Below are positions 1 through 64,000 of a stretch of 64,000 nt of DNA, piece after piece. Location: positions 62,001 to 126,000 of the forward strand of contig NZ_JABRWJ010000013.1 of the NCBI RefSeq assembly GCF_013266755.1. The letters are read 5' to 3'. Under the pieces are notes generated by a model that was not told where the DNA came from, did not search any database, and worked only from the letters and a program-made list of their open reading frames with translations. Position 1 is the stretch's first letter, and each line of letters begins with the position of its first letter. The DNA comes from Pseudaquabacterium terrae. Lineage in GTDB: Bacteria; Pseudomonadota; Gammaproteobacteria; Burkholderiales; Burkholderiaceae_C. The position numbers were made by a program, and so were the translations under genes.

Positions 1-2835
1 GTTGCGGTCGGCGCGCAGCTTGAGGTTGGCACGGTAGGCGCGCCAGGGCCCGGCCTCGGGTGTCTGCCTGATCGGCGGCGTGCCCCAGCCCCAGCTGTTC
101 ATGTCGTTGCCCGCCAGCACCTGGTTCGGGTCGGGACGCTCGGCCTGCGGCGCCGAGATGCGCCAGCCGTCGACCCGGGTGATCGCCTCGGCCACCGGCA
201 CCGCAGCGACCGGCGCGGCCTGCTGCACCGGCAGCACGAGCTCGGCGCCTTGCAGCCCCGGCGCACTGGCGCGCAAAGTGAGCGTGCCCTGGCTGTCGCG
301 CCGGCTCTGCAGGATCACCTGCGCCAGGCCGTTGAACAGCGAGCGTTCGGGCGCCTTCGACGACTCGTGCGAGTTCGGGTCGCCGTTGCCCACGCCGATG
401 AGCCGGCCCGCGCCCGCCACCTCGAAGCGCACCGGGAGGTTCGCGGTGGGCACGGCGCGGCCCTGCGCGTCGACGGCGCTGACCACGACCGCGATGGCGT
501 CGCGGCCGTCGCCGGCCAGCGCGGCCCGGCCTGCGGCGCCGGTCAGGTCGGGCATCGCGCGGTCGGGGATCAGCACCAGGCGCACCGGCTCGCCGGTGGT
601 CTCCACCCCGTCACGGCCGAGCTCGCGGCCGGCCTGGGCGCCGCTGCCCAGCGCCACCGCCTCGAGCTTGCCGGGCGCGTAGGGCACCTGGAAGCTGACC
701 ATGTCGATCGGGTCCACGTCCTGCTCGCCGACGGCCTGGCCGTTCAGCAGCAGCCGCACCCGCGGCGCATTGCTGGCGACCATCACCTTCACCGGCCGGC
801 CTTCGCGGCCGGCCCAGTTCCAGTGCGGCAGCACCTTCACCACTGTGCGGTCCTTCACCCAGTGCGCGCGGCGGACGTGGAACGCCGCCTTCGGCGCGCC
901 GGTCAGGTCGATCGCGCCGAAGAAGGTGCTGGCGCTCGGCCACTCGAAGGGCGTGGGCTCGCCGTGGTAGTCGATGCCGCTCCAGACGAAGGCGCCGGCG
1001 AGGAACGGTCGCTTGGCGATCTGCTTCCACGACTCGCGATGCGTCGCGCCCCACGACGAGGGCTCCTCGTCGTAGCCGGCCAGCACCTGCGCCTGCGGGT
1101 CGCTGGCCCAGGCGCCGCGCGTCATGAAGGCCGAGGTGTCCTCGCTGCTCAGCAGCGGCCGGCCGGGGTGCTCGCGGTGGTAGCGGTCGTAGGCCCAGAT
1201 CTGGTAGTTGATGCCCACCACGTCCAGCGCCTGGGCGGCGTTGCGCTCGGCGAAGAGGCCGTCGTGCATGCCTGCCGTCACGGGCCGCGTCGGGTCCAGG
1301 CGCTTGATGCTGGCCACCAGGCGCCGCGCCATCTCCAGGCCTTGCTCGGTGCTCTGCAGCGGCTCCTCGTTGAAGATCGACCACAGCATGACGCTCGGGC
1401 GATTGCGGTCGCGCCGCACCAGCCACTCGAGCTGGGCCGTGACCTCCGCGCTGGCGCTGAAGTTGCGGTTCTCGTTCATCACCAGAAGGCCCAGGCGGTC
1501 GGTGAGGTCCATCACCTCGGGTGCCACGGCGTTGTGGGCGAAGCGGATTGCGTTGACGCCCATCTCCTTCAGCCGCCGCAGCCGGAATTCCCAGATCGCA
1601 GCGGGCACCGCCACGCCGACGCCGGCGTGGTCCTGGTGGATGCAGACGCCGTGCAGCTTCAGCGGCTGGCCGTTGAGGAAGAAGCCGCGCTCGGCGTCGA
1701 AGCGGATCGTGCGGAAGCCGGTGTGCAACTCGGCGCGGTCGAGCTCATTGGACAACCTTCGGGTTGCGCCCTCCGGTGTTCGCCCTTCGGGCGGCCGGGC
1801 GGGCTCATTGGACAACCTTCGGGCTGCGCCCTCCGGTGTTCGCCCTTCGGGCGGCCGGGCGGGCTCACGGGCCGGGGCGGCCGCGGCGCCGCGCAGCACC
1901 GCCTCGACCTTGTACAGGCGCGGATCGCTCACCGACCACAGCTGCGGCCGCGGCACGGCCAGTTCCAGCGTCGCCGTCTGCGTGGCCAGCGCAGCCACGC
2001 GCACGCGCTGGCTGCCGCGGGCCACGGTGGCGCCGGCGGGGTCGATCAGGCGCACCTGCAGCACCGCCTCGCGCGCGCCGCGGTCCGCGCTGCGCACGTC
2101 CACCGCCACCGGCACGGTCCAGCGGCCGTTCTTCAGCACCGGGTTGGCATGCACGCCGTCGGTGGCGATGTGCAGGGCATCCCGCTTGAGCAGCCAGGCG
2201 TGGCGGTAGATGCCGGCGCCTTCGTACCACCAGCCTTCCTGCGCCTGCGCATCGACGCGCACGGCAATGCTGTTGACGTCCTCGCCATAACGCACGAAAG
2301 GCGTGACATCGATGCTGCGGCCGTTGTAGCCGGAGAAGTTGCGGTCGACGACGATGCCGTTGACCCACACCGTGCTGTGCGTGGCGATGCCGTCGAACTG
2401 CACCTCGATGTGGCGGCCGCGGTCCGATTCCGGCAGCTGGAAGTTGCGCCGGTACCAGCCGAAGCCGCGCGCACGGTAGCCCTGCGAGGCGTTCTCGTTG
2501 CGGTCGAGCGGGTTCTCGATCGCCCAGTCGTGCGGCAGGTCCAGCTTTCGCCAGCTCGAGTCGTCGAAGTCGGGCGCGGCGGCGCCCACGGCGCCGCCGG
2601 CCTTGGCCTGGTGGTAGCTGGCGCCGTGGCCCTTCACCGGCGGCGCGGGCACGTCGCCGTGTTGGAACAGCCAGCCGGTGTCGAGCGACAGGCGCTCGCG
2701 CTCGGCCGCCAGCGCGGGCCCGGCCGCGCCGAGCAGCAGCACGGTGATGCCGAGCAGCGATCCGAGCGTTGACAGGACTCGCAGGGCGCGCCACGGCAGC
2801 ACCGTGGCGCCCGCGCGAGAGGCCGGCTGCCGCAT
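1..2835 (-). CDS. GH2 beta-galactosidase-type exoglycosidase, C-terminus beyond the window
   Basis: Glycoside hydrolase family 2 enzyme, probably removing beta-linked galactose from oligosaccharides in the periplasm or outside. The start is an ATG two bases after the GH31 stop, followed by a hydrophobic signal peptide ending near AGPALAAE. The order is jelly-roll sugar-binding domain (PHDW, WYRR, VWVNG motifs), Ig-like domain, TIM barrel, then a DUF4982-like and further Ig-like domains. The acid/base is E490 in the FNEEP motif; the nucleophile is probably the Glu of LLSSEDTS. The 945 visible codons are open to the window edge, so only the C-terminus is missing. It is last in a minus-strand GH74-GH31-GH2 operon. 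A duplicated 60-bp repeat is inserted in frame at residues 325-364 (listed separately). Family is certain; exact substrate is inferred from the neighbours. Confidence 0.9.
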   Translation of the reverse strand, partial: MRQPASRAGATVLPWRALRVLSTLGSLLGITVLLLGAAGPALAAERERLSLDTGWLFQHGDVPAPPVKGHGASYHQAKAGGAVGAAAPDFDDSSWRKLDLPHDWAIENPLDRNENASQGYRARGFGWYRRNFQLPESDRGRHIEVQFDGIATHSTVWVNGIVVDRNFSGYNGRSIDVTPFVRYGEDVNSIAVRVDAQAQEGWWYEGAGIYRHAWLLKRDALHIATDGVHANPVLKNGRWTVPVAVDVRSADRGAREAVLQVRLIDPAGATVARGSQRVRVAALATQTATLELAVPRPQLWSVSDPRLYKVEAVLRGAAAAPAREPARPPEGRTPEGAARRLSNEPARPPEGRTPEGATRRLSNELDRAELHTGFRTIRFDAERGFFLNGQPLKLHGVCIHQDHAGVGVAVPAAIWEFRLRRLKEMGVNAIRFAHNAVAPEVMDLTDRLGLLVMNENRNFSASAEVTAQLEWLVRRDRNRPSVMLWSIFNEEPLQSTEQGLEMARRLVASIKRLDPTRPVTAGMHDGLFAERNAAQALDVVGINYQIWAYDRYHREHPGRPLLSSEDTSAFMTRGAWASDPQAQVLAGYDEEPSSWGATHRESWKQIAKRPFLAGAFVWSGIDYHGEPTPFEWPSASTFFGAIDLTGAPKAAFHVRRAHWVKDRTVVKVLPHWNWAGREGRPVKVMVASNAPRVRLLLNGQAVGEQDVDPIDMVSFQVPYAPGKLEAVALGSGAQAGRELGRDGVETTGEPVRLVLIPDRAMPDLTGAAGRAALAGDGRDAIAVVVSAVDAQGRAVPTANLPVRFEVAGAGRLIGVGNGDPNSHESSKAPERSLFNGLAQVILQSRRDSQGTLTLRASAPGLQGAELVLPVQQAAPVAAVPVAEAITRVDGWRISAPQAERPDPNQVLAGNDMNSWGWGTPPIRQTPEAGPWRAYRANLKLRADRN
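1744..1863. repeat. Two tandem 60-bp repeats inserted in frame in the GH2 gene
   Basis: Two units (1744-1803 and 1804-1863) differ at one base (1764 t, 1824 c). Each junction carries GCTCA (1743, 1803, 1863), like a short duplicated target. Each unit holds two small hairpins with TTCG loops (AACC-TTCG-GGTT and CGCCC-TTC-GGGCG). Being 60 bp, the units keep the GH2 frame and add two 20-residue copies containing RPPEGRTPEGA, between the Ig-like domain and the GFR strand that leads into the TIM barrel. The palindromic form suggests a small dispersed element rather than a slipped coding repeat; this is inference. Confidence 0.85.
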
Positions 2836-2837
2836 CG

Positions 2838-5114
2838 TCAGACGTCCAGGCTGGCGGTGTCGCCGCCGGCCTGCACGGGACCCCGCCGGCCGTCGACCTC
2901 GATGCGCCAGTCGTGCAGCCGGCCCTCGCTGATCACCGCGGTGTACTGCCTGCCTTCGCGCCGCACCTCGCCGCGCGCGGCGATGCCGCCGTCCACCGTC
3001 GGCACGGTGAAGCCGGCGCGGGCGCCGTCGGCCAACTCGAACACGCGCAGCACCACCCCGCGGGCGTAGTCGTAGTCGGGCCGCTGGTCGTCGGCGCCCC
3101 AAGGCAGCACGGTGTTCGGCGCGACGTACAGCGGCAGGCTCATGTGGCCGTGCGTCTCGCGCAGCCAGCGGCCGCCGGCGCGTTTCTCGCCGCTGAGCAG
3201 GTCGGTCCAGGTGCCGGCGCCCGGCAGGTAGAAGTCGACCTCGCCGCTGTCGGTGAACACCGGCGCCACCAGCAGCGACTCGCCGAGCTTGTACTGGCGG
3301 TCCAGCGGCGCGCAGGCCGGGTCGTCGGGATGCTCGACCACCATCGCGCGCATCAGCGGCACGCCGGTCTCGGTGGCCTCGATCGCCTTCGCGTAGAGGT
3401 AGGGCATCAGCCGGTGCTTCAGCTGCGTGAACGCGCGCAGCACATCGCAGCTTTCCTCGTCCACCAGCCACGGCACGCGGTAAAAGCTGCTGCCGTGCAG
3501 CCGGCTGTGCGAGGACAGCAGGCCGAACTGGATCCAGCGCTTGTAGACGGCCGGCGGCGGCTTGCCCTCGAAGCCGCCGATGTCGTGGCTCCAGAAGGCG
3601 AAGCCGCAGCTCGTCAGCGACAGGCCGCCGCGCAGGCTTTCGGCCATCGACTCGAAGTTGCTCCAGCAGTCGCCGCCCCAGTGCACCGGGTAGCGCTGGC
3701 CGCTGGCGTAGGTGGAGCGGGCGAAGACGACGGCCTCGTCGGGGCCGCGTACTTCACGCAGCAGCTCGAAGACCGCCTCGTTGTACTTCAGCGCGTAGAG
3801 GTTGTGCATCTCCACCGGGTCGGAGCCGTCGTGGTAGACGACGCCCTCGCTCGGGATGCGCTCGCCGAAATCGGTCTTGAAGCAGTCGACGCCCATCGCC
3901 AGCAGCCGGCGCAGGTGGCCCTGGTACCAGGCCACTGCCGCCGGGTTGGTGAAGTCGACGATCGCCATGCCCGGCTGCCACAGGTCGGTCTGCCAGGTCA
4001 GGCCGTTGGGCCTCTTGAGGAAGTAGCCCGCCTGCACGCCTTCGGCGAACAGCGGCGACTTCTGCGCGATGTACGGGTTGATCCAGAGGCTGATCTTCAG
4101 CCCCTTGGCATGCAGGCGCGCGAGCATGCCTTCGGGATCGGGGAAGCCGCGCGGATCCCACTGGAAGTCGCACCACTGGAATTCGCGCATCCAGAAGCAG
4201 TCGAAGTGGAACACCGACAGCGGCAGCTCGCGGCGCGCCATCTCGTCGATGAAGTGCGTGGCGGTGGCTTCGTCGTACTGCGTCGTGAACGACGTGGTGA
4301 GCCACAGGCCGAAGGTCCACGCCGGCGGCAGCGGCGCCCGCCCGGTGAGGGCCGTGAGACGCTGCAGCACGTGCTTCGGCGTCGGGCCGGCGATCACGCA
4401 GTAGTCCAGGCTCTCGCCCGCGCGGCTGAACTGCACGCGGGTGGTCTTCTCCGAGGCCACCTCGAACGACACCGGGCCGGCCTCGTTGACCAGCACGCCA
4501 TAGCCGCGGCTGCTCAAGTAGAAGGGCACGCTCTTGTAGGCCTGCTCGCAGGCGGTGCCGCCGTCCTTGTTGGTGTTCTCGACCACCTGGCCGTTCTTGA
4601 CCCACGGCGTGAAGCGCTCGCCGAGGCCGTAGACGTTCTCGCCCACCTGCAGCGTCAGCTGCTCGTGCAGGAAGTTGCCCTTGTCGCCCCACTGCAGGTA
4701 GCCCAGGCCGCGCCAGTCGCTGCGTGTCAGCACGCGGTCGCCTTCGCGGAAGCTCAGCCGCCAGCCCTCGCCCTTGTGGACGTCGACGCTGATCGCGCCG
4801 CTGGTGAGGGTGGCGCGGTGCTCGTCCTGTTCGATGTGCACCGCCGGCCGGCCGGCGCCCGGCATCGGCACGTGCAGGCGCGGCGGCTCGGAGTCGACGT
4901 AGTGCGCGACGCTGACGCGCAGCACGCCCTCGGCCGGCGAGCTGAGGGTGACCGTGAGCACCGGGCCGGCGAGCGTGTCGCCGCGGTGCTTGATCGGGCG
5001 CGTCGTCGCCAGCACGACGAGCCGGTCGTCGAAGGCCTGGATGTCGTAGGCCTCGACCGCGTAGTGCGCTGCCAGCCCGGGCTGCAGCAGCCATTGTCCG
5101 TCAGTGAATTTCAC
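2838..5114 (-). CDS. GH31 alpha-xylosidase (YicI-like)
   Basis: Retaining GH31 enzyme of 758 aa, close to E. coli YicI in length and motifs. The nucleophile is D415 in KTDFGERIP and the acid/base is D482 in HWGGDCW. It should cut the non-reducing-end alpha-1,6-xylose from xyloglucan oligosaccharides. The start is GTG; an in-frame TGA lies ten codons upstream, so no signal peptide can be gained by moving the start, and the enzyme is predicted cytoplasmic like YicI. It sits between GH74 (86 bp upstream, with an AT-rich leader) and GH2 (2 bp downstream). Alpha-glucosidase activity is the main alternative, but the YicI-type motifs and the neighbours favour alpha-xylosidase. Confidence 0.92.
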   Translation of the reverse strand: MKFTDGQWLLQPGLAAHYAVEAYDIQAFDDRLVVLATTRPIKHRGDTLAGPVLTVTLSSPAEGVLRVSVAHYVDSEPPRLHVPMPGAGRPAVHIEQDEHRATLTSGAISVDVHKGEGWRLSFREGDRVLTRSDWRGLGYLQWGDKGNFLHEQLTLQVGENVYGLGERFTPWVKNGQVVENTNKDGGTACEQAYKSVPFYLSSRGYGVLVNEAGPVSFEVASEKTTRVQFSRAGESLDYCVIAGPTPKHVLQRLTALTGRAPLPPAWTFGLWLTTSFTTQYDEATATHFIDEMARRELPLSVFHFDCFWMREFQWCDFQWDPRGFPDPEGMLARLHAKGLKISLWINPYIAQKSPLFAEGVQAGYFLKRPNGLTWQTDLWQPGMAIVDFTNPAAVAWYQGHLRRLLAMGVDCFKTDFGERIPSEGVVYHDGSDPVEMHNLYALKYNEAVFELLREVRGPDEAVVFARSTYASGQRYPVHWGGDCWSNFESMAESLRGGLSLTSCGFAFWSHDIGGFEGKPPPAVYKRWIQFGLLSSHSRLHGSSFYRVPWLVDEESCDVLRAFTQLKHRLMPYLYAKAIEATETGVPLMRAMVVEHPDDPACAPLDRQYKLGESLLVAPVFTDSGEVDFYLPGAGTWTDLLSGEKRAGGRWLRETHGHMSLPLYVAPNTVLPWGADDQRPDYDYARGVVLRVFELADGARAGFTVPTVDGGIAARGEVRREGRQYTAVISEGRLHDWRIEVDGRRGPVQAGGDTASLDV

Positions 5115-5200
5115 GTGTAATTTAACAATAAATCAGCGGTTTGGAATGGTACACCGGCGCGATGAGCTTGGGTGCACGTCTTGGTGGCCGATGAGCGGCT

Positions 5201-7483
5201 TCAGCGCGCGGCGGCGGGGCGGCCGGCCACCACGCCGCGCCCATGCGGGGCGATATAGAGCACGCCGTGTTCGCGCGCGTCGCCGGCCATGGACAGCAGC
5301 CGGCCGTAGCGGTGGCGATCGTCGTTGATGCGCACGAAGCGCTCGCCGCCGTCGTCGGAACGGAACAGGCCTTCGACGGCGCCGCCATCCTGGTGCACGC
5401 GCCCCCACAGGTACAGGCTGTGGGGATGGGCCGCGCCGGCCGCGCCGCGCCCGAGTGCCACCATCCATGCTTCGTCGACGGCCGCGATCGTGCGCGGCGC
5501 CAGCCCGGGGCCGGGTCGGTGCAGCAGCCGGTCGTGCAGTGCCAGCCACAGCGCGCCTTCGGCGCCCGGTGCGCTGATCAGCTGCGAGAAGTCGTCACGC
5601 CGCAGCCGCGGCAGCTCGGTCAGCAAGGGCTCGAAGTGCCGGCCGCCGTCGTTGCTGACGAGCACGCGGCCGCCGTCGCGGTCGTGGACGTAGAAGACGC
5701 CGTCGGCGGCGCGGTCGGCCACCGGCGGCAGCACCTCGTCGCCGACCTGGGGCCAGCCACGGCACGGCAACCAGCTCAGGCCGCGGTCGTGCGTGCACAC
5801 CGCCTCGCCCCGTTGCGCGAAGACGAAGGCCGATCCGCGCGCGGAGACCGCAATGCGGCCGGTATGGCCGCGGCCTGCGATCGGCGGCGTCGCGAAGGAC
5901 TGCCAGCGTCGGCCGCCGTCGTCCGACCAGTGGCCGCGCGCCGGGCGGTCGCCGGTGCGCACGATGATCGCGGGCGCGAGCTCGGCGAAGTCGATCGAGC
6001 GGTTGGTCTCCTTCGTCGGCGTGAAGAAGCCGCTGCCGAGCGGACGCGCGGGATCGCTCCATGCCCCGCCGGCCACGTCGCCGACCGCGGCGAGCAGGCG
6101 GGCGCCGGCCGCGGGGCTGCGGATCTCCAGCGTCGCGGTCTCCTCGAGGTTGCTCACGGTGAAGACCCACGGCACCGGGCCGCCCTGCGCGGCCGCTCCG
6201 AGCCGGCGCGTCTGCCACACGCCGTAGCCGGTACCGTACAGCGCGCGGTCGCGGTCGAACGGGTCGATGCGCACCGCCGAGGTCCAGTGGCCGAGGTTGC
6301 GCTCGCTGCGCATGTAGTCCTGCAACCAGGGATGGCCGCCGGCCTCGTGACGCGAGTGCGGGCCGAGCGCGGTCCATTGCGCGCCGCCGTCGTCGGACAG
6401 GAAGATCTCGTCGCCTTCGCCATGTCGCTCGATCGTGGAGACCACGAGCCGGCCGTGCGGTCCGATGTCCAGCCCCGCGTAGCCGAAGCCGCGCCGACCG
6501 GGTCCCGGGCCTGCTGCCGGGCGTTCCGGCGTGATCTCGCTCCAGCGCCCGTCGGTGTCGCGCTTCCACACGCTGCCGGTGCGCGCGTAGCTTGGATTGC
6601 AGGCGACGGCCGCCTCGCCGAGCGCGAAGCTGACGTAGAGCGCACCGTCCGGCCCGAAGGCCGCCTGCTGCGGCGCCTGGCGCGGGGTGGCGGCCACGCG
6701 CTCGAAGCTCTGGCCGAAGTCGTGCGAGACATACAGCCCCGGCTGGTCGTGGCTGCCCGCGTACAGCGTGCCGCAGGCGTTGCCGGGAGTGCCGCTGGCC
6801 GGATCGAGCAGCACGCAGGACACATGACGCGCCGCGAGGCCGGCGGGGCGGAAGCTGCGGCCGCGGTCGGTGCTCTTGAACAGCCCGTCGCGCGAGCTGC
6901 CCAGCCACAGCACGCGACCATCGTGCGGGTCCACCTGCAGCCGCTCGCCGGAGCCGCGGCCGGGCGAATTGCCGCCGAGGTGAATGCCGAGCTCATGCAC
7001 CTGCCAGCTCGCGCCGCGGTCGGTCGAGCTCAGCAGCGCGCCGCGGCGCACGCGCTCGTCCAGGTACAGGCCGCAGGCGGCGTAGAGCCGGTCGGGGTCG
7101 TTGACGTCCACGGCCAGGCTCAGCACGCCCATCAGGTCGGCATCGGCCTTCGACAGGTGATCGAGCAGCGGCACCCAGGCCTGGGCCGCGTCATTGAAGC
7201 GATAGGCCCCGCCGATGTCGGTGCGCAGGTACAGCAGGCCGCGCTCGCGAGGGTGGAACAGGAAGCCGGTGACGAAGCCGCCGGCGCCGAAGGGCACGCT
7301 GTGCCATTGGTAGCTTGCGGCAGTGGGCACCTTCGGCTCCAGGGCGGCCATGGGCGCTTCCGGCGCCGGGGCCGAGTGGACCACCGCCCCGCCTGCGGCG
7401 CATGCGGCGCCCAGCAGCAGCCGCCGCCGCGGCAGCAGCGGCGCCATGGCGATGGCAGGGGCGGCGGGTTCCGGCCGGGTCAA
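5201..7483 (-). CDS. GH74 xyloglucan-specific endo-beta-glucanase
   Basis: Exported endo-xyloglucanase of 760 aa, the usual size for the catalytic double seven-bladed propeller. Repeated propeller motifs of the type SSTDRGASW and KSTDRGRSF run through it, and the conserved catalytic Asp is D89 in RTDIGGAYR. The N-terminus has a twin-arginine-like stretch (PRRRLLLGAA), so Tat export is possible; Met13 is an alternative start just before it. No carbohydrate-binding module is attached. First gene of the minus-strand GH74-GH31-GH2 unit, opposite the lipoprotein/TonB unit. The 314-bp divergent gap (7484-7797) holds a promoter element for each direction. Confidence 0.92.
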   Translation of the reverse strand: MTRPEPAAPAIAMAPLLPRRRLLLGAACAAGGAVVHSAPAPEAPMAALEPKVPTAASYQWHSVPFGAGGFVTGFLFHPRERGLLYLRTDIGGAYRFNDAAQAWVPLLDHLSKADADLMGVLSLAVDVNDPDRLYAACGLYLDERVRRGALLSSTDRGASWQVHELGIHLGGNSPGRGSGERLQVDPHDGRVLWLGSSRDGLFKSTDRGRSFRPAGLAARHVSCVLLDPASGTPGNACGTLYAGSHDQPGLYVSHDFGQSFERVAATPRQAPQQAAFGPDGALYVSFALGEAAVACNPSYARTGSVWKRDTDGRWSEITPERPAAGPGPGRRGFGYAGLDIGPHGRLVVSTIERHGEGDEIFLSDDGGAQWTALGPHSRHEAGGHPWLQDYMRSERNLGHWTSAVRIDPFDRDRALYGTGYGVWQTRRLGAAAQGGPVPWVFTVSNLEETATLEIRSPAAGARLLAAVGDVAGGAWSDPARPLGSGFFTPTKETNRSIDFAELAPAIIVRTGDRPARGHWSDDGGRRWQSFATPPIAGRGHTGRIAVSARGSAFVFAQRGEAVCTHDRGLSWLPCRGWPQVGDEVLPPVADRAADGVFYVHDRDGGRVLVSNDGGRHFEPLLTELPRLRRDDFSQLISAPGAEGALWLALHDRLLHRPGPGLAPRTIAAVDEAWMVALGRGAAGAAHPHSLYLWGRVHQDGGAVEGLFRSDDGGERFVRINDDRHRYGRLLSMAGDAREHGVLYIAPHGRGVVAGRPAAAR

Positions 7484-7570
7484 GGCGTGTGCTCCTCGGG
7501 GTGGTTCGTGTGATGGCGGGACGCCGCAGTGGCGCAGTCTTTCCGCTGCGCACGTGCGGTTGGCTCCGGA

Positions 7571-7613
7571 TTGTTAGTTCGAGCGGGGAACGAAAGATAA
7601 GCGCGTCAACCTG
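7571..7613 (-). promoter_or_regulatory. Diverged copy of the regulon promoter element facing GH74
   Basis: Read on the minus strand, CGAACTA (7581-7575) runs straight into TAACAAT, a -10-like hexamer, as in the four plus-strand copies. TT pairs and a CG in the spacer also match. The upstream half is weak: GGTTGAC replaces GGTGTTT and sits 2 nt closer. It lies about 90 bp before the GH74 start. This is pattern matching by eye only. Confidence 0.4.
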
Positions 7614-7624
7614 GTCGGCGACTA

Positions 7625-7667
7625 GGTGTTTGCCATGTATTCATTCCTTCGTCGATCGAACTATGCT
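7625..7667 (+). promoter_or_regulatory. Regulon promoter element, copy 1 (lipoprotein/TonB operon)
   Basis: GGTGTTT (7625-7631), 25 nt, CGAACTA (7657-7663), with TATGCT (7662-7667) as a -10-like hexamer and TTCATT (7640-7645) as a weak -35-like hexamer 16 nt before it. The spacing equals that of the copies at 22025, 29472 and 47965. GGTGTTT lies just upstream of the -35 position, as an activator site would. It is 130 bp before the lipoprotein start. Confidence 0.7.
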
Positions 7668-7797
7668 GCTTCGAAAGTGATTTATGGGCAAATCAAGTGC
7701 CGAGCAGAGGCGACGAGCTGCCTGCGCGGACGCCCGAGCTTGATGTGGACGGCGACGCTGCGGGCCCGGCAGCTCGGTGCGTCACGAGAAAAGGAGA

Positions 7798-9222
7798 ATG
7801 ACCGTGAGACAAGAGCTTCGGCCGGGGCGCATGACCCTGGTATCCATCGCCTGCGGCGTGCTGCTGGCGGCCTGTGGTGGCGGTGGCGGCGGCAGCAGCG
7901 GCGGCGAAGGCCGGCTGCAGCTCATCACCTTCGACTACCCCGGTGGCGGCACGCTGCTGTCGCCGCCGCAGAAGCTCAAGGCCACGACCACCTCGGGGCT
8001 GCCGGTCTCGTACCAGTCGACCACACCCACGATCTGCACGGTCACCGGTGATCAGATGACGCTGCTGACGACGGGCGAATGCCGCATCGTCGCCAGCCAG
8101 GAAGGCGGCACCAGCGCCGATGGCGTCAAGTGGGCGAAGGCGGAAGACGTCAGCCAGTTGTTCAACGTGCTCAAGCGCAGCCAGACCATCGCGATCGACG
8201 CACCGGACTACGTGCTGAGCAGCCAGACCAGCGACATCACGCTGAAGGCGAAGGCCAGTTCGGGGCTGCCGGTCACGCTCTCCGGCGGCACGCCGGGCGT
8301 GTGCACGCTCGAAGGCGACAAGCTTCGCGTGCTCGGCAAAGGCTCGTGCGCAGTGATCGCCACGCAGGCCGGCGATGCCAACCACAACGAGGGCCGGGCC
8401 GCCGGCTTCATCGCGGTCGACCCGCTGATCGTGGCCGACGGCATCCTCGGGGCCGGACAGGGCTCTTCGAGTTCGCTGACTACCAAGCAGGGCGGCGCGG
8501 TCAGCGCCAATCCCTGGTCGAGCATCGTCGGCGGCGGCTGGGAGTGGTGCGGCAACAGCGACGACACCTGCTTCCGCGCGGTGTCGGCCGACCAGCGCGT
8601 GTTCACCTCGGCGCTGCACATCCCGAAGTCGAAGTGGACGCCGGGCGGCTGGCATGCCAGCTCGAACACCATCGACATCTTCGCGCCCGGGCTCAGCGGC
8701 TTCGACAGCGCCGGCGACACCACCGGCGGGCTGCAGGTGACCACCGAGACCGCGTTGGCGATCAACCTCGGCGTCAACGAGGGCCTGTTGAAGGCGAAGA
8801 AGCCGGTGGTGGTGCAGCTCGACCTCGGCAAGCGCAACAACGGCTGCAACGTGAGCGTGAGCACCTTGCTCTGGCCGATTGCCCAGGTGGGAAGCTACGG
8901 CCTCCCGCTCGGCAACTTCGCGGTGACCGAGGCCTGCGGGATCGCCGGCGTCAGCACCGCCTCGCTCGACAACGACGTTCGCACGCTGCCGAATCCCTGG
9001 GGCACCGGGCCGTCGGACATCGTGGCCGCGTTGGCGGCCTACCAGGCGGCGCTCGACAAGTTCAAGCCGGCCCGCGATTCGGCCGTGCAGCTGATCAAGT
9101 CGTCCAACGTCGTGCGCGTGCGGCTGCGGCTGATGGACATCAACAGCGACACGTCAGCGGCTTCGGATGGCGACTTCTACGCCTCCGACCTGTCGGTCAT
9201 CGGCGCGATCACCATCCAGTAA
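7798..9222 (+). CDS. Outer-membrane lipoprotein, candidate surface glycan-binding protein
   Basis: No named family recognised. The lipobox LLAAC puts the lipid on Cys26, followed by a Gly/Ser linker and no Asp at +2, so outer-membrane sorting is expected. Two bacterial Ig-like repeats follow (each with a GLPV...CTV/CTL...GxC pattern), then about 270 residues rich in Trp, Cys and Gly (GGGWEWCGN, KWTPGGWHA) that look like a beta-sandwich ligand-binding domain. It is the first gene of an operon whose next gene, 50 bp on, is a TonB-dependent receptor, so it could capture xyloglucan at the surface as SusD-type partners do in Bacteroidetes. ATG 7798 follows AGGAG closely; GTG 7804 has better spacing and is an alternative. 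Function is inferred from position and lipobox only. Confidence 0.8.
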   Translation: MTVRQELRPGRMTLVSIACGVLLAACGGGGGGSSGGEGRLQLITFDYPGGGTLLSPPQKLKATTTSGLPVSYQSTTPTICTVTGDQMTLLTTGECRIVASQEGGTSADGVKWAKAEDVSQLFNVLKRSQTIAIDAPDYVLSSQTSDITLKAKASSGLPVTLSGGTPGVCTLEGDKLRVLGKGSCAVIATQAGDANHNEGRAAGFIAVDPLIVADGILGAGQGSSSSLTTKQGGAVSANPWSSIVGGGWEWCGNSDDTCFRAVSADQRVFTSALHIPKSKWTPGGWHASSNTIDIFAPGLSGFDSAGDTTGGLQVTTETALAINLGVNEGLLKAKKPVVVQLDLGKRNNGCNVSVSTLLWPIAQVGSYGLPLGNFAVTEACGIAGVSTASLDNDVRTLPNPWGTGPSDIVAALAAYQAALDKFKPARDSAVQLIKSSNVVRVRLRLMDINSDTSAASDGDFYASDLSVIGAITIQ

Positions 9223-9272
9223 CGCCCGAAGAGATCGTCATAGCGCCTGCCCAAAGAAAGTAGAGACGAGAC

Positions 9273-12200
9273 ATGAGACAACCCAAGCGGACCGCGATCT
9301 CCCTGGCCGTGGCCCACATCGCCCTGTTCGGCGGCACCGGCCTGGCGTACGCGCAAACGGCGACGCCGAAGCCCGGAGCGAATCCGACGACCGTGGTGGT
9401 CACCGGCCAGCGCCAGGCGCTTCAGACCGCCCAGAAGATCAAGCAGGAGGCCGAGGAGATCGTCGACTCGGTCGTCGCCGAAGAGGCGGGCAAGCTGCCC
9501 GACCGCTCGATCACCGAAGTGCTGCAGCGCGTCGTGGGCGTCACCGTGCAACGCCAGCGCACGATCGACATCGACGCCACGCACTACTCGGAAGAGGGCT
9601 CGGGCATCAAGGTGCGTGGCCTGTCCTGGGGCGCGTCGAACCTCAATAGCCGCGAGATCTTCTCCGCCGGCTGGCCGGGCCGTGACCTGAGCTGGGGGGC
9701 GGTGCCCACCGAGCTGATGTCCGGCGTGGACGTGTACAAGAACCCGTCGGCCGAGCAGATCGAAGGCGGCGTCAGCGGCCTGGTGAACCTGCGCACGGCG
9801 CTGCCCTTCGACTACAAGGGCACCAAGAGCTACGTCTCCTTCGGCAGCACCTACGAGCAGACGACGAAGAAGTCATCGCCATCCTTGTCGGGCCTGTACT
9901 CGACGCAATGGGAAGCCGAATCCGGTCGCTGGGGCGTGCTGGTCGACCTGAGCATGAACAACTCCACCTACGCGTCGGAGTCGGTCGATCTGGGTGCCTA
10001 CTTCCCGCGCACCGATGTGGTCCCCGGCCGGACCGCCTGGGTGCCGGACGGGGCGAGCTGGTCCAACAACGTCGGCAAGTCCGACCGTGTCGGCTTCTAC
10101 GGTGCGCTGCAGTGGAAGAAGAACGACATGCAGTCGTCGCTGACCTACTTCCTGACGAAGGGGCGCGAGCGTGACACCGGCGCGGGCATGTACCGCAGCC
10201 TGTCGCAGTTCGAGACGCCTTACGGCTCGGTGATCGACAACCCGGTGGTCGACGACCGCGGCGTGCTGGTGGCGGGCCACTACCGCTATCCCGTCGGCGG
10301 CCTGGGTGCGAATCGTTGGGCAGAGGGTGGCCTGGGCATGGGAACGACCCGTTCCTACAACGAGCACAAGACCAACACCGCCGAGTTGGCCTGGAACTTC
10401 AAATGGAACATCAACGACCGCTGGTCGCTGCAGAACGACCTGCAATGGGTGCGCTCGAAGTTCGACACCATCGGCCGCGAGATCCAGCTCGGCACCTTCG
10501 TGCCGAGCATGGACCTGTCGGTGCCGGGCAGCGGACCGTTGCGCATCGACTTCGACCAGAAGGCGCGTGACTTCCTGGCGGACCCCGGCAACTACTACTG
10601 GAACGTCATCCAGCCCAAGCAGTTCCGCGGTGACGCGGACATGGTTGCCTGGAAGGTCGATGCCAAGTTCAAGTTCGAGGACCCGGTGCTGCGCGACCTG
10701 CGCTTCGGCTACCGCGCCAGCCACAAGGCCTCGGAGCGCCAGGCCGCGGTCTTCGCCGGCGACACGGGCAGCACCGGGTGGAAGTCGATCGCCGAGCCGT
10801 GGGCCGTCACGACCACGCAGGTGCCTGGCCAGCTTCCCAACCAGGCCGACTACGGGTGGCAGCGCGGCGGCAGCCTCGCCTACCTGAACGACCCGCGCTA
10901 CCAGTTGCCGACCGAGGTCTACGCCTTCAACAACTTCCACGCCGGCCAGTTCGGTCAGCTTCCGAACGTGGTGTTCCCGACGGTCGCCCTGACCGGGGAC
11001 TACCCGGCCGCCTACGCCAAGCTGGTCGGGGACGTGCGGTACCAGCAATGCCTGGACGGCGTGCGCGACAAGGGTTCGGGCACCTGCGATCCGCAGAGCT
11101 TCTCCTTCGACCCCACGCTGCAGTACGGCCTCAATCCGAACATGACCAGCCGGCACACCGAGACCACGCAGGCGGTCTACGGCAACCTGCGCTTTGGCTT
11201 CGACGAGTGGAAGGTGCCGGTGGAGGGCAACGTCGGCGTGCGCGTGGTCTACAGCAAGGCGGTGGCCCATGGCTACACGGTCTTCACGCCCAACTATTCG
11301 AGCACGACGCCGCCCGACCTGCCGCGCTTCGGCCCGATCAACGAGAAGGTCGACGTGTCTGACAGCCACGTCGACGTGCTGCCGTCGATGAACCTGAAGT
11401 TCAACCTGAGCGGCGACAACAAGCTGATCAGCCGCATCGCCGTGGCACGCAGCATGTACCGCCCGGGCTTCAACCAGCTGCAGGAATCGATCAAGCTCGA
11501 GCAGAAGCACAACAGCGCCACCAACCAGGTCACCTACACCGGCGAGAACACCGGCAACGCGAGGCTCAAGCCACTGAAGGCCGACAACGTCGACCTCTCG
11601 CTCGAGTGGTACCCGCGCAACGGGCAGGCCCTCACTGCCGTCGCGTTCTACAAGGACGTGAAGGACATCATCTACGACAGTGCCTACACGCGCACCTTCA
11701 CCAGCCTGGCCGGCAACGAGCAGACCTTCGTGATCACCGGTCCGCAGAACGCGGCCCGCGGCAAGGTGGCCGGTCTCGAGCTGGCCGCCGAGACCTACCT
11801 CGACCACTTCGACGCGCTGAAGGACAAGCTGCCGACCTGGGCCAAGGGCATCGGCTTCTCGGCCAACTACACCTACATCGACAGCAAGAAGGAGCTGTAC
11901 AAGACCTCCGGGCTGATCTACTGCCCGGCCAGCAGTGCGATCGGCACCGACCCGGTGAAGCTGTCCGGTTGTGACACGAACGGCGTGCCGTTCGGCGACA
12001 TGCCGCTTGAAGGCCTGGCCAAGCACGCCGCCAACTTCGCGTTGCGCTACGACCGCGACGGGTTCTCGGCGCGGCTGGCGTACAACTGGAACAGCCGTTC
12101 GCTGAAGAGCGTCGGCACCTTCGGGAACCGCGAGAACAATGGCACCAGCGCCGACCCGGCACGTGCGGGCGCAAGGGACGCTTGGTGGGGCCTGCCGCTG

Positions 12201-12395
12201 TGGCAGGAGGCCTACGGCCAGTGGGACGGCGGCATGTCGTACGCCTTCACCGACAAGTTCTCGCTGTCGCTCAACATCTCCAACCTGAACAACGTGCAGG
12301 TACGCGAGACGCGGCAGCAGACCCCTGGCGACATGGGCAAGGTCTGGAAGTACCCGGGCCGCAGCTACTACCTCAGCGGCCGCTACGAGTTCTGA
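9273..12395 (+). CDS. TonB-dependent outer-membrane receptor 1
   Basis: A 1040-aa receptor of the oligosaccharide-importing type common in Xanthomonas, Caulobacter and Cellvibrio. It has a signal peptide ending at AYAQ, a TonB-box-like TVVVTGQR segment, a plug domain (VAEEAGKLPDRSITEVLQ; PTELMSGVDVYKNPSAEQIEGG), and a 22-strand barrel ending in an aromatic residue (SGRYEF), as needed for outer-membrane insertion. There is no N-terminal STN signalling domain, so it is not expected to signal to a sigma factor. It lies between the candidate glycan-binding lipoprotein and a halogenase-like gene, and shares signal and plug sequence with the second receptor at 33755. Likely cargo: oligosaccharides released by GH74, GH9 or GH5. 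Confidence 0.93.
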   Translation: MRQPKRTAISLAVAHIALFGGTGLAYAQTATPKPGANPTTVVVTGQRQALQTAQKIKQEAEEIVDSVVAEEAGKLPDRSITEVLQRVVGVTVQRQRTIDIDATHYSEEGSGIKVRGLSWGASNLNSREIFSAGWPGRDLSWGAVPTELMSGVDVYKNPSAEQIEGGVSGLVNLRTALPFDYKGTKSYVSFGSTYEQTTKKSSPSLSGLYSTQWEAESGRWGVLVDLSMNNSTYASESVDLGAYFPRTDVVPGRTAWVPDGASWSNNVGKSDRVGFYGALQWKKNDMQSSLTYFLTKGRERDTGAGMYRSLSQFETPYGSVIDNPVVDDRGVLVAGHYRYPVGGLGANRWAEGGLGMGTTRSYNEHKTNTAELAWNFKWNINDRWSLQNDLQWVRSKFDTIGREIQLGTFVPSMDLSVPGSGPLRIDFDQKARDFLADPGNYYWNVIQPKQFRGDADMVAWKVDAKFKFEDPVLRDLRFGYRASHKASERQAAVFAGDTGSTGWKSIAEPWAVTTTQVPGQLPNQADYGWQRGGSLAYLNDPRYQLPTEVYAFNNFHAGQFGQLPNVVFPTVALTGDYPAAYAKLVGDVRYQQCLDGVRDKGSGTCDPQSFSFDPTLQYGLNPNMTSRHTETTQAVYGNLRFGFDEWKVPVEGNVGVRVVYSKAVAHGYTVFTPNYSSTTPPDLPRFGPINEKVDVSDSHVDVLPSMNLKFNLSGDNKLISRIAVARSMYRPGFNQLQESIKLEQKHNSATNQVTYTGENTGNARLKPLKADNVDLSLEWYPRNGQALTAVAFYKDVKDIIYDSAYTRTFTSLAGNEQTFVITGPQNAARGKVAGLELAAETYLDHFDALKDKLPTWAKGIGFSANYTYIDSKKELYKTSGLIYCPASSAIGTDPVKLSGCDTNGVPFGDMPLEGLAKHAANFALRYDRDGFSARLAYNWNSRSLKSVGTFGNRENNGTSADPARAGARDAWWGLPLWQEAYGQWDGGMSYAFTDKFSLSLNISNLNNVQVRETRQQTPGDMGKVWKYPGRSYYLSGRYEF

Positions 12396-12400
12396 CGACC

Positions 12401-13876
12401 GTGGCCCCGCGCTTCGATCGCATCGTCGTCCTCGGCGGCGGCAGCGCCGGCTGGATGACCGCCACCGCCATCGCCACCGGCTTGCGTGGGCGCAGCTCGG
12501 TGGAGGTGGTGGAGTCCGAGGAGATCGGCATCATCGGCGTCGGCGAGGCCACGTTCCCGTCGATCCGCGAGTACAACCGCCTCGTCGGCATCGACGAGCG
12601 CGAGTTCCTGCGCGCCACCAACGGCACCTACAAGCTCGGCATCCAGTTCTGCGACTGGCTCGCACGCGGGCGCGACTACTTCCACACCTTCGGCCACTTC
12701 GGCAACCTGTCCGGCTCGCAGACGCTGTGGGGGCAGCACCGGCGCGTCGGCCTCACCGAGCCGCTCGGCCTGCAATGCGTGCCGACGGTGATGGCGATGA
12801 ACGGCCGCTTCGCGCTGCCGGACGAGAAGGACCCGCAGTTCAAGTACGCCTACCACTTCGATGCGGTGCAGTACGCGGCCTTCCTGCGCAAGCTCGCGAT
12901 CGAGCGCGGCGCACGCCACACCACGGGCCGCATCGTCGACGTGGTGCGCCGCGCCGATGGCGGCGTCGCTGCGCTGGTGCTGGCCGATGGCCGGCGCATC
13001 GAGGGGGACCTGTTCATCGACTGCTCGGGCTTCGGCTCGCTGCTGCTGGGCCGCACGCTCGACGAACCCTTCGTCGACTTCAGCCATTGGCTGCCGGTCG
13101 ACAGCGCCTGGGCCTGCCCCTGCGAGCGCAGCGGCGAGGCGCTGACGCCGTACACCCGCGCGACAGCGCTCGAAGGCGGCTGGGCCTGGCGCATCCCGCT
13201 GCAAAGCCGCACCGGCCACGGCCACGTCTTCAGCAGCCGCTTCATCGACGCCGAGCGCGCGCGCGAGCAACTGCTGGCGCAACTGGACGGCCCGCCCGTG
13301 GCCGAGCCGCGGCTGCTGCGCTTCACCACCGGCCACCGGCGCCGCTTCTGGGTGCACAACGTGGTGGCGGTCGGCCTGTCGTCCGGCTTCCTGGAGCCGC
13401 TGGAGTCCACCAGCATCTACCTGATCCAGGACGGCATCGGCCGGCTGATGACGCTGCTGACCGGCGGGCGGCCGCTGGTCGATGCAGACCGCGAGGACTT
13501 CAACGAAGGCGTGGCGCGGCGCTTCGCGCGCATCCGCGACTTCATCGTCCTGCACTACTGCCTCACGCGCCGGCGCGACAGCGCGCTGTGGCGCCACGTC
13601 GCGAGCATGGAGCTGCCCGAGACGCTGGCGTTCAAGCTGGACGCCTGGCGCCGGCACGGCATGCTGCACCAGGCCGACGAGGAAGGCTTCGACGCCACCA
13701 GCTGGCTCGCCGTGCTGGCCGGCATGGACCACTGGCCCGAGCGCGACGACCCGGTGTACGCCGAGGTTCCGTACGAGCGGGCCGTGCGCGCGCTGCAGTC
13801 GCGGCGCCACGGCATCGCCGCGATGGTGGAGCGCCTGCCCGCGCATCACCGCACGCTGCAGCACGTGGTCGGATAA
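12401..13876 (+). CDS. Tryptophan halogenase-family flavoprotein 1
   Basis: 491-aa FAD-dependent protein of the tryptophan halogenase family (PF04820). Visible motifs are the GGGSAGW dinucleotide fold at 12-18, the conserved Lys K78 in GTYKLG (equivalent by motif to the catalytic Lys of PrnA), the halogenase signature W261-A-W263-R-I-P, and EPLEST with E332 and E335. It should need a separate flavin reductase, and none is visible nearby. GTG 12401 lies 5 bp after the receptor stop, so the gene is co-transcribed with a glycan receptor and GH9. No signal peptide. Related genes beside TonB receptors are known in other polysaccharide degraders, but I know of no established role there; true halogenation is not demonstrated. 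Confidence 0.88.
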   Translation: MAPRFDRIVVLGGGSAGWMTATAIATGLRGRSSVEVVESEEIGIIGVGEATFPSIREYNRLVGIDEREFLRATNGTYKLGIQFCDWLARGRDYFHTFGHFGNLSGSQTLWGQHRRVGLTEPLGLQCVPTVMAMNGRFALPDEKDPQFKYAYHFDAVQYAAFLRKLAIERGARHTTGRIVDVVRRADGGVAALVLADGRRIEGDLFIDCSGFGSLLLGRTLDEPFVDFSHWLPVDSAWACPCERSGEALTPYTRATALEGGWAWRIPLQSRTGHGHVFSSRFIDAERAREQLLAQLDGPPVAEPRLLRFTTGHRRRFWVHNVVAVGLSSGFLEPLESTSIYLIQDGIGRLMTLLTGGRPLVDADREDFNEGVARRFARIRDFIVLHYCLTRRRDSALWRHVASMELPETLAFKLDAWRRHGMLHQADEEGFDATSWLAVLAGMDHWPERDDPVYAEVPYERAVRALQSRRHGIAAMVERLPAHHRTLQHVVG

Positions 13877-13936
13877 CGCCGATCGTCAACGACATCCCCA
13901 TGCCGGAGTGACCGGCGCTTTCCAACGGAGACAACG

Positions 13937-16108
13937 ATGAAGTACATGTCGTGCGTGCTGCTTTCGCTGGCGGCACTGGGCGCACCTGCGGGAGCGCAAA
14001 CGTGCCAGCCCAGCGCCGTCACCCCCTACCTCAACCTCAATGGCACCAACAGCTGGGCCGTGAAGGCCTCGGCGTCGCTGAACACCGGTTCCACCGTCGT
14101 TCTCGGGCCGCAGCCGGTCAGCGGCAGCTGGTCGTGGAGCGGCTGCGGTGCCTCGGGCTCGTCGCGCGAGCAGACCCTCAAGCTCACCGCGAGCTGCACG
14201 GCCACGGCCACCTACACCAACAGCTGTGGCGCCCGGACGGTCCAGGCGTACACCTTCACCGTCTGGCCGGCCCTGGCGGCCAACGCCGGCAAGTACATCA
14301 TGGTCGATCAGTTCGGCTACCTGCCGACCATGAAGAAGGTGGCGGTGCTGCGCTGGCCGCGGGTGGGCTACGACAGCAGCGAGTTCTACTGGCCGGGCCG
14401 CCTGCAGGTCGTGAACTCGGCCACCGGCGCGGTCGTGTACGACTGGTGGCCCCAGGAGTGGAAGAACCGGCAGATCGACGAGTCGTCGGGCGACCAGGCC
14501 TGGACCTTCGACTTCAGCCAGGTCACCACGCCGGGGACCTACGAGATCGTCGACGTCGACCGCAACCAGCGCTCCGCGCGCTTCGAGATCGGCGACAACG
14601 TCTACCGCAACGTGCTGGTGCAGGCGGTGCGGACCTTCTTCTACCAGCGTGCGGGCCAGGCCAAGAACGCGGCACAAGCCGGCGTCGGCTGGGCCGACGG
14701 GGCCAGTCATCTGAAGCCTGGACAGGACACGCAGGCGCGGCGCTTCCTCGACAAGAACAATGCCGCCACGGCGCGCGACCTGCGCGGCGGCTGGTACGAC
14801 GCGGGCGACCTCAACAAGTACACGAGCTGGGCGGCCGGCTATGTCGACGACCTGCTCGATGCCTACGTCCAGAACCCGACGGTGTGGACCGACGACTTCA
14901 ACCTGCCCGAGTCGTACAACGGCATCCCGGACCTGCTGGACGAGGCGAAGTGGGGCATGGACTGGCTGGTGCGCATGCAGAACGCCGACGGCTCGCTGCT
15001 GTCGATCGTCGGCCTGGCCGGCGCCAGCCCGCCGTCGGCCGCCACCGATCCGAGTTATTACGGCGATGCGAGCACGTCGGCCACGCTGGCCGCGGCGGCA
15101 GCCTTTGCGCACGGCGCCAAGGTCTTCGGCAGTCTGAACAGCACGGCGATGAAGACCTACGCCGCGGACCTGCAGGCGCGTGCCATCCGCGCGTGGAACT
15201 GGGCGTCGGCCAATCCCGGCGTCGTCTTCTACAACAACGACGCGTCGCGCGGCACTGCCGGCCTGGGCGCGGGCCAGCAGGAGACGGACGACGCGGGTCG
15301 GGCGCGGATGAAGCTGTACGCGGCCATCCAGCTGTACGCGGCCACCGGCGATGCCGCCTACCGCAACCATGTCGATGCCAACTACACCAGCGAGCCGATG
15401 TTCGCGCAGTGGTACGTGTCGGCCTACAACGCGGGCAGCGCGCGCGCGCTGCTCTACTACGCCTCGTTGTCCGGCGCCACCGCCAGCGTGGCCGGCAACA
15501 TCCGCACCCGCTTCCTCGACATGTGGGGCCGCTCCGACTACGGCGGCTGGGGCGCCGTCGATTCGCAGAAGGACCCGTACCGCGCCTACATCGAGGGCTA
15601 CCCCTGGGGCAGCAACAGCACCAAGGCCAACGCCGGCACGCTGTTCGCCGAGGAGAGCTACTACGGCATCAGCCGCCATTCAGCCGACGAGGTGGCCGCT
15701 GCGGCGGCCGGCTACCTGCACTACTTGCACGGCGTGAACCCGTTCGGCAAGGTGTATCTGACCAACATGACGAGCTTCGGCGCCGAGCGCTCGGTGAACC
15801 AGATCTTCCACAGCTGGTTCGCCGACGGCAGCGCGTTGTGGGACAGCGCGGAGACCTCCACCTACGGTCCCGCGCCCGGCATCCTGGTGGGCGGCCCGAA
15901 CCACGGGCAGTGGGACTGGGACAGTCGCTGCCCCGGCATCTCGCCCAAGTGCGGATCGAGCCGTCCGGCGCCGCCGTACGGGCAGCCGCCACAGAAGTCC
16001 TACCTCGACTTCAACGACGGCTGGCCGCTGCAGTCGTGGCCGATCAGCGAGAACTCCAACGGCTACCAGTCGGCGTACATCCGCCTGCTCGCCCGGTTCG
16101 TGAAGTGA
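13937..16108 (+). CDS. GH9 endo-beta-1,4-glucanase with N-terminal Cys-rich module
   Basis: Secreted 723-aa GH9 enzyme for beta-1,4-glucan or xyloglucan backbones. A Sec signal peptide ends at AGAQ. Residues 23-109 form a four-Cys module (Cys23, 70, 87, 97) with GPQPVSG and WSWSGCG motifs, almost the same as a module in the GH5 protein at 49727. A CelD-type N-terminal Ig domain follows (VDQFGYLP), then the alpha6/alpha6 barrel with D288 and D291 in [10 protein letters not shown] and the C-terminal acid E705 in [19 protein letters not shown] is also present. A good ribosome site (cGGAGac) precedes ATG 13937. It lies 60 bp after the halogenase-like gene and upstream of the xylose ABC genes. Confidence 0.93.
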
Positions 16109-16196
16109 TCGGCGCGGCGCGCCCTTGACCGGCGGCGATGCCCGGCTCACGCTGCGCACCGGGCGCGCCCCTTCAACCCCAAGCAGGAGAACGACC

Positions 16197-17219
16197 ATGA
16201 AGACCACCACCCGCTACTTGCTGGCCGCCGCGCTCGCCGGCCTGGCCCTCGGCGCCCAGGCCCAGACCGTCGGCGTCAGCTGGTCCAACTTCCAGGAAGA
16301 GCGCTGGAAGACCGACGAGAAGGCCATCAAGGACGAGCTGGCCAAGGCCGGCGCCACCTACGCCAGCGCCGATGCCGGCGGCTCGCCGGAGAAGCAGCTG
16401 GGCGACATCGACAGCCTGATCGCCAAGGGCGCGAAGGTGCTGATCGTGCTGGCGATGGACAAGGACGCCATCCAGCCGGCCATCGCCAAGGCCAAGGCGC
16501 GCAACATCCCGGTCATCGCCTACGACCGCCTGATCGAGGCGCCCGGCGTCTTCTACATCACCTTCGACAACCAGGAGGTGGGCCGCATGCAGGCGCGCGG
16601 CGTGTTCGCCGTGAAGCCCAAGGGCCAGTACGTCATGATCAAGGGCTCGCCGACCGACCCCAACGCCGACTTCCTGCGCGCCGGCCAGCAGGAGGTGCTG
16701 GAGGCGGCGATCAAGAAGGGCGACGTGAAGATCGTCGGCGAGGAGTACACCGAAGGCTGGAAGCCCGAGGTGGCGCAGCGCAACATGGAGCAGATCCTGA
16801 CGCGCGCCGGCGGCAAGGTGGATGCCGTGGTCGCGAGCAACGACGGCACCGCCGGCGGCGTGATCGCGGCGCTGTCCGCGCGCGGCCTGAAGGGCGTGGC
16901 GGTGTCGGGCCAGGACGGCGACCGTGCCGCGCTGAACCGCGTCGCGCTGGGCACGCAGACGGTGTCGGTGTGGAAGGACGCGCGCGACCTCGGCCGCGAA
17001 GCCGCCAAGGCGGCGCTGCAGATGGCCGCGGCCAAGCCGGTGGCCGGCGCCACCAAGTGGTCCGGCGGCGAGAAGAAGCTGACGATGGACGCGATGTTCC
17101 TGAAGGCTGTGCCGATCACGCGCGCCAACCTCGACGTCGTCATCAAGGCCGGGCACATCGGCAAGGCCGAGCTGTGCAAGGGCGTCAATGCGGCGGATCC
17201 GCCGGCCGCCTGCAAGTGA
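16197..17219 (+). CDS. xylF: D-xylose ABC transporter, periplasmic binding protein
   Basis: 340-aa periplasmic sugar-binding protein of the XylF type. A signal peptide ends at GAQAQ, then comes the mature start [13 protein letters not shown], which is typical of xylose-binding proteins, and later [26 protein letters not shown] and SGQDGD, the ligand-site segments of this family. ATG 16197 has an upstream AGGAGA. Its TGA overlaps the permease ATG. It probably collects xylose released by GH31, GH39 or GH43. As the last three genes of the lipoprotein/TonB operon, the transporter couples polymer attack to pentose uptake. Confidence 0.92.
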
Positions 17220-18400
17220 TGCTGAGCCGATTGCAGCTCAGCGCGCTCGACCTCCGGCTGGCCATCATGGCCGCGGTGCTGGGCGTGCTGGGTCTGGCAT
17301 TTCACGCGCTGACGGGGCAGTTCCTGACGCCGGAGAACCTCTACAACATCGCGCAGCAGACGGCGGTGGTCGGCATCATGGCCGCGGCGATGGCGCTGGT
17401 GATCGTCGCGCGGCACATCGACCTGTCGGTGGGCTCGGCGCTGGGGCTGGTGGGCGTGCTGATCGCCTTCCTGATGTACACCAAGGGCTGGCATCCGGTG
17501 CCCGCCTGCCTGGCCGGGCTGGCGGTGGCACTGCTGGTCGGCGTGTACCAGGGCTGGCTGGTGGCGGGGCTGGGCGTGGCCTCGTTCGTGGTGACGCTCG
17601 GCGGCTTGATGTCGCTGCGCGGCGCAGCCTTCCTCGTCGCTTCCGGCAAGACGCAGCCGATCACAGACCCGTGGTTCCTGATGCTCGGCGGCGGGCTCGA
17701 CGGCGCGATCGGGCCGCTGCCCAGCCTGGTGCTCGCGGGGCTGCTGTCGCTGTGGCTCGTCGCGCGGACGGCGCAGCGGCGGCACCAGCAGCGGGCGCAT
17801 GGCGTGCTGCCGCGGCCGCTCTGGTTCGACGTCATCGCCAACGGCCTCTTCTGCGCCGCAGCCCTCGGCTTCGCCCTCGCCATGGGCGCCTACCGCATCG
17901 GCGACAAGCCGCAGGGGCAGGGCATCCCGGTGCCGGTGCTGATCTGGGCGGTGGTCGTCGGCGCGGTCTCGTTCCTCGTCAACCGCACGCGCTTCGGGCG
18001 TTATGTGTATGCCATCGGCGGCAACCCGGAAGCGGCGCTGCTGGTGGGCATTCCGGTGCGCCGGGTGATGCTGCAACTCTTCATGCTGCTGGCGGTGCTG
18101 GTCACCGTCGCGGCAATCGTCGCGGTGGCGCGGCTGAACGCCGGCACCAATTCGCTGGGCACGAACCAGGAGCTCTACGTCATCGCCGCGGCGGTGATCG
18201 GGGGCGTCGCGCTGTCGGGCGGCAGCGGCACGGTGCTGGGCACGGTACTGGGCGCGCTGATCATCCAGTTCCTCGAGGGCGGGCTGCTGCTGCTGGACGT
18301 GGACATCGGTTGGCGCATGGTGATCGTCGGCCAGGTGCTGATCGTGGCCGTCGTCTTCGACGTGCTGTTCCGGCGCGCGACCGGGGAGCGTGTCGCATGA
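17219..18400 (+). CDS. xylH: D-xylose ABC transporter, permease
   Basis: 393-aa inner-membrane permease of the RbsC/XylH family with about ten hydrophobic segments. It has the family motif [17 protein letters not shown] near residue 60 and the EAA-like loop region [25 protein letters not shown] overlaps the xylF stop (TGATG) and its TGA overlaps the ATPase start (ATGA), so the three are translationally coupled. The long cytoplasmic insert with RRHQQRAHG between membrane segments is typical of XylH rather than RbsC. Confidence 0.9.
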
Positions 18401-19167
18401 GCGTTCCCTTGGTATCGATGCGCGGCATCGACAAGGCCTTCGGCGGGGTGCAGGCGGTGCAGGGCGCGAGCCTGGCCGTGCACCCCGGCGAGGTGCTGGC
18501 GCTGCTGGGCCACAACGGCGCCGGCAAGTCCACGCTGATGAAGATCCTGGCCGGCGCCTATGGCCATGACGCGGGCGAAATCCGCGTCGACGGCCGGCCG
18601 GTGCACATCCGCACGCCGGTGCAGGCGCAGGCGCTGGGCATCGAGACCATCTACCAGACGCTGGCGCTGGCCGACAACCTCGACGCGGTGACCAACCTCT
18701 TCCTCGGCCGCGAGCTCCGCACGCGCTGGGGCACGCTGGACGACTACGCGATGGAGGCCGCTGCGCGGGCGGTGTTCAGGAAGCTCAACCCGAACTTCCA
18801 GAATATCCGCGTGCCGGTGCGCGCGCTGTCCGGCGGGCAGCGGCAGGTGGTGGCGATCTCGCGGGCGCTGTACTTCAACGCCCGCGTGCTGATCATGGAC
18901 GAGCCCTGCGCCGCGCTCGGACCGGAGGAGACGCGCATGGTGCACGACCTCGTGCGCACGCTGCAGGCCCAGGACGTGGGCATCCTGCTGATCTCGCACG
19001 ACATGCCCGACGTCTTCGCGCTCAGCGACCGCCTGTGCGTGATGAAGAACGGCTGCACCATCGGCACCTATCGCACGAAGGACGTGGACGAGGAAGCGGT
19101 GCTTGGCATGATCATCGCCGGCCGGCTGCCCGAGGGCGTGGCGCCGTGCATGCGGCTCGATGCCTAG
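18397..19167 (+). CDS. Sugar ABC transporter ATPase, single-domain (half-size XylG)
   Basis: 256-aa ATPase with one complete nucleotide-binding domain: Walker [10 protein letters not shown] at 38-46, signature LSGGQRQ, Walker B VLIMDEP and the switch His in ISHDMPD. Classical XylG is about 510 aa with two ABC domains; this one is half that size, like the ATPase of FrcBCA-type systems, and would have to work as a homodimer. It overlaps the permease by 4 bp. It ends 6 bp from the convergent ThuA gene, with no obvious terminator between them. Confidence 0.88.
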
Positions 19168-19173
19168 GGCCTG

Positions 19174-20037
19174 TTAACGCAAGACCCACGCGATGCCGCC
19201 GGCCAGGTGCTGCTGGAAGGCGGGCAGCTCCCACACCGATTCGTTGTGGCCCAGTGCCGTGTAGAAGACGCGGCCGCGGCCGAACGGCTTGCACCACGAC
19301 AGGCCGTGGTAACCGGGCTCGCCGCTGTGCGGGTGCCGGTCCAGCGCCAGCAGTGGCTGCACGGTTTCGCGCCGGTGGTTCTGCAGCAGATAGATCTCCT
19401 CCAGCAGGCCGCCGAGGTTCCAGCGCGCGCCGAAGTGGCGCGTGGCGGGGTGCTCGGGCGCGAGGTTGACGGCTTCGATGTGCACCTGATCGCGGTGGTG
19501 ATGGAACTCGCCGCCCAGCATGTCGATGTAGGGCCGGAAGCCGTGCAGCGTGTCGCTGGCGCTGTGCACGCCGACGAAGGCGCCGCCGGCCCTCACCCAC
19601 GCGATCAATGCCTCGGGGTCGGGCAGCGGCAGCTCGCCGGTGGTGTTGACGAACGCGACCACGTCGTAGCGCGACAGCGACGCGGCAGCGAGCTTGTCTG
19701 CCAGCACGACGCGCACGCGGTCGGCGTAGGCGACGCGCTCGTTAGCGTGTTGCGCATGCTGCGCTGCCGTGGCGTCGGCGCGCGGCTCGGGCGGCGGGGT
19801 CGCGGCTGCCAGTTCGACGGTGAACGAGCCGGCGGCGGCGCCGAGCTGCGCGATCACCCGCTCGGCCGTCTCGATCGAGCTGTGGCGCCAGCCCATCGTC
19901 GTGGTGACCAGCAGCAGCCGCTTGGCGGAGGCCGGCGCGGGACGGCCCGGCGGTTCCGCCGCGAAGGCCGAGGGCAGGGCAGCACCGAGCAGCGCCGCCG
20001 AGAGCAGCCGTCGCAGCCATCGCAGCCATCCCGTCAC
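19174..20037 (-). CDS. Exported ThuA-domain protein
   Basis: 287-aa protein with a signal peptide (ending ALPSAFAAE) and one ThuA-like domain (glutamine-amidotransferase-like fold): KRLLLVTTTMGWRH at its start, then VVAFVNTTG, GGAFVGVHSASDT, LGGEFHHH, GRGRVFYTALGH. ThuA is linked to disaccharide (trehalose/maltitol) metabolism, but secreted ThuA-domain proteins in sugar loci have no firm activity. GTG 20037 is chosen because GAGGAGG sits just upstream. It follows GH39 by 32 bp and is probably co-transcribed with it. Confidence 0.82.
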   Translation of the reverse strand: MTGWLRWLRRLLSAALLGAALPSAFAAEPPGRPAPASAKRLLLVTTTMGWRHSSIETAERVIAQLGAAAGSFTVELAAATPPPEPRADATAAQHAQHANERVAYADRVRVVLADKLAAASLSRYDVVAFVNTTGELPLPDPEALIAWVRAGGAFVGVHSASDTLHGFRPYIDMLGGEFHHHRDQVHIEAVNLAPEHPATRHFGARWNLGGLLEEIYLLQNHRRETVQPLLALDRHPHSGEPGYHGLSWCKPFGRGRVFYTALGHNESVWELPAFQQHLAGGIAWVLR

Positions 20038-20069
20038 GGCACCTCCTCGGCGGGTCCGCGGCGCCAGGG

Positions 20070-21659
20070 TCACTTCGCAGGCTCGAGCGTCACCAGCACC
20101 ACGTCGTTGCTGCGCATGCGCAGCTTCCACGGCAGCTCGCCCTTGGCGCCCACCTTGACCACCTTGTCGAGTTCGGGCTTGTCGGTCGTCAGGCCCTGCA
20201 GCGTGCGCAGCTGCTCGGCGCTCAGCTGCTTGGGCGAACCCATCTCGAGGTAGGCGGTGTGCGCGTCGTTGGCCTGGTAGCCGGTGCGGCGCACCTGCAG
20301 CCGGTAGCTGCCCGGCGCCAGGTGCTTCAGATTCAGCTGCACCGGCGGCGCGTCCACGGCCGGCAGCGGCTTGCCGAAGTAAACGCCGTTGCTGGTGGGC
20401 TGCTCGCGCTGCTGCGCGTCCCACACCAGCACGGCGGTCTTCCTGCCGTCGGCCGCGGCCAGCACGGCGGGGTCGTCGCTCGGGATCTCCAGCCCGCGCA
20501 TCGCGTTGAGGTACTTGTACGCGAACCACGCCGGCTTGCGCACGCCGTCCCGCGTCATCAGCCCGAAGCCGCCGTGGAAGGGCGCGTCGGGCGGCCCCGG
20601 CTCCTCGAACAGGTCGCTGTAGGTCCAGTAGCTCATCGCCTGCGCATGGCCGCGCGTGCCGCGCAGCTTGGTAAGGATCCACGACGCGCTGACGTAGCTG
20701 TCGTGCACCTTGTCGCGCGGGTTGTAGCTGGTGCTCCACTCGGTGATGTACAGCGGCAGCCCGGGGAAGGCCGAGGCTTCGATCTCGCGCCGGTTGCGCT
20801 TGATGTCGCCGATGATGGACTCGGGGTTGGGCGAAAGCTTGCGGTCCGACTTGCCGTACTCGTCGAGGAAGCCCTCGTCGACACCGTAGGTATGGGTGGT
20901 GACGAAGTCCACCGGTACGCCGTTCGCCTTGCAGTACGCCAGCAGCTCGGGCACCCAGGCTGCGCCCGCGGTCGACGGACCGCCCACGCGCAGCGCGGGG
21001 TCGATCTTCTTGATCGCGCGCGCGGTGGCCGCGTACAACTCGAAATAGGCCTTCTGGTCCGCCTTCTCCCAGAAGCCGTCCAGGTTGGGCTCGTTCCACA
21101 CCTCGAACGGCCAGCGCCGCACCTCGTCGGCGCCGTAGCGCTGGATCAGGTGGCGCACGAAGGCGTCAATCAGCTCGACCCAGGGGCCGGGCTGCGGATG
21201 CGAGGTGTTGCCCTTCCAGTAGAAGATCGTCTGCTTCGAGGTCTTCATCGCGTCCGGCGTGAAGCCCAGCTCGACGAAGGGCTTGATGCCGCGGGCGAGC
21301 AGCGCGTCGTAGAGCTGGTCGATGGCGCGGAAGTCGAACACCAGCTTGCCGTCGACCTGGCGCACGGTGCCCAGCTCGTCATGGAAGATGTCGTGGAAGC
21401 GCACGTAGCGGAAACCGAGCTCGTCCACCGCGGTCTTCAGCTGCGCGAGGTTCTCGGGGCGGCGCGTGGTGCCGGGATAGTCGGCGCCGACCGACAGGTC
21501 GAAGAAGCGGTCGACCGGCGCCGTGGCGCGGATGCGGTCCAGCGCCACCTGGCGCGCGGGCGGTTCCGCCGCCGTGGCGGCGCCGAGGCCGAGCATCAGC
21601 ACCGCGGAGGCCAGCGGCCGCAACAAGGGAAGGGGAAACGAGGGCAATGACGTTGTCAT
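20070..21659 (-). CDS. GH39 beta-xylosidase-type glycosidase
   Basis: 529-aa exported retaining glycosidase. A signal peptide (to AATAAE) is followed by a TIM barrel with acid/base E190 in the FEVWNEPN motif and nucleophile E307 in LYITEWSTSY, then a C-terminal beta-sandwich (PVQLNLKHLAPGSYRL). These are the GH39 hallmarks. Family members are mostly beta-1,4-xylosidases, some acting on alpha-linked arabinose; here it may process xylo-oligosaccharides or arabinoxylan. ATG 21659 directly precedes the signal peptide; reading further upstream would run through unrelated sequence. The next gene upstream, 31 bp away, is a small conserved-looking protein. Confidence 0.9.
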   Translation of the reverse strand: MTTSLPSFPLPLLRPLASAVLMLGLGAATAAEPPARQVALDRIRATAPVDRFFDLSVGADYPGTTRRPENLAQLKTAVDELGFRYVRFHDIFHDELGTVRQVDGKLVFDFRAIDQLYDALLARGIKPFVELGFTPDAMKTSKQTIFYWKGNTSHPQPGPWVELIDAFVRHLIQRYGADEVRRWPFEVWNEPNLDGFWEKADQKAYFELYAATARAIKKIDPALRVGGPSTAGAAWVPELLAYCKANGVPVDFVTTHTYGVDEGFLDEYGKSDRKLSPNPESIIGDIKRNRREIEASAFPGLPLYITEWSTSYNPRDKVHDSYVSASWILTKLRGTRGHAQAMSYWTYSDLFEEPGPPDAPFHGGFGLMTRDGVRKPAWFAYKYLNAMRGLEIPSDDPAVLAAADGRKTAVLVWDAQQREQPTSNGVYFGKPLPAVDAPPVQLNLKHLAPGSYRLQVRRTGYQANDAHTAYLEMGSPKQLSAEQLRTLQGLTTDKPELDKVVKVGAKGELPWKLRMRSNDVVLVTLEPAK

Positions 21660-21690
21660 GAGGTCGGGAGGCAAGGGATCGGCAGATGCG

Positions 21691-21960
21691 TCAGGCAGCG
21701 ACCTGCACGACGATCGGGAACGCGTAGTCGCGCCCGCGCAGCGCACGGGCGAAGAGGTAGTCGTTGCGCGCCTGGGCGCTGAGCAGGTCGATCTCGACCT
21801 GGCCGCTCGGGTTGCATGGAAAAGCCAGCAGCCGCCGGCCCGCCGCGCGCGGCAGGAACTGCAGCTGCGCCGCGGTGGCGGTGTCCGCCGGTGGTTGGGG
21901 CCGGTCGGCGTCCGCCTGTGGCGGCGCCGCCGAGGGACCATGCCGTGTACTGCGTTGCAT
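21691..21960 (-). CDS. Small protein of unknown function upstream of GH39
   Basis: 89 aa, function unknown. The C-terminal half (AFPCNPSGQVEIDLLS then ARNDYLFARALRGRDY) has the composition of a real soluble domain rather than a GC-rich shadow reading, while the N-terminal third is Pro/Ala-rich and probably disordered. ATG 21960 is the assumed start; a GTG at 22035 in the same frame would add 25 residues. No ribosome site is clear for either. It is oriented with GH39 and ThuA and diverges from the fucose ABC operon. Confidence 0.5.
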   Translation of the reverse strand: MQRSTRHGPSAAPPQADADRPQPPADTATAAQLQFLPRAAGRRLLAFPCNPSGQVEIDLLSAQARNDYLFARALRGRDYAFPIVVQVAA

Positions 21961-22024
21961 GGGAAGAGGAAGGGGCAAGGAAAGACAGGCTGAAGAGTGC
22001 CGTCGCCGGACCGGCTTGTCGGTA

Positions 22025-22067
22025 GGTGTTTCCACCTGATTGGTTCGGGCATCGATCGAATTAGTAT
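22025..22067 (+). promoter_or_regulatory. Regulon promoter element, copy 2 (fucose ABC operon)
   Basis: GGTGTTT (22025-22031), 25 nt, CGAATTA (22057-22063), TAGTAT (22062-22067) as -10-like hexamer and TTGGTT as -35-like hexamer. Same geometry as copies 1, 3 and 4. It lies 66 bp before the chosen ATPase start. Confidence 0.7.
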
Positions 22068-22133
22068 GCCGGGCATCCAGATCGACGGGGCGACCGTTCC
22101 CGCCCGCCGCACCATCCCTTGCCCTTGTCGTCC

Positions 22134-23720
22134 GTGACCGCCAGCTCGCCCTTGCCTGATCGCGCGGCCGCGCCGGCCCTGTTGCGGCTGTCCGGCATTC
22201 GAAAGGCCTTCGGCGGCGTCTGCGCGCTCGAGGGCGTGGACCTGGAGGTGCGCGCCGGCGAGGTGCATGCCGTTTGCGGCGAGAACGGCGCTGGCAAGTC
22301 CACGCTGATGAAGATCATGAGCGGGGTCTACCAGCCCGATGCCGGCAGCATCCACTGCCGCGGCCAGCCGGTGCGCTTCGCCTCCACCCGGGCTGCCGCG
22401 GCACGCGGGGTGGTGATGATCCACCAGGAGCTGAACCTGATCCCGCACCTCACGGTGGCGGAGAACATCTACCTGGCGAGAGAGCCGCGGCGCGGCTGGT
22501 TCATCGACCGCCGGCGCCAGCGCGCCGATGCGCAGCGCTGCCTCGACCGGCTGGGCGCCGCGATATCGCCCGAAGCGCTCGTCCACACGCTGCCGGTGGC
22601 GCAGCAGCAGATGGTGGAGATCGCCAAGGCGCTGTCGATGGACGCCGACGTGCTGATCATGGACGAGCCGACGTCCTCGCTCACCGAGGCCGAGACGCGA
22701 CAGCTGTTCGAGGTGATGCGCGAGCTGCGCCGCGGCGGCGTGGGCATCGTCTACATCTCGCACCGGCTCGACGAGATGGCGCAGATCGTCGACCGCGTGA
22801 CGGTGCTGCGCGACGGCCGGCAGGTCGCCACCGGCGCCTTCGCCGACACGACGGTGGATGCGATCGTCGCGCAGATGGTCGGTCGCGCGCTCGACGAGAA
22901 GTTCCCGCCCCGGCGCAGCGTGCCGCGCAGCGAGGTGCTGCTCGAGGTGCACGCGCTGCAGCGCCGCCCCGCCTTCGGTCCGGTGAGCTTCGAGCTGCGC
23001 CGCGGCGAGATCCTCGGCTTCGCGGGCCTGATGGGCGCCGGCCGCACCGAGGTCGCGCGCGCGATCTTCGGCGCCGACCCCAAGGACGGCGGCCGCATCC
23101 GCCTGCACGGGCAGGACCTGGTCATTCACTCGCCGATCGACGCCATCGGCCACGGCATCGCCTACGTCTGCGAGGACCGGAAGGCCCACGGCCTGGCGCT
23201 GGAGATGAGCGTGGGCGAGAACATCACGCTGGCCAACCTGGCGGCCGTGTGCGGCCCAGGCGGCTTCATCCGCTTCGGCGCCGAGCAGCAGACCGCGCGC
23301 GACTACATCGAGGCGCTCGGCATCCGCACCCCCGGGCCGCAGCAGCGGGCGCGCCTGCTGTCCGGCGGTAACCAGCAGAAGGTGGTCATCGCCAAGTGGC
23401 TGTTCCGCCAGGCGCGCGTGATCATCTTCGACGAGCCGACGCGTGGCATCGACGTCGGCGCCAAGGTCGCGATCTACGAGCTGATGGACCGGCTGGCCGC
23501 CGAGGGCATTGGCGTCATCCTCATCAGCTCCGAGCTGCCCGAGATCCTCGGCCTGACCGACCGCGTGGCGGTGTTCCACGCCGGGCGCATCGCCGCGGTG
23601 CTGCCGACGCGCCGCACCTCCCAGGAAGACATCCTGCTTCACGCCTCGGGCCTCGACAGGGTCCGCGCAGCGCAGTCCTCGCACGAGGACCTGTCCGCAC
23701 TGGCGGCGGTGGCGCCATGA
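22134..23720 (+). CDS. Sugar ABC transporter ATPase, two ABC domains
   Basis: 528-aa ATPase of the RbsA/MglA/AraG type. Domain 1 has Walker A GENGAGKST, a Q-loop in IHQELNLIP, Walker B VLIMDEPTSSL and an ISHRLDE switch. Domain 2 has the usual degenerate P-loop (GLMGAGRTE), signature LSGGNQQK and IIFDEPTRGIDVG. GTG 22134 is chosen; TTG 22119 and 22125 are in frame, and no ribosome site settles the point. Its stop overlaps the permease ATG. The downstream fucose dehydrogenase and lactonase genes suggest the imported sugar is L-fucose; this is inference from context. Confidence 0.9.
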   Translation: MTASSPLPDRAAAPALLRLSGIRKAFGGVCALEGVDLEVRAGEVHAVCGENGAGKSTLMKIMSGVYQPDAGSIHCRGQPVRFASTRAAAARGVVMIHQELNLIPHLTVAENIYLAREPRRGWFIDRRRQRADAQRCLDRLGAAISPEALVHTLPVAQQQMVEIAKALSMDADVLIMDEPTSSLTEAETRQLFEVMRELRRGGVGIVYISHRLDEMAQIVDRVTVLRDGRQVATGAFADTTVDAIVAQMVGRALDEKFPPRRSVPRSEVLLEVHALQRRPAFGPVSFELRRGEILGFAGLMGAGRTEVARAIFGADPKDGGRIRLHGQDLVIHSPIDAIGHGIAYVCEDRKAHGLALEMSVGENITLANLAAVCGPGGFIRFGAEQQTARDYIEALGIRTPGPQQRARLLSGGNQQKVVIAKWLFRQARVIIFDEPTRGIDVGAKVAIYELMDRLAAEGIGVILISSELPEILGLTDRVAVFHAGRIAAVLPTRRTSQEDILLHASGLDRVRAAQSSHEDLSALAAVAP

Positions 23721-24700
23721 ACGACCGCCGCCAGGACTGGATCCAGAAGTTCGGCGCGCTCGCCGGCCTGCTGCTGCTGGTGATCGCGTTCTCGCTGACG
23801 AGCGAGGCCTTCTTCAGCGTCGGCAATGCGATGACGGTGTCGCTGCAGGTCACCTCGATCGCCCTGCTCGGCGTCGGCGCCACCTACGTCATCATCGCCG
23901 GCGGCATCGATCTGTCGGTGGGCTCGGTGCTGGCGCTGGCAGGCGTGCTGGCCGCGATGGCGGCCAAGGCCGGCGTGCCGGTGCCGCTGGCCATGGCGCT
24001 GGGCGTGCTGGCCGGCGCGGTGTGCGGCGCGGCCAACGGCCTGCTCGTCACGCGGGCGAAGCTGCCGCCCTTCATCGCGACGCTGGGCATGATGCTGGTG
24101 GCGCGCGGCATCGCGCTGCAGATCACCGGCGCGCGCGCGGTCTCGGGGCTGGGGGAATCCTTCGGCGCGCTCGGCAACGGCTCGCTCTGGCGCGTCGAGC
24201 GCATCGATGCACAGGGCTTCCCGGACGTCGTGTTCCCCGGCATCCCGTACCCAGTGCTGCTGATGGTCGCGATCGCGATCGTGGCGGCCGTGGTGCTGAC
24301 GCGCACGCGGCTCGGCCGGCACATCCATGCCGTGGGCTCCAACGCCGAAGCCGCGCGGCTATCGGGCGTGAATACCAGCCGCGTCGTGCAGTTCACCTAC
24401 ATCGTGTCCGGCGCGCTCGCGGGCCTGACCGGCTGCGTGCTGATGTCGCGCCTGGTGACCGCGCAGCCCAACGAGGGCGTGATGTACGAGCTCGACGCGA
24501 TCGCCGCGTCGGTCATCGGCGGCACCTCGCTGATCGGCGGCGTGGGCACGATGTCGGGCACGGTGATCGGCTCGTTCGTGATCGGCATCCTTCGCAACGG
24601 CTTGAACATGAACGGCGTCTCGGCGTTGACGCAGCAAATCATCATCGGCCTGGTCATCCTGCTCACGGTGTGGATCGACCAGTGGCGACACCGGCGATGA
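23717..24700 (+). CDS. Sugar ABC transporter permease (RbsC family)
   Basis: 327-aa inner-membrane permease with about ten hydrophobic segments, the family motif AGGIDLSVGSVLALAGV near residue 65, and RTRLGRHIHAVGSNAEAARLSGV in the coupling loop. ATG 23717 overlaps the ATPase TGA (ATGA). It forms a transporter with the ATPase before it and the binding protein 66 bp after it; probable substrate L-fucose. Confidence 0.9.
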   Translation: MNDRRQDWIQKFGALAGLLLLVIAFSLTSEAFFSVGNAMTVSLQVTSIALLGVGATYVIIAGGIDLSVGSVLALAGVLAAMAAKAGVPVPLAMALGVLAGAVCGAANGLLVTRAKLPPFIATLGMMLVARGIALQITGARAVSGLGESFGALGNGSLWRVERIDAQGFPDVVFPGIPYPVLLMVAIAIVAAVVLTRTRLGRHIHAVGSNAEAARLSGVNTSRVVQFTYIVSGALAGLTGCVLMSRLVTAQPNEGVMYELDAIAASVIGGTSLIGGVGTMSGTVIGSFVIGILRNGLNMNGVSALTQQIIIGLVILLTVWIDQWRHRR

Positions 24701-24766
24701 AGGACGCGGCCCTCGCGCCGCCTGATTGCAGCCGCGGTTTCAGCCGCCCACATCCAGGAGACCGAA

Positions 24767-25717
24767 ATGAAGCAGATCCTTGCCCCGTTGCGCAGCCTCG
24801 TCGGCCTCGCGGTCGTCGGCCTCGCGTCCGCTGCGGCCCAGGCCGGCGAGATCGCGGTGATCGTCAAGACCACCAATTCCACGTTCTGGCAGAACGTCAA
24901 CAAGGGCGCCGACGCCGCGATCAAGACGGTGACGGGCCACACGATGACCTTCTCCGGTCCGGCGTCGGAATCGGCCATCGCGGACCAGGTCAGCATGGTC
25001 GAGAACGCGGTCAACCGCAAGGTCGCGGGCATCGTGCTGGCGCCCTCCGACCCGGATGCGCTGGTGCCGGCGATCAAGAAGGCCTGGGAGGCCCGGATTC
25101 CGGTGGTGCTGATCGATTCGATGGTGTCGGACGCCGGCAAGCCCTACTACCAGTCCTTCCTGGCCACCGACAACCGGCTCGCCGGTGAGCTGTGCGCGAA
25201 GCAGCTGATTGCCAAGGTCGGCACGACCGGCAAGATCGCCGTGATGTCCTACGTCGCGGGCGCGGGTTCCGAGCTCGGCCGCGTCGGGGGCTTTCGCGAC
25301 TACATCGCGAAGCACTCGAAGCTGCAGATCGTCGGGCCGTTCTACTCGCAGTCGCAGATGGCGACCGCGCTGAACCAGACGACCGACGTGCTGGCCTCGA
25401 ATCCCGACCTGAAGGGCCTGTTCGGCGCCAACGAGCCGACCGCCGTGGGCATGGGCCGCGCGCTGGTGCAGTCCGGCAAGGCCGGCAAGGTCGTTGCCGT
25501 CGGCTTCGACGGCAACGAAGACCTGCAGAAGTTCGTCAAGGACGGCACGCTGGAAGCCATCGCGGTGCAGGGCTCGTACCAGATGGGTCACCTGGGCGTG
25601 AAGACGGTGGCGGAAGCGATGGCCGGCAAGAAGGTCGCGAAGTTCGTCGACACCGGCGCGGTGATGGTCGGCAAGGGCAACATCGACAAGCCTGAAGCGA
25701 AGAACGTCCTGTACTGA
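24767..25717 (+). CDS. Sugar ABC transporter, periplasmic binding protein (RbsB family)
   Basis: 316-aa periplasmic binding protein. A signal peptide ends at AAAQAGE; the mature part begins IAVIVKTTNSTFWQ and carries KVAGIVLAPSDPDAL, IPVVLIDSMV, FGANEPTAVGMG and VGFDGNEDL, the usual type I fold segments. CAGGAGA precedes ATG 24767. It is placed after ATPase and permease and before the fucose oxidation genes, so its ligand is probably L-fucose or a related 6-deoxy sugar. Confidence 0.9.
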   Translation: MKQILAPLRSLVGLAVVGLASAAAQAGEIAVIVKTTNSTFWQNVNKGADAAIKTVTGHTMTFSGPASESAIADQVSMVENAVNRKVAGIVLAPSDPDALVPAIKKAWEARIPVVLIDSMVSDAGKPYYQSFLATDNRLAGELCAKQLIAKVGTTGKIAVMSYVAGAGSELGRVGGFRDYIAKHSKLQIVGPFYSQSQMATALNQTTDVLASNPDLKGLFGANEPTAVGMGRALVQSGKAGKVVAVGFDGNEDLQKFVKDGTLEAIAVQGSYQMGHLGVKTVAEAMAGKKVAKFVDTGAVMVGKGNIDKPEAKNVLY

Positions 25718-25784
25718 TGCACGCCCGGACCGCACGCCCTGCTGGCGCGAACGCCGGCCGCCTTCGTCGGTGGTGCCGCTCACG

Positions 25785-26798
25785 ATGAAGGTCAGCGACC
25801 GGCGCGCGGTGGCCGGCGGCCGGCTGCAGCTCACCCGCTTCGGGCTCGGCTGCGCGCCGCTGGCCGGCCTGTACGAGCCTGCATCCGAGGCCGAGGCTCG
25901 GGCCGTGCTGCAGGCCGCGTGGGACGCTGGCCTGCGCAGCTTCGACACCGCGCCGTACTACGGCTACACCGCGAGCGAGCACCGTGTCGGGCGCTTCCTG
26001 CGCGAACAGCCGCGCGAGGACTTCGTGCTGAGCACCAAGGTGGGCCGGCTGATGCGGCCCGATGCCGGCGTGCCGGCGTTGGACAACGGCTGGGCCGAGC
26101 CGCTGCCGTTCCGGCCGCAATTCGACTACGGCTACGACGCCGTGATGCGCTCGTTCGAGGACAGCCTGCAGCGCCTGGGCCTCGCACGCATCGACATCCT
26201 GCTGGTGCACGACATCGGCCGCCTGACCCACGGCGACGCGCACGCCAGGCACTGGCAGGCCCTGACGCGCGGTGGCGGTTTCCGCGCGCTCGAGACGCTG
26301 CGGCGCGAGGGCCGCATCGCCGCTTTCGGCCTGGGCGTGAACGAGGCCGCCGTGGTGCACGACAGCCTGCAGGAGGCGCAACTCGACTGCGTGCTGCTCG
26401 CCGGCCGCTACACCTTGCTGGAGCAGGGCGCGCTGTCGCTGCTGGACGAGTGCGCGCGTCGCGGCACGGCGCTGATCGTCGGCGGCCCGTTCAACTCCGG
26501 CCTGCTCGCGGGCAACGGCAAGTTCGACTATGCCGAGGCGCCGCCGGCGCTGCTGGCGCGCGCCGACGCCCTGCGCCGCACCTGCGCCGAGTTCGACGTG
26601 CCGTTGCAGACGGCGGCGCTGCAGTTCCCGCTGGCGCACCCGGCGGTCGCCTCCTGCGTCGCCGGCATGCGCGATGCGCGGCAGGTCGCGCAGAACACCG
26701 CATGGTTCGAGCAGCCGATTCCGGCCGCGCTGTGGACAGCGCTGCGCGCGCGCGGGCTGCTTGCAGAGGCCGCGCCGTGTCCTGGGGACGCCCGATGA
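25785..26798 (+). CDS. Aldo/keto reductase, probable L-fucose (D-threo-aldose) 1-dehydrogenase
   Basis: 337-aa NAD(P)-dependent aldo/keto reductase of the D-threo-aldose 1-dehydrogenase branch, expected to oxidise L-fucose to L-fucono-lactone in the cytoplasm. Motifs include GLGCAPLAGLY, the catalytic segment SFDTAPYYGYTASEHRVG (Asp and Tyr of the tetrad), LSTKVGRL, ILLVHDIGR and the cofactor-site region. GTG 25770 is an alternative start; ATG 25785 is used. The stop overlaps the lactonase ATG, which supports two successive steps of non-phosphorylative fucose oxidation. D-arabinose or L-galactose oxidation is possible. Confidence 0.82.
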   Translation: MKVSDRRAVAGGRLQLTRFGLGCAPLAGLYEPASEAEARAVLQAAWDAGLRSFDTAPYYGYTASEHRVGRFLREQPREDFVLSTKVGRLMRPDAGVPALDNGWAEPLPFRPQFDYGYDAVMRSFEDSLQRLGLARIDILLVHDIGRLTHGDAHARHWQALTRGGGFRALETLRREGRIAAFGLGVNEAAVVHDSLQEAQLDCVLLAGRYTLLEQGALSLLDECARRGTALIVGGPFNSGLLAGNGKFDYAEAPPALLARADALRRTCAEFDVPLQTAALQFPLAHPAVASCVAGMRDARQVAQNTAWFEQPIPAALWTALRARGLLAEAAPCPGDAR

Positions 26799-27685
26799 GC
26801 CGGACGCCGCGCATCGACGCCCATCAGCACTTCTGGCGCCTGGCCGATCGCGCCGGTCACTGGCCCCCGCCAGCGCTGGGGGCGATCCACCGCGACTTCA
26901 CGCCCGGGGACTTCGAGCCGCTGCGCCGAGCCGCCGGCATCGACGGCACGGTGGTCGTGCAGTCGATGCCCAGCGAACAAGAGACGCGGCAGTTGCTCGG
27001 CCTGCCCGACCGGCACGATTTCATCCTGGGTGTCGTCGGCTGGGTCGACCTCAAGGCACCGGAAGCGCCGCAGCGCATCGCGGCGCTCGCCGCGCACCCG
27101 AAGCTCAAGGGCCTGCGTCCGATGTTGCAGGACCTGGACGACGACGCCTGGATCGCCGATGCGGCCGTCGACCCCTCGGCGCGCGCGATGTGCGCGCACG
27201 GCCTGGTCTTCGATGCGCTGGTTCTCACGCGGCACCTCGGCGCGCTCGATGCCTTCGCCGCGCGCCACCCCGGGCTCGCGATCGTCATCGACCATGGCGC
27301 CAAGCCGCCGATCGCCCGCGGCGAGATCGAGCCGTGGCGCCGCGCGCTCGCGCCACTCGCCGCGCGGCCGAACGTGCACTGCAAGGTGTCGGGCCTGCTG
27401 ACCGAAGCCGGCGAACACCGCAGCGCGCAGGCGCTGCAGCCCTACGTACAGGCGCTGTGGACGCTGTTCGGAGCCGCGCGGCTGCTGTGGGGCAGCGACT
27501 GGCCGGTGCTGCGCCTGGCCGCCGACTACGGCGCCTGGCTCGACATGTGCGAGCTGCTGTTCTCGACCATCGCGCCGGAACTTGGCGACTCGCAGCGCGC
27601 CGCACTGTTCGGCGGCCATGCCCAGCGTCTCTACAGGCTCCACGACCAGGCCGGCCACGACCGTGGTCCCGGCTGCATGCGGTGA
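26795..27685 (+). CDS. Amidohydrolase-family lactonase, probable L-fuconolactonase
   Basis: 296-aa metal-dependent hydrolase of the COG3618 amidohydrolase group. The N-terminal metal motif is IDAHQHFWR, then VVQSMPSEQET, FILGVVGWVDL, KLKGLRPMLQD, IDHGAKPPI and the C-terminal LLWGSDWPVL with the conserved Asp. Family members open L-fucono-1,5-lactone or L-rhamnono-lactone. It overlaps the dehydrogenase by 4 bp. The dehydratase, second dehydrogenase and aldolase/hydrolase for the rest of the fucose route are not in this window. Confidence 0.82.
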   Translation: MSRTPRIDAHQHFWRLADRAGHWPPPALGAIHRDFTPGDFEPLRRAAGIDGTVVVQSMPSEQETRQLLGLPDRHDFILGVVGWVDLKAPEAPQRIAALAAHPKLKGLRPMLQDLDDDAWIADAAVDPSARAMCAHGLVFDALVLTRHLGALDAFAARHPGLAIVIDHGAKPPIARGEIEPWRRALAPLAARPNVHCKVSGLLTEAGEHRSAQALQPYVQALWTLFGAARLLWGSDWPVLRLAADYGAWLDMCELLFSTIAPELGDSQRAALFGGHAQRLYRLHDQAGHDRGPGCMR

Positions 27686-27793
27686 TGGCCCCCCACTTGA
27701 GAGATCGGAGCGTCTTCCACGTCGATTGATCAGCCCGCGGCGCCTTGAGATGACCGGCAACGCCGACGATGCGCTGGGTGGGCGAGTCAGCCT

Positions 27794-29332
27794 TCAGGCG
27801 GTCGCCGCCTCGCGCTCCAATGCTGCGAGCACACGCGCGACGAAGTCGCCGTGCGTGGGCATCGTCTCGGCCGTGCCGGCGATGGCCGCGTGCACGCGGC
27901 CGAAGTGATCGCGCAGGGCCTGCTCTTCCAGCAGCTCCACGCCGGGTTCACACGCCGTCGGCATCAAGCCGTGGCCGAGGTAGAGCGAGATCCACGAGTC
28001 CTGGAGGAAGCTGTCCGGATCGAGGATCGCCACGCGGCCGCTGCTTCGGTACAGCTCGATCTGGTGCTGCAGCGTCTCGGGAATCGGCATCGCCGCGCAA
28101 TAGCGCCAGAACGGGCTGTCGTCGCGCTGCGTGAGCTTGTAGTGCAGGATGATGAAGTCGCGGATCGACTCGTACTGCCGCGCCATGCGGCGGTTGAACT
28201 CGGCCGCGAGGGAAGGTTGGCAGTCCCGGCGCGGCAACAGCTCGATCAGGCGGCCGACACCGTCCACGATCAGCTGGATGCTGGTCGACTCCAGCGGCTC
28301 CAGGAAGCCCGAGGACAGGCCGACTGCGACGACGTTCTTCACCCAGGCTTCGCGCCGCCGGCCGGTGGTGAAGCGCAGCTGCCGCGGGGCATCCTGCGCC
28401 TGGCCGTCCAGCCCGGCCAGCAGCACGCGCGAGGCTTCCTCGTCCGAGGTATAGGCATTGCAGTAGACATGGCCGTTCCCGGTGCGGTGCTGCAGCGGAA
28501 TGCGCCAGGTCCAGCCCGCGGGCTTCGCGGCCGAGACGGTGTAGGGCGTCAGCGGCTCGACCCGGGCGCACGGCACCGCCTGCGCGCTGTTGACCGGCAG
28601 CCAGCGGCTCCAGTCCTCGAACGGGCTCTTCATGGCCCCATCGATCAGCAGCCCGCGGAAGCCCGAGCAGTCGATGAACAGGTCGCCGTCGATGCGGCGC
28701 CCGTCGCGCAGGCGCACCGCGGCGACGAAGCCGTCCTCGGGCCGCTGCTCGACGTCGACGATGGTGCCCTCGATGCGCTGCGCGCCGTGCGCGATCGCGA
28801 AGTCGCGTAGGTAGGCGGCGTAGAGGCCGGCGTCGAAGTGGAAGGCGAAGGAGTAGGCGTTCGACGGCGACGGCTGTTCGCCCTGCGGCGTCCGGAAGCG
28901 GTTGAGCCGGGCCATCACCGTCGCCGTGGACCATTCCTCGTGCGAAGGCATTCCGCCGGCCTGCCGCAGCCGCAGCCAGTAGCTCCACGCCGGGCGGTTC
29001 GCGATCGGCGGGCCGAAGTTGCCGAAGCCGTGGAAGAAGCGGTTGCCGAGGCGGCCCCAATCCTTGAACTCGATGCCCAGCTTGAACGTGGCCTGGGTCC
29101 GACGGATGAAGTCGGCGCCGTCGATGCCCAGCGTCTCGTTGTAGGCGCGGATCGGCGGCAAGGTGGCCTCGCCGACACCGATGGTGCCGATCTCCGGCGA
29201 CTCGACCAGCACCACTTCGCAACGGTGGCCTCCGTCGCCGTGGCGAAAGAGCTTGGCCAATGGCGCCGCGGCCATCCAGCCGGCGGTGCCGCCGCCGACG
29301 ATCACGATCTTGCGCAGGGGTTGTGCTTGCAT
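27794..29332 (-). CDS. Tryptophan halogenase-family flavoprotein 2
   Basis: 512-aa second member of PF04820. Motifs are VGGGTAGWM at 12-20, K84 in FKLGIEF, GWTWRIPLQ (the WxWxIP halogenase signature) and EPLESTSI. It is clearly a paralogue of the protein at 12401 but not a recent copy. It stands alone on the minus strand between the fucose operon (convergent, 108 bp gap with no clear hairpin) and the ROK regulator (divergent). ATG 29332 is chosen; an in-frame start at 29395 would add 21 residues without a recognisable signal. No flavin reductase is nearby. Role in glycan use unknown. Confidence 0.87.
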   Translation of the reverse strand: MQAQPLRKIVIVGGGTAGWMAAAPLAKLFRHGDGGHRCEVVLVESPEIGTIGVGEATLPPIRAYNETLGIDGADFIRRTQATFKLGIEFKDWGRLGNRFFHGFGNFGPPIANRPAWSYWLRLRQAGGMPSHEEWSTATVMARLNRFRTPQGEQPSPSNAYSFAFHFDAGLYAAYLRDFAIAHGAQRIEGTIVDVEQRPEDGFVAAVRLRDGRRIDGDLFIDCSGFRGLLIDGAMKSPFEDWSRWLPVNSAQAVPCARVEPLTPYTVSAAKPAGWTWRIPLQHRTGNGHVYCNAYTSDEEASRVLLAGLDGQAQDAPRQLRFTTGRRREAWVKNVVAVGLSSGFLEPLESTSIQLIVDGVGRLIELLPRRDCQPSLAAEFNRRMARQYESIRDFIILHYKLTQRDDSPFWRYCAAMPIPETLQHQIELYRSSGRVAILDPDSFLQDSWISLYLGHGLMPTACEPGVELLEEQALRDHFGRVHAAIAGTAETMPTHGDFVARVLAALEREAATA

Positions 29333-29471
29333 GGCAGACGACTCGATGGGATCCACGGGGACAGGGGCAACGAATGCGGGACGCGGCGGGCGCATCGTGG
29401 CCTTGGGGCCTGCGCTGTCCGCGGCAGGGCCCCGGCCGCAACATTGAAGCCCGGAACCTGCACTGTCGGTA

Positions 29472-29514
29472 GGTGTTTCCCCCGTCTTTATTAGTTTGTC
29501 GAGCGAACTATGAT
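29472..29514 (+). promoter_or_regulatory. Regulon promoter element, copy 3 (ROK/xylBA operon)
   Basis: GGTGTTT (29472-29478), 25 nt, CGAACTA (29504-29510), TATGAT (29509-29514) as -10-like hexamer and TTTATT as -35-like hexamer. Only 40 bp separate it from the regulator start, so the ROK gene is probably expressed from this element and may control itself. Confidence 0.72.
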
Positions 29515-29554
29515 GCCGTCATGACAAGAATACTGGCGACCAGGAGCGTGCGTC

Positions 29555-30786
29555 TTGCTCGTTGATCTATCGGAAGCGGCCGGCCACCAGCAGTTGCTCA
29601 AGGGCATCAACCGGATGGCGCTGGTGCGCCACCTGTGCGCCAACCCCGGGCGCTCGCGGGCCGACCTGGCGGTCGATGTGCAGCTGACCAAGTCCACGGT
29701 CAGCATGCTGGTGCGCGAGCTGATCGACGAGGGTTGGCTGATCGAGCGCGAGGTGGTTGCTACCGGCGAGCTCGGCCGGCGCCCGACGCCGCTGTACGTC
29801 GACCCGTCACGGCTCGTGCTCGTCGGCGCCGAAGTGGGCATCGAGGGCGCGCGGGTCGTGGTCACCGCACTCACCGGCGAGGTGCTGTCCCGGGCGCGCC
29901 TGGGCTATGGCGCCGCGCGCGGCGCGAAGGCCTGCCTCGCCGTGCTGGGGAGCGCGATGCTGAAGGCTTGCAAGCAGCTCGACGCGCAAACGCAGCGCGT
30001 CATCGGCATCGGCGTCGGCCTGCCCGGCGGCGTCGACGAGGTCAGCGGCTTCCTGCACTTCGCGCCCAACCTGCACTGGCGCGACGTCCCGGTGGGCGAC
30101 CTGATGGCGGAGAAGCTCGCCGGTTCGGCGCTGGCCGGCGTGCCGTTGTTCCTGCAGAACGAGGCGGATGTCGCGGCGATCGGCGAGATGGAGTTCAACC
30201 CCGGCGAGGCGGTGGATCCGCTGCTGTACGTCAGCGTGAACCAGGGCGTCGGCGCGGGCGTGATCGTCGGCGACCGGCTGCTGATGGGCCGGCGCGGCTT
30301 CGCGGGCGAGGTCGGCCACATCGTGTTGCAGGTCGGCGGGCCCGCATGTTCCTGCGGCCGTCACGGCTGCGCCGAGGCCTTGATCGGCGCCCGTGCGATG
30401 TTGCCGGACTCGGGCGACGACGATCCGCTGGCCGAGGTGCAGCGGCGGCTGGCCGTCGGCGATGTCCAGACCCAGCGCGCGGTCAAGAAGGCCGGCAGCT
30501 ACCTCGGTGTGCTGCTGCAGAACCTGGCCGCGGCCTACGACCCCGGCTGCATCGTGCTGGGCGGCGCGGCGATCGAGTTGGGCGATGCCTTCGTGCAGCC
30601 GGCGCTGCGCACGCTGAACGATTACGCCGAAGCCGCCAGCTTGTCGCCACCGCCGGTGCGCATGTCGCGCTTCGGCGCCGACGCCGTGGCCGTCGGTGCG
30701 GCTGCGCTGGCGCGCTACCGTCTCACGCGGCCCTTGATCGCGCCGGCGTATGCGGCTGCGCGCGGGGCCGCGAAGCAGGAGGCGGC

Positions 30787-30790
<4 letters not shown>
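29555..30790 (+). CDS. ROK-family transcriptional regulator (XylR-like)
   Basis: 411-aa ROK repressor. The N-terminal winged helix-turn-helix spans about residues 18-65 (RSRADLAVDVQLTKSTVSMLVRE), followed by the sugar-kinase-like domain with GIGVGLPGGV, FLQNEADVAAIGE, the zinc site H255 with C265, C267 and C272 (CSCGRHGCAEAL), and LGGAAIELG. ROK regulators of this layout in front of xylAB usually repress xylose genes until xylose binds. TTG 29555 is chosen because AGGAG lies 8 nt upstream. The stop overlaps xylB. It is the best local candidate to bind the shared promoter element. Confidence 0.9.
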
Positions 30791-32282
<1,492 letters not shown>

Positions 32283-32286
<4 letters not shown>

Positions 32287-33602
32287 CGAGCTACTTCCAA
32301 GCCATTGATCCGGTTCGATTCCGGGGCCCCGGCAGCGACGACCCGCTGTCCTATCGCCACTACGACAAGGACCGCGTGGTCCTCGGCAAGCGCATGGAGG
32401 ACCACCTGCGCTTCGCGGTGTGCTACTGGCACTCCTTCTGCTGGACCGGGCTCGATCCCTTCGGCGGCCAGACCTTCGAGCGCCCGTGGTTCCAGGGCGG
32501 CTCGCCGATGGAGCTGGCGGCCGTGAAGGCCGACGCCGCGTTCGAGCTCTTCAGCAAGCTCGGCGTGCCGTACTACACCTTCCACGACCGTGACGTCGCG
32601 CCGGAAGGCACCACGCCGCGCGAGAGCCGCGACAACTTCCTGCGCATGGTCGACGTGCTGGCGGCGCACCAGCAGCGCAGCGGCGTGAAGCTGCTGTGGG
32701 GCACGGCGAACCTGTTCAGTCACCGCCGCTACATGGCCGGCGCGGCGACGAACCCGGACCCCGCGGTGTTCGCGCAGGCCGCGATCCAGGTGCGCGACGC
32801 ACTGGAGGCGACGAAACGCCTGGGCGGCGAGAACTACGTGCTGTGGGGCGGCCGCGAAGGCTACGAGACGCTGCTGAACACGCGCGTCGGACAGGAGCTG
32901 GACCAGATGGGCCGCTTCCTGAGCATGGTGGTCGAGCACAAGCACAAGATCGGCTTTGAGGGTGCCATCCTCATCGAGCCCAAGCCGCGCGAACCTTCCA
33001 AGCACCAGTACGACTTCGACGTCGCGACGGTCTACGGCTTCCTGGTGCGCTACGGCCTCGAGAAGGAGGTCAAGGTCAACATCGAGGCCAACCACGCGAC
33101 GCTGTCGGGCCACAGCTTCGAGCACGAGATCGCGATGGCCTCGGCGCTGGGCATCCTCGGCAGCATCGACATGAACCGCGGTGATCCGCAGCTCGGCTGG
33201 GACACCGACCAGTTCCCGAACAACCTGCCCGAGACGGCCCTGGCGCTGTACCACATCCTGCAGGCCGGCGGCCTCGGCTCGGGCGGCCTGAACTTCGACG
33301 CCAAGGTGCGCCGGCAGTCGCTCGACGCCGAGGACCTGTTCCACGGCCACGTCGGCGCGATGGACCTGTGCGCCCGTGCGCTGCTGCTGGCCGAGAAGCT
33401 GGTGCAGGACGGCCGCCTGGCGCAAGCCGTGGACGCTCGTTATGCGGGTTGGCACTCGGCCGAGGCGCAGGAGGTGCTGAACGGCCGCGTGACGCTGGCC
33501 GAACTGGCCGACCGCGCGCTCACGGCCAACGCCGACACCGCACCCGTCTCCGGACGCCAGGAGGCGCTGGAGAACCTGTTCAACCGGCTCTGCGAGGGCT
33601 GA
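32283..33602 (+). CDS. xylA: Xylose isomerase
   Basis: 439-aa class II xylose isomerase converting D-xylose to D-xylulose in the cytoplasm. H101 and D104 lie in [12 protein letters not shown], as in E. coli XylA; metal and substrate residues lie in [41 protein letters not shown] and the [16 protein letters not shown] region. The start overlaps the xylB stop. A 152-bp gap to the next TonB receptor shows no convincing promoter or terminator, so read-through is likely. Confidence 0.95.
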
Positions 33603-33754
33603 AGAGCATGCACGCCGCACACCACGAGCCGATCGGCCGATGTTGACGCTGGGCCGCGATCACGGCGGCACACCGGCGCACGAGGCCCTCAGCGGCCATT
33701 GAAGCAGTAGCCCCAGGGGTGGGGTGAGTTCGAAACCTTCAGAAAGACTACGAC

Positions 33755-36700
33755 ATGAGACAAGTTCGACGGACGGCGTTGTCGATCGCCGCAGCCCAGG
33801 TTGCTCTCTTCTGGGCGCACGGCGCGCTGGCGCAGACGCCCACCGCACCGCAGCCCGCGGCCTCGGCACCGGCTGGCGCCAAACCCAGGGAAGAAGCACC
33901 GGCGACCATCGTCGTGCAAGGCCGGCGCGCCGCGCTGGCGTCGTCTCAGAAGATCAAGCAGGACGCTGACGAGGTCGTCGATTCGATCGTCGCCGACGAG
34001 ATCGGCAAGCTGCCGGACCGCTCGGTCACCGAAGTGCTGCAGCGCGTCGTCGGCGTGACGATCGACCGCACGATGGCCCGCAAGGATCCGGAGCACTACT
34101 CGGTCGAAGGCTCCGGCGTGAACATCCGTGGCCTGAGCTTCGTACGCTCGGAGCTGAACGGCCGCGACACCTTCTCGGCCAATGGCGGCCGCGCGCTGAA
34201 CTTCGAGGACGTGCCGCCCGAGCTGATGTCCGGCGTCGACATCTACAAGAATCCCTCGGCCGTGCAGATCGAAGGCGCCATCGGTGGCCTGGTGAACCTG
34301 CGCACGGCGATGCCGCTCGATTTCGCGGGTGCCAAGGCCTCGATGTCGCTGCAGGGCACTTACTCGGAAGCACAGCGCAAGTGGAGCCCGTCAGGGTCGG
34401 GCCTGGTCTCGAACCGCTGGAACACCGACTTCGGCCAGTTCGGCGCGCTGCTGAGCCTGGCGCATTCGGTCAGCAACACCCGCACCGACTACTACCAGGT
34501 CGAGCCGTACTTCAAGATCGATCCGGACGGCGCCGGCCCGCTGGAGCGCAACTACTGGGTGCCCAAGGGCGCGCAATGGCGCACGCTGGAATTCGAGCGC
34601 ACGCGTGATGGCCTGTACGGCGCGCTGCAGTGGAAGCGCGACAACGTCGAGTCGTCGCTGACGTACTTCAAGTCGAAGTACAAGATGCACTGGGACGAGA
34701 ACGCGATCTTCGCGCAGTCCGATGCGTGGAACATCGCCGTCGATGGCGGCGTCTACAACGCCAACAACGCGCTGCAGCAAGGCACCCTGCGCGAAGCGGT
34801 GATGCGCGATGGCGGCATCAGCTTCGGCGCCGACACGCGTTACCAGGACCGCGACTCCAGCACGCAGGACCTGGGCTGGAACCTGCGCTGGAAGCTCAAC
34901 GACCGCTGGACCGTCAGCACCGACCTGCAGCTCGTGCGTTCGAAGACCCAGTCCTTCGACTCGACGGTGGCCACCGGCCTGCTGATGCCCAAGGAGAACC
35001 TGGACCTCTCCGGCTCGATCCCGCGCCTGCGCTTCGACAGCAGCGACCTCGCAGCCTTCAACGATCCGTCCAAATACTTCTGGGCGTTCACGATGGACCA
35101 TCGTGACAGGAGCAAGGCCGAATCCAAGTCGTGGCGCACCGACGCGAAGTACAGCTTCGACCATCCGGTGCTGAACGATCTGCAGTTCGGCATTCGCCTG
35201 GCCGATCGCGAGGCGACCACGCTGAACTCGATGAACCCGGCCAAGGCCGCCTACAACTGGGCCGCGATCACGCAGCCGTGGATGCGCGGTTGGTACCTGG
35301 ACAACCTGGCGCGCCTGAGCGACCCGCGCTTCAGCGACGGCACCTACCTGCACCAGTTCAACAACTTCTTCGGCGGCAAGTTCTCGGTACCCGGGTTGTA
35401 CATGCCGACCGTGGCGATGGCACAGGGCTACCCCGACAGCTACGCGAAGCTGCACACCTACTCACGGCAGATGTGCGCCGAGAAGAACGGCGGCAACATC
35501 GACGCCTGCAACTCGTTCTGGACGCCCAGCACCTTCGGCGTCGATCCCGCCGGCACCAACGACCAGGAGGAACGCACGCAGGCCGCCTACGCGCAGCTGC
35601 GCTTCGGCTTCGACGACTTGAAGTACCCGGTCGATGGCAACCTCGGCGTGCGCGTGGTGCGCACGAAGATGTCGTCCGCCGGCTACCTGACCTTCAACAT
35701 CGACGGCGGGCTGTTCCCGCAGCCGGGCCAGGTGCTCGGCGGCGTGCCGGTGCCGGCGCTGTCGCCGTTCGCCGCGCCGATCACCTTCTCGCAGACCTAC
35801 ACCGATACGCTGCCCAGCCTGAACCTGAAGATGAAGGTGTCGCCGGAGCTGCAGTTCCGCCTCGGCCTCGCGAAGGCGATCGCCCGCCCGGACTTCGCCG
35901 ACATGCAGGCCTACTCGACGATGACGATGTCGGCGGCGCAGAAGCACTCCGAAGGCGACGTGCTGGTGATCGACCGGCTGTCCTTCACCGGCAGGGCCAA
36001 CGGCAACCCGGCGCTCAAGCCGGTGAGGTCGACCCAGCTCGACCTGACCGGCGAGTGGTACTTCAGCAAGAACGGCTCGTTGACGGTGGCGCTGTTCAAC
36101 AAGGACCTGAAGGACGTGATCGTCAACCAGACGACCACGGCGCAGCTGGCCGATGCATCCGGCACGCTGCACGACTTCACCGTCACGTCGCCGGTCAACG
36201 GTGCCAAGGGCCATGCGCGCGGCATCGAAGTCGCCTTCCAGCGCTACTTCGACATGCTGCCGGGCTGGCTCGCGGGCATCGGCGTGCAGGCGAACTACAC
36301 CTACATCGACAGCCAGACCAAGCCCTACAACTCGGTCTACAGCCCGACCTGCAGCGGCACCGCCACCGAAGGCATCGAGAGCCTGAATCGCAACATCAAC
36401 GGTTGCGACACCGATGGCCGCAGCTTCGGCAACCTGCCGCTGCAGAACCTCTCGCGCCACAACTACAACCTGGCGGTGCTGTACGACCAGGGCTCGCTGT
36501 CGGCACGGCTGGCCTACAGCTGGCGGTCGAAGTACCTGCAGGGCGTCAACGTCAACGGCACGAACGGCACCGACGGGCGCGACGACAGCGGCGCCGCGGT
36601 GGCTTGGGCGCTGCCGACCTGGAATGACGACTACGGCCAGCTCGACGGCGGCGTGACCTACCGGTTCAACGACCAGCTGAGTTTCAGCCTGGAAGGCTCG

Positions 36701-36814
36701 AACCTCACGAACCGCATCAACCGGCAGCTGATGCAGCAGAACATCGGCATGATGACGCGTGCGGTGCACTACACCGGCCGTCGCTACACGCTGCAAGCCA
36801 GCTACACGTTCTGA
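33755..36814 (+). CDS. TonB-dependent outer-membrane receptor 2
   Basis: 1019-aa receptor with the same plan as the first: signal peptide to [14 protein letters not shown], plug with [18 protein letters not shown] and [21 protein letters not shown], and a long barrel ending QASYTF. No STN domain. Shared signal and plug sequence indicates ancient duplication, while the extracellular loops differ, which would allow a different oligosaccharide cargo. Its TGA overlaps the GH35 ATG, tying it to side-chain removal, as in known xyloglucan loci where a TonB receptor neighbours GH35, GH31 and GH95. Confidence 0.93.
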
Positions 36815-38487
36815 TGGGCGCGTTCTTCCATGCCGTGATCGGCCTGGCGGTAGCCACCGCGACCACGCTGGCGGGGCCACCCGCCGGCGCGACGCCGGCG
36901 GGCGGTTCCGCCGGCGTCGCGCCGCACCTGGTGCAGCGCGACGGCCGCCATGCCCTGATGGTGGACGGCGCGCCCTTCCTGATACTGGGCGCCCAGGTCC
37001 ACAACTCGAGCAACTACCCCCAGGCGCTGGACAAGGTCTGGCCGGCGGTGAAGGACATCCAAGCCAACACCTTGGAAGTGCCGATCTCGTGGGAGCAGGT
37101 CGAGCCGGTCGAGGGCCGCTTCGACTTCAGCTTCGTCGACACGCTGGTGCGCGAGGCGCGGCAGAACAAGGTTCGCCTTGTGCTGCTGTGGTTCGGCACC
37201 TGGAAGAACACCAGCCCGCAGTACACCCCGGCGTGGGTGAAGCTGGACAACCGGCGCTTTCCGCGCATGGTCGACCAGCAGGGCAAGAACAGCTACTGCC
37301 TGTCGCCCTTCGGCGAACACACGCTGGCTGCCGACAAGAAGGCCTTCGTGGCCTTCATGTCGCACCTGAAGAAGATCGACGAGCAGCAGCGCACGGTGAT
37401 CATGGTGCAGGTGCAGAACGAGGTCGGCACCTTCGGCCTGGTGCGCGACTTCGGCCCGAAGGCGCAGGCCGCCTTCGAGCGCGAGGTTCCCGCGGCCGTG
37501 CTGGCGCGCAAAAAGCCGCCGGTGCCGGGCGCCGCGTCGGGCGCGTGGCGCGTCGTCTATGGTGATTACGCCGACGAGTACTTCCATGCCTGGGCCATCG
37601 CCAGCTACATCGAGCAGATCGCCCGCGCGGGCCGCGCGGTGTACGACCTGCCGATGGTCGTGAACAATGCGCTGCGCGACCCGCTGGAGCCGATCGCGCC
37701 GTGGAAGAGCAACTTCGCCAGCGGCGGGCCGACCTACGATGTCATCGACATCTACAAGGCCGCCGCCCCCAGCATCGACATCGTCGGCCCGGACATCTAC
37801 CACCCCGAGTCGGCGAAGGTCAGCGCGCACCTGGGCCAGTTCCAGCGTCCGGACAACGCGCTGTTCGTGCCCGAGCTTGGCAATGCCGCGCCTTACGCGC
37901 GTTACGTCTACCAGATCCTCGGCCGCGGCGCGATCGGTGTCGCGCCTTTCGGCATCGACTACTTCGACTACGCCAACTTCCCGCTCGGCGCGAAGAGCAG
38001 CGACAAGGCGATGGTCGAACCCTTCGCGCGCATCTACGCCGCGTTCGCGCCGATGCAGCGGCAATGGGCCCGCTGGGCCTTCGAGGGCCGCACCTACGGC
38101 GTCGCCAAGGGCGACGACCTGCGTGACCAGACCGTCGCGATGAAGGGCTGGAAGGCGCAGGTGAGCTTCGACCAGTGGATGTTCGGCGAGCGCGAGTGGC
38201 CGGGCAATGCCAAGGAGCAGCCTCCGCATGCGAAGCAGCCGAACGGCGGCGTCGCGATCGCGCAGATCGCCGACGACGAGTTCGTGCTCGTCGGGCAGTT
38301 CGCCCGCGTGCGGCTGGACGATGCCGAAGGCAGCGGCCGGGCGCAGCTCGTCAGCGCCGAGCAGGGCCGGTTCGACGAGCGCGGCCGCTGGGTGATGGAG
38401 CGGCGCTGGAACGGCGACCAGGTGGACTGGGGCCTGAACTTCACCGGGAACCCCGTGGTCCTGAAGGTGAAGATGGGACGCTACTGA
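36814..38487 (+). CDS. GH35 beta-galactosidase
   Basis: 557-aa exported GH35 enzyme with a C-terminal DUF5597-like sandwich, resembling the xyloglucan-active GH35 type of Cellvibrio. The acid/base is E203 in VQVQNEVG and the nucleophile E354 in LFVPELGN; the barrel begins [12 protein letters not shown]. It should remove beta-1,2-galactose from xyloglucan side chains after defucosylation. The signal peptide (residues 1 to about 26) is followed by a Gly/Ala/Pro stretch encoded by a perfect inverted repeat (listed separately). Start overlaps the receptor stop (TGATG). Confidence 0.9.
36885..36924 (+). repeat. Perfect 17-bp inverted repeat inside the GH35 leader
   Basis: Arms 36885-36901 and 36908-36924 are exact reverse complements around a 6-nt loop, nearly all G and C, starting 71 nt into the GH35 gene. 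It codes for a low-complexity Ala/Gly/Pro linker after the signal peptide. There is no T-run, so it is not a classical terminator. It could slow ribosomes or shield downstream message, or be an inserted repeat. Confidence 0.75.
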
Positions 38488-38490
38488 GCC

Positions 38491-39849
38491 ATGGCCATGA
38501 CACGCACGAGCGCGCTGGTGAGCGCTTCGTTCATCGCCTGGGCCGGCGCCGCCACCGCGCAGCCCGCCACCGACCTTGTCCTGCTGCCGGCCCCGGCGAA
38601 CGCCTGGCGCACCGTCGTCGGCCACTGGGAGCATCGCGTCGAGCTGGCCGGCGGCGGTGTCGGCCACTGGGAGACGCGGCCCGAGCTGGCCGGCGTCAGT
38701 GCCGTGGTGCCGCAACCCACGGGCGCAGGCGCAGCCCAGGCCTATGTCGGCGGCAGCGCGCTCGGCCCCGAGGGCGCTCGCACGGCCTTGTCGCTGGAGT
38801 GGAAGGACGTCTGGATGTCGACCCTGCGCCTGGAAAGCCGTACACCGCTGGACCTGCGACCCTACGCCGGCGGCGCGCTGACGATGGACCTGCACGTCGA
38901 CGAACTGGCCCAGGGCGGGCTGCGCGTGAAGGTAGCCTGCGGCGAGAGCTGCGAGCGCAGCGTGTCGTTGCTGGAGCCGGCGCGCGCGATCGCCGGCAAG
39001 GGCTGGCAGCGAGTGTCGCTGCCGCTGAGTTGCTTCCAGCGCGAAGGCGGCGACTTCTCGCGCGTGAGCCTGCCTTTCGCGCTCGAAGGCGGCGGCCGCG
39101 GCCGCGTCAGCGTGGCCAACCTGCGGCTCACCCGCGCCGCCGCGCCGGCGACGCTGAATTGCGCCGACTACCGCACCGAATCGGTCACGCCCGCGATGCT
39201 GGCCGAGTCGTGGTCGCTGGACTGGTGGCGGCCCCGCCACGAGCAGAAGCGGCAGGAAGCGCGTGAGCGCATCGGCGCCGGCCAGCCGCCGCAGCTGGTC
39301 TTCATCGGCGACTCCATCACCCAGGGCTGGGAGAACGAAGGGCGCGAGGTCTGGGCCGCTCATTTCGCCCGCTACCACGCCCTGAACCTCGGCTTCGGCG
39401 GCGATCGCACCGAGAACGTGCTGTGGCGCTTGCAGAACGGCGCGCTCGACGGCCTGGCGCCGAAGACGGTGGTGCTGATGATCGGCACCAACAACACCGG
39501 CCACCGCGCCGAGAACCCGGAAACCACGGCCGCCGGCATCCGACGCCTGCTCGACGAGATCCGGCAACGCCTGCCCCAGTCCCAGGTGCTGTTGCTGGCG
39601 GTGTTCCCGCGCGAGGAACAGCCCAGTGGCCATCTGCGCCGCATCAATGACCGGGTGAACGAGCTCATCGGCCGCTTTGCCGACGGCCGCCATGTGCACT
39701 TCGCCAACCTCAACACGGTCTTCACCCAGCCCGACGGCACGCTGTCGCGCGCGGTGATGCCCGATCTGCTGCACCTGTCTCCGCATGGCTACGCCCTTTG
39801 GCATCACGCCATGGCCCCGGTGCTTTCTCCGCTGCTGAACCGACCCTGA
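38491..39849 (+). CDS. Exported SGNH-hydrolase esterase with N-terminal ExoP-like binding domain
   Basis: 452-aa exported protein. A signal peptide ends at AATAQ. The N-terminal half (about 25-225) resembles the C-terminal sandwich of ExoP-type GH3 glucosidases (ALSLEWKDVW, LTMDLHVDEL, WQRVSLPLSCF). The C-terminal half is an SGNH hydrolase: block I FIGDSITQGW with the catalytic Ser, Gly in LNLGFGGDRTE, Asn in MIGTNNTGH, and the Asp/His pair in DLLHLSPHGY. Best guess is removal of acetyl groups from xyloglucan, since it is 3 bp after GH35 and overlaps GH1 by one base. Substrate not proven; it is not the large CE20 type. Confidence 0.83.
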   Translation: MAMTRTSALVSASFIAWAGAATAQPATDLVLLPAPANAWRTVVGHWEHRVELAGGGVGHWETRPELAGVSAVVPQPTGAGAAQAYVGGSALGPEGARTALSLEWKDVWMSTLRLESRTPLDLRPYAGGALTMDLHVDELAQGGLRVKVACGESCERSVSLLEPARAIAGKGWQRVSLPLSCFQREGGDFSRVSLPFALEGGGRGRVSVANLRLTRAAAPATLNCADYRTESVTPAMLAESWSLDWWRPRHEQKRQEARERIGAGQPPQLVFIGDSITQGWENEGREVWAAHFARYHALNLGFGGDRTENVLWRLQNGALDGLAPKTVVLMIGTNNTGHRAENPETTAAGIRRLLDEIRQRLPQSQVLLLAVFPREEQPSGHLRRINDRVNELIGRFADGRHVHFANLNTVFTQPDGTLSRAVMPDLLHLSPHGYALWHHAMAPVLSPLLNRP

Positions 39850-41207
39850 TGAACCCCTTGACCTATGCCTCGCCGTTCCCATCCACCTTCGTCTTCGGTG
39901 CCGCCGCCGCGGCCGCGCAGATCGAGGGTGCCGCTTTCAAGGACGGCAAGGGTCCCTCGATCTGGGACACCTTCGCCCGCACGCCGGGCAAGGTGGCCGG
40001 CGGCGACACGCTCGACGTCGCCTGCGACCACTACCACCGCTTCGACGAAGACTTCGCGCTGATGGCCTCGCTCGGCATCCGGCACTACCGGCTGTCGATC
40101 GCCTGGCCGCGCATCTTCCCCGATGGCGACGGCGCGGTGAACCAGGCCGGCCTCGACTTCTACCGCCGCGTCTTCGCCAGCATGGCGCGCCATGGCATCA
40201 CGCCGTGGGTCACGCTGTTCCACTGGGACCTGCCGCAGGCGCTGGAAGACCGCGGCGGCTGGACCGCGCGGGCCACTGTCGAGTCTTTTGCGCGTTATGC
40301 AGACACTGTCGTCAAGGCGTTCGCCGGCGACGTGCGGCACTGGATCACGCTCAACGAGATCCGCTGCTTCACGTGGCTGGCCTACGGCATCGGCAACAAG
40401 GCGCCCGGCCGGCGCGAAAGCGATGCGATCGTCAACCAGACCATCCACCATGCGCTGCTCGCCCACGGCCATGCGGTGCGCGCGGTGCGCGAGTTCGGTG
40501 GACCGCAGGCGCGCGTGGGCCTGACGGACAACTGCGACGTCAGCGTGCCGGTGACCGAGACAGCGGCCGACATCGCCGCCGCCGAGGCCTGGTTCGAGGA
40601 CAAGAACGCCCACATCCTCGGCGCGATCCACGGCGGCGGCTACTCGAAGGCCTACCTGGAGCGTGTGGGCGATGCCGCCCCGAAGGTGCAGGCCGGCGAC
40701 TTCGACCTCATCAGCCTGCCCACCGACTTCCTCGGCCTGAACGTCTACACCGCGACCTACGTGCGCGCCGGCCGCGACGGCGCGCGGTACGAGGCGCTGG
40801 CCCTGCCGGCCAACTACCCGCGCGCCGACAGCCCGTGGCTGAACCTCGTGCCGCAGGCGATGTACTGGGCGCCGCGCATGTGCCACGCGCTCTACGGCCA
40901 CCGCTCGATCTACATCACCGAGAACGGCTGCGGCTACAACCACGAGCCGGTGCAGGGCGGCGAGGTCATCGACCTGCATCGGCGCGATTACCTGCGCGGC
41001 CACCTGCGCGAGATGCACCGCGCGATCGCCGACGGCGTGCCGGTGGACGGCTACTTCCTGTGGTCCTTCATCGACAACTTCGAGTGGGAGGACGGCTACG
41101 AGCGCCGCTTCGGCATCGTGCACTGCGACTTCGAGACGCAGGTGCGCACGCCCAAGCTGTCCGCGCGCTACTACGCCGACGTGATCCGCACGCGCTGCAT
41201 CGTCTAG
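39849..41207 (+). CDS. GH1 beta-glucosidase, cytoplasmic
   Basis: 452-aa GH1 enzyme of standard length. The acid/base is E170 in ITLNEIRCF (TxNE motif) and the nucleophile E358 in YITENGCG; WPRIFPDG and HWDLPQALED are also typical. No signal peptide, so it acts on imported cello- or glucosyl-oligosaccharides. ATG overlaps the esterase TGA (TGATG). The next genes are a LacI regulator and a GPH symporter, giving a small import-and-hydrolyse module. Confidence 0.93.
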   Translation: MNPLTYASPFPSTFVFGAAAAAAQIEGAAFKDGKGPSIWDTFARTPGKVAGGDTLDVACDHYHRFDEDFALMASLGIRHYRLSIAWPRIFPDGDGAVNQAGLDFYRRVFASMARHGITPWVTLFHWDLPQALEDRGGWTARATVESFARYADTVVKAFAGDVRHWITLNEIRCFTWLAYGIGNKAPGRRESDAIVNQTIHHALLAHGHAVRAVREFGGPQARVGLTDNCDVSVPVTETAADIAAAEAWFEDKNAHILGAIHGGGYSKAYLERVGDAAPKVQAGDFDLISLPTDFLGLNVYTATYVRAGRDGARYEALALPANYPRADSPWLNLVPQAMYWAPRMCHALYGHRSIYITENGCGYNHEPVQGGEVIDLHRRDYLRGHLREMHRAIADGVPVDGYFLWSFIDNFEWEDGYERRFGIVHCDFETQVRTPKLSARYYADVIRTRCIV

Positions 41208-41219
41208 GCTGCGAAAGAC

Positions 41220-42305
41220 GTGGCCACCGTCCTGAAGCCCCGCAAGTCCCGCGCCGCCACGCTGGCGGACGTGGGCCGCGAGGCCGGCGTCTCGGCGATG
41301 GCCGCGTCGGCCGTGCTCAACTCGGCGAAGACCTCCACCCGCATCTCCGACGACACACGGGCGCGCGTGCTGGCCGCCGCCGAGCAGCTGCGCTACCGGC
41401 CCAACGCCACCGCGCGCGGGCTGGCGCACCGGCGCATGAACACGCTGGGCGTGGCCGCCACGCTGGTCGGCGACGAGCCGAACCAGTATTTTCTCGAAGT
41501 CTTCAACGGCATCGTCCGCGGCGCCGCCGAGGCCGGGCAGACCACCACGGTCTTCACGCTCGGCAGCTGGGACGACGCGCGCGAGCGCATTCCCGCTTTC
41601 TGCGACGGTCGCATCGATGGGCTGGTGATGCTGGCGCCGCTGTTGCCGTCCGACGCCGCCGACTGGCTGCCCGAGCACACGCCGATGGTCTCGGTGCACG
41701 CGAACGACGCGATCGCCGGCGTGGTCAACCTCGAGTCCGACGAAGAGGCCGGTGCCTTCGAGATGGTCAGCCGCCTGATCCAGCGCGGCCATCGGCGCAT
41801 CCTGCACGTGGCGGGTCCCGAGGGCGCCCTCGGGGCCGAGCGGCGCGTGCACGGCTACCGGCGCGCGCATGCGGCCGCGGGCTTCCTGCCGCCGCCGGAC
41901 CACGTGCTGCGCGCCGGCTTCGGTGCCGAGGACGCCCGCCGCGCCCTGGAAGCCTGGTTGCGGCGGCACCGCGGCGACGAACTGCCGGAGGTGGTCTTCG
42001 CCGTCAGCGATGCCGCGGCGCTGGGCTGCATCGATGCCTTGTTGGCCCGCGGCCTGCGCGTGCCGGCCGATCTGTCCGTGACGGGATTCGACGACAGCGT
42101 GCTCGCGCGCGCGGCCCGGCTGGCCACGGTGCGCCAGCCGCTGCGCGACCTGGGGCGCCGCGCGGTCGAGGTGCTGGTCGAGCGCATCGACGCCCGGTCG
42201 CGTGAAGCGACGCCGCGCCGCACGAAGAACATCGTCCTGCCCACCGAACTCGTTCACGGCGCCACGCTTGCCGCGCCGCGCGCCCATTCCCTGCTGATTG
42301 CCTGA
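41220..42305 (+). CDS. LacI-family transcriptional regulator
   Basis: 361-aa regulator. The N-terminal helix-turn-helix and hinge span about residues 14-67 (TLADVGREAGVS, then VLNSAKTSTRISDDTRARVLAAAEQLRYRPN), followed by a periplasmic-binding-protein-like sensor domain (LGVAATLVGDEPNQYF, IDGLVMLAPLLP, FAVSDAAALGCIDALL, SVTGFDDSVLA). GTG 41220 lies 12 bp after GH1. It is most like gluconate/glucoside-type LacI members and probably responds to a sugar handled by the adjacent GH1 or GPH transporter. No operator could be assigned. Confidence 0.9.
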   Translation: MATVLKPRKSRAATLADVGREAGVSAMAASAVLNSAKTSTRISDDTRARVLAAAEQLRYRPNATARGLAHRRMNTLGVAATLVGDEPNQYFLEVFNGIVRGAAEAGQTTTVFTLGSWDDARERIPAFCDGRIDGLVMLAPLLPSDAADWLPEHTPMVSVHANDAIAGVVNLESDEEAGAFEMVSRLIQRGHRRILHVAGPEGALGAERRVHGYRRAHAAAGFLPPPDHVLRAGFGAEDARRALEAWLRRHRGDELPEVVFAVSDAAALGCIDALLARGLRVPADLSVTGFDDSVLARAARLATVRQPLRDLGRRAVEVLVERIDARSREATPRRTKNIVLPTELVHGATLAAPRAHSLLIA

Positions 42306-42315
42306 GACCGCCCCG

Positions 42316-43737
42316 ATGCTGATGCCCGCCACCACCCGCACCGACCGGGTCCCCATGAGCCAGAAGGCCGGCTACGGCCTGGGCTCCTTCCTCGACATGT
42401 GGGGGCACTGGCTCTACTCGTCGTTCGCCTATTCGGTCTTCAACATCTTCCTCGGCGTCGCGCCTGGGCTCATCTCGACGGCGATGATGCTCAAGACGCT
42501 GATGGACGCGGCGTCCGACGCCGCGTTCGGTTGGCTGTCGGACAACACGCGCACGCGCTGGGGACGGCGGCGGCCGTTCATGCTCGTGGGCGGCGTGCTC
42601 GCCGGGATCGGGCTGCCGCTGCTGTTCGCCGTCGGCCGCGACTGGACCCAGACGCAGTACTTCATCTTCATGCTGGTGTCGCTGTTGATCTACGCGCCGG
42701 TGATGAGCTGCTTCAACATGCCCTGGGTCAGCCTCGGCGCGGAAATGACGCCCGACTACCACGAACGCACCGTCGTCTTCCAGGTCAAGAACGCGATCCA
42801 GAAGCTGCCCGAGCTGGGGCTGTTCGTGGCCGTGCAGTTCGCGACGCTGTCGATCTTCAACGGCTCCAACGGCAAGCCGGACGTCCTGCAGGGCGCCCAG
42901 GTCTACACAGCGATCCTCGGTGCGATCATGGTGGCGGTGTCGATCGCGATGTTCCTGCTGGTGCGGGAGCGCTACTACGAGAAAGTGGTGGTCACGCAGA
43001 CCGCCAAGGTGCCGTTCCGCGACACGCTGTACCGCACACTGCGCAACAAGCCCTTCCGCACCCTGCTGTCGGCGATGATGGCCTACGGCATGGCCACCGC
43101 GATGGTCGGCACGCTCGGTTTCTACCTGACCGTCTACTACGTCTGCAAGGGTGACCTGGCGCTGGGCGGGCGCTGGAACTCCGCGATGGGCCTGTCGGGC
43201 ATGGCGTTCGGCTTTGCCGGCATCTTCTTCTTCGGCGCCATTGCCAAGCGCTTCGGCAAGCGGGTCGGCATGATGGCGGTGCTGTCCGGCGCCATCGCCG
43301 CCTTCATCGGCGACTGGTTCTTCTACAACCCGGACTATCCGGTGCTGCAGCTCCTGGCCTCTGGCTGCGTGGCCTTCACCGGCGCCGGCTTCTGGACCAT
43401 CTACGGCTCGATGCTCGCCGACGTCGTCGACCACGACGAACTGCAGACGGAGCAGCGCCGCGAGGGCTCGTTCTCGGCCTGCCAGTCATGGATCTCGCGC
43501 GCCGGCATGGCGCTCGGCAGCGGTGCCTCGGGCTGGATCCTGCAGTTCACTGGCTTCGATTCCCAGATCCAGGGGCCGCAGGACGAGAACGTCATCCTGG
43601 TGATGCGGCTGCTGATGTCCGGCGTGCCGGTGGTCGGCCTGTTGATCGCGCTGGTCCTCGTCTCGCGCTTCAAGCTCGACGAGGCGCGCGTGCACGAGAT
43701 CCGGCTGCAGCTCGAAGCGCGTCGCGGCACGGTATGA
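42316..43737 (+). CDS. GPH-family sugar:cation symporter
   Basis: 473-aa inner-membrane symporter of the glycoside-pentoside-hexuronide family (MFS superfamily) with about twelve hydrophobic segments. MMLKTLMDAASDAAFGWLSDNTRTRWGRRRPFM contains the family loop with the conserved Asp and the RWGRRRP motif. It likely brings in glucosides or xyloglucan-derived oligosaccharides for the cytoplasmic GH1 and GH31. ATG 42316 is chosen; TTG 42298 would overlap the regulator. 83 bp separate it from GH95, with a GC-rich hairpin-like stretch but no T-run. Confidence 0.88.
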   Translation: MLMPATTRTDRVPMSQKAGYGLGSFLDMWGHWLYSSFAYSVFNIFLGVAPGLISTAMMLKTLMDAASDAAFGWLSDNTRTRWGRRRPFMLVGGVLAGIGLPLLFAVGRDWTQTQYFIFMLVSLLIYAPVMSCFNMPWVSLGAEMTPDYHERTVVFQVKNAIQKLPELGLFVAVQFATLSIFNGSNGKPDVLQGAQVYTAILGAIMVAVSIAMFLLVRERYYEKVVVTQTAKVPFRDTLYRTLRNKPFRTLLSAMMAYGMATAMVGTLGFYLTVYYVCKGDLALGGRWNSAMGLSGMAFGFAGIFFFGAIAKRFGKRVGMMAVLSGAIAAFIGDWFFYNPDYPVLQLLASGCVAFTGAGFWTIYGSMLADVVDHDELQTEQRREGSFSACQSWISRAGMALGSGASGWILQFTGFDSQIQGPQDENVILVMRLLMSGVPVVGLLIALVLVSRFKLDEARVHEIRLQLEARRGTV

Positions 43738-43820
43738 GCGGCCGGACCGATCGGCGGCGCCGACGCCTGCGAAGTGCCGCGGCGTGACGGTCGGCGACCG
43801 CTGAACAACGACACTTCGCG

Positions 43821-46292
43821 ATGAACCCCTTCGACACCACGCGCCGCGGCTTCGTCGCGAGCGCCGCGCTCGGCTCCACGCTGCTGTCGGCGCTGCCGGC
43901 CTGGGCGAGCAGCGGCGCAGCCAGGGTCGCCGATGATGCGCTGAGCCTCTGGTACGACCAGCCCGCCGGCCCCTGGATCGAGGCGCTGCCGGTGGGCAAC
44001 GCCCGCCTGGGCGCAATGGTCTTCGGCCGCCCGGCACAGGAGCGGCTCCAGCTCAACATCGACACGCTCTACGGCGGCGGCCCGTATGTGCAGGACAACC
44101 CCGCCTTTCGCGAAGCGCTGCCCAAGGTCCGACAGCTGATCGAGCAGGCACGCTGGAAGGAAGCCAACGAGCTGGTGTCGGCGTCGCTGATGGGCAAGCC
44201 GCTGAAGCAGATGCCCTTCAGCAGCGCCGGCGACCTGATGCTCGACTTCCCCGGCGTCAGCGGCGCGGCGCGCTACCGCCGCAGCCTCGACCTCGACAGC
44301 GCCGTCGCCGTCACGAGCTTCATCGACGGCGGCGGCCGCCACCAGCGCGAGGCCTTCTGCAGCGTGCCCGATCAGGTGGCTGTGATCCGCCTCGAACTCG
44401 CAGGCGAAGGCACCATCGACCTCGACCTCGGCTATCGCCACGCCGACTACCAGCCCTACGGCGGCTTCGGCGACACGAAGCACGACGCACACGGCGTCGT
44501 CTACGTCGGTGCGCCCTGGAACCACCGCGAGTCGCTCAACGCCGAGAAGCGTCCCGGCTCACTGTCGATCCGCGCCGACGGCAGCGACGCGCTGCTGATC
44601 GAAGGTCGCAATGTCGCGGCCTTCGGCATTCCCGGCCAGCTGCGCTACGCGCTGCGCGTGCAGGCGGTGGGCGACGGCCGCATCGAGGCCGGCGGCGACC
44701 GGCTGCGCGTGCGCGGCGCGCGCCGGCTGACGCTGCTGATCGCGGGCGATACCAGCTACGTCAACTACCAGGATGTGAGCGGCGACCCCGTGGCCGCGGT
44801 GCGCCAGCGCACCGCCGCGGCGGCGCGCAAGCCGTACGACAAGCTGCGCGCCGACCACGTCCGCAGCCACCGCGCGCTGTTCCGCCGCCTGCACATCGAC
44901 CTCGGCGGCCACGAGGCCGATGCGAAGCCCACGCACGCCCGCATCGCCGGCGTGCCGCGCGCGCCCGATGCGGCGCTGGCCGCGCTGTACGTGCAATATG
45001 CGCGTTATCTGCTCTTGTCGTGCTCGCGGCCCGGCAGCCAGCCCGCCAACCTGCAGGGTGTGTGGAACGAGGTCCTGCACCCGCCCTGGGAAGGCAAGTA
45101 CACGATCAACATCAACACCGAGATGAACTACTGGCCTGCCGGGCCGGCGAATCTCGGCGAGTGCGTCGAGCCGCTGCTGAAGATGGTGGAGGACCTCGCG
45201 GTCACCGGCGCGCGCACCGCGCGCAACAGCTACGGCGCGCGCGGCTGGGTCACGCACCACAACACCGACCTGTGGCGCGCCACCGCGCCGCTGGACGGCC
45301 CGCTGTGGGGCATGTGGCCCACCGGCGGCGCATGGCTGTGCACGACGCTGTGGGAGTACTACCGCTACCAGCCCAGCCCCGCGCTGTTGCGCCGGCTGGC
45401 GCCGCTGCTGAAGGGCGCCTCACTGTTCTTCCTGGACACGCTGGTCGAGGACCCAAAGGGCCGCGGCCTCGTCACGTCGCCGTCGATCTCGCCCGAGAAC
45501 GAGCATCACCCCCAGGTCGCGCTGTGCGCCGGCCCGGCGATGGACAGCCAGATCCTGCGCGACCTGTTCGACGCGACGCTCGAGGCGCAGTCCACGCTGG
45601 GCGATGCCGACCCCACGTTCGCCGAGGCCCTGCGCAGGGCGCGCGCGCGCCTGCCGGCCGACCGCATCGGTGCGCAGGGCCAGTTGCAGGAGTGGCTCGA
45701 AGACTGGGACGCGATCGCGGCCGATCAACAGCACCGCCATGTCTCGCACCTGTACGCGGTCTATCCGAGCGGCCAGGTCAACGTGCGCGACACGCCGGGA
45801 CTGGTGCAGGCGGCGCGCGTGACGCTGAACGCCCGCGGCGACGAGAGCACCGGCTGGGCCACCGCGTGGCGGCTGGCGCTGTGGGCGCGGCTGGGCGACG
45901 GCGAGCGCGCCTACAAGATCCTGCAGGGCCTGCTGGGGCCGCAGCGCACCTACCCGAACATGTTCGACGCCCACCCACCGTTCCAGATCGACGGCAACTT
46001 CGGCGGCGCGGCCGGCATCCTGGAGATGATCGTGCAGTCCTGGGGCGGCGAGGTGCACCTGCTCGCCGCGCTGCCGCGCGCCTGGCCCCAGGGCCGGCTG
46101 CACGGGGTGCGGGCGCACGGCGGGCTGGAACTGGACGTCGATTGGCTGGGCGGGCAGCTCGACCGGTTGCGCCTGCGCGGGCCTGCGCGGGCCGCGGTCG
46201 CGCTGCGCTACCGAGGCCAGCTTCTGAAGCTGACGCTCGATGGACGCGGCCGCGCCCGCGTCGCGGCCGCTGACTTCAAGGCGCCGGCATGA
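43821..46292 (+). CDS. GH95 alpha-L-fucosidase
   Basis: 823-aa inverting fucosidase, expected to remove alpha-1,2-L-fucose from the galactosyl side chain of xyloglucan. A twin-arginine-like leader (TRRGFVASAALGS) suggests Tat export to the periplasm. The N-terminal sandwich starts LWYDQPAGPWIEALPVGN; the catalytic barrel holds N430 and N432 in TININTEMNYW, acid E559 in SPENEHHP and D724 in PFQIDGNFGG, matching the AfcA-type active site. It overlaps GH43 by 4 bp and follows the GPH symporter. Confidence 0.93.
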   Translation: MNPFDTTRRGFVASAALGSTLLSALPAWASSGAARVADDALSLWYDQPAGPWIEALPVGNARLGAMVFGRPAQERLQLNIDTLYGGGPYVQDNPAFREALPKVRQLIEQARWKEANELVSASLMGKPLKQMPFSSAGDLMLDFPGVSGAARYRRSLDLDSAVAVTSFIDGGGRHQREAFCSVPDQVAVIRLELAGEGTIDLDLGYRHADYQPYGGFGDTKHDAHGVVYVGAPWNHRESLNAEKRPGSLSIRADGSDALLIEGRNVAAFGIPGQLRYALRVQAVGDGRIEAGGDRLRVRGARRLTLLIAGDTSYVNYQDVSGDPVAAVRQRTAAAARKPYDKLRADHVRSHRALFRRLHIDLGGHEADAKPTHARIAGVPRAPDAALAALYVQYARYLLLSCSRPGSQPANLQGVWNEVLHPPWEGKYTININTEMNYWPAGPANLGECVEPLLKMVEDLAVTGARTARNSYGARGWVTHHNTDLWRATAPLDGPLWGMWPTGGAWLCTTLWEYYRYQPSPALLRRLAPLLKGASLFFLDTLVEDPKGRGLVTSPSISPENEHHPQVALCAGPAMDSQILRDLFDATLEAQSTLGDADPTFAEALRRARARLPADRIGAQGQLQEWLEDWDAIAADQQHRHVSHLYAVYPSGQVNVRDTPGLVQAARVTLNARGDESTGWATAWRLALWARLGDGERAYKILQGLLGPQRTYPNMFDAHPPFQIDGNFGGAAGILEMIVQSWGGEVHLLAALPRAWPQGRLHGVRAHGGLELDVDWLGGQLDRLRLRGPARAAVALRYRGQLLKLTLDGRGRARVAAADFKAPA

Positions 46293-47920
46293 CGGACCGT
46301 CCAACGCTCCCTTCCAGCGCCCGGCGCCGAGCGATGAAAGCCGTGCTCGCCGGAGCGACCGGCGCAGCGGTGGTCCCGGCCACGGCCGCCGCGCCGTCGG
46401 CCGCGGCCCGCGCCGCCGCGCCCCGCTTCGGCCGCGGTGTCGAAGGCCAGCGCCAGGCCGACCTTGGCGACGGCACCTACCTCAACCCGATCGTGCCGGG
46501 CGACCACCCGGACCCGACGATCCTGAAGGACGGCGCCGACTACTACATGACCTTCTCGTCGTTCCAGTCGACGCCGGGTGCCGTGATCTGGCACTCGCGC
46601 GACCTGGTGAACTGGACGCCGATCACTGCCGCACTGCTGAAGCCGATCGGCACCGTCTGGGCGATGGACCTGGTCAAGCATGGCGGCCGCTACTTCCTGT
46701 ACATCCCGGTGCTGCAGCCGAACCGCATCGCGACCTTCGTCGTGCACGCGGATCACATCCGCGGCCCCTGGAGCGAGCCGATCGACCTGGGCCTGGATGG
46801 CTGCATCGACCCCGGCCACATCGTCGGCGAGGACGGCAGGCGCTACCTGTTCGTCAACGGCTTCCGCCGCATCGGCCTCGCCGACGACGGCCTGTCCACC
46901 GTGGGCCGGCTCGAGCCTGCGCACACGCCGTGGCAGTACCCGCAGGACTGGGTGGTCGAGATGTTCGCGCCGGAGGGGCCGAAGCTGCTGCGCCGCGGCG
47001 ACTGGTTCTACATGATCTCCGCGGTCGGCGGCACCAGCGGGCCGCCGACCAGCCACATGGTCACCGTGGCGCGCGCGCGATCGATCCACGGGCCGTGGCA
47101 GGACTGCCCCTTCAACCCGATCGTGCGCACGCGAAGCGCCGACGAGCCGTGGTGGTCGCGCGGCCATGCCAGCGTCGTCGAAGGCCCGGCCGGCGACTGG
47201 TGGATGGTCTACCACGGCTACGAGAACGGCTTTCGGACGCTGGGCCGGCAGACGCTGCTGGAGCCCATCGAGTGGACGGCCGACGGCTGGCTGCGTGCCA
47301 AGGGCGGCACGCTCGACCGCCCCTTGCGCAAGCCGCGGGGCGGCCAGGCCGGACCCGCGGGCCTGGCGCTGTCGGACGACTTCCGCGGCAGCCGCATCGG
47401 CCTGCAGTGGAGCTTTTTCGACGCTGCGCCGGACGAGCTCGCGCGCGCTCGCCACGGCGCCGACGGCCTCACGCTGCGCGGCAAGGGCAGCGGCCCGGCC
47501 GACTGCTCGCCGCTGACCTGCCTGGTGGGCGAGCGCAGCTACGAGGCGGAGCTGGACTTCGAAGTGAGCGGCCAGGCGGTGGGCGGCCTCGCGCTCTTCT
47601 ACGACGCGCGCGGCTTCGTCGGCCTCGGCATCGGCGAAGGGCAGCTGCGCACCTGGCAGTACGGCCAGGAGCAGAGCTGGATGCGGCAGCCGGTGAACGG
47701 ACAGCGGCACCGGCTGAAGGTCACCAACCGCGAGCACATCGTCACCTTCCACCACGCCGCCGGCGACGGTCCTTGGGTCCAGCACCCGTGGCAGATGGAG
47801 GTTTCCGGCTTCCATCAGAACGTCTTCGGCGGCTTCCTGAGCCTGCGCATCGCGCTGATCGCGGCCGGGCAGGGCGACGTGCGCCTCACCCGCTTCAGCT
47901 ACCGCGGCCTCGGCACCTGA
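46289..47920 (+). CDS. GH43 beta-xylosidase/alpha-L-arabinofuranosidase
   Basis: 543-aa enzyme. The N-terminus has ARRRAMKAVLAGA, a possible Tat leader. A five-bladed propeller carries the three GH43 acids: base D75 in GDHPDPTIL, pKa modulator D174 in CIDPGHI and acid E229 in FAPEGPKLL. A C-terminal beta-sandwich (about 360-543, SDDFRGSRIGLQWSFF) is of the kind found in xylosidase and arabinofuranosidase GH43 members. It is the last gene of the long ROK-to-GH43 unit; the next promoter element starts 45 bp after its stop. Confidence 0.9.
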   Translation: MTDRPTLPSSARRRAMKAVLAGATGAAVVPATAAAPSAAARAAAPRFGRGVEGQRQADLGDGTYLNPIVPGDHPDPTILKDGADYYMTFSSFQSTPGAVIWHSRDLVNWTPITAALLKPIGTVWAMDLVKHGGRYFLYIPVLQPNRIATFVVHADHIRGPWSEPIDLGLDGCIDPGHIVGEDGRRYLFVNGFRRIGLADDGLSTVGRLEPAHTPWQYPQDWVVEMFAPEGPKLLRRGDWFYMISAVGGTSGPPTSHMVTVARARSIHGPWQDCPFNPIVRTRSADEPWWSRGHASVVEGPAGDWWMVYHGYENGFRTLGRQTLLEPIEWTADGWLRAKGGTLDRPLRKPRGGQAGPAGLALSDDFRGSRIGLQWSFFDAAPDELARARHGADGLTLRGKGSGPADCSPLTCLVGERSYEAELDFEVSGQAVGGLALFYDARGFVGLGIGEGQLRTWQYGQEQSWMRQPVNGQRHRLKVTNREHIVTFHHAAGDGPWVQHPWQMEVSGFHQNVFGGFLSLRIALIAAGQGDVRLTRFSYRGLGT

Positions 47921-47964
47921 GGCCCGGCGCGCGGGTGCGTGCGCGCACGCCGCCTTCGCGCTTC

Positions 47965-48007
47965 GGTGTTTGCCCGAAGTTCATTGCTTCGACGACCGAA
48001 CTAACAT
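47965..48007 (+). promoter_or_regulatory. Regulon promoter element, copy 4 (GH51-GH5-GH29-GH2 operon)
   Basis: GGTGTTT (47965-47971), 25 nt, CGAACTA (47997-48003), TAACAT (48002-48007) as -10-like hexamer and TTCATT as -35-like hexamer. It is 104 bp upstream of GH51, in the same orientation and geometry as copies 1 to 3. Confidence 0.7.
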
Positions 48008-48111
48008 GGAGCAGCTCGCCGGACGCGGGTGTGTCCTGTCGCCGCAGCGCGATCGTCTCCCGTCCGGGGCGGTGCGGCAGCCCTCATTCAAATGTGTTCA
48101 AGGAACGATCG

Positions 48112-49653
48112 ATGTCCCACCCGTGCCTCGATGCAGGCAAGAAACTGGCGCTCGCGGCCGTCATGGCCATGACGATCTCTTCGGCGGTCAACGCCGCCGA
48201 TCCCGTGCAGGCGCGCCTGACCGTCGACGCCGAACCGGCCGGCCCGCGCATCGAGCCCGGTGTCTACGGCCACTTCGTCGAGCACGCCGGGCGTGGCGTC
48301 TACGAAGGCCTGTGGGTCGGCCCCGAATCGTCCATCCCCAACACCCGTGGCTGGCGCAACGACGTGGTCGGCGCGCTGCGCCAGGTCGGCGTGCCGGTGA
48401 TGCGCTGGCCGGGCGGCTGCTTCGCCGACGACTACGACTGGCGCGACGGCATCGGCGAGCCCGCCAAGCGCCCGGTGCGTCCGAACCGCTGGTGGGGCGG
48501 GGTGGAGGACAACCGCGTCGGCACGCACGAGTTCATGGACCTGGCCGAGCAGATCGGCTCGGAGGTCTACATCGCCGCCAACATGGGCTCGATGCCGCCG
48601 CGGGCGATGAGCCATTGGCTGGAGTACATGACCGAAGGCGGCAAGACCACGCTGGCCGAGGAGCGCCGCCGCAACGGCCGCGACAAGCCGTGGAAGGTGA
48701 AGTACGTGGGCGTCGGCAACGAGAGCTGGGGCTGCGGCGGCAACATGCGCGGCGAATACCAGGCCGACCTGCACAACCAGTACGCCACTTTCCTGCGCGA
48801 CGTGGTGCGCGTGGCGTCCGGCGACGGCCAGGGCAACGACCCGCTGATCGACGTGCTGATGGAGCGCTCCGGCCCGCATCTGGACGCGCTGACGCTGCAC
48901 TACTACACGATGCCCGGCGACTGGTCGAAGAAGGGCGACGCCACCGGCTTCGATGCGCAGCAGTGGGCCAAGACGCTGAAGTCGGCGCTCGGCATCGAAG
49001 GGCGCATCGCCGCCGTCTCGCGCGTGATGGACAAGCGCGACGACAAGAAGCGCGTGGCGCTCTACGTCGACGAATGGGGCACCTGGTACGACACGCCGGC
49101 CGGCGCCAGCGCGCTGTGGCAGCAGAACTCGCTGCGCGACGCGATGGTGGCCGCGCTGTCGTTCAACGTCTTCCACCGCCACACCGCGCGGGTGAAGATG
49201 GCCAACATCGCGCAGATGGTGAACGTGCTGCAGGCGCTGGTGCTGACCGAAGGCCCGCGCATGGTGCTGACCCCCACCTACCACGCCTTCGACCTGTACC
49301 AGCCGTTCAAGGGCGCCACGCCGCTGAAGGCCACGCTGCAGGCGCCGCCCTTCCGCACCGGCGACGTGGAGCTGCCCTCGGTGGAGGCGAGCGTCGCCCG
49401 CGCCGCGGACGGCAGCACGCTGCTGGCGCTGGTGAACCTGGATCCGCAGCGCCCTGCGCGCGTGGCCACCAACCTCAAAGGCACGGCGCAAGGGCGCGTG
49501 CTGACCGCCGCGGCCATCGATGCGCACAACACAGTGGCCCGCCCGCAGGCCGTCGTGCCGGCGCCCTACAGCGCCCGCGCCGGTGCCCAGGGCCTGGCAC
49601 TGGACCTGCCGCCCAAGTCCATCGTCGTCGTCAGCGTGCCGGCCGCGCGCTGA
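48112..49653 (+). CDS. GH51 alpha-L-arabinofuranosidase
   Basis: 513-aa exported GH51 enzyme of usual length. A signal peptide ends at SSAVNAAD. The barrel holds acid/base E204 in GVGNESWGCGG and nucleophile E321 in LYVDEWGTW; the substrate-site motif VMRWPGGCFADDYDWRDGIG is intact. A C-terminal sandwich ends KSIVVVSVP. It should release arabinose from arabinoxylan, arabinan or arabinosylated xyloglucan. ATG 48112 is preceded by AAGGAA and starts the operon after promoter copy 4. Although some GH51 members are endoglucanases, the motif set is of the arabinofuranosidase type. Confidence 0.92.
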   Translation: MSHPCLDAGKKLALAAVMAMTISSAVNAADPVQARLTVDAEPAGPRIEPGVYGHFVEHAGRGVYEGLWVGPESSIPNTRGWRNDVVGALRQVGVPVMRWPGGCFADDYDWRDGIGEPAKRPVRPNRWWGGVEDNRVGTHEFMDLAEQIGSEVYIAANMGSMPPRAMSHWLEYMTEGGKTTLAEERRRNGRDKPWKVKYVGVGNESWGCGGNMRGEYQADLHNQYATFLRDVVRVASGDGQGNDPLIDVLMERSGPHLDALTLHYYTMPGDWSKKGDATGFDAQQWAKTLKSALGIEGRIAAVSRVMDKRDDKKRVALYVDEWGTWYDTPAGASALWQQNSLRDAMVAALSFNVFHRHTARVKMANIAQMVNVLQALVLTEGPRMVLTPTYHAFDLYQPFKGATPLKATLQAPPFRTGDVELPSVEASVARAADGSTLLALVNLDPQRPARVATNLKGTAQGRVLTAAAIDAHNTVARPQAVVPAPYSARAGAQGLALDLPPKSIVVVSVPAAR

Positions 49654-49726
49654 CATCCCCTCGCCACCACGCCCGCTTCCGGAGGAGACAACCGTGCCGG
49701 GCGTCCTCAACCACGAAAGGTCGACC

Positions 49727-51367
49727 ATGAGAACCTTGCTTGCGGGCCTGATCCTGGGCGCCGCCACCCTTGCCGCGCCCGCGGTGCAGGCGCAAAGCTG
49801 CGGCAGCGGCGGCGGTGCCAGCGTCTGCCTGATCGCCAACGGCCTGGCCGACAACATCCAGCTCGGCTGGACCGCGAGCGGCACGATCAAGTCGCTGGAG
49901 GTCTACCGCGACACCGATCCGAACCCGGTCGGCCGCAGCCGCATCGCCGTGCTGCCGGCCACGGCCACCAGCTTCACCGACCCCACCGCGGCCACCGGCA
50001 CGCCGTACTGGTACTGGGTGCGGTTCGCCACCAGCGCCGGCAGCTACAACTCCGGTGCCGCCACCGCCACGCGCGGCACGGCCTGCCTGCCCACGGCGGT
50101 CACGCCGCTCGCGCAGGTCGGCGGAACGTGGATGCAGACCGATGCACCGGTGGTTCCCGCCGGCGCAAGCGCCGTGCTCGGCCCGCAGCCCGCCTCGGGC
50201 GGTTCGTGGTCGTGGAGCGGCTGCGGCACCGCGGGCACGGCGCGCCTGCAGACGATCACACCGGCGGCCGCTTGCAAGTCCAACGTCGTCTACACCAACA
50301 GCTGCGGCGCGAAGACGGCGCTGACCTTCAACGTCGCCGTCGCCGGCGTGATGCGCGACATCACGAGCCTGCAGCTGTCCAGGCTGATGTCGCCGGGCTG
50401 GAACGTCGGCAACTCGCTGGACGCGACGCCGAACGAAACCTCCTGGGGCAACCCGCTGATCAACCAGGCGCTGCTGAACGGCGTGAAGGCCGCCGGCTTC
50501 AAGAGCGTGCGCATCCCGGTCACCTGGACCACGCACGTCGATGCCAACGACAACATCCAGCCGCAGTGGATGGCGCGCGTGGCCGAGGTCGTCAAGTACG
50601 CGCGCAACGCCGGCCTGTACGTGATGATCAACCTGCACCACGAGGGCGGCTGGCTCGACAACGTCACCTACGACCAGCAGCCGGCGAACAACGCCCGCTT
50701 CGCCAAGCTGTGGACGCAGATCGCCGAGCACTTCAAGCACCACGACGACTACCTGCTGTTCGCCAGCCTCAACGAGGTGGGCAAGCAGAACGCGCCCTGG
50801 GGCGTGCCGCCGCAGCAGGAGTGGACCGATGTGCAGAACGGCTACCACCAGGTCTTCGTGAACGCCGTGCGCGCCACCGGCGGCAACAACGCCCGCCGCC
50901 ATCTCGTCGTGCAGGGCTACTTCACGAATATCGACACCTCGTTCGACCGCGCGGTGCTGCCCACCGACACGATCGCCAACCGGCTGTTCTTCGAAGTGCA
51001 CTACTACGACCCGTACAACTTCACCATCAACGGCGACGGCCAGATGTGGCAATGGGGCGCCACGGCCACCAACCCCACCGAGACCTGGGCCGACGAGCCC
51101 TGGGTCGATGCGCAGTTCGACAAGATGAAGGCCCGCTTCGTCGACCAGGGCGTGCCGGTGATCGTGGGCGAATACGGGGCCTACCTGAAGCCGAACTACC
51201 CGGGCATGGCGCCGTACCGCAAGGCCTGGGCGGAGTACGTCACGCGCTCGATGTCGCAGCGCGGCCTGGTGCCGATGTGGTGGGACACCGGCGAGATGAT
51301 CGACCGCGTCACCGGTGCGCACAAGCTGCCGGACATGCTCAAAGTGCTCGTCGACAACGCCAAGTGA
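49727..51367 (+). CDS. GH5 (subfamily 4-like) endoglucanase/xyloglucanase, modular
   Basis: 546-aa secreted enzyme. Order: Sec signal peptide (to VQAQ), an FnIII-like domain (about 40-115, IKSLEVYRDTDPNPVG), a four-Cys module (Cys120, 166, 183, 193; WSWSGCG) shared with the GH9 protein, then the GH5 barrel from 210. The catalytic pair is E350 in FASLNEVG and E482 in VIVGEYGAY; the SPGWNVGNSLDA motif is typical of GH5_4, which includes xyloglucanases. ATG 49727 is chosen for its signal peptide; an in-frame GTG at 49694 sits after a strong GGAGGAG and would add 11 residues. Gap to GH51 73 bp, to GH29 11 bp. Confidence 0.9.
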   Translation: MRTLLAGLILGAATLAAPAVQAQSCGSGGGASVCLIANGLADNIQLGWTASGTIKSLEVYRDTDPNPVGRSRIAVLPATATSFTDPTAATGTPYWYWVRFATSAGSYNSGAATATRGTACLPTAVTPLAQVGGTWMQTDAPVVPAGASAVLGPQPASGGSWSWSGCGTAGTARLQTITPAAACKSNVVYTNSCGAKTALTFNVAVAGVMRDITSLQLSRLMSPGWNVGNSLDATPNETSWGNPLINQALLNGVKAAGFKSVRIPVTWTTHVDANDNIQPQWMARVAEVVKYARNAGLYVMINLHHEGGWLDNVTYDQQPANNARFAKLWTQIAEHFKHHDDYLLFASLNEVGKQNAPWGVPPQQEWTDVQNGYHQVFVNAVRATGGNNARRHLVVQGYFTNIDTSFDRAVLPTDTIANRLFFEVHYYDPYNFTINGDGQMWQWGATATNPTETWADEPWVDAQFDKMKARFVDQGVPVIVGEYGAYLKPNYPGMAPYRKAWAEYVTRSMSQRGLVPMWWDTGEMIDRVTGAHKLPDMLKVLVDNAK

Positions 51368-51378
51368 GCGGGAAGCCC

Positions 51379-52941
51379 ATGACCGGCCTGAGCAAGCGCA
51401 CCTTCCTGAGCACGCCGCTGCTGGCCGCCGCCGGCCTGGGCGCCGCGCGCGTCGCGCAGGCGCAAGGCTGCGCGCCCGTGGCACCCGGCCCGTACACGCC
51501 GCCGCCGCTGGCGTCCGGTCCGTTCACCCCCGCTGCCGAGTCGCTGCGCCAGCCTGCGATCCCGGCGTGGTACCGCGATGCCAAGCTCGGCATCTGGTCG
51601 CACTGGGGGCCGCAAGCGGTGCCCAGCCGCGGCGACTGGTACGCCCGCTTCATGTACGTGCCCGGCCACCCGCACTACGAGCACCACGTGAAGACCTATG
51701 GCCACCCCTCGGAGGTCGGCTACAAGGACATCATCAAGCGGTGGAAGGCCGAGCGCTTCGAGCCCGAGGCGCTGATGGACCGCTACGTCGCGGCGGGCGC
51801 CAAGTACTTCGTCTCGATGGGCGTGCACCACGACAACTTCGACCTGTGGAACTCCAGGCACCACCGCTGGAACGCCACCAAGGTCGGACCGATGCGCGAC
51901 GTGGTCGGCGACTGGGGGCGCGCCGCGCGCAAGCGCGGGCTTCGCTTCGGCGTCTCGGAGCACCTGGGCGCCAGCCACAACTGGTGGTGGACCAGCCACC
52001 AGTGCGACCAGTTCTGGCCCAAGCTGGGCGTGGCCTACGACGGCGCCAAGCCGGAGAACGTCGACCTGTACCACGCGCCGCACGACACCCCGTACCTGAA
52101 CCGCGGCGGCGACTGGTACACGACGAACCCGAAGTTCCACGAGATCTGGTACCGCCGCATGGTCGACCTGATCGACAGCCACCAGCCGGACCTGCTGTAC
52201 TCCGACGGCGGCATCCCGTTCGGCGCGGTGGGGCGCTCCGTGGTGGCCCACCTGTACAACACCTCGGTGCGCCGCCACGGCGAGATGCAGGCGGTCTACA
52301 ACCACAAGGCGCTCGGCTCCGGGGAATTCATCCGCGAGGTCGGTGCGCAGGACGTTGAACGCGGCGTGCTCGAAGGCATCAACCCGCTGCCGTGGCAGAC
52401 CGACACCTCCAACGGCGACTGGTTCCACTCCGAGCACGATCACTACAAGACGCCGGCGCAGGTACTGACGATGCTGTGCGACATCGTCAGCAAGAACGGC
52501 AACATGCTGCTCAACGTGGTCCAGCGGGCCGACGGGACGCTGACGCCCGAGTCGGACCTGCTGATGACGGAGATGGCCGCGTGGATGAAGGTCAACGCCG
52601 AGGCGATCCACGGCACGCGGCCGTGGAAGACCCACGGCGAAGGTCCGACCGAGGCCGCCAGCGGCGCCTTCCAGGAGAACACGGCCTATACGCCGCAGGA
52701 CATCCGCTTCACCACCCGGGGCGATGTGCTGTACGCGCTGACCCTGGGCGAGCCCAAGGGGGCCGTGAGGATCGCCTCGCTGCGCCAAGCTAACGCCCAT
52801 GATGCGCGTCCCGTGCGCCGGGTCGAGCTGCTGGGGGCCGGGCCGCTGCGGTTCCGCCAGAGCGGCCAGGCACTGGAGGTCGACGTGCCCGAGCGTCTGC
52901 CGAGCCGCCATGTCAGTGCCTTGCGCATCGCGCTCGGCTGA
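51379..52941 (+). CDS. GH29 alpha-L-fucosidase
   Basis: 520-aa retaining fucosidase. The leader SKRTFLSTPLLAAAGLGAAR resembles a Tat/Sec signal. The barrel shows KLGIWSHWGP, SMGVHHDNFDLW, GLRFGVSEHLG and the nucleophile D276 in LLYSDGG, then SKNGNMLLNVV and a C-terminal sandwich. It overlaps in role with GH95; GH29 members may prefer other linkages or free-standing fucosides, so the two may split the substrates. It sits between GH5 and GH2 in one operon. Confidence 0.92.
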   Translation: MTGLSKRTFLSTPLLAAAGLGAARVAQAQGCAPVAPGPYTPPPLASGPFTPAAESLRQPAIPAWYRDAKLGIWSHWGPQAVPSRGDWYARFMYVPGHPHYEHHVKTYGHPSEVGYKDIIKRWKAERFEPEALMDRYVAAGAKYFVSMGVHHDNFDLWNSRHHRWNATKVGPMRDVVGDWGRAARKRGLRFGVSEHLGASHNWWWTSHQCDQFWPKLGVAYDGAKPENVDLYHAPHDTPYLNRGGDWYTTNPKFHEIWYRRMVDLIDSHQPDLLYSDGGIPFGAVGRSVVAHLYNTSVRRHGEMQAVYNHKALGSGEFIREVGAQDVERGVLEGINPLPWQTDTSNGDWFHSEHDHYKTPAQVLTMLCDIVSKNGNMLLNVVQRADGTLTPESDLLMTEMAAWMKVNAEAIHGTRPWKTHGEGPTEAASGAFQENTAYTPQDIRFTTRGDVLYALTLGEPKGAVRIASLRQANAHDARPVRRVELLGAGPLRFRQSGQALEVDVPERLPSRHVSALRIALG

Positions 52942-52966
52942 AGGCCGACCCCCCACCTCCTCGACG

Positions 52967-55555
52967 ATGAGACCGGTCCTGCGCCTGCTGCTGGCCGTGT
53001 GCGCCGGCCTGCTCACGGGCCTCGCGGGTGCGAGCAATCGCACCAGCGAGCCGATCAACCGCGACTGGACCTTCACGCTCGGTGATCCGCCGGGCGCGCA
53101 GGCGATCGACCACGACAGCGCCGGCTGGCGCCGCGTCGACCTGCCGCATTCGTTCTCGCAGCCGTACTTCCTGGGCACCGGCTTCTATGTCGGCCACGGC
53201 TGGTACCGCAAGGCCTTGCACGTGCCGGCTGCCGCGATCGGCAAGCGCATCACGCTGGAGTTCGACGGCGTGTTCCAGGACGCGGTGATCTGGGTCAACG
53301 GGCGGAAGGCGGGGCGCCATGTCGGCGGCTACACCGGCTTCAGCATCGACATCACGCCGCACGTCAAGGCCGGCCGCAACCTGCTGGCCGTGCACGTGAA
53401 CAACCTGTGGAATGCGCGCGTGGCCCCGCGCGCGGGCGAGCACGTGTTCTCCGGCGGCATCTACCGCAACGTGCGCCTGGTGGTCACCGACCCCGTGCAC
53501 GTGGCCTGGTACGGCACCTTCGTGACGACACCGCAGGTGTCCGACGAGCGGGCCTCGGTGCGCGTGCAGACGGAGGTGCGCAATCACCGCGCGGCCGAGG
53601 TCAGGGTCACGCTGGTCTCCGAGGTGCTGGACGCCGCCGGCCGGCGAATCGCGACGCTGCGCAGCACGCGCAAGGTGCCGGCTGCCGGCATGGCCACCGT
53701 TGACCAGACGCTGCCGCAGATCGCCCGGCCGCGGCTGTGGTCGCCCGAGCAGCCCACGCTGTACAAGCTGGTCAGCCGTCTTTCCGTCGCGGGCAAGCCC
53801 GTCGATCGCTTCGAGACGCCGTTCGGCATCCGCAGCCTCCAGTTCACCGCCGACAAGGGCTTCTTCCTCAACGGCAGGCACCTGTACATGGTCGGTGCCA
53901 ACGTGCACCAGGACCAGGCCGGCTGGGGCGACGGCGTGACCGATGGCGCGGCGCGGCGCGACGTGCAGATGGTCAAGGACGCCGGCTTCAACTTCATCCG
54001 CGGCTCGCACTACCCGCACTCGCCGGCGTTCTCGAAGGCCACCGACGAGCTCGGCCTGCTGTTCTGGTCCGAGGCGCCGTTCTGGGGCATCGGCGGCTTC
54101 GGCGCCGATGGCAGCTGGCTGTCCAGCGCCTATCCGCCCGACCCGGCGGACCGGCCCGAATTCGAAGCCAGCGTGCTGCGGCAGGCGCAGGAGATGATCC
54201 GCATCCACCGCAATCATCCGTCGATCGTCGTCTGGAGCGCCAGCAACGAGCCGTTCTTCACGCTGGGCGATGCCATGGGCCCGATGCGCGAGTTCCTGAA
54301 GCGCCAGGTGGCCTTCATGCGCCAGCTGGACCCGACGCGGCCGGTGGCCATCGGCGGCGCGCAGCGCGGCGAGATCGACAAGCTGGGCGACATCGCCGGC
54401 TACAACGGCGACGGCGCCACGCTGTTCCTGAACCCGGGCGTTCCCTCGGTGGTGTCGGAGTATGGCTCGACGATGGTCGACCGGCCCGGCGCCTACGAGC
54501 CCGGCTTCGGGCTGATGCCCGACACCCCGGACCAGAAGGGCAGCACGAAGCCGTACGCGTGGCGCTACCCCTGGCGCGCGGGGGAGGCGCTGTGGTGCGC
54601 CTTCGACCATGGCTCGATTGCCTCGGTCGAGTTCGGCTCCATGGGCTTCATCGATTATTTCCGCCTGCCCAAGCGGCAGTACCACTGGTACCGCGAGCAC
54701 TATCGCGGCGTGCCGCCGCCGGCGTGGCCGGTGGCCGGCAAGCCGGCGAAGCTGCACCTGGCCGCCAGCCAGCCGGTGATCCACGGCACCCAGGGGCTGG
54801 ACGATGCGCAACTGGTCGTCACCGTGCAGGACGAGGCGGGCAGGGCGCTGAGCAACGCGCCCGACGTGACGCTCAGCATCGTCAGCGGCCCGGGCAAGTT
54901 CCCCACCGGCCGCAGCATCCACTTCAGCAACCAGTCGGTGATCGCCATCCGCGATGGCCAGGCGGCGATCAGTTTTCGCTCCTACTTCGCGGGCGAGACC
55001 CTCATCGAGGCCAGTTCCCCAGGGCTCGCGCCGGCCCGCCTCGCGATCACCACCACGGGGCCGGACCGCTTCGTGCCGGGCGAGTCGCCGCTGGCGCCGG
55101 ACCAGCCGGTGGTCGTCTACCCGCCGATCCACCGCAAGGCGCTTGCCGACGATCCGATCAACGTCACCACCAGCCGCCCCACCGCCACCAGCGGCTCGGA
55201 ACCCGGGCACGAGGCGCCGTTGGCCAACGACGGCCAGACGCAGACCTGGTGGCGTGCCAGCGCGACCGATGGCAGTGCGCACTGGGTGGCGCACCTCGAG
55301 AACGTCTACGCGCTGCACTGGTTGTCGCTGGTGATGCCGGACGATCGCGGGCCCGACTTCGTCGTCGAGATCAGTCAGGACGCCACCCGCTGGCGCCCGG
55401 TGGCCGAGGCCAAGGGCGGACGCAAGAGCCACGAGATCGCGCTCTTCGAGCCGCCGAACACCGCGGCTTTCCTGCGCATCCGCTTTCCCGCCGTCACGCC
55501 CGATCGGCCGGCCATGCTGAGCGAGGTGCGCGTGTTTGCCAAACCCAAGCCCTGA
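52967..55555 (+). CDS. GH2 beta-galactosidase-type enzyme with C-terminal discoidin-like domain
   Basis: 862-aa exported GH2 enzyme. A signal peptide (to AGASN) is followed by a jelly roll (DLPHSFSQP, VIWVNGRKAG), Ig-like domain, barrel with acid/base E428 in SASNEPFF and nucleophile E498 in VVSEYGST, a further Ig-like domain (LVVTVQDEAGRAL) and a C-terminal F5/8-type C (CBM32-like) domain (about 720-862, DDPINVTTSRP to SEVRVFAK). It is last in the GH51-GH5-GH29-GH2 unit. Substrate could be galactose or another beta-sugar; it is not a close paralogue of the GH2 at the left edge. A bidirectional-terminator-like inverted repeat begins at its stop codon. Confidence 0.9.
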   Translation: MRPVLRLLLAVCAGLLTGLAGASNRTSEPINRDWTFTLGDPPGAQAIDHDSAGWRRVDLPHSFSQPYFLGTGFYVGHGWYRKALHVPAAAIGKRITLEFDGVFQDAVIWVNGRKAGRHVGGYTGFSIDITPHVKAGRNLLAVHVNNLWNARVAPRAGEHVFSGGIYRNVRLVVTDPVHVAWYGTFVTTPQVSDERASVRVQTEVRNHRAAEVRVTLVSEVLDAAGRRIATLRSTRKVPAAGMATVDQTLPQIARPRLWSPEQPTLYKLVSRLSVAGKPVDRFETPFGIRSLQFTADKGFFLNGRHLYMVGANVHQDQAGWGDGVTDGAARRDVQMVKDAGFNFIRGSHYPHSPAFSKATDELGLLFWSEAPFWGIGGFGADGSWLSSAYPPDPADRPEFEASVLRQAQEMIRIHRNHPSIVVWSASNEPFFTLGDAMGPMREFLKRQVAFMRQLDPTRPVAIGGAQRGEIDKLGDIAGYNGDGATLFLNPGVPSVVSEYGSTMVDRPGAYEPGFGLMPDTPDQKGSTKPYAWRYPWRAGEALWCAFDHGSIASVEFGSMGFIDYFRLPKRQYHWYREHYRGVPPPAWPVAGKPAKLHLAASQPVIHGTQGLDDAQLVVTVQDEAGRALSNAPDVTLSIVSGPGKFPTGRSIHFSNQSVIAIRDGQAAISFRSYFAGETLIEASSPGLAPARLAITTTGPDRFVPGESPLAPDQPVVVYPPIHRKALADDPINVTTSRPTATSGSEPGHEAPLANDGQTQTWWRASATDGSAHWVAHLENVYALHWLSLVMPDDRGPDFVVEISQDATRWRPVAEAKGGRKSHEIALFEPPNTAAFLRIRFPAVTPDRPAMLSEVRVFAKPKP

Positions 55556-55595
55556 CCCGCACGGCCTGGGGTCCTGCTCGGCAGGAGCCGGGTCA
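55553..55595. terminator. Possible bidirectional terminator between convergent genes
   Basis: TGACCCG (55553-55559) and CGGGTCA (55589-55595) are exact complements and include the stop codons of both convergent genes. Inside them TCCTGC-TCG-GCAGGA (55572-55586) forms a second perfect stem. There is no T-run, so intrinsic termination is uncertain. Confidence 0.4.
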
Positions 55596-56006
55596 ATGGA
55601 ACAGGCGCTGCGAGAAGTGGTACAGGTTGTCGGCCCAGCTCTCGCGCACGGGGCCGTGCTCGTGGACGGTCCACACGTGCGGGATGCCGCGCTGCTGAAG
55701 CTGGCGGTGCAGGGCCTGCGGCACGCGGATCAGGCCGTCCTGTCGACCGCAAGAGAGGTACAGCAGCGCCAGATGGCGCCGCACGGCGTCCGCATCGGGC
55801 AGCAACTGCGCCGCTGTGCGCGTGTTGGGCGCCGGCGAGAAGCCGCCCACCCAGGCGAAGCGGTCGAGGTGGGCGAGGCCGACATTCAGCGCCTGGCCGC
55901 CCCCCATCGACAAGCCGGCGATGGCACGCATCCGGCGGTCGCTGGCGGCAGCGTAGTTCGCCTCGACGCTGACGCGGCCGGGTACCGTCGACCGGGACGC
56001 GTCCAT
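55593..56006 (-). pseudogene. Esterase (esterase D/feruloyl esterase type) C-terminal remnant
   Basis: Only the C-terminal third of a PF00756-type serine esterase is present: about 137 codons against roughly 270-400 for intact members. It carries the nucleophile elbow AIAGLSMGGGQALN and the terminal His region (VWTVHEHGP). The N-terminal half, with the oxyanion region, is absent, and its place is taken by the PEP-CTERM gene ending at 56023. These esterases remove acetyl or feruloyl groups from xylan and are common in such loci. Loss by deletion is inferred; expression of the fragment is unlikely to give an active enzyme. Confidence 0.7.
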
Positions 56007-56022
56007 GAGAGGTCAGGCGCGG

Positions 56023-56781
56023 TCAGCGGCCCCGGTGGCGACGCATCAGGCCGACCATGCCCAGTCCGGTCAGCAGCATGGCGAAGCTGCCGGGTTCGGG
56101 CACCGTGTTCGGAGCATCGGTCTCGGCCGAGGCCGCCAGGCCGATGCGCATGCGGGCCCAGCCCGTCGCGCCGGGATTGGTCCAGCTGGCCGAGAGCGTC
56201 ATCGGGCCGGCGTAGGGGCCGCTCGTCGCGTCGACGAAGGCCTCCGCATAGTTGAGCGGCTCGCAGATGTCGGTGGTGAAGTCGGTGCTGCACAGTTCGA
56301 TGTAGGCATTGGCCTGCGCGATGTCGCCATCGGCGAAGAGCTCCGTCAGCGTCGTGGACAGCGTGATCGTGGCGTTGCCGCCGACCATGATGTAGCCGTC
56401 GAAGACCTGCGCGAAGGCCCAGCCGGTGTGGCCTGCATCGGCCGCTGTTTCGGCGCTCGCCGCCACGCCGTCGAGCAGGTTGCCGCCGGTGGCCGCACCG
56501 ATGTTGGCCTTCGCGAACGAGCTCGCGTCGATCACCGTGGCGTCGTAGGGGGCGCCGTGCCAGCCGCTCGCGCTGTCGGCCAAGGACGGGTTCTCGAGCG
56601 CTGCTGCCGTCGACGACGTGGGCTGCAGCCAGTTCTGGTCGTGCGGCAGCCAATACCATCCCTCGCCGCCGTTCACCGACAGGGCCAGGTTGGAGACGCC
56701 CACCTTGGCGATGCCGGCGGCTGCGAGTTGGGAAGCTGCCAGCAAGGCGGCCCCGAGGGCGAATTGGAAGCGTTTGCGCAT
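56023..56781 (-). CDS. PEP-CTERM sorting-domain protein of unknown function
   Basis: 252-aa exported protein. A signal peptide (ASQLAAAG) is followed by a beta-rich domain of unknown family and a C-terminal PEP-CTERM anchor: VPEPGSF, a hydrophobic stretch, then RRHRGR. This signal is processed by an exosortase (EpsH/XrtA type) in exopolysaccharide-producing Gram-negatives; no exosortase gene is in the window. ATG 56781 has GGAGA 5 nt upstream, and the region before it is AT-rich (56785-56850), probably its promoter. It is an island between gene remnants and need not belong to the xyloglucan system. Confidence 0.85.
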   Translation of the reverse strand: MRKRFQFALGAALLAASQLAAAGIAKVGVSNLALSVNGGEGWYWLPHDQNWLQPTSSTAAALENPSLADSASGWHGAPYDATVIDASSFAKANIGAATGGNLLDGVAASAETAADAGHTGWAFAQVFDGYIMVGGNATITLSTTLTELFADGDIAQANAYIELCSTDFTTDICEPLNYAEAFVDATSGPYAGPMTLSASWTNPGATGWARMRIGLAASAETDAPNTVPEPGSFAMLLTGLGMVGLMRRHRGR

Positions 56782-56867
56782 GCGGGTCTCCGTGGGTCGA
56801 TATTTGATTAGTGCAGAGCACGAATTTAAGTCAGTAACAACAGTTCCCGAACTGCGGCTTTCCCTAG

Positions 56868-57077
56868 ATGCACTTTGCCTATGCCCAAGCCAAGCTGGCG
56901 CGCAGCCACCTGACCGCCGGGCAAGGCGCGCGGCTGTCGGTGCTGTTGAAGAACGAAGGCTCGCGTGAGGCGGCCGAGGTGGTGCAGGTCTATGCCCGGC
57001 GCTCCGGCGCCATGGCGCCATGGCGCCGGAGCGCACCCTGGCAGGTCACGGGGCGTGCCGAGCTGCCGCCGTTTTGA
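56868..57077 (+). pseudogene. GH3 glycosidase remnant (C-terminal FnIII-like domain)
   Basis: About 45 codons (56868 to about 57000) match the final fibronectin-like domain of GH3 beta-glucosidases/xylosidases: FAYAQAKLAR, SVLLKNEGSREAAEVVQVYAR. The rest of the protein, including the catalytic domains, is absent. The match stops at a perfect 36-bp palindrome (56999-57034) and the frame then runs into a stop at 57077. It marks a former GH3 gene of the locus. Confidence 0.65.
56999..57034. repeat. Perfect 36-bp palindrome
   Basis: Positions 56999-57016 are the exact reverse complement of 57017-57034, with no loop. The centre consists of GGCGCC and CCATGG units. It lies exactly where similarity to the GH3 fragment ends, so it may mark a rearrangement junction. 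Confidence 0.85.
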
Positions 57078-57245
57078 GAGAGGGCGCCACATCAGCGCCG
57101 CTCCTGGGTCGGTGATCCGGATCAAGCCCTCGAGCGCACGCGCCACCTTCTCGTGGGCCGGCAGTGCGTCGTCGAGCCCGTCGAGCACCGTGAAGCAGGC
57201 GGCCGTGGGTTCCCAGTCACCCGGTCCGGCGCTGCGGCACCGCCC

Positions 57246-58213
57246 GTGACGGTGGACATGGACGACGTCGCGCTGATGACCTACACCTCGGGCACCACGG
57301 GGCTGCCCAAGGGCGCGATGCTCACCTACGGCAACGCCCTCTTCAAGAGCGCGGCGGCGGCCGATTGCGCAGGCGTGCAGGCGAGCGACGTGCTGCTCGC
57401 CGTCGCGCCGCTGTACCACATCGCGGGCATGGTGGCGGGCGTGAACGTACCGGTGTTGAAGGGTGCGACCAGCGTGCTCTTCTACCGTTTCGATCCCGTG
57501 GCCACCTTGCAGGCGATCGAGCGGCATCGCATCACCAACTGGTACGGCATCGCCCCGATGAACGTGGCCTGCATGCAGGTGCCGGGCGCGAAAGACCACG
57601 ATCTGTCCAGCCTGCGGATCAGCTCGGTCACCAGCTTCGGCATCAGCTTCACCGAGTCGCTCGCCATGCAGTGGCGCGCGCATGCGCCGAACTGTCAGTC
57701 GTTCGAATCGGGCGCATTCTCGATCCCGACACCGGATCACCCGTTCCCACGGGCCAGCAGGGCGAGATCGTGCTTCGCAGTCCCGGCGTCTTCAAGGGTT
57801 ACTGGAACAATCCCGAGGGCACGGCGAGAACGCTGCGCAACGGTTGGGTGCACACCGGCGACATGGGGTCCCTCGACGCGGACGGTTATCTCACCTTCAC
57901 CGGACGGATCAAGGAGATGATCAAGGTGTCGGGCTATCCGGTCTTCCCGGAGGAGGTGGAAGGCATCCTCGTCAAGCATCCTGCCGTGGCGCAGGCGGCC
58001 GTGATCGGTGTGCCGGACGCCACCAAGGGCGAGGTGGTCCGGGCCTTCATCGTGCGCAAGCCCGGGCGCGAGCTCGACGCGGATTCGCTCATGGCGTGGG
58101 CGCGCGACAACATGTCGGCCTGCAAGGTGCCGCGCGAGGTGCGCTTCGTCGAGCAGCTTCCCGCCACGGGCGCGGGCAAGGTGTTGCGCCGGCTGCTCAG
58201 GGACCTGCGCTGA
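57246..58213 (+). pseudogene. AMP-dependent acyl-CoA synthetase/ligase, truncated and frameshifted
   Basis: Parts of one AMP-forming ligase lie in two frames. Frame one (57246 to about 57700) has the P-loop motif YTSGTTGLPKGA and runs to the centre of the protein. Frame two (about 57705-58213) resumes at ILDPDTGSPVPTGQQGEIV and continues through WVHTGDMG, GRIKEMIKVSGYPVFPEEVE and the C-terminal GAGKVLRR with the catalytic Lys. The N-terminal 150-200 residues and the central YGLTE-type motif are missing, so deletion and frameshift have inactivated it. It is unrelated to glycan use. Confidence 0.82.
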
Positions 58214-58290
58214 GTGCACGTGCCGATCGAACTCGAGGCGAAGGTCGACGGCAGTAGGGAAAGGCGAGGGCGTCTGTGCGTGGGGCTGCC

Positions 58291-61200
58291 TCAGGTGTCC
58301 TTGCCTTGCCGGTCGGCGTTCTGCGAGGGCGCGCGCTCGCGCCGGAGTGCATGCCACCAATGCCGCGTATGCGCGGCCGCATCGTAGGCGTTGCGGCCGG
58401 GCACCCTGAGCGCCACCTCGGTGCCGCGTCCGTTCGCGCTTCGGACCTCCAACTGCCCACCGATGACGACGGCGCGCTCGCGCATGCCTGGCAACCCGAA
58501 GTGGCTGACTGGCTGCCGGCCCTCGAGCGTCGCTGCGTCGATGCCTTTGCCGTCGTCGACGATCGTCAGCCGGAACTGCCGCACGCCGTAGTGCAGCGTG
58601 ACCGCGATGTGCCGTGCGTCGGCGTGGTGGAAGCTGTTGCGCAGCGCCTCTGCTGCGATGCGGCACGCTTCCTCGCGCACGACCGGGTTCAAGCCACGCG
58701 ACGCTCCGTCGACCGCGACGCCGATGACTGGGGCGGTGGCCGCTGCATGCTCCTTGGTCAAGTCGGCTCCGATGGCAGCGATCGCCTCGGCGAGATCGTT
58801 GACCTCGACGTTGGCGGCCCGCAGACCCTGCACGGCGTCACGCCCTTCGGCGATCGCCGCCGCTGCACGGTCCAGAGCGAGCTCGAGCCGCTGTTTCGCT
58901 TCGAGCGGCCGCTCCGGCAGGACGTTCATTGCCGCACGGAACCACAGCAGCGATGCCTGATATGTCTGCAGCAGCGTGTCGTGCAGCTCGCGCGCGATGC
59001 GCGCACGCTCGCCGAGCCGCGCATAGAGCGCGATCTCGAACCGGCGGTGCAACTGGCGCACGCGCAAGCGGTACGCGAGCCAGAGCGCAGTGAGCAGCAA
59101 TGCGGCGACCAGGATCCGGAAGGACCATGTCGCGTACCAGGGCGGCGGAACGCGGACCTTCAGCGCCAGCGCGCTCTCGTCCCAGTCTCCTCGCGCGCCT
59201 CGGGCCTGGACCAGGAACGTGTAGTCGCCGGTCGGCAGCATCGTGTACGTCGCGCTGCGCCGGGCGCTGTCCGTCTCGTTCCATTTCGCTTCGAACCCTT
59301 CGAGCCGGTACCGATAGCGCGTGCGCTGCGGATCGACGTAGTTCAAGGCGGCGAAGTCGAACGACACGATGCTGTCCGATTCCAGCTCCAGCGATGCGGC
59401 GGACCAGATGGGCTGCTTCAGCGGCCCGCTCCCCGGCAGCACCGGCTCGCCGAACAGGCGGAAATCGGTGAGGAACACCGGCGGCGCTCGCCCGCGCTCG
59501 ACGACCTGACCGGGGGAGAACGCCACCAGCCCCTTCTGCGAGCCGAAGAACATCTCTCCGCTCGCGCTCTTGACGGCAACCACGGGGTTGGCGAACCGAT
59601 CGGTCAACAGGCCATCCGACGCGTGATAGTTCGTGAAAGACGCGGTGCGCGGATCGAAGCGCGACAGCCCGTTCGGGGTGCTCAGCCACAGGCGTCCGTC
59701 GTCTTCTTCCAGGATGCCGAGGACGGTGTCCGCGGGCAGTCCGGAGCGCGAGCCGAACGACGTGAACGTGGCGTCGCGGGGATCGAGCTTGCCCAAGCCG
59801 CGGAACGTCGCGGCCCACACCGTGCCCGCGCGGTCGACGTGAACCGAATGGACTCGGTTGTGGCCGGGCGGATGCGCGGCGCGCAGCTCGGCATCGAAGG
59901 CCCGGAAGGTGCCCGTGCGAGGATCGAAACGCTGTACGCCGCGTGAGGCCGTCGCCAGCCACAGGGCACCGCTCGCGTCCTCCGCGATCGAGCGGTACTG
60001 GACCAGACCTTTCGGTTGTGGCCGGAAGGTCGAGAAGTCCTCCGTCGCGGGCTCCCAGCGGCTCAGGCCGAAGTCCGTCGCGATCCACAGGCTGCCGCCA
60101 CGACCGACTCGCAGCGCCGTGATCCGGTTGTGGTTCAGCGATCGCGGATTGGATGCATCGTGGACGAACGTCGTGTACCGGCCCGCACGCGGATCGAAGC
60201 GAACGAGACCGTTGCCGTGCGTGCCCAGCCACAGGTGGCCGGAGAGGTCCTTCGCGATCGCGCTGACCCCTTGGTTGAAGACTGGCTGGTCGATCTGCGC
60301 GACCTGTTCCGACGTGCGGTCCACCCGGTTCAAGCCGCGGTCCGTGCCGATCCACAGCATGTCGGGATCTTCCGCGTAGGCCGCGGTCACCGCGCCTTTG
60401 CCGAGGCTCTGCGGGACGGCCTGCTGGTGGCGGTACGACCGGAAGCGCGGACGCTCGGTGTCGAAGCGGTAGACCGCCCCTGCCTTCGTCGTCGACCAGA
60501 AGCGCCCATCGCGATCCCTGAACACGCCGACGACGAGGTCGTCGCGCAAGCCGTCGGGATCGTCCGGGTTGCTCTGGTACCAGATCGCCTGGTTGCGGTC
60601 TGGCGTCAGCTTCACGAGGCCGAGCTTGTGGGTGCCGAGCCAGAGCGCCCGGTCGTGATCCTCCTGGATCGAGACCACACCGGAAGAGGCGTTCGGCGCC
60701 ACGCCGCCATCCCGGAACGCATAGACCGTCACCTGGCCGCTGGTCACATCCACCGCGGCCAGATCGCCGCCGGAGGACAGGCCGAACCACAGCGTTCCGC
60801 TGCTGTCCTGGAACGGCCGCGATGGAAAGCCCGTGCAGACGAACCGGCGCCCCGAAGGCGTCTGCAGCCTGTTGTGGCGGGTGACCTTGCCCGAGCGCCG
60901 GTCGAGTGCGTAGAGCCCCTCGCTGCTGGTGATCCACAGCGTGCCGTCTTTCACGGCAAGCATCGCGATGACGCGCGTCTCGCCGACCGCGGGCGTATGG
61001 CGCGGCCGATGACACGTCGTCTTCGACGTGACCGGATCCAGGGCCGTCACGCCGTCGTCCGTCGCGAGCCAGATCATGCCCTCCTGATCCTCGACGATGT
61101 CGTGGGCGATCGCGACGGTGCCGCAAGCCTCGTTCGGCGAACGGTATTGCGTGAAGCTGCCGGTCTCGGGGTCGTACCGATTAAGGGAGTCGTCGGCACC

Positions 61201-61542
61201 GATCCACAGTCGGCCGTTGCGGTCCGTGGCCAGCGATTGGCCGATGATGTGGCCGACGCCCTGCGAGCGGTGTCCCTCGGGCACCTTCATGAATCCGTAG
61301 CCGTCGTAGCGCCGCAAGCCGTCGGCGGCGCTCAGCCAGAGAAAGCCGTACCGGTCCTGCGCCAGCCGTTGCAGCGCGAGCGGTGCGGAGGGCGCCTGCA
61401 GCCGGTGAAACTGGATCGGTGCGCCCGCGACGAGCGCAACCTCGACGACGGCGATGTCCTGCGATCGGGCGAACCCGCAGGTCGCGAGCGACGCGATCAG
61501 GGCCGAGAACAGCGCAACGAAGCGACGGCTCCATCTCTTCAT
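58291..61542 (-). CDS. Periplasmic-propeller sensor histidine kinase (Reg_prop/Y_Y_Y/HisKA_3)
   Basis: 1083-aa sensor kinase. A signal peptide (to GFARSQ) is followed by about 14 Reg_prop-type repeats forming two propellers (many DRNGRLWIGAD-like units), a Y_Y_Y domain (YRYRLEGFEAKW), one membrane helix near 815-835, then HisKA_3 with phosphorylated H854 in ARELHDTLLQTY and a HATPase (VDDGKGID, GLPGMRERA). In other bacteria such sensors bind sugars or oligosaccharides and pass phosphate to a NarL-type regulator; the divergent gene at 61791 begins as such a regulator. ATG 61542 is chosen for GGAGAGG upstream. The 248-bp divergent gap shows no copy of the shared promoter element. Confidence 0.9.
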   Translation of the reverse strand: MKRWSRRFVALFSALIASLATCGFARSQDIAVVEVALVAGAPIQFHRLQAPSAPLALQRLAQDRYGFLWLSAADGLRRYDGYGFMKVPEGHRSQGVGHIIGQSLATDRNGRLWIGADDSLNRYDPETGSFTQYRSPNEACGTVAIAHDIVEDQEGMIWLATDDGVTALDPVTSKTTCHRPRHTPAVGETRVIAMLAVKDGTLWITSSEGLYALDRRSGKVTRHNRLQTPSGRRFVCTGFPSRPFQDSSGTLWFGLSSGGDLAAVDVTSGQVTVYAFRDGGVAPNASSGVVSIQEDHDRALWLGTHKLGLVKLTPDRNQAIWYQSNPDDPDGLRDDLVVGVFRDRDGRFWSTTKAGAVYRFDTERPRFRSYRHQQAVPQSLGKGAVTAAYAEDPDMLWIGTDRGLNRVDRTSEQVAQIDQPVFNQGVSAIAKDLSGHLWLGTHGNGLVRFDPRAGRYTTFVHDASNPRSLNHNRITALRVGRGGSLWIATDFGLSRWEPATEDFSTFRPQPKGLVQYRSIAEDASGALWLATASRGVQRFDPRTGTFRAFDAELRAAHPPGHNRVHSVHVDRAGTVWAATFRGLGKLDPRDATFTSFGSRSGLPADTVLGILEEDDGRLWLSTPNGLSRFDPRTASFTNYHASDGLLTDRFANPVVAVKSASGEMFFGSQKGLVAFSPGQVVERGRAPPVFLTDFRLFGEPVLPGSGPLKQPIWSAASLELESDSIVSFDFAALNYVDPQRTRYRYRLEGFEAKWNETDSARRSATYTMLPTGDYTFLVQARGARGDWDESALALKVRVPPPWYATWSFRILVAALLLTALWLAYRLRVRQLHRRFEIALYARLGERARIARELHDTLLQTYQASLLWFRAAMNVLPERPLEAKQRLELALDRAAAAIAEGRDAVQGLRAANVEVNDLAEAIAAIGADLTKEHAAATAPVIGVAVDGASRGLNPVVREEACRIAAEALRNSFHHADARHIAVTLHYGVRQFRLTIVDDGKGIDAATLEGRQPVSHFGLPGMRERAVVIGGQLEVRSANGRGTEVALRVPGRNAYDAAAHTRHWWHALRRERAPSQNADRQGKDT

Positions 61543-61790
61543 ACACCGTACCTCTCCGCCTTCCGGCAGCGTCGGTTCCGCGAGCGGCGGAACGAGCGCG
61601 TCGACGGCGACCGCAATCTTCGGCGAAGTCGGAGGCGCGATGACCAGCGCGACCACCGCCCTTGCCGCATCGGGATCGAATTCTATGGCTCTGCCCGGCG
61701 GACTGCCCCCGGGTGGCGGGAGTACAGTACGCCCGCAACGGCCCTCTCGGAGCCCCCGTACGGGCGGTTCTGGCCCGGCGAGATCGGTGA

Positions 61791-63599
61791 ATGACCGAAG
61801 ACTTGGCGCCCATCAAGGTTCTCTGCGTCGACGACCACCCGATCGTGAGGCAGGGCATCGCCACGCTGCTTGGCGTGGAACCGGACATGGCCTTCGTGGC
61901 GGAAGCGTCGAACGGGCGCGAAGCGATCCAGCAGTTCCGCATCCACTGCCCGGACATCACGCTCATGGATCTGCAGATGCCCGGGATGAGCGGGCTCGAG
62001 GCCATCAGCACGATCCGGGCGGAGTTCCCGGACGCACGGATCCTCGTGCTCACCACCTATGCCGACGACGCCAACGCGCAGCGCGCGCTGCAGGCCGGCG
62101 CGTGCGGCTACCTCCTGAAGAACGCGTTGCACCGCGAACTGCTCGAAGCCATCCGCGCCGTGCACAACGGCCGCAAGGCGCTTCCCTCGCGAGGGTCCTT
62201 CGAGCTTGCCGCGCAGGTGGCGGACGCGGGCCTCATGCCGGCAGAGATCGGCGTGCTGCGATTCATCGCAGAGGGCAATGCCTACCCCGAGATCGCCCGG
62301 GCGCTGGGCCTCAGCGAAGAAGCTGTCGAAGGCCAGGTGCGAAGCATCCTGTCGAAGTTGAGCGGCCCGGAGGGCAGGCCTGCCGAGCAGGCTGCGTCGG
62401 AGGGCGAGTTGATGCAGGCCGAGCGCGCCGCCCGCTTTGCCGCCGAGCTGGCCAACCGCGCGAAGAGCGAGTTCCTGGCGAACATGAGCCACGAGTTGCG
62501 CGCACCGCTGCATGCCGTGCTGGGCTACGCGCAACTGCTCGCCAAGGACGCCGGACTGAGCCCGCGGCAGGAGCGCGGCTTGAACACCATCCAGGAGAGC
62601 GGCGCCCACCTGCTTTCGCTCATCAACGACATGCTCGACCTGGCGCGCATCGAAGCTGGCCGCACCGAGCTGAACCCGGTGCCGCTGCCCCTGCCCGCCT
62701 TCCTGCAGGCGGCGCTCGAACTGATGCTGGTGAAGGCCAAGGAGAAGCAGCTGGCCCTGGTATTCGAGGCCGGGACGGGTCTCCCGAGCTTGGTGCTGGC
62801 GGACGAGCGCCGGCTGCGTCAGGTGCTGCTGAACCTGCTGGGCAATGCGATCAAGTTCACCGACCACGGCACCGTCACGTTGCGTGCCTCGGCCGAGCCG
62901 CAGGGCCCCTCGCAGGTGCTGCTGCGGCTGGTGTTCGAGGACACGGGTGTCGGCATGCGCCCCGAGGATCTGGAACGCATCTTCCAGCCCTTCGAGCAGG
63001 TGGGCAATGCCGATCGTCGCAACGCCGGTACCGGCCTTGGCCTGGCGATAACGCGCGCGCTGGTGAACGACATGGGCGGACAAGTGCGGGTGAGCAGCGA
63101 ACTGGGGCGGGGCACCCGCTTCGAGGTGGAACTGCCGTTGCCCGTGGCGTCGCTCGCGCAGGCCCCCTGGCACGCGTCCGGCGTTGCGCGCTACGAGGGC
63201 CCCCCGAGGCGCGTGCTGGTGGTCGACGACGCCGATTCGAACCGCGCACTGATGTGCGATTTCCTGACCAACGCCGGATTCGAAGTCGCGCAGGCGAACG
63301 ACGGCTGCCGGATGTTGGTGACCGCGAAGTGCTTCCGGCCGGACCTGATCCTGATGGACATCGCGATGCCGTGGGTGGACGCCGTGGAGGCCACGCGCCG
63401 ATTGCGGCAGGATGCCGATCTGGCCGCGGTGCCGGTGATCGCGGTATCGGCCTCGGCCACCGCCGACAACCGCGCCGCCTGTTTGCAGGCCGGGGTCAAC
63501 GTGTTCCTCATCATGCCGGTCTCCCTGGAGACGCTTCAGGCCCACATCGGAAAGGAGCTCGGTTTGCGATGGATCGAGCCGAGCGAGGGTGCAGGTTGA
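61791..63599 (+). CDS. NarL-type response regulator fused to hybrid histidine kinase
   Basis: 602-aa protein with order REC (1-125, phospho-acceptor D60 in LMDLQMPG, K110), LuxR-type helix-turn-helix (about 148-192), HisKA (H234 in FLANMSHELRAPLH), HATPase (LLNLLGNAIKFT, DTGVGM, GTGLGLAI) and a second REC. The helix-turn-helix departs from the family at contact positions (SEEAVEGQV where SxxTVKxHV is usual). The second REC keeps LMDIAMP but has Met in place of the conserved Lys (FLIMPV). The joint falls around residues 190-215. It looks like an in-frame merger of the cognate regulator of the divergent kinase with a hybrid kinase. Sequencing error is unlikely since both halves are in one open frame, but a natural multidomain protein is possible. 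Confidence 0.85.
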   Translation: MTEDLAPIKVLCVDDHPIVRQGIATLLGVEPDMAFVAEASNGREAIQQFRIHCPDITLMDLQMPGMSGLEAISTIRAEFPDARILVLTTYADDANAQRALQAGACGYLLKNALHRELLEAIRAVHNGRKALPSRGSFELAAQVADAGLMPAEIGVLRFIAEGNAYPEIARALGLSEEAVEGQVRSILSKLSGPEGRPAEQAASEGELMQAERAARFAAELANRAKSEFLANMSHELRAPLHAVLGYAQLLAKDAGLSPRQERGLNTIQESGAHLLSLINDMLDLARIEAGRTELNPVPLPLPAFLQAALELMLVKAKEKQLALVFEAGTGLPSLVLADERRLRQVLLNLLGNAIKFTDHGTVTLRASAEPQGPSQVLLRLVFEDTGVGMRPEDLERIFQPFEQVGNADRRNAGTGLGLAITRALVNDMGGQVRVSSELGRGTRFEVELPLPVASLAQAPWHASGVARYEGPPRRVLVVDDADSNRALMCDFLTNAGFEVAQANDGCRMLVTAKCFRPDLILMDIAMPWVDAVEATRRLRQDADLAAVPVIAVSASATADNRAACLQAGVNVFLIMPVSLETLQAHIGKELGLRWIEPSEGAG

Positions 63600-63604
63600 T
63601 CACA

Positions 63605-63889
63605 GAAGCCCACCAGCGCGGCCGAGGCGGACTTGTGGGGCACGTGCGTGAAGCGTGCACCCGTCGTCGTCTGCAGCAGTTCCAGGCACAGGCGGCTGGA
63701 CGTGCCGTTGCCGCCGGAACCGAAGCTGATCCTGCCCGGCTCGGACCTGCCGCGTTCCACCAGCGATGACACGGGCCTGGACGTCGACGACGCTGCCGGG
63801 GAGAGCGGGACGACGAGCGTGATCACGCACTGGGGGTAGGGCTTGTCCGCGGCCCGTGCCTCGCCGCCGAGGGCCAGCGCGCCGGCCAC
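63605..63889 (-). pseudogene. TctC-type tricarboxylate binding protein, broken
   Basis: Fragments of a TctC/Bug-family periplasmic binding protein lie in two frames: a signal-like start and KPYPQCVITLVVPLSP in one, GSVVDVQARVIA in another, then GRISFGSGGNGTSSRLCLELL and THVPHKSASAAL back in the first. The central part and the C-terminus are missing; similarity stops about where the hybrid kinase gene ends. Two frameshifts and at least one deletion make it a pseudogene. Confidence 0.72.
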
Positions 63890-63911
63890 CAGTGCGAAGC
63901 GCGCCTGTCCC

Positions 63912-64000
63912 TCAGCGCTCTCCCGCCGGGCGCGCGGGCGCGGCCGGCAGCGGCAGCTCGTTCGCCGCGTAGACCTTGATCTCCGGCGCGGCGACGGCCA
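63912..64000 (-). CDS. C-terminal end of an unidentified gene running off the window
   Basis: The last 28 codons of a minus-strand gene are visible, ending at the TGA complement at 63912-63914; they include PEIKVYAANELPLP followed by a Pro/Ala-rich tail. Too little is present to name the family. The broken TctC gene follows 22 bp after the stop. Confidence 0.4.
   Translation of the reverse strand, partial: AVAAPEIKVYAANELPLPAAPARPAGER

What the first reader, a model, noticed from the sequence alone, without database searches (positions are those of the whole stretch)
7625..48007. One promoter/operator architecture, with fixed spacing, precedes four operons of the locus
At 7625, 22025, 29472 and 47965 I find GGTGTTT, then exactly 25 nt, then CGAAYTA, overlapping a -10-like hexamer (TATGCT, TAGTAT, TATGAT, TAACAT) at the same offset. 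In all four copies a TT pair sits at spacer positions 9-10 and 13-14, and CGA at 22-24, giving CGA-N-CGAAYTA. The -35 position is weak (TTNNTT), and GGTGTTT lies just upstream of it, as an activator site would. All four precede plus-strand units, together about 40 kb, and the same spacing in unrelated flanks is unlikely by chance. This defines a xyloglucan/xylose/fucose regulon and gives a search motif for the rest of the genome.
Basis: seen in the sequence. Interest (0 to 1): 0.78.

Follow-up and report, generated by a model that had tools for sequence, protein, structure and literature searches.

The report
XylR-type promoter switch of xyloglucan genes
The repeated promoter sequence is real: it looks like the binding site of a xylose-type (ROK) repressor beside a second short control element, placed before the operons with which this bacterium would digest the plant sugar polymer xyloglucan.

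Summary
GGTGTTT-N25-CGAAYTA occurs exactly four times in the 8.04-Mb genome, all in this locus, at the stated places. The reading needs refining. The right part is one half of a 25-bp inverted repeat, consensus TTNNTTCG-N9-CGAACTAA, with the length and similar outer halves of the Bacillus XylR operator. It spans the presumed -35/-10 region and lies upstream of the ROK gene in all 13 genomes with a close ROK orthologue. A strict operator pattern, built from those sites, occurs in 12 of 399 family genomes, all among these 13. GGTGTTT is the left part of a second, separable dyad, GGTG-N4-CACC, centred near -43. Its distance to the operator varies by 1 bp either way between genera, so 'exactly 25' is not universal. 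The local LacI protein is an unlikely binder: 7 of the 13 genomes lack its orthologue. Best reading: an autoregulated XylR-like ROK repressor regulon, probably helped by an unidentified activator. Binding, inducer and transcription starts are not shown.

The parts
7640..7664 (+). 25-bp XylR/ROK-type operator, copy 1 (overlaps -10-like 7662-7667, TATGCT)
   Evidence: footprint vs G143
7625..7636 (+). GGTGTTTGCCAT: upstream dyad element, copy 1 (right arm degenerate)
22040..22064 (+). ROK-type operator, copy 2 (poorest inner left part; -10-like 22062-22067, TAGTAT)
22025..22036 (+). GGTGTTTCCACC: upstream dyad element, copy 2 (outer arms GGTG/CACC perfect)
29487..29511 (+). ROK-type operator, copy 3, about 44 bp before the ROK gene itself (-10-like 29509-29514, TATGAT)
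29472..29483 (+). GGTGTTTCCCCC: upstream dyad element, copy 3
47980..48004 (+). ROK-type operator, copy 4 (-10-like 48002-48007, TAACAT)
47965..47976 (+). GGTGTTTGCCCG: upstream dyad element, copy 4
   Evidence: conserved in G143
2838..7483 (-). minus-strand unit behind the fifth site: BNR-repeat (GH74-like, inferred) protein 5201-7483, GH31 2838-5114
7777..19167 (+). unit 1: unassigned protein 7777-9222, TonB-dependent receptor, Trp-halogenase-family protein, GH9, xylF (TIGR02634), ABC permease and ATPase
22119..27729 (+). unit 2: sugar ABC ATPase, permease, binding protein, aldo/keto reductase, amidohydrolase
29555..30790 (+). ROK-family regulator (HTH + ROK domain), proposed repressor
30787..47920 (+). 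rest of unit 3: xylB-like FGGY kinase, xylA, TonB-dependent receptor, GH35/42-like, GDSL, GH1, LacI, MFS, GH95, GH43
48109..55555 (+). unit 4: alpha-L-arabinofuranosidase, GH5, GH29-type fucosidase, GH2

Best explanation
A XylR-like ROK repressor, encoded at 29555-30790 next to xylB and xylA, binds the 25-bp operator (consensus TTNNTTCG-N9-CGAACTAA). The operator spans the presumed -35/-10 region of its own promoter and of the other xyloglucan/xylose operons, so bound repressor would keep RNA polymerase off until xylose (or a xylose-bearing oligosaccharide) releases it. Immediately upstream, centred near -43, a second conserved dyad (GGTG-N4-CACC) most likely binds a separate, unidentified class-II-type activator that makes up for the weak -35. 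Shown: the sites, their symmetry, their conservation against diverged flanks, and their co-occurrence with this ROK gene. Inferred: ROK binding, xylose as inducer, repression by occlusion, and activation through the dyad.
For:: four exact copies, all in one locus; the operator pattern with up to 3 mismatches gives 41 matches in 13 genomes against 4 for the reversed control; a site upstream of the ROK gene in 13 of 13 genomes with an orthologue of at least 64% identity; a strict pattern (up to 1 mismatch) occurs in 12 of 399 family genomes, all 12 among those 13; reversed control 2 matches. Fisher p 4.5e-22 is not corrected for relatedness, nor for the pattern having been built from these sites; the telling part is its absence from the other 386; in the genus, matches in G000, G143, G227 (ROK present), none in G011, G296, G356 (no ROK match at E<=1e-60); 40-46 of 47 core bases identical between G000 and G143 with diverged or gapped flanks; inverted repeat centred at operator positions 13 and 15; the B. 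subtilis operator TTAGTTTGTTTGGGCAACAAACTAA has the same length and similar outer halves; two of 17 more distant ROK loci (45-46%) also carry a good 25-bp site, and a 46% ROK of G293 has one about 150 bp upstream; the sites precede CAZyme, xylA/xylB and transport genes in relatives too; dyad arms complementary in 50 of 68 outer pairs (random expectation 20, sd 3.7); two operators before ROK paralogues in G030 (L075, L110) lack the dyad, so the two are separable.
Against: No binding, expression or transcription-start data exist here. Copy 2 has a poor inner left part and the fifth copy lacks a good left element. Two more ROK-like genes lie in the genome (C5:52163, 79%; partial C2:200007, 77%) and could share or own the sites. 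The shorter operator pattern gave 13 matches against 23 for its reversed control in six genomes (12 of the 13 are at the sites already known), so it is not specific by itself. The dyad has no identified protein, and searches for it away from ROK promoters were not enriched: 5 sites against 7 control matches, 10 in all against 23, 20 against 15. Fifteen of 17 more distant ROK loci (43-53%) show no good operator within the stretch held, at most about 1.5 kb on either side.
Confidence: 0.8

Rival explanations
1. The whole 40-bp block, dyad included, is bound by the ROK protein alone; GGTGTTT is an extended contact rather than a second protein's site.
For: The strict dyad is found largely beside ROK operators (6 of 11 hits in 13 genomes), and I saw no other regulator gene in common next to these loci (labels by similarity to window proteins only).
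Against: The dyad has its own symmetry and no likeness to the operator half-site; its distance to the operator varies by 1 bp either way; operators before ROK paralogues or distant ROK genes occur without it (L075, L110; L047).
Confidence: 0.2
2. GGTGTTT is the site of the LacI-family regulator encoded at 41220-42305.
For: The LacI gene lies in the same unit, and a paralogous ROK-LacI pair exists at C5:52163-54480.
Against: No orthologue at E<=1e-70 in 7 of the 13 genomes, including G144 with the arms GGTGTTTTCACC.
Confidence: 0.06
3. The similarity is chance or a recently copied promoter cassette without regulatory meaning.
For: Copies 2 and 3 also share eight bases just upstream (TGTCGGTA).
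Against: Flanks of the copies agree at only 19-36 of 100; sites in seven genera; 41 matches against 4 for the control.
Confidence: 0.02

Closest known systems
XylR (ROK family) and its xyl operator, Bacillus subtilis / Firmicutes
   Same: HTH + ROK protein beside xylA/xylB; 25-bp inverted repeat with outer halves TTAGTTTG/CAAACTAA (passage of PMC12034463); the same two strongest symmetry centres, 13 and 15.
   Different: Proteobacterial; half-site consensus TTCG/CGAA instead of TTTG/CAAA; an extra dyad at about -43; the regulon holds TonB-dependent receptors, Trp-halogenase-type proteins and many glycoside hydrolases.
Caldicellulosiruptorales XylR
   Same: Operator core TTAGTTTGTTTAATAAACAAACTAA before xylA; regulator of a xylose/xylo-oligosaccharide cluster (passages of PMC12285236).
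   Different: Distant lineage; no upstream dyad mentioned in the passages seen.
NagC and Mlc (ROK regulators)
   Same: Same protein architecture.
   Different: Scores far below NCBIfam cut-offs (113.5 vs 650; 106.2 vs 530).

Membership tests
XylR-type ROK repressor | N-terminal winged HTH plus ROK domain | tested here: met
   PF00480 165.3 bits, HTH_24 26.2 bits
XylR-type ROK repressor | encoded with xylA/xylB | tested here: met
   xylA TIGR02630 667 bits over cut-off 533; FGGY kinase next to it; xylA and/or xylB labelled after ROK in 12 of 13 genomes, the contig of the 13th ending at ROK
XylR-type ROK repressor | 25-bp inverted-repeat operator of the Bacillus XylR type | tested here: met
   17 sites; symmetry centres 13 and 15 as in B. 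subtilis; CGAACTAA exact in 12 of 17, left half looser
XylR-type ROK repressor | site upstream of its own gene | tested here: met
   13 of 13 genomes with the close orthologue
XylR-type ROK repressor | operator overlaps the core promoter | tested here: inconclusive
   overlaps a conserved TANNAT (A27 16/17, T28 14/17, outside the repeat); no start sites mapped
XylR-type ROK repressor | xylose releases it from DNA | not testable with these tools
   needs binding assays
NagC / Mlc | NCBIfam equivalog cut-off | tested here: not met
   113.5 of 650 and 106.2 of 530 bits
Class-II activator site | symmetric site centred near -41.5 next to a weak -35 | tested here: inconclusive
   dyad centre about -42 to -44 by sequence; protein and start site unknown

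The most novel reading that the evidence does not exclude
A composite promoter in which a XylR-type ROK repressor and an unrecognised class-II activator, with a new recognition dyad GGTG-N4-CACC, act together at near-fixed positions to run a whole xyloglucan-utilisation system in one family of Burkholderiales.
Probability: 0.45. Interest if true: 0.55.

Novelty: new variant of a known kind. Interest (0 to 1): 0.45.

Why it matters
It turns a pattern seen by eye into a testable regulon: one repressor, five sites in the window and one likely outside, and a search motif that tracks the regulator gene across seven genera. It places a Bacillus-like xyl operator in Betaproteobacteria at the head of a TonB-receptor polysaccharide locus. 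It also isolates a second short element whose protein is unknown and could be fished out with a 40-bp probe.

Tried and rejected
LacI (41220-42305) as reader of the dyad: rejected, orthologue absent at E<=1e-70 from 7 of 13 genomes. Dyad as a genome-wide regulon: the strict pattern gives 5 non-ROK sites against 7 control matches in 13 genomes; a one-mismatch version gives 10 matches (5 of them at sites already known) against 23 control in two genomes; an extended TAGGTGTTTNCMCTAGG version gives 20 against 15 in 13 genomes. None is enriched. My first operator reading (21 bp, 5-bp spacer) was replaced by the 25-bp reading, which covers the outer TT; both symmetries coexist. One search did not turn the loci that lie on the minus strand, so its blanks for those are void; read both strands. 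A TTAGTT-N13-AACTAA search, up to 2 mismatches, in 17 loci of more distant ROK relatives (43-53%) found none (0.6 expected by shuffling), but it was too strict: the weight matrix finds good sites in two of them, L047 (32.8 bits) and L046 (24.3), against 35-43 for the window sites. I first wrote that the operator was confined to close orthologues; that was wrong and is mended. The order-wide search (1 of 399, the own genome) says little, because none of the other 12 ROK-bearing genomes was in that sample and the others were not checked for the gene. Rfam: no match in the window. Papers: listings (title, start of abstract) only; one search found none; passages read in PMC2873477, PMC9104551, PMC12034463 and PMC12285236. 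No paper on a ROK/XylR regulon for xyloglucan in Burkholderiales was recognised in the listings; most subscription journals are not held.
Full report
Observation. The pattern GGTGTTT-N25-CGAAYTA is present exactly at the four stated places. In the 64-kb window, with 3 mismatches allowed, 5 matches are found against 1.65 expected, so the loose pattern is weak evidence. The exact pattern is strong evidence: only these four occur in 8.04 Mb, and the exact reversed control has none. With up to 2 mismatches the genome gives 16 matches against 11 control, so looser matches elsewhere are mostly chance. In 299 family genomes exact matches lie in 5 genomes; two of these (G173, G121, one match each) look like chance, close to the control's 5 matches.

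What the right half is. Sites were collected from ROK-orthologue upstream regions and pattern hits. For the matrix I used 17: five from the window, the extra G143 site, and one from each of 11 other genomes; the five G143 copies orthologous to the window's were left out. The best symmetry is a 25-bp repeat with 12-bp arms centred on operator position 13 (65% of 204 pairs), with a second centre at position 15 (54%). At distances 4-7 centre 15 scores 54 of 68 and centre 13 scores 43 of 68, the next best 27; the B. subtilis operator scores 4 of 4 at the same two centres. That operator, TTAGTTTGTTTGGGCAACAAACTAA, is described as ten palindromic base pairs on either side of five central ones (PMC12034463, passage). 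The P. polymyxa paper gives the core as GTTT-N7-AAAC (PMC9104551, passage); here the consensus is GTTC-N7-GAAC, with the right arm exact in 15 of 17 sites but the left in only 6 of 17. So the operator is of the Bacillus XylR type with a C/G change in each half and a loose left half. Beyond the repeat, A27 (16 of 17) and T28 (14 of 17) are also conserved, as a -10 would be.

Link to the ROK protein. The 399-genome family sample has 59 genomes with a ROK match at E<=1e-60, of which 13 (seven genera) have one at 64% identity or more. In all 13 a site lies upstream of the ROK gene. The strict operator pattern occurs in 12 of the 399, all among those 13, with 2 control matches; the thirteenth, G293, has a 2-mismatch site before its ROK gene. 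Fisher's p is 4.5e-22, but relatedness is not corrected and the pattern was built from these sites; the informative part is that none of the other 386 genomes matches. In the genus, three genomes with the gene have matches and three without have none, although that shorter pattern's reversed control (23) exceeds its 13 matches. The operator type also reaches some more distant ROK genes: L047 (ROK 45%) and L046 (46%) of 17 examined, and a 46% ROK of G293 (C445). By my ORF labels, the divergent neighbour is a Trp-halogenase-type gene in 11 of the 13; a TonB receptor and a GH35/42-like gene follow in the window and in 8 relatives, several of the other stretches ending too soon.

Footprint. Between the window and G143 the 47-bp core is identical at 46, 45, 46, 43 and 40 positions for the five sites, while the flanks are gapped and diverged except where they run into coding sequence. 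Among the window's own copies only the core is similar.

More sites. A fifth site at 7598-7574 (-) diverges from copy 1 and heads GH74-like and GH31 genes. A sixth, weaker site (21.9 bits against 35-43) at C5:50869(-) precedes alpha-galactosidase and GH127 genes; the matrix was run on the window and six 20-kb stretches, not the whole genome. G143 has an extra site before GH5, GH3, fucosidase and arabinofuranosidase genes. These are plant-cell-wall genes, which supports the regulon reading.

The upstream element. Aligned over 17 sites, GGTGTTT is the left arm of a dyad GGTG-N4-CACC; outer pairs are complementary in 50 of 68 cases against 20 (sd 3.7) with random partners. The best copies are GGTGTTAACACC (G206) and GGTGTTTTCACC (G144); several, among them three of the window's four, have degenerate right arms. 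Relative to the -10 the centre falls near -42 to -44, a class-II activator position. The dyad is separable: two G030 operators before ROK paralogues lack it (L075, L110), as does L047. I could not name its protein. The LacI of the locus is unlikely, being absent from 7 of 13 genomes, and no wider set of dyads was enriched over controls.

Mechanism. Shown: positions, symmetry, conservation, co-occurrence. Inferred from the XylR family: without xylose the ROK dimer covers the core promoter; xylose freed from xyloglucan by the encoded enzymes releases it; the ROK gene regulates itself. Inferred with less confidence: the dyad binds an activator.

Verdict. A real, well-conserved regulatory architecture; a new variant (Bacillus-type operator, proteobacterial xyloglucan locus, extra dyad) of the known XylR/ROK regulon. 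The dyad's protein is the open part.

Noticed in passing
G000:C5:52163-54480 and G000:C2:200007-201586 (outside the window): A second ROK-LacI gene pair (79% and 75% identical to the window's) lies about 8-10 kb upstream of the window, and a partial ROK/LacI pair on another contig.
   Followed up: partly
window 12392-13876 (+) and 27794-29395 (-): Two tryptophan-halogenase-family proteins sit inside the xyloglucan locus; a homologue of the second is divergent from ROK in 11 of 13 genomes, which hints at a role in TonB-receptor sugar loci rather than halogenation.
   Followed up: no
G000:C23:367104-367144 (-), L144: TAGGTGTTTTCACTAGG followed by TAGTTAAGTAAACTAACTA before an enoyl-CoA hydratase-like gene (name from its sequence, not scanned): the same dyad-like element with a different repeat.
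   Followed up: partly
L119 and L126 (G238:C27:15976, G156:C28:993037): TAGGTGTTTGCACC by the end of a LacI-like gene in two species of one genus, about 45 bp before a conserved GTTTACTAAAA.
   Followed up: partly
G030:C6:62570, G030:C20:71770, G223:C99:12306, G293:C445:50253: Near-perfect 25-bp repeats of the same operator type away from the close ROK orthologue (two just after LacI genes, one about 150 bp before a 46% ROK gene), perhaps operators of ROK paralogues.
   Followed up: partly
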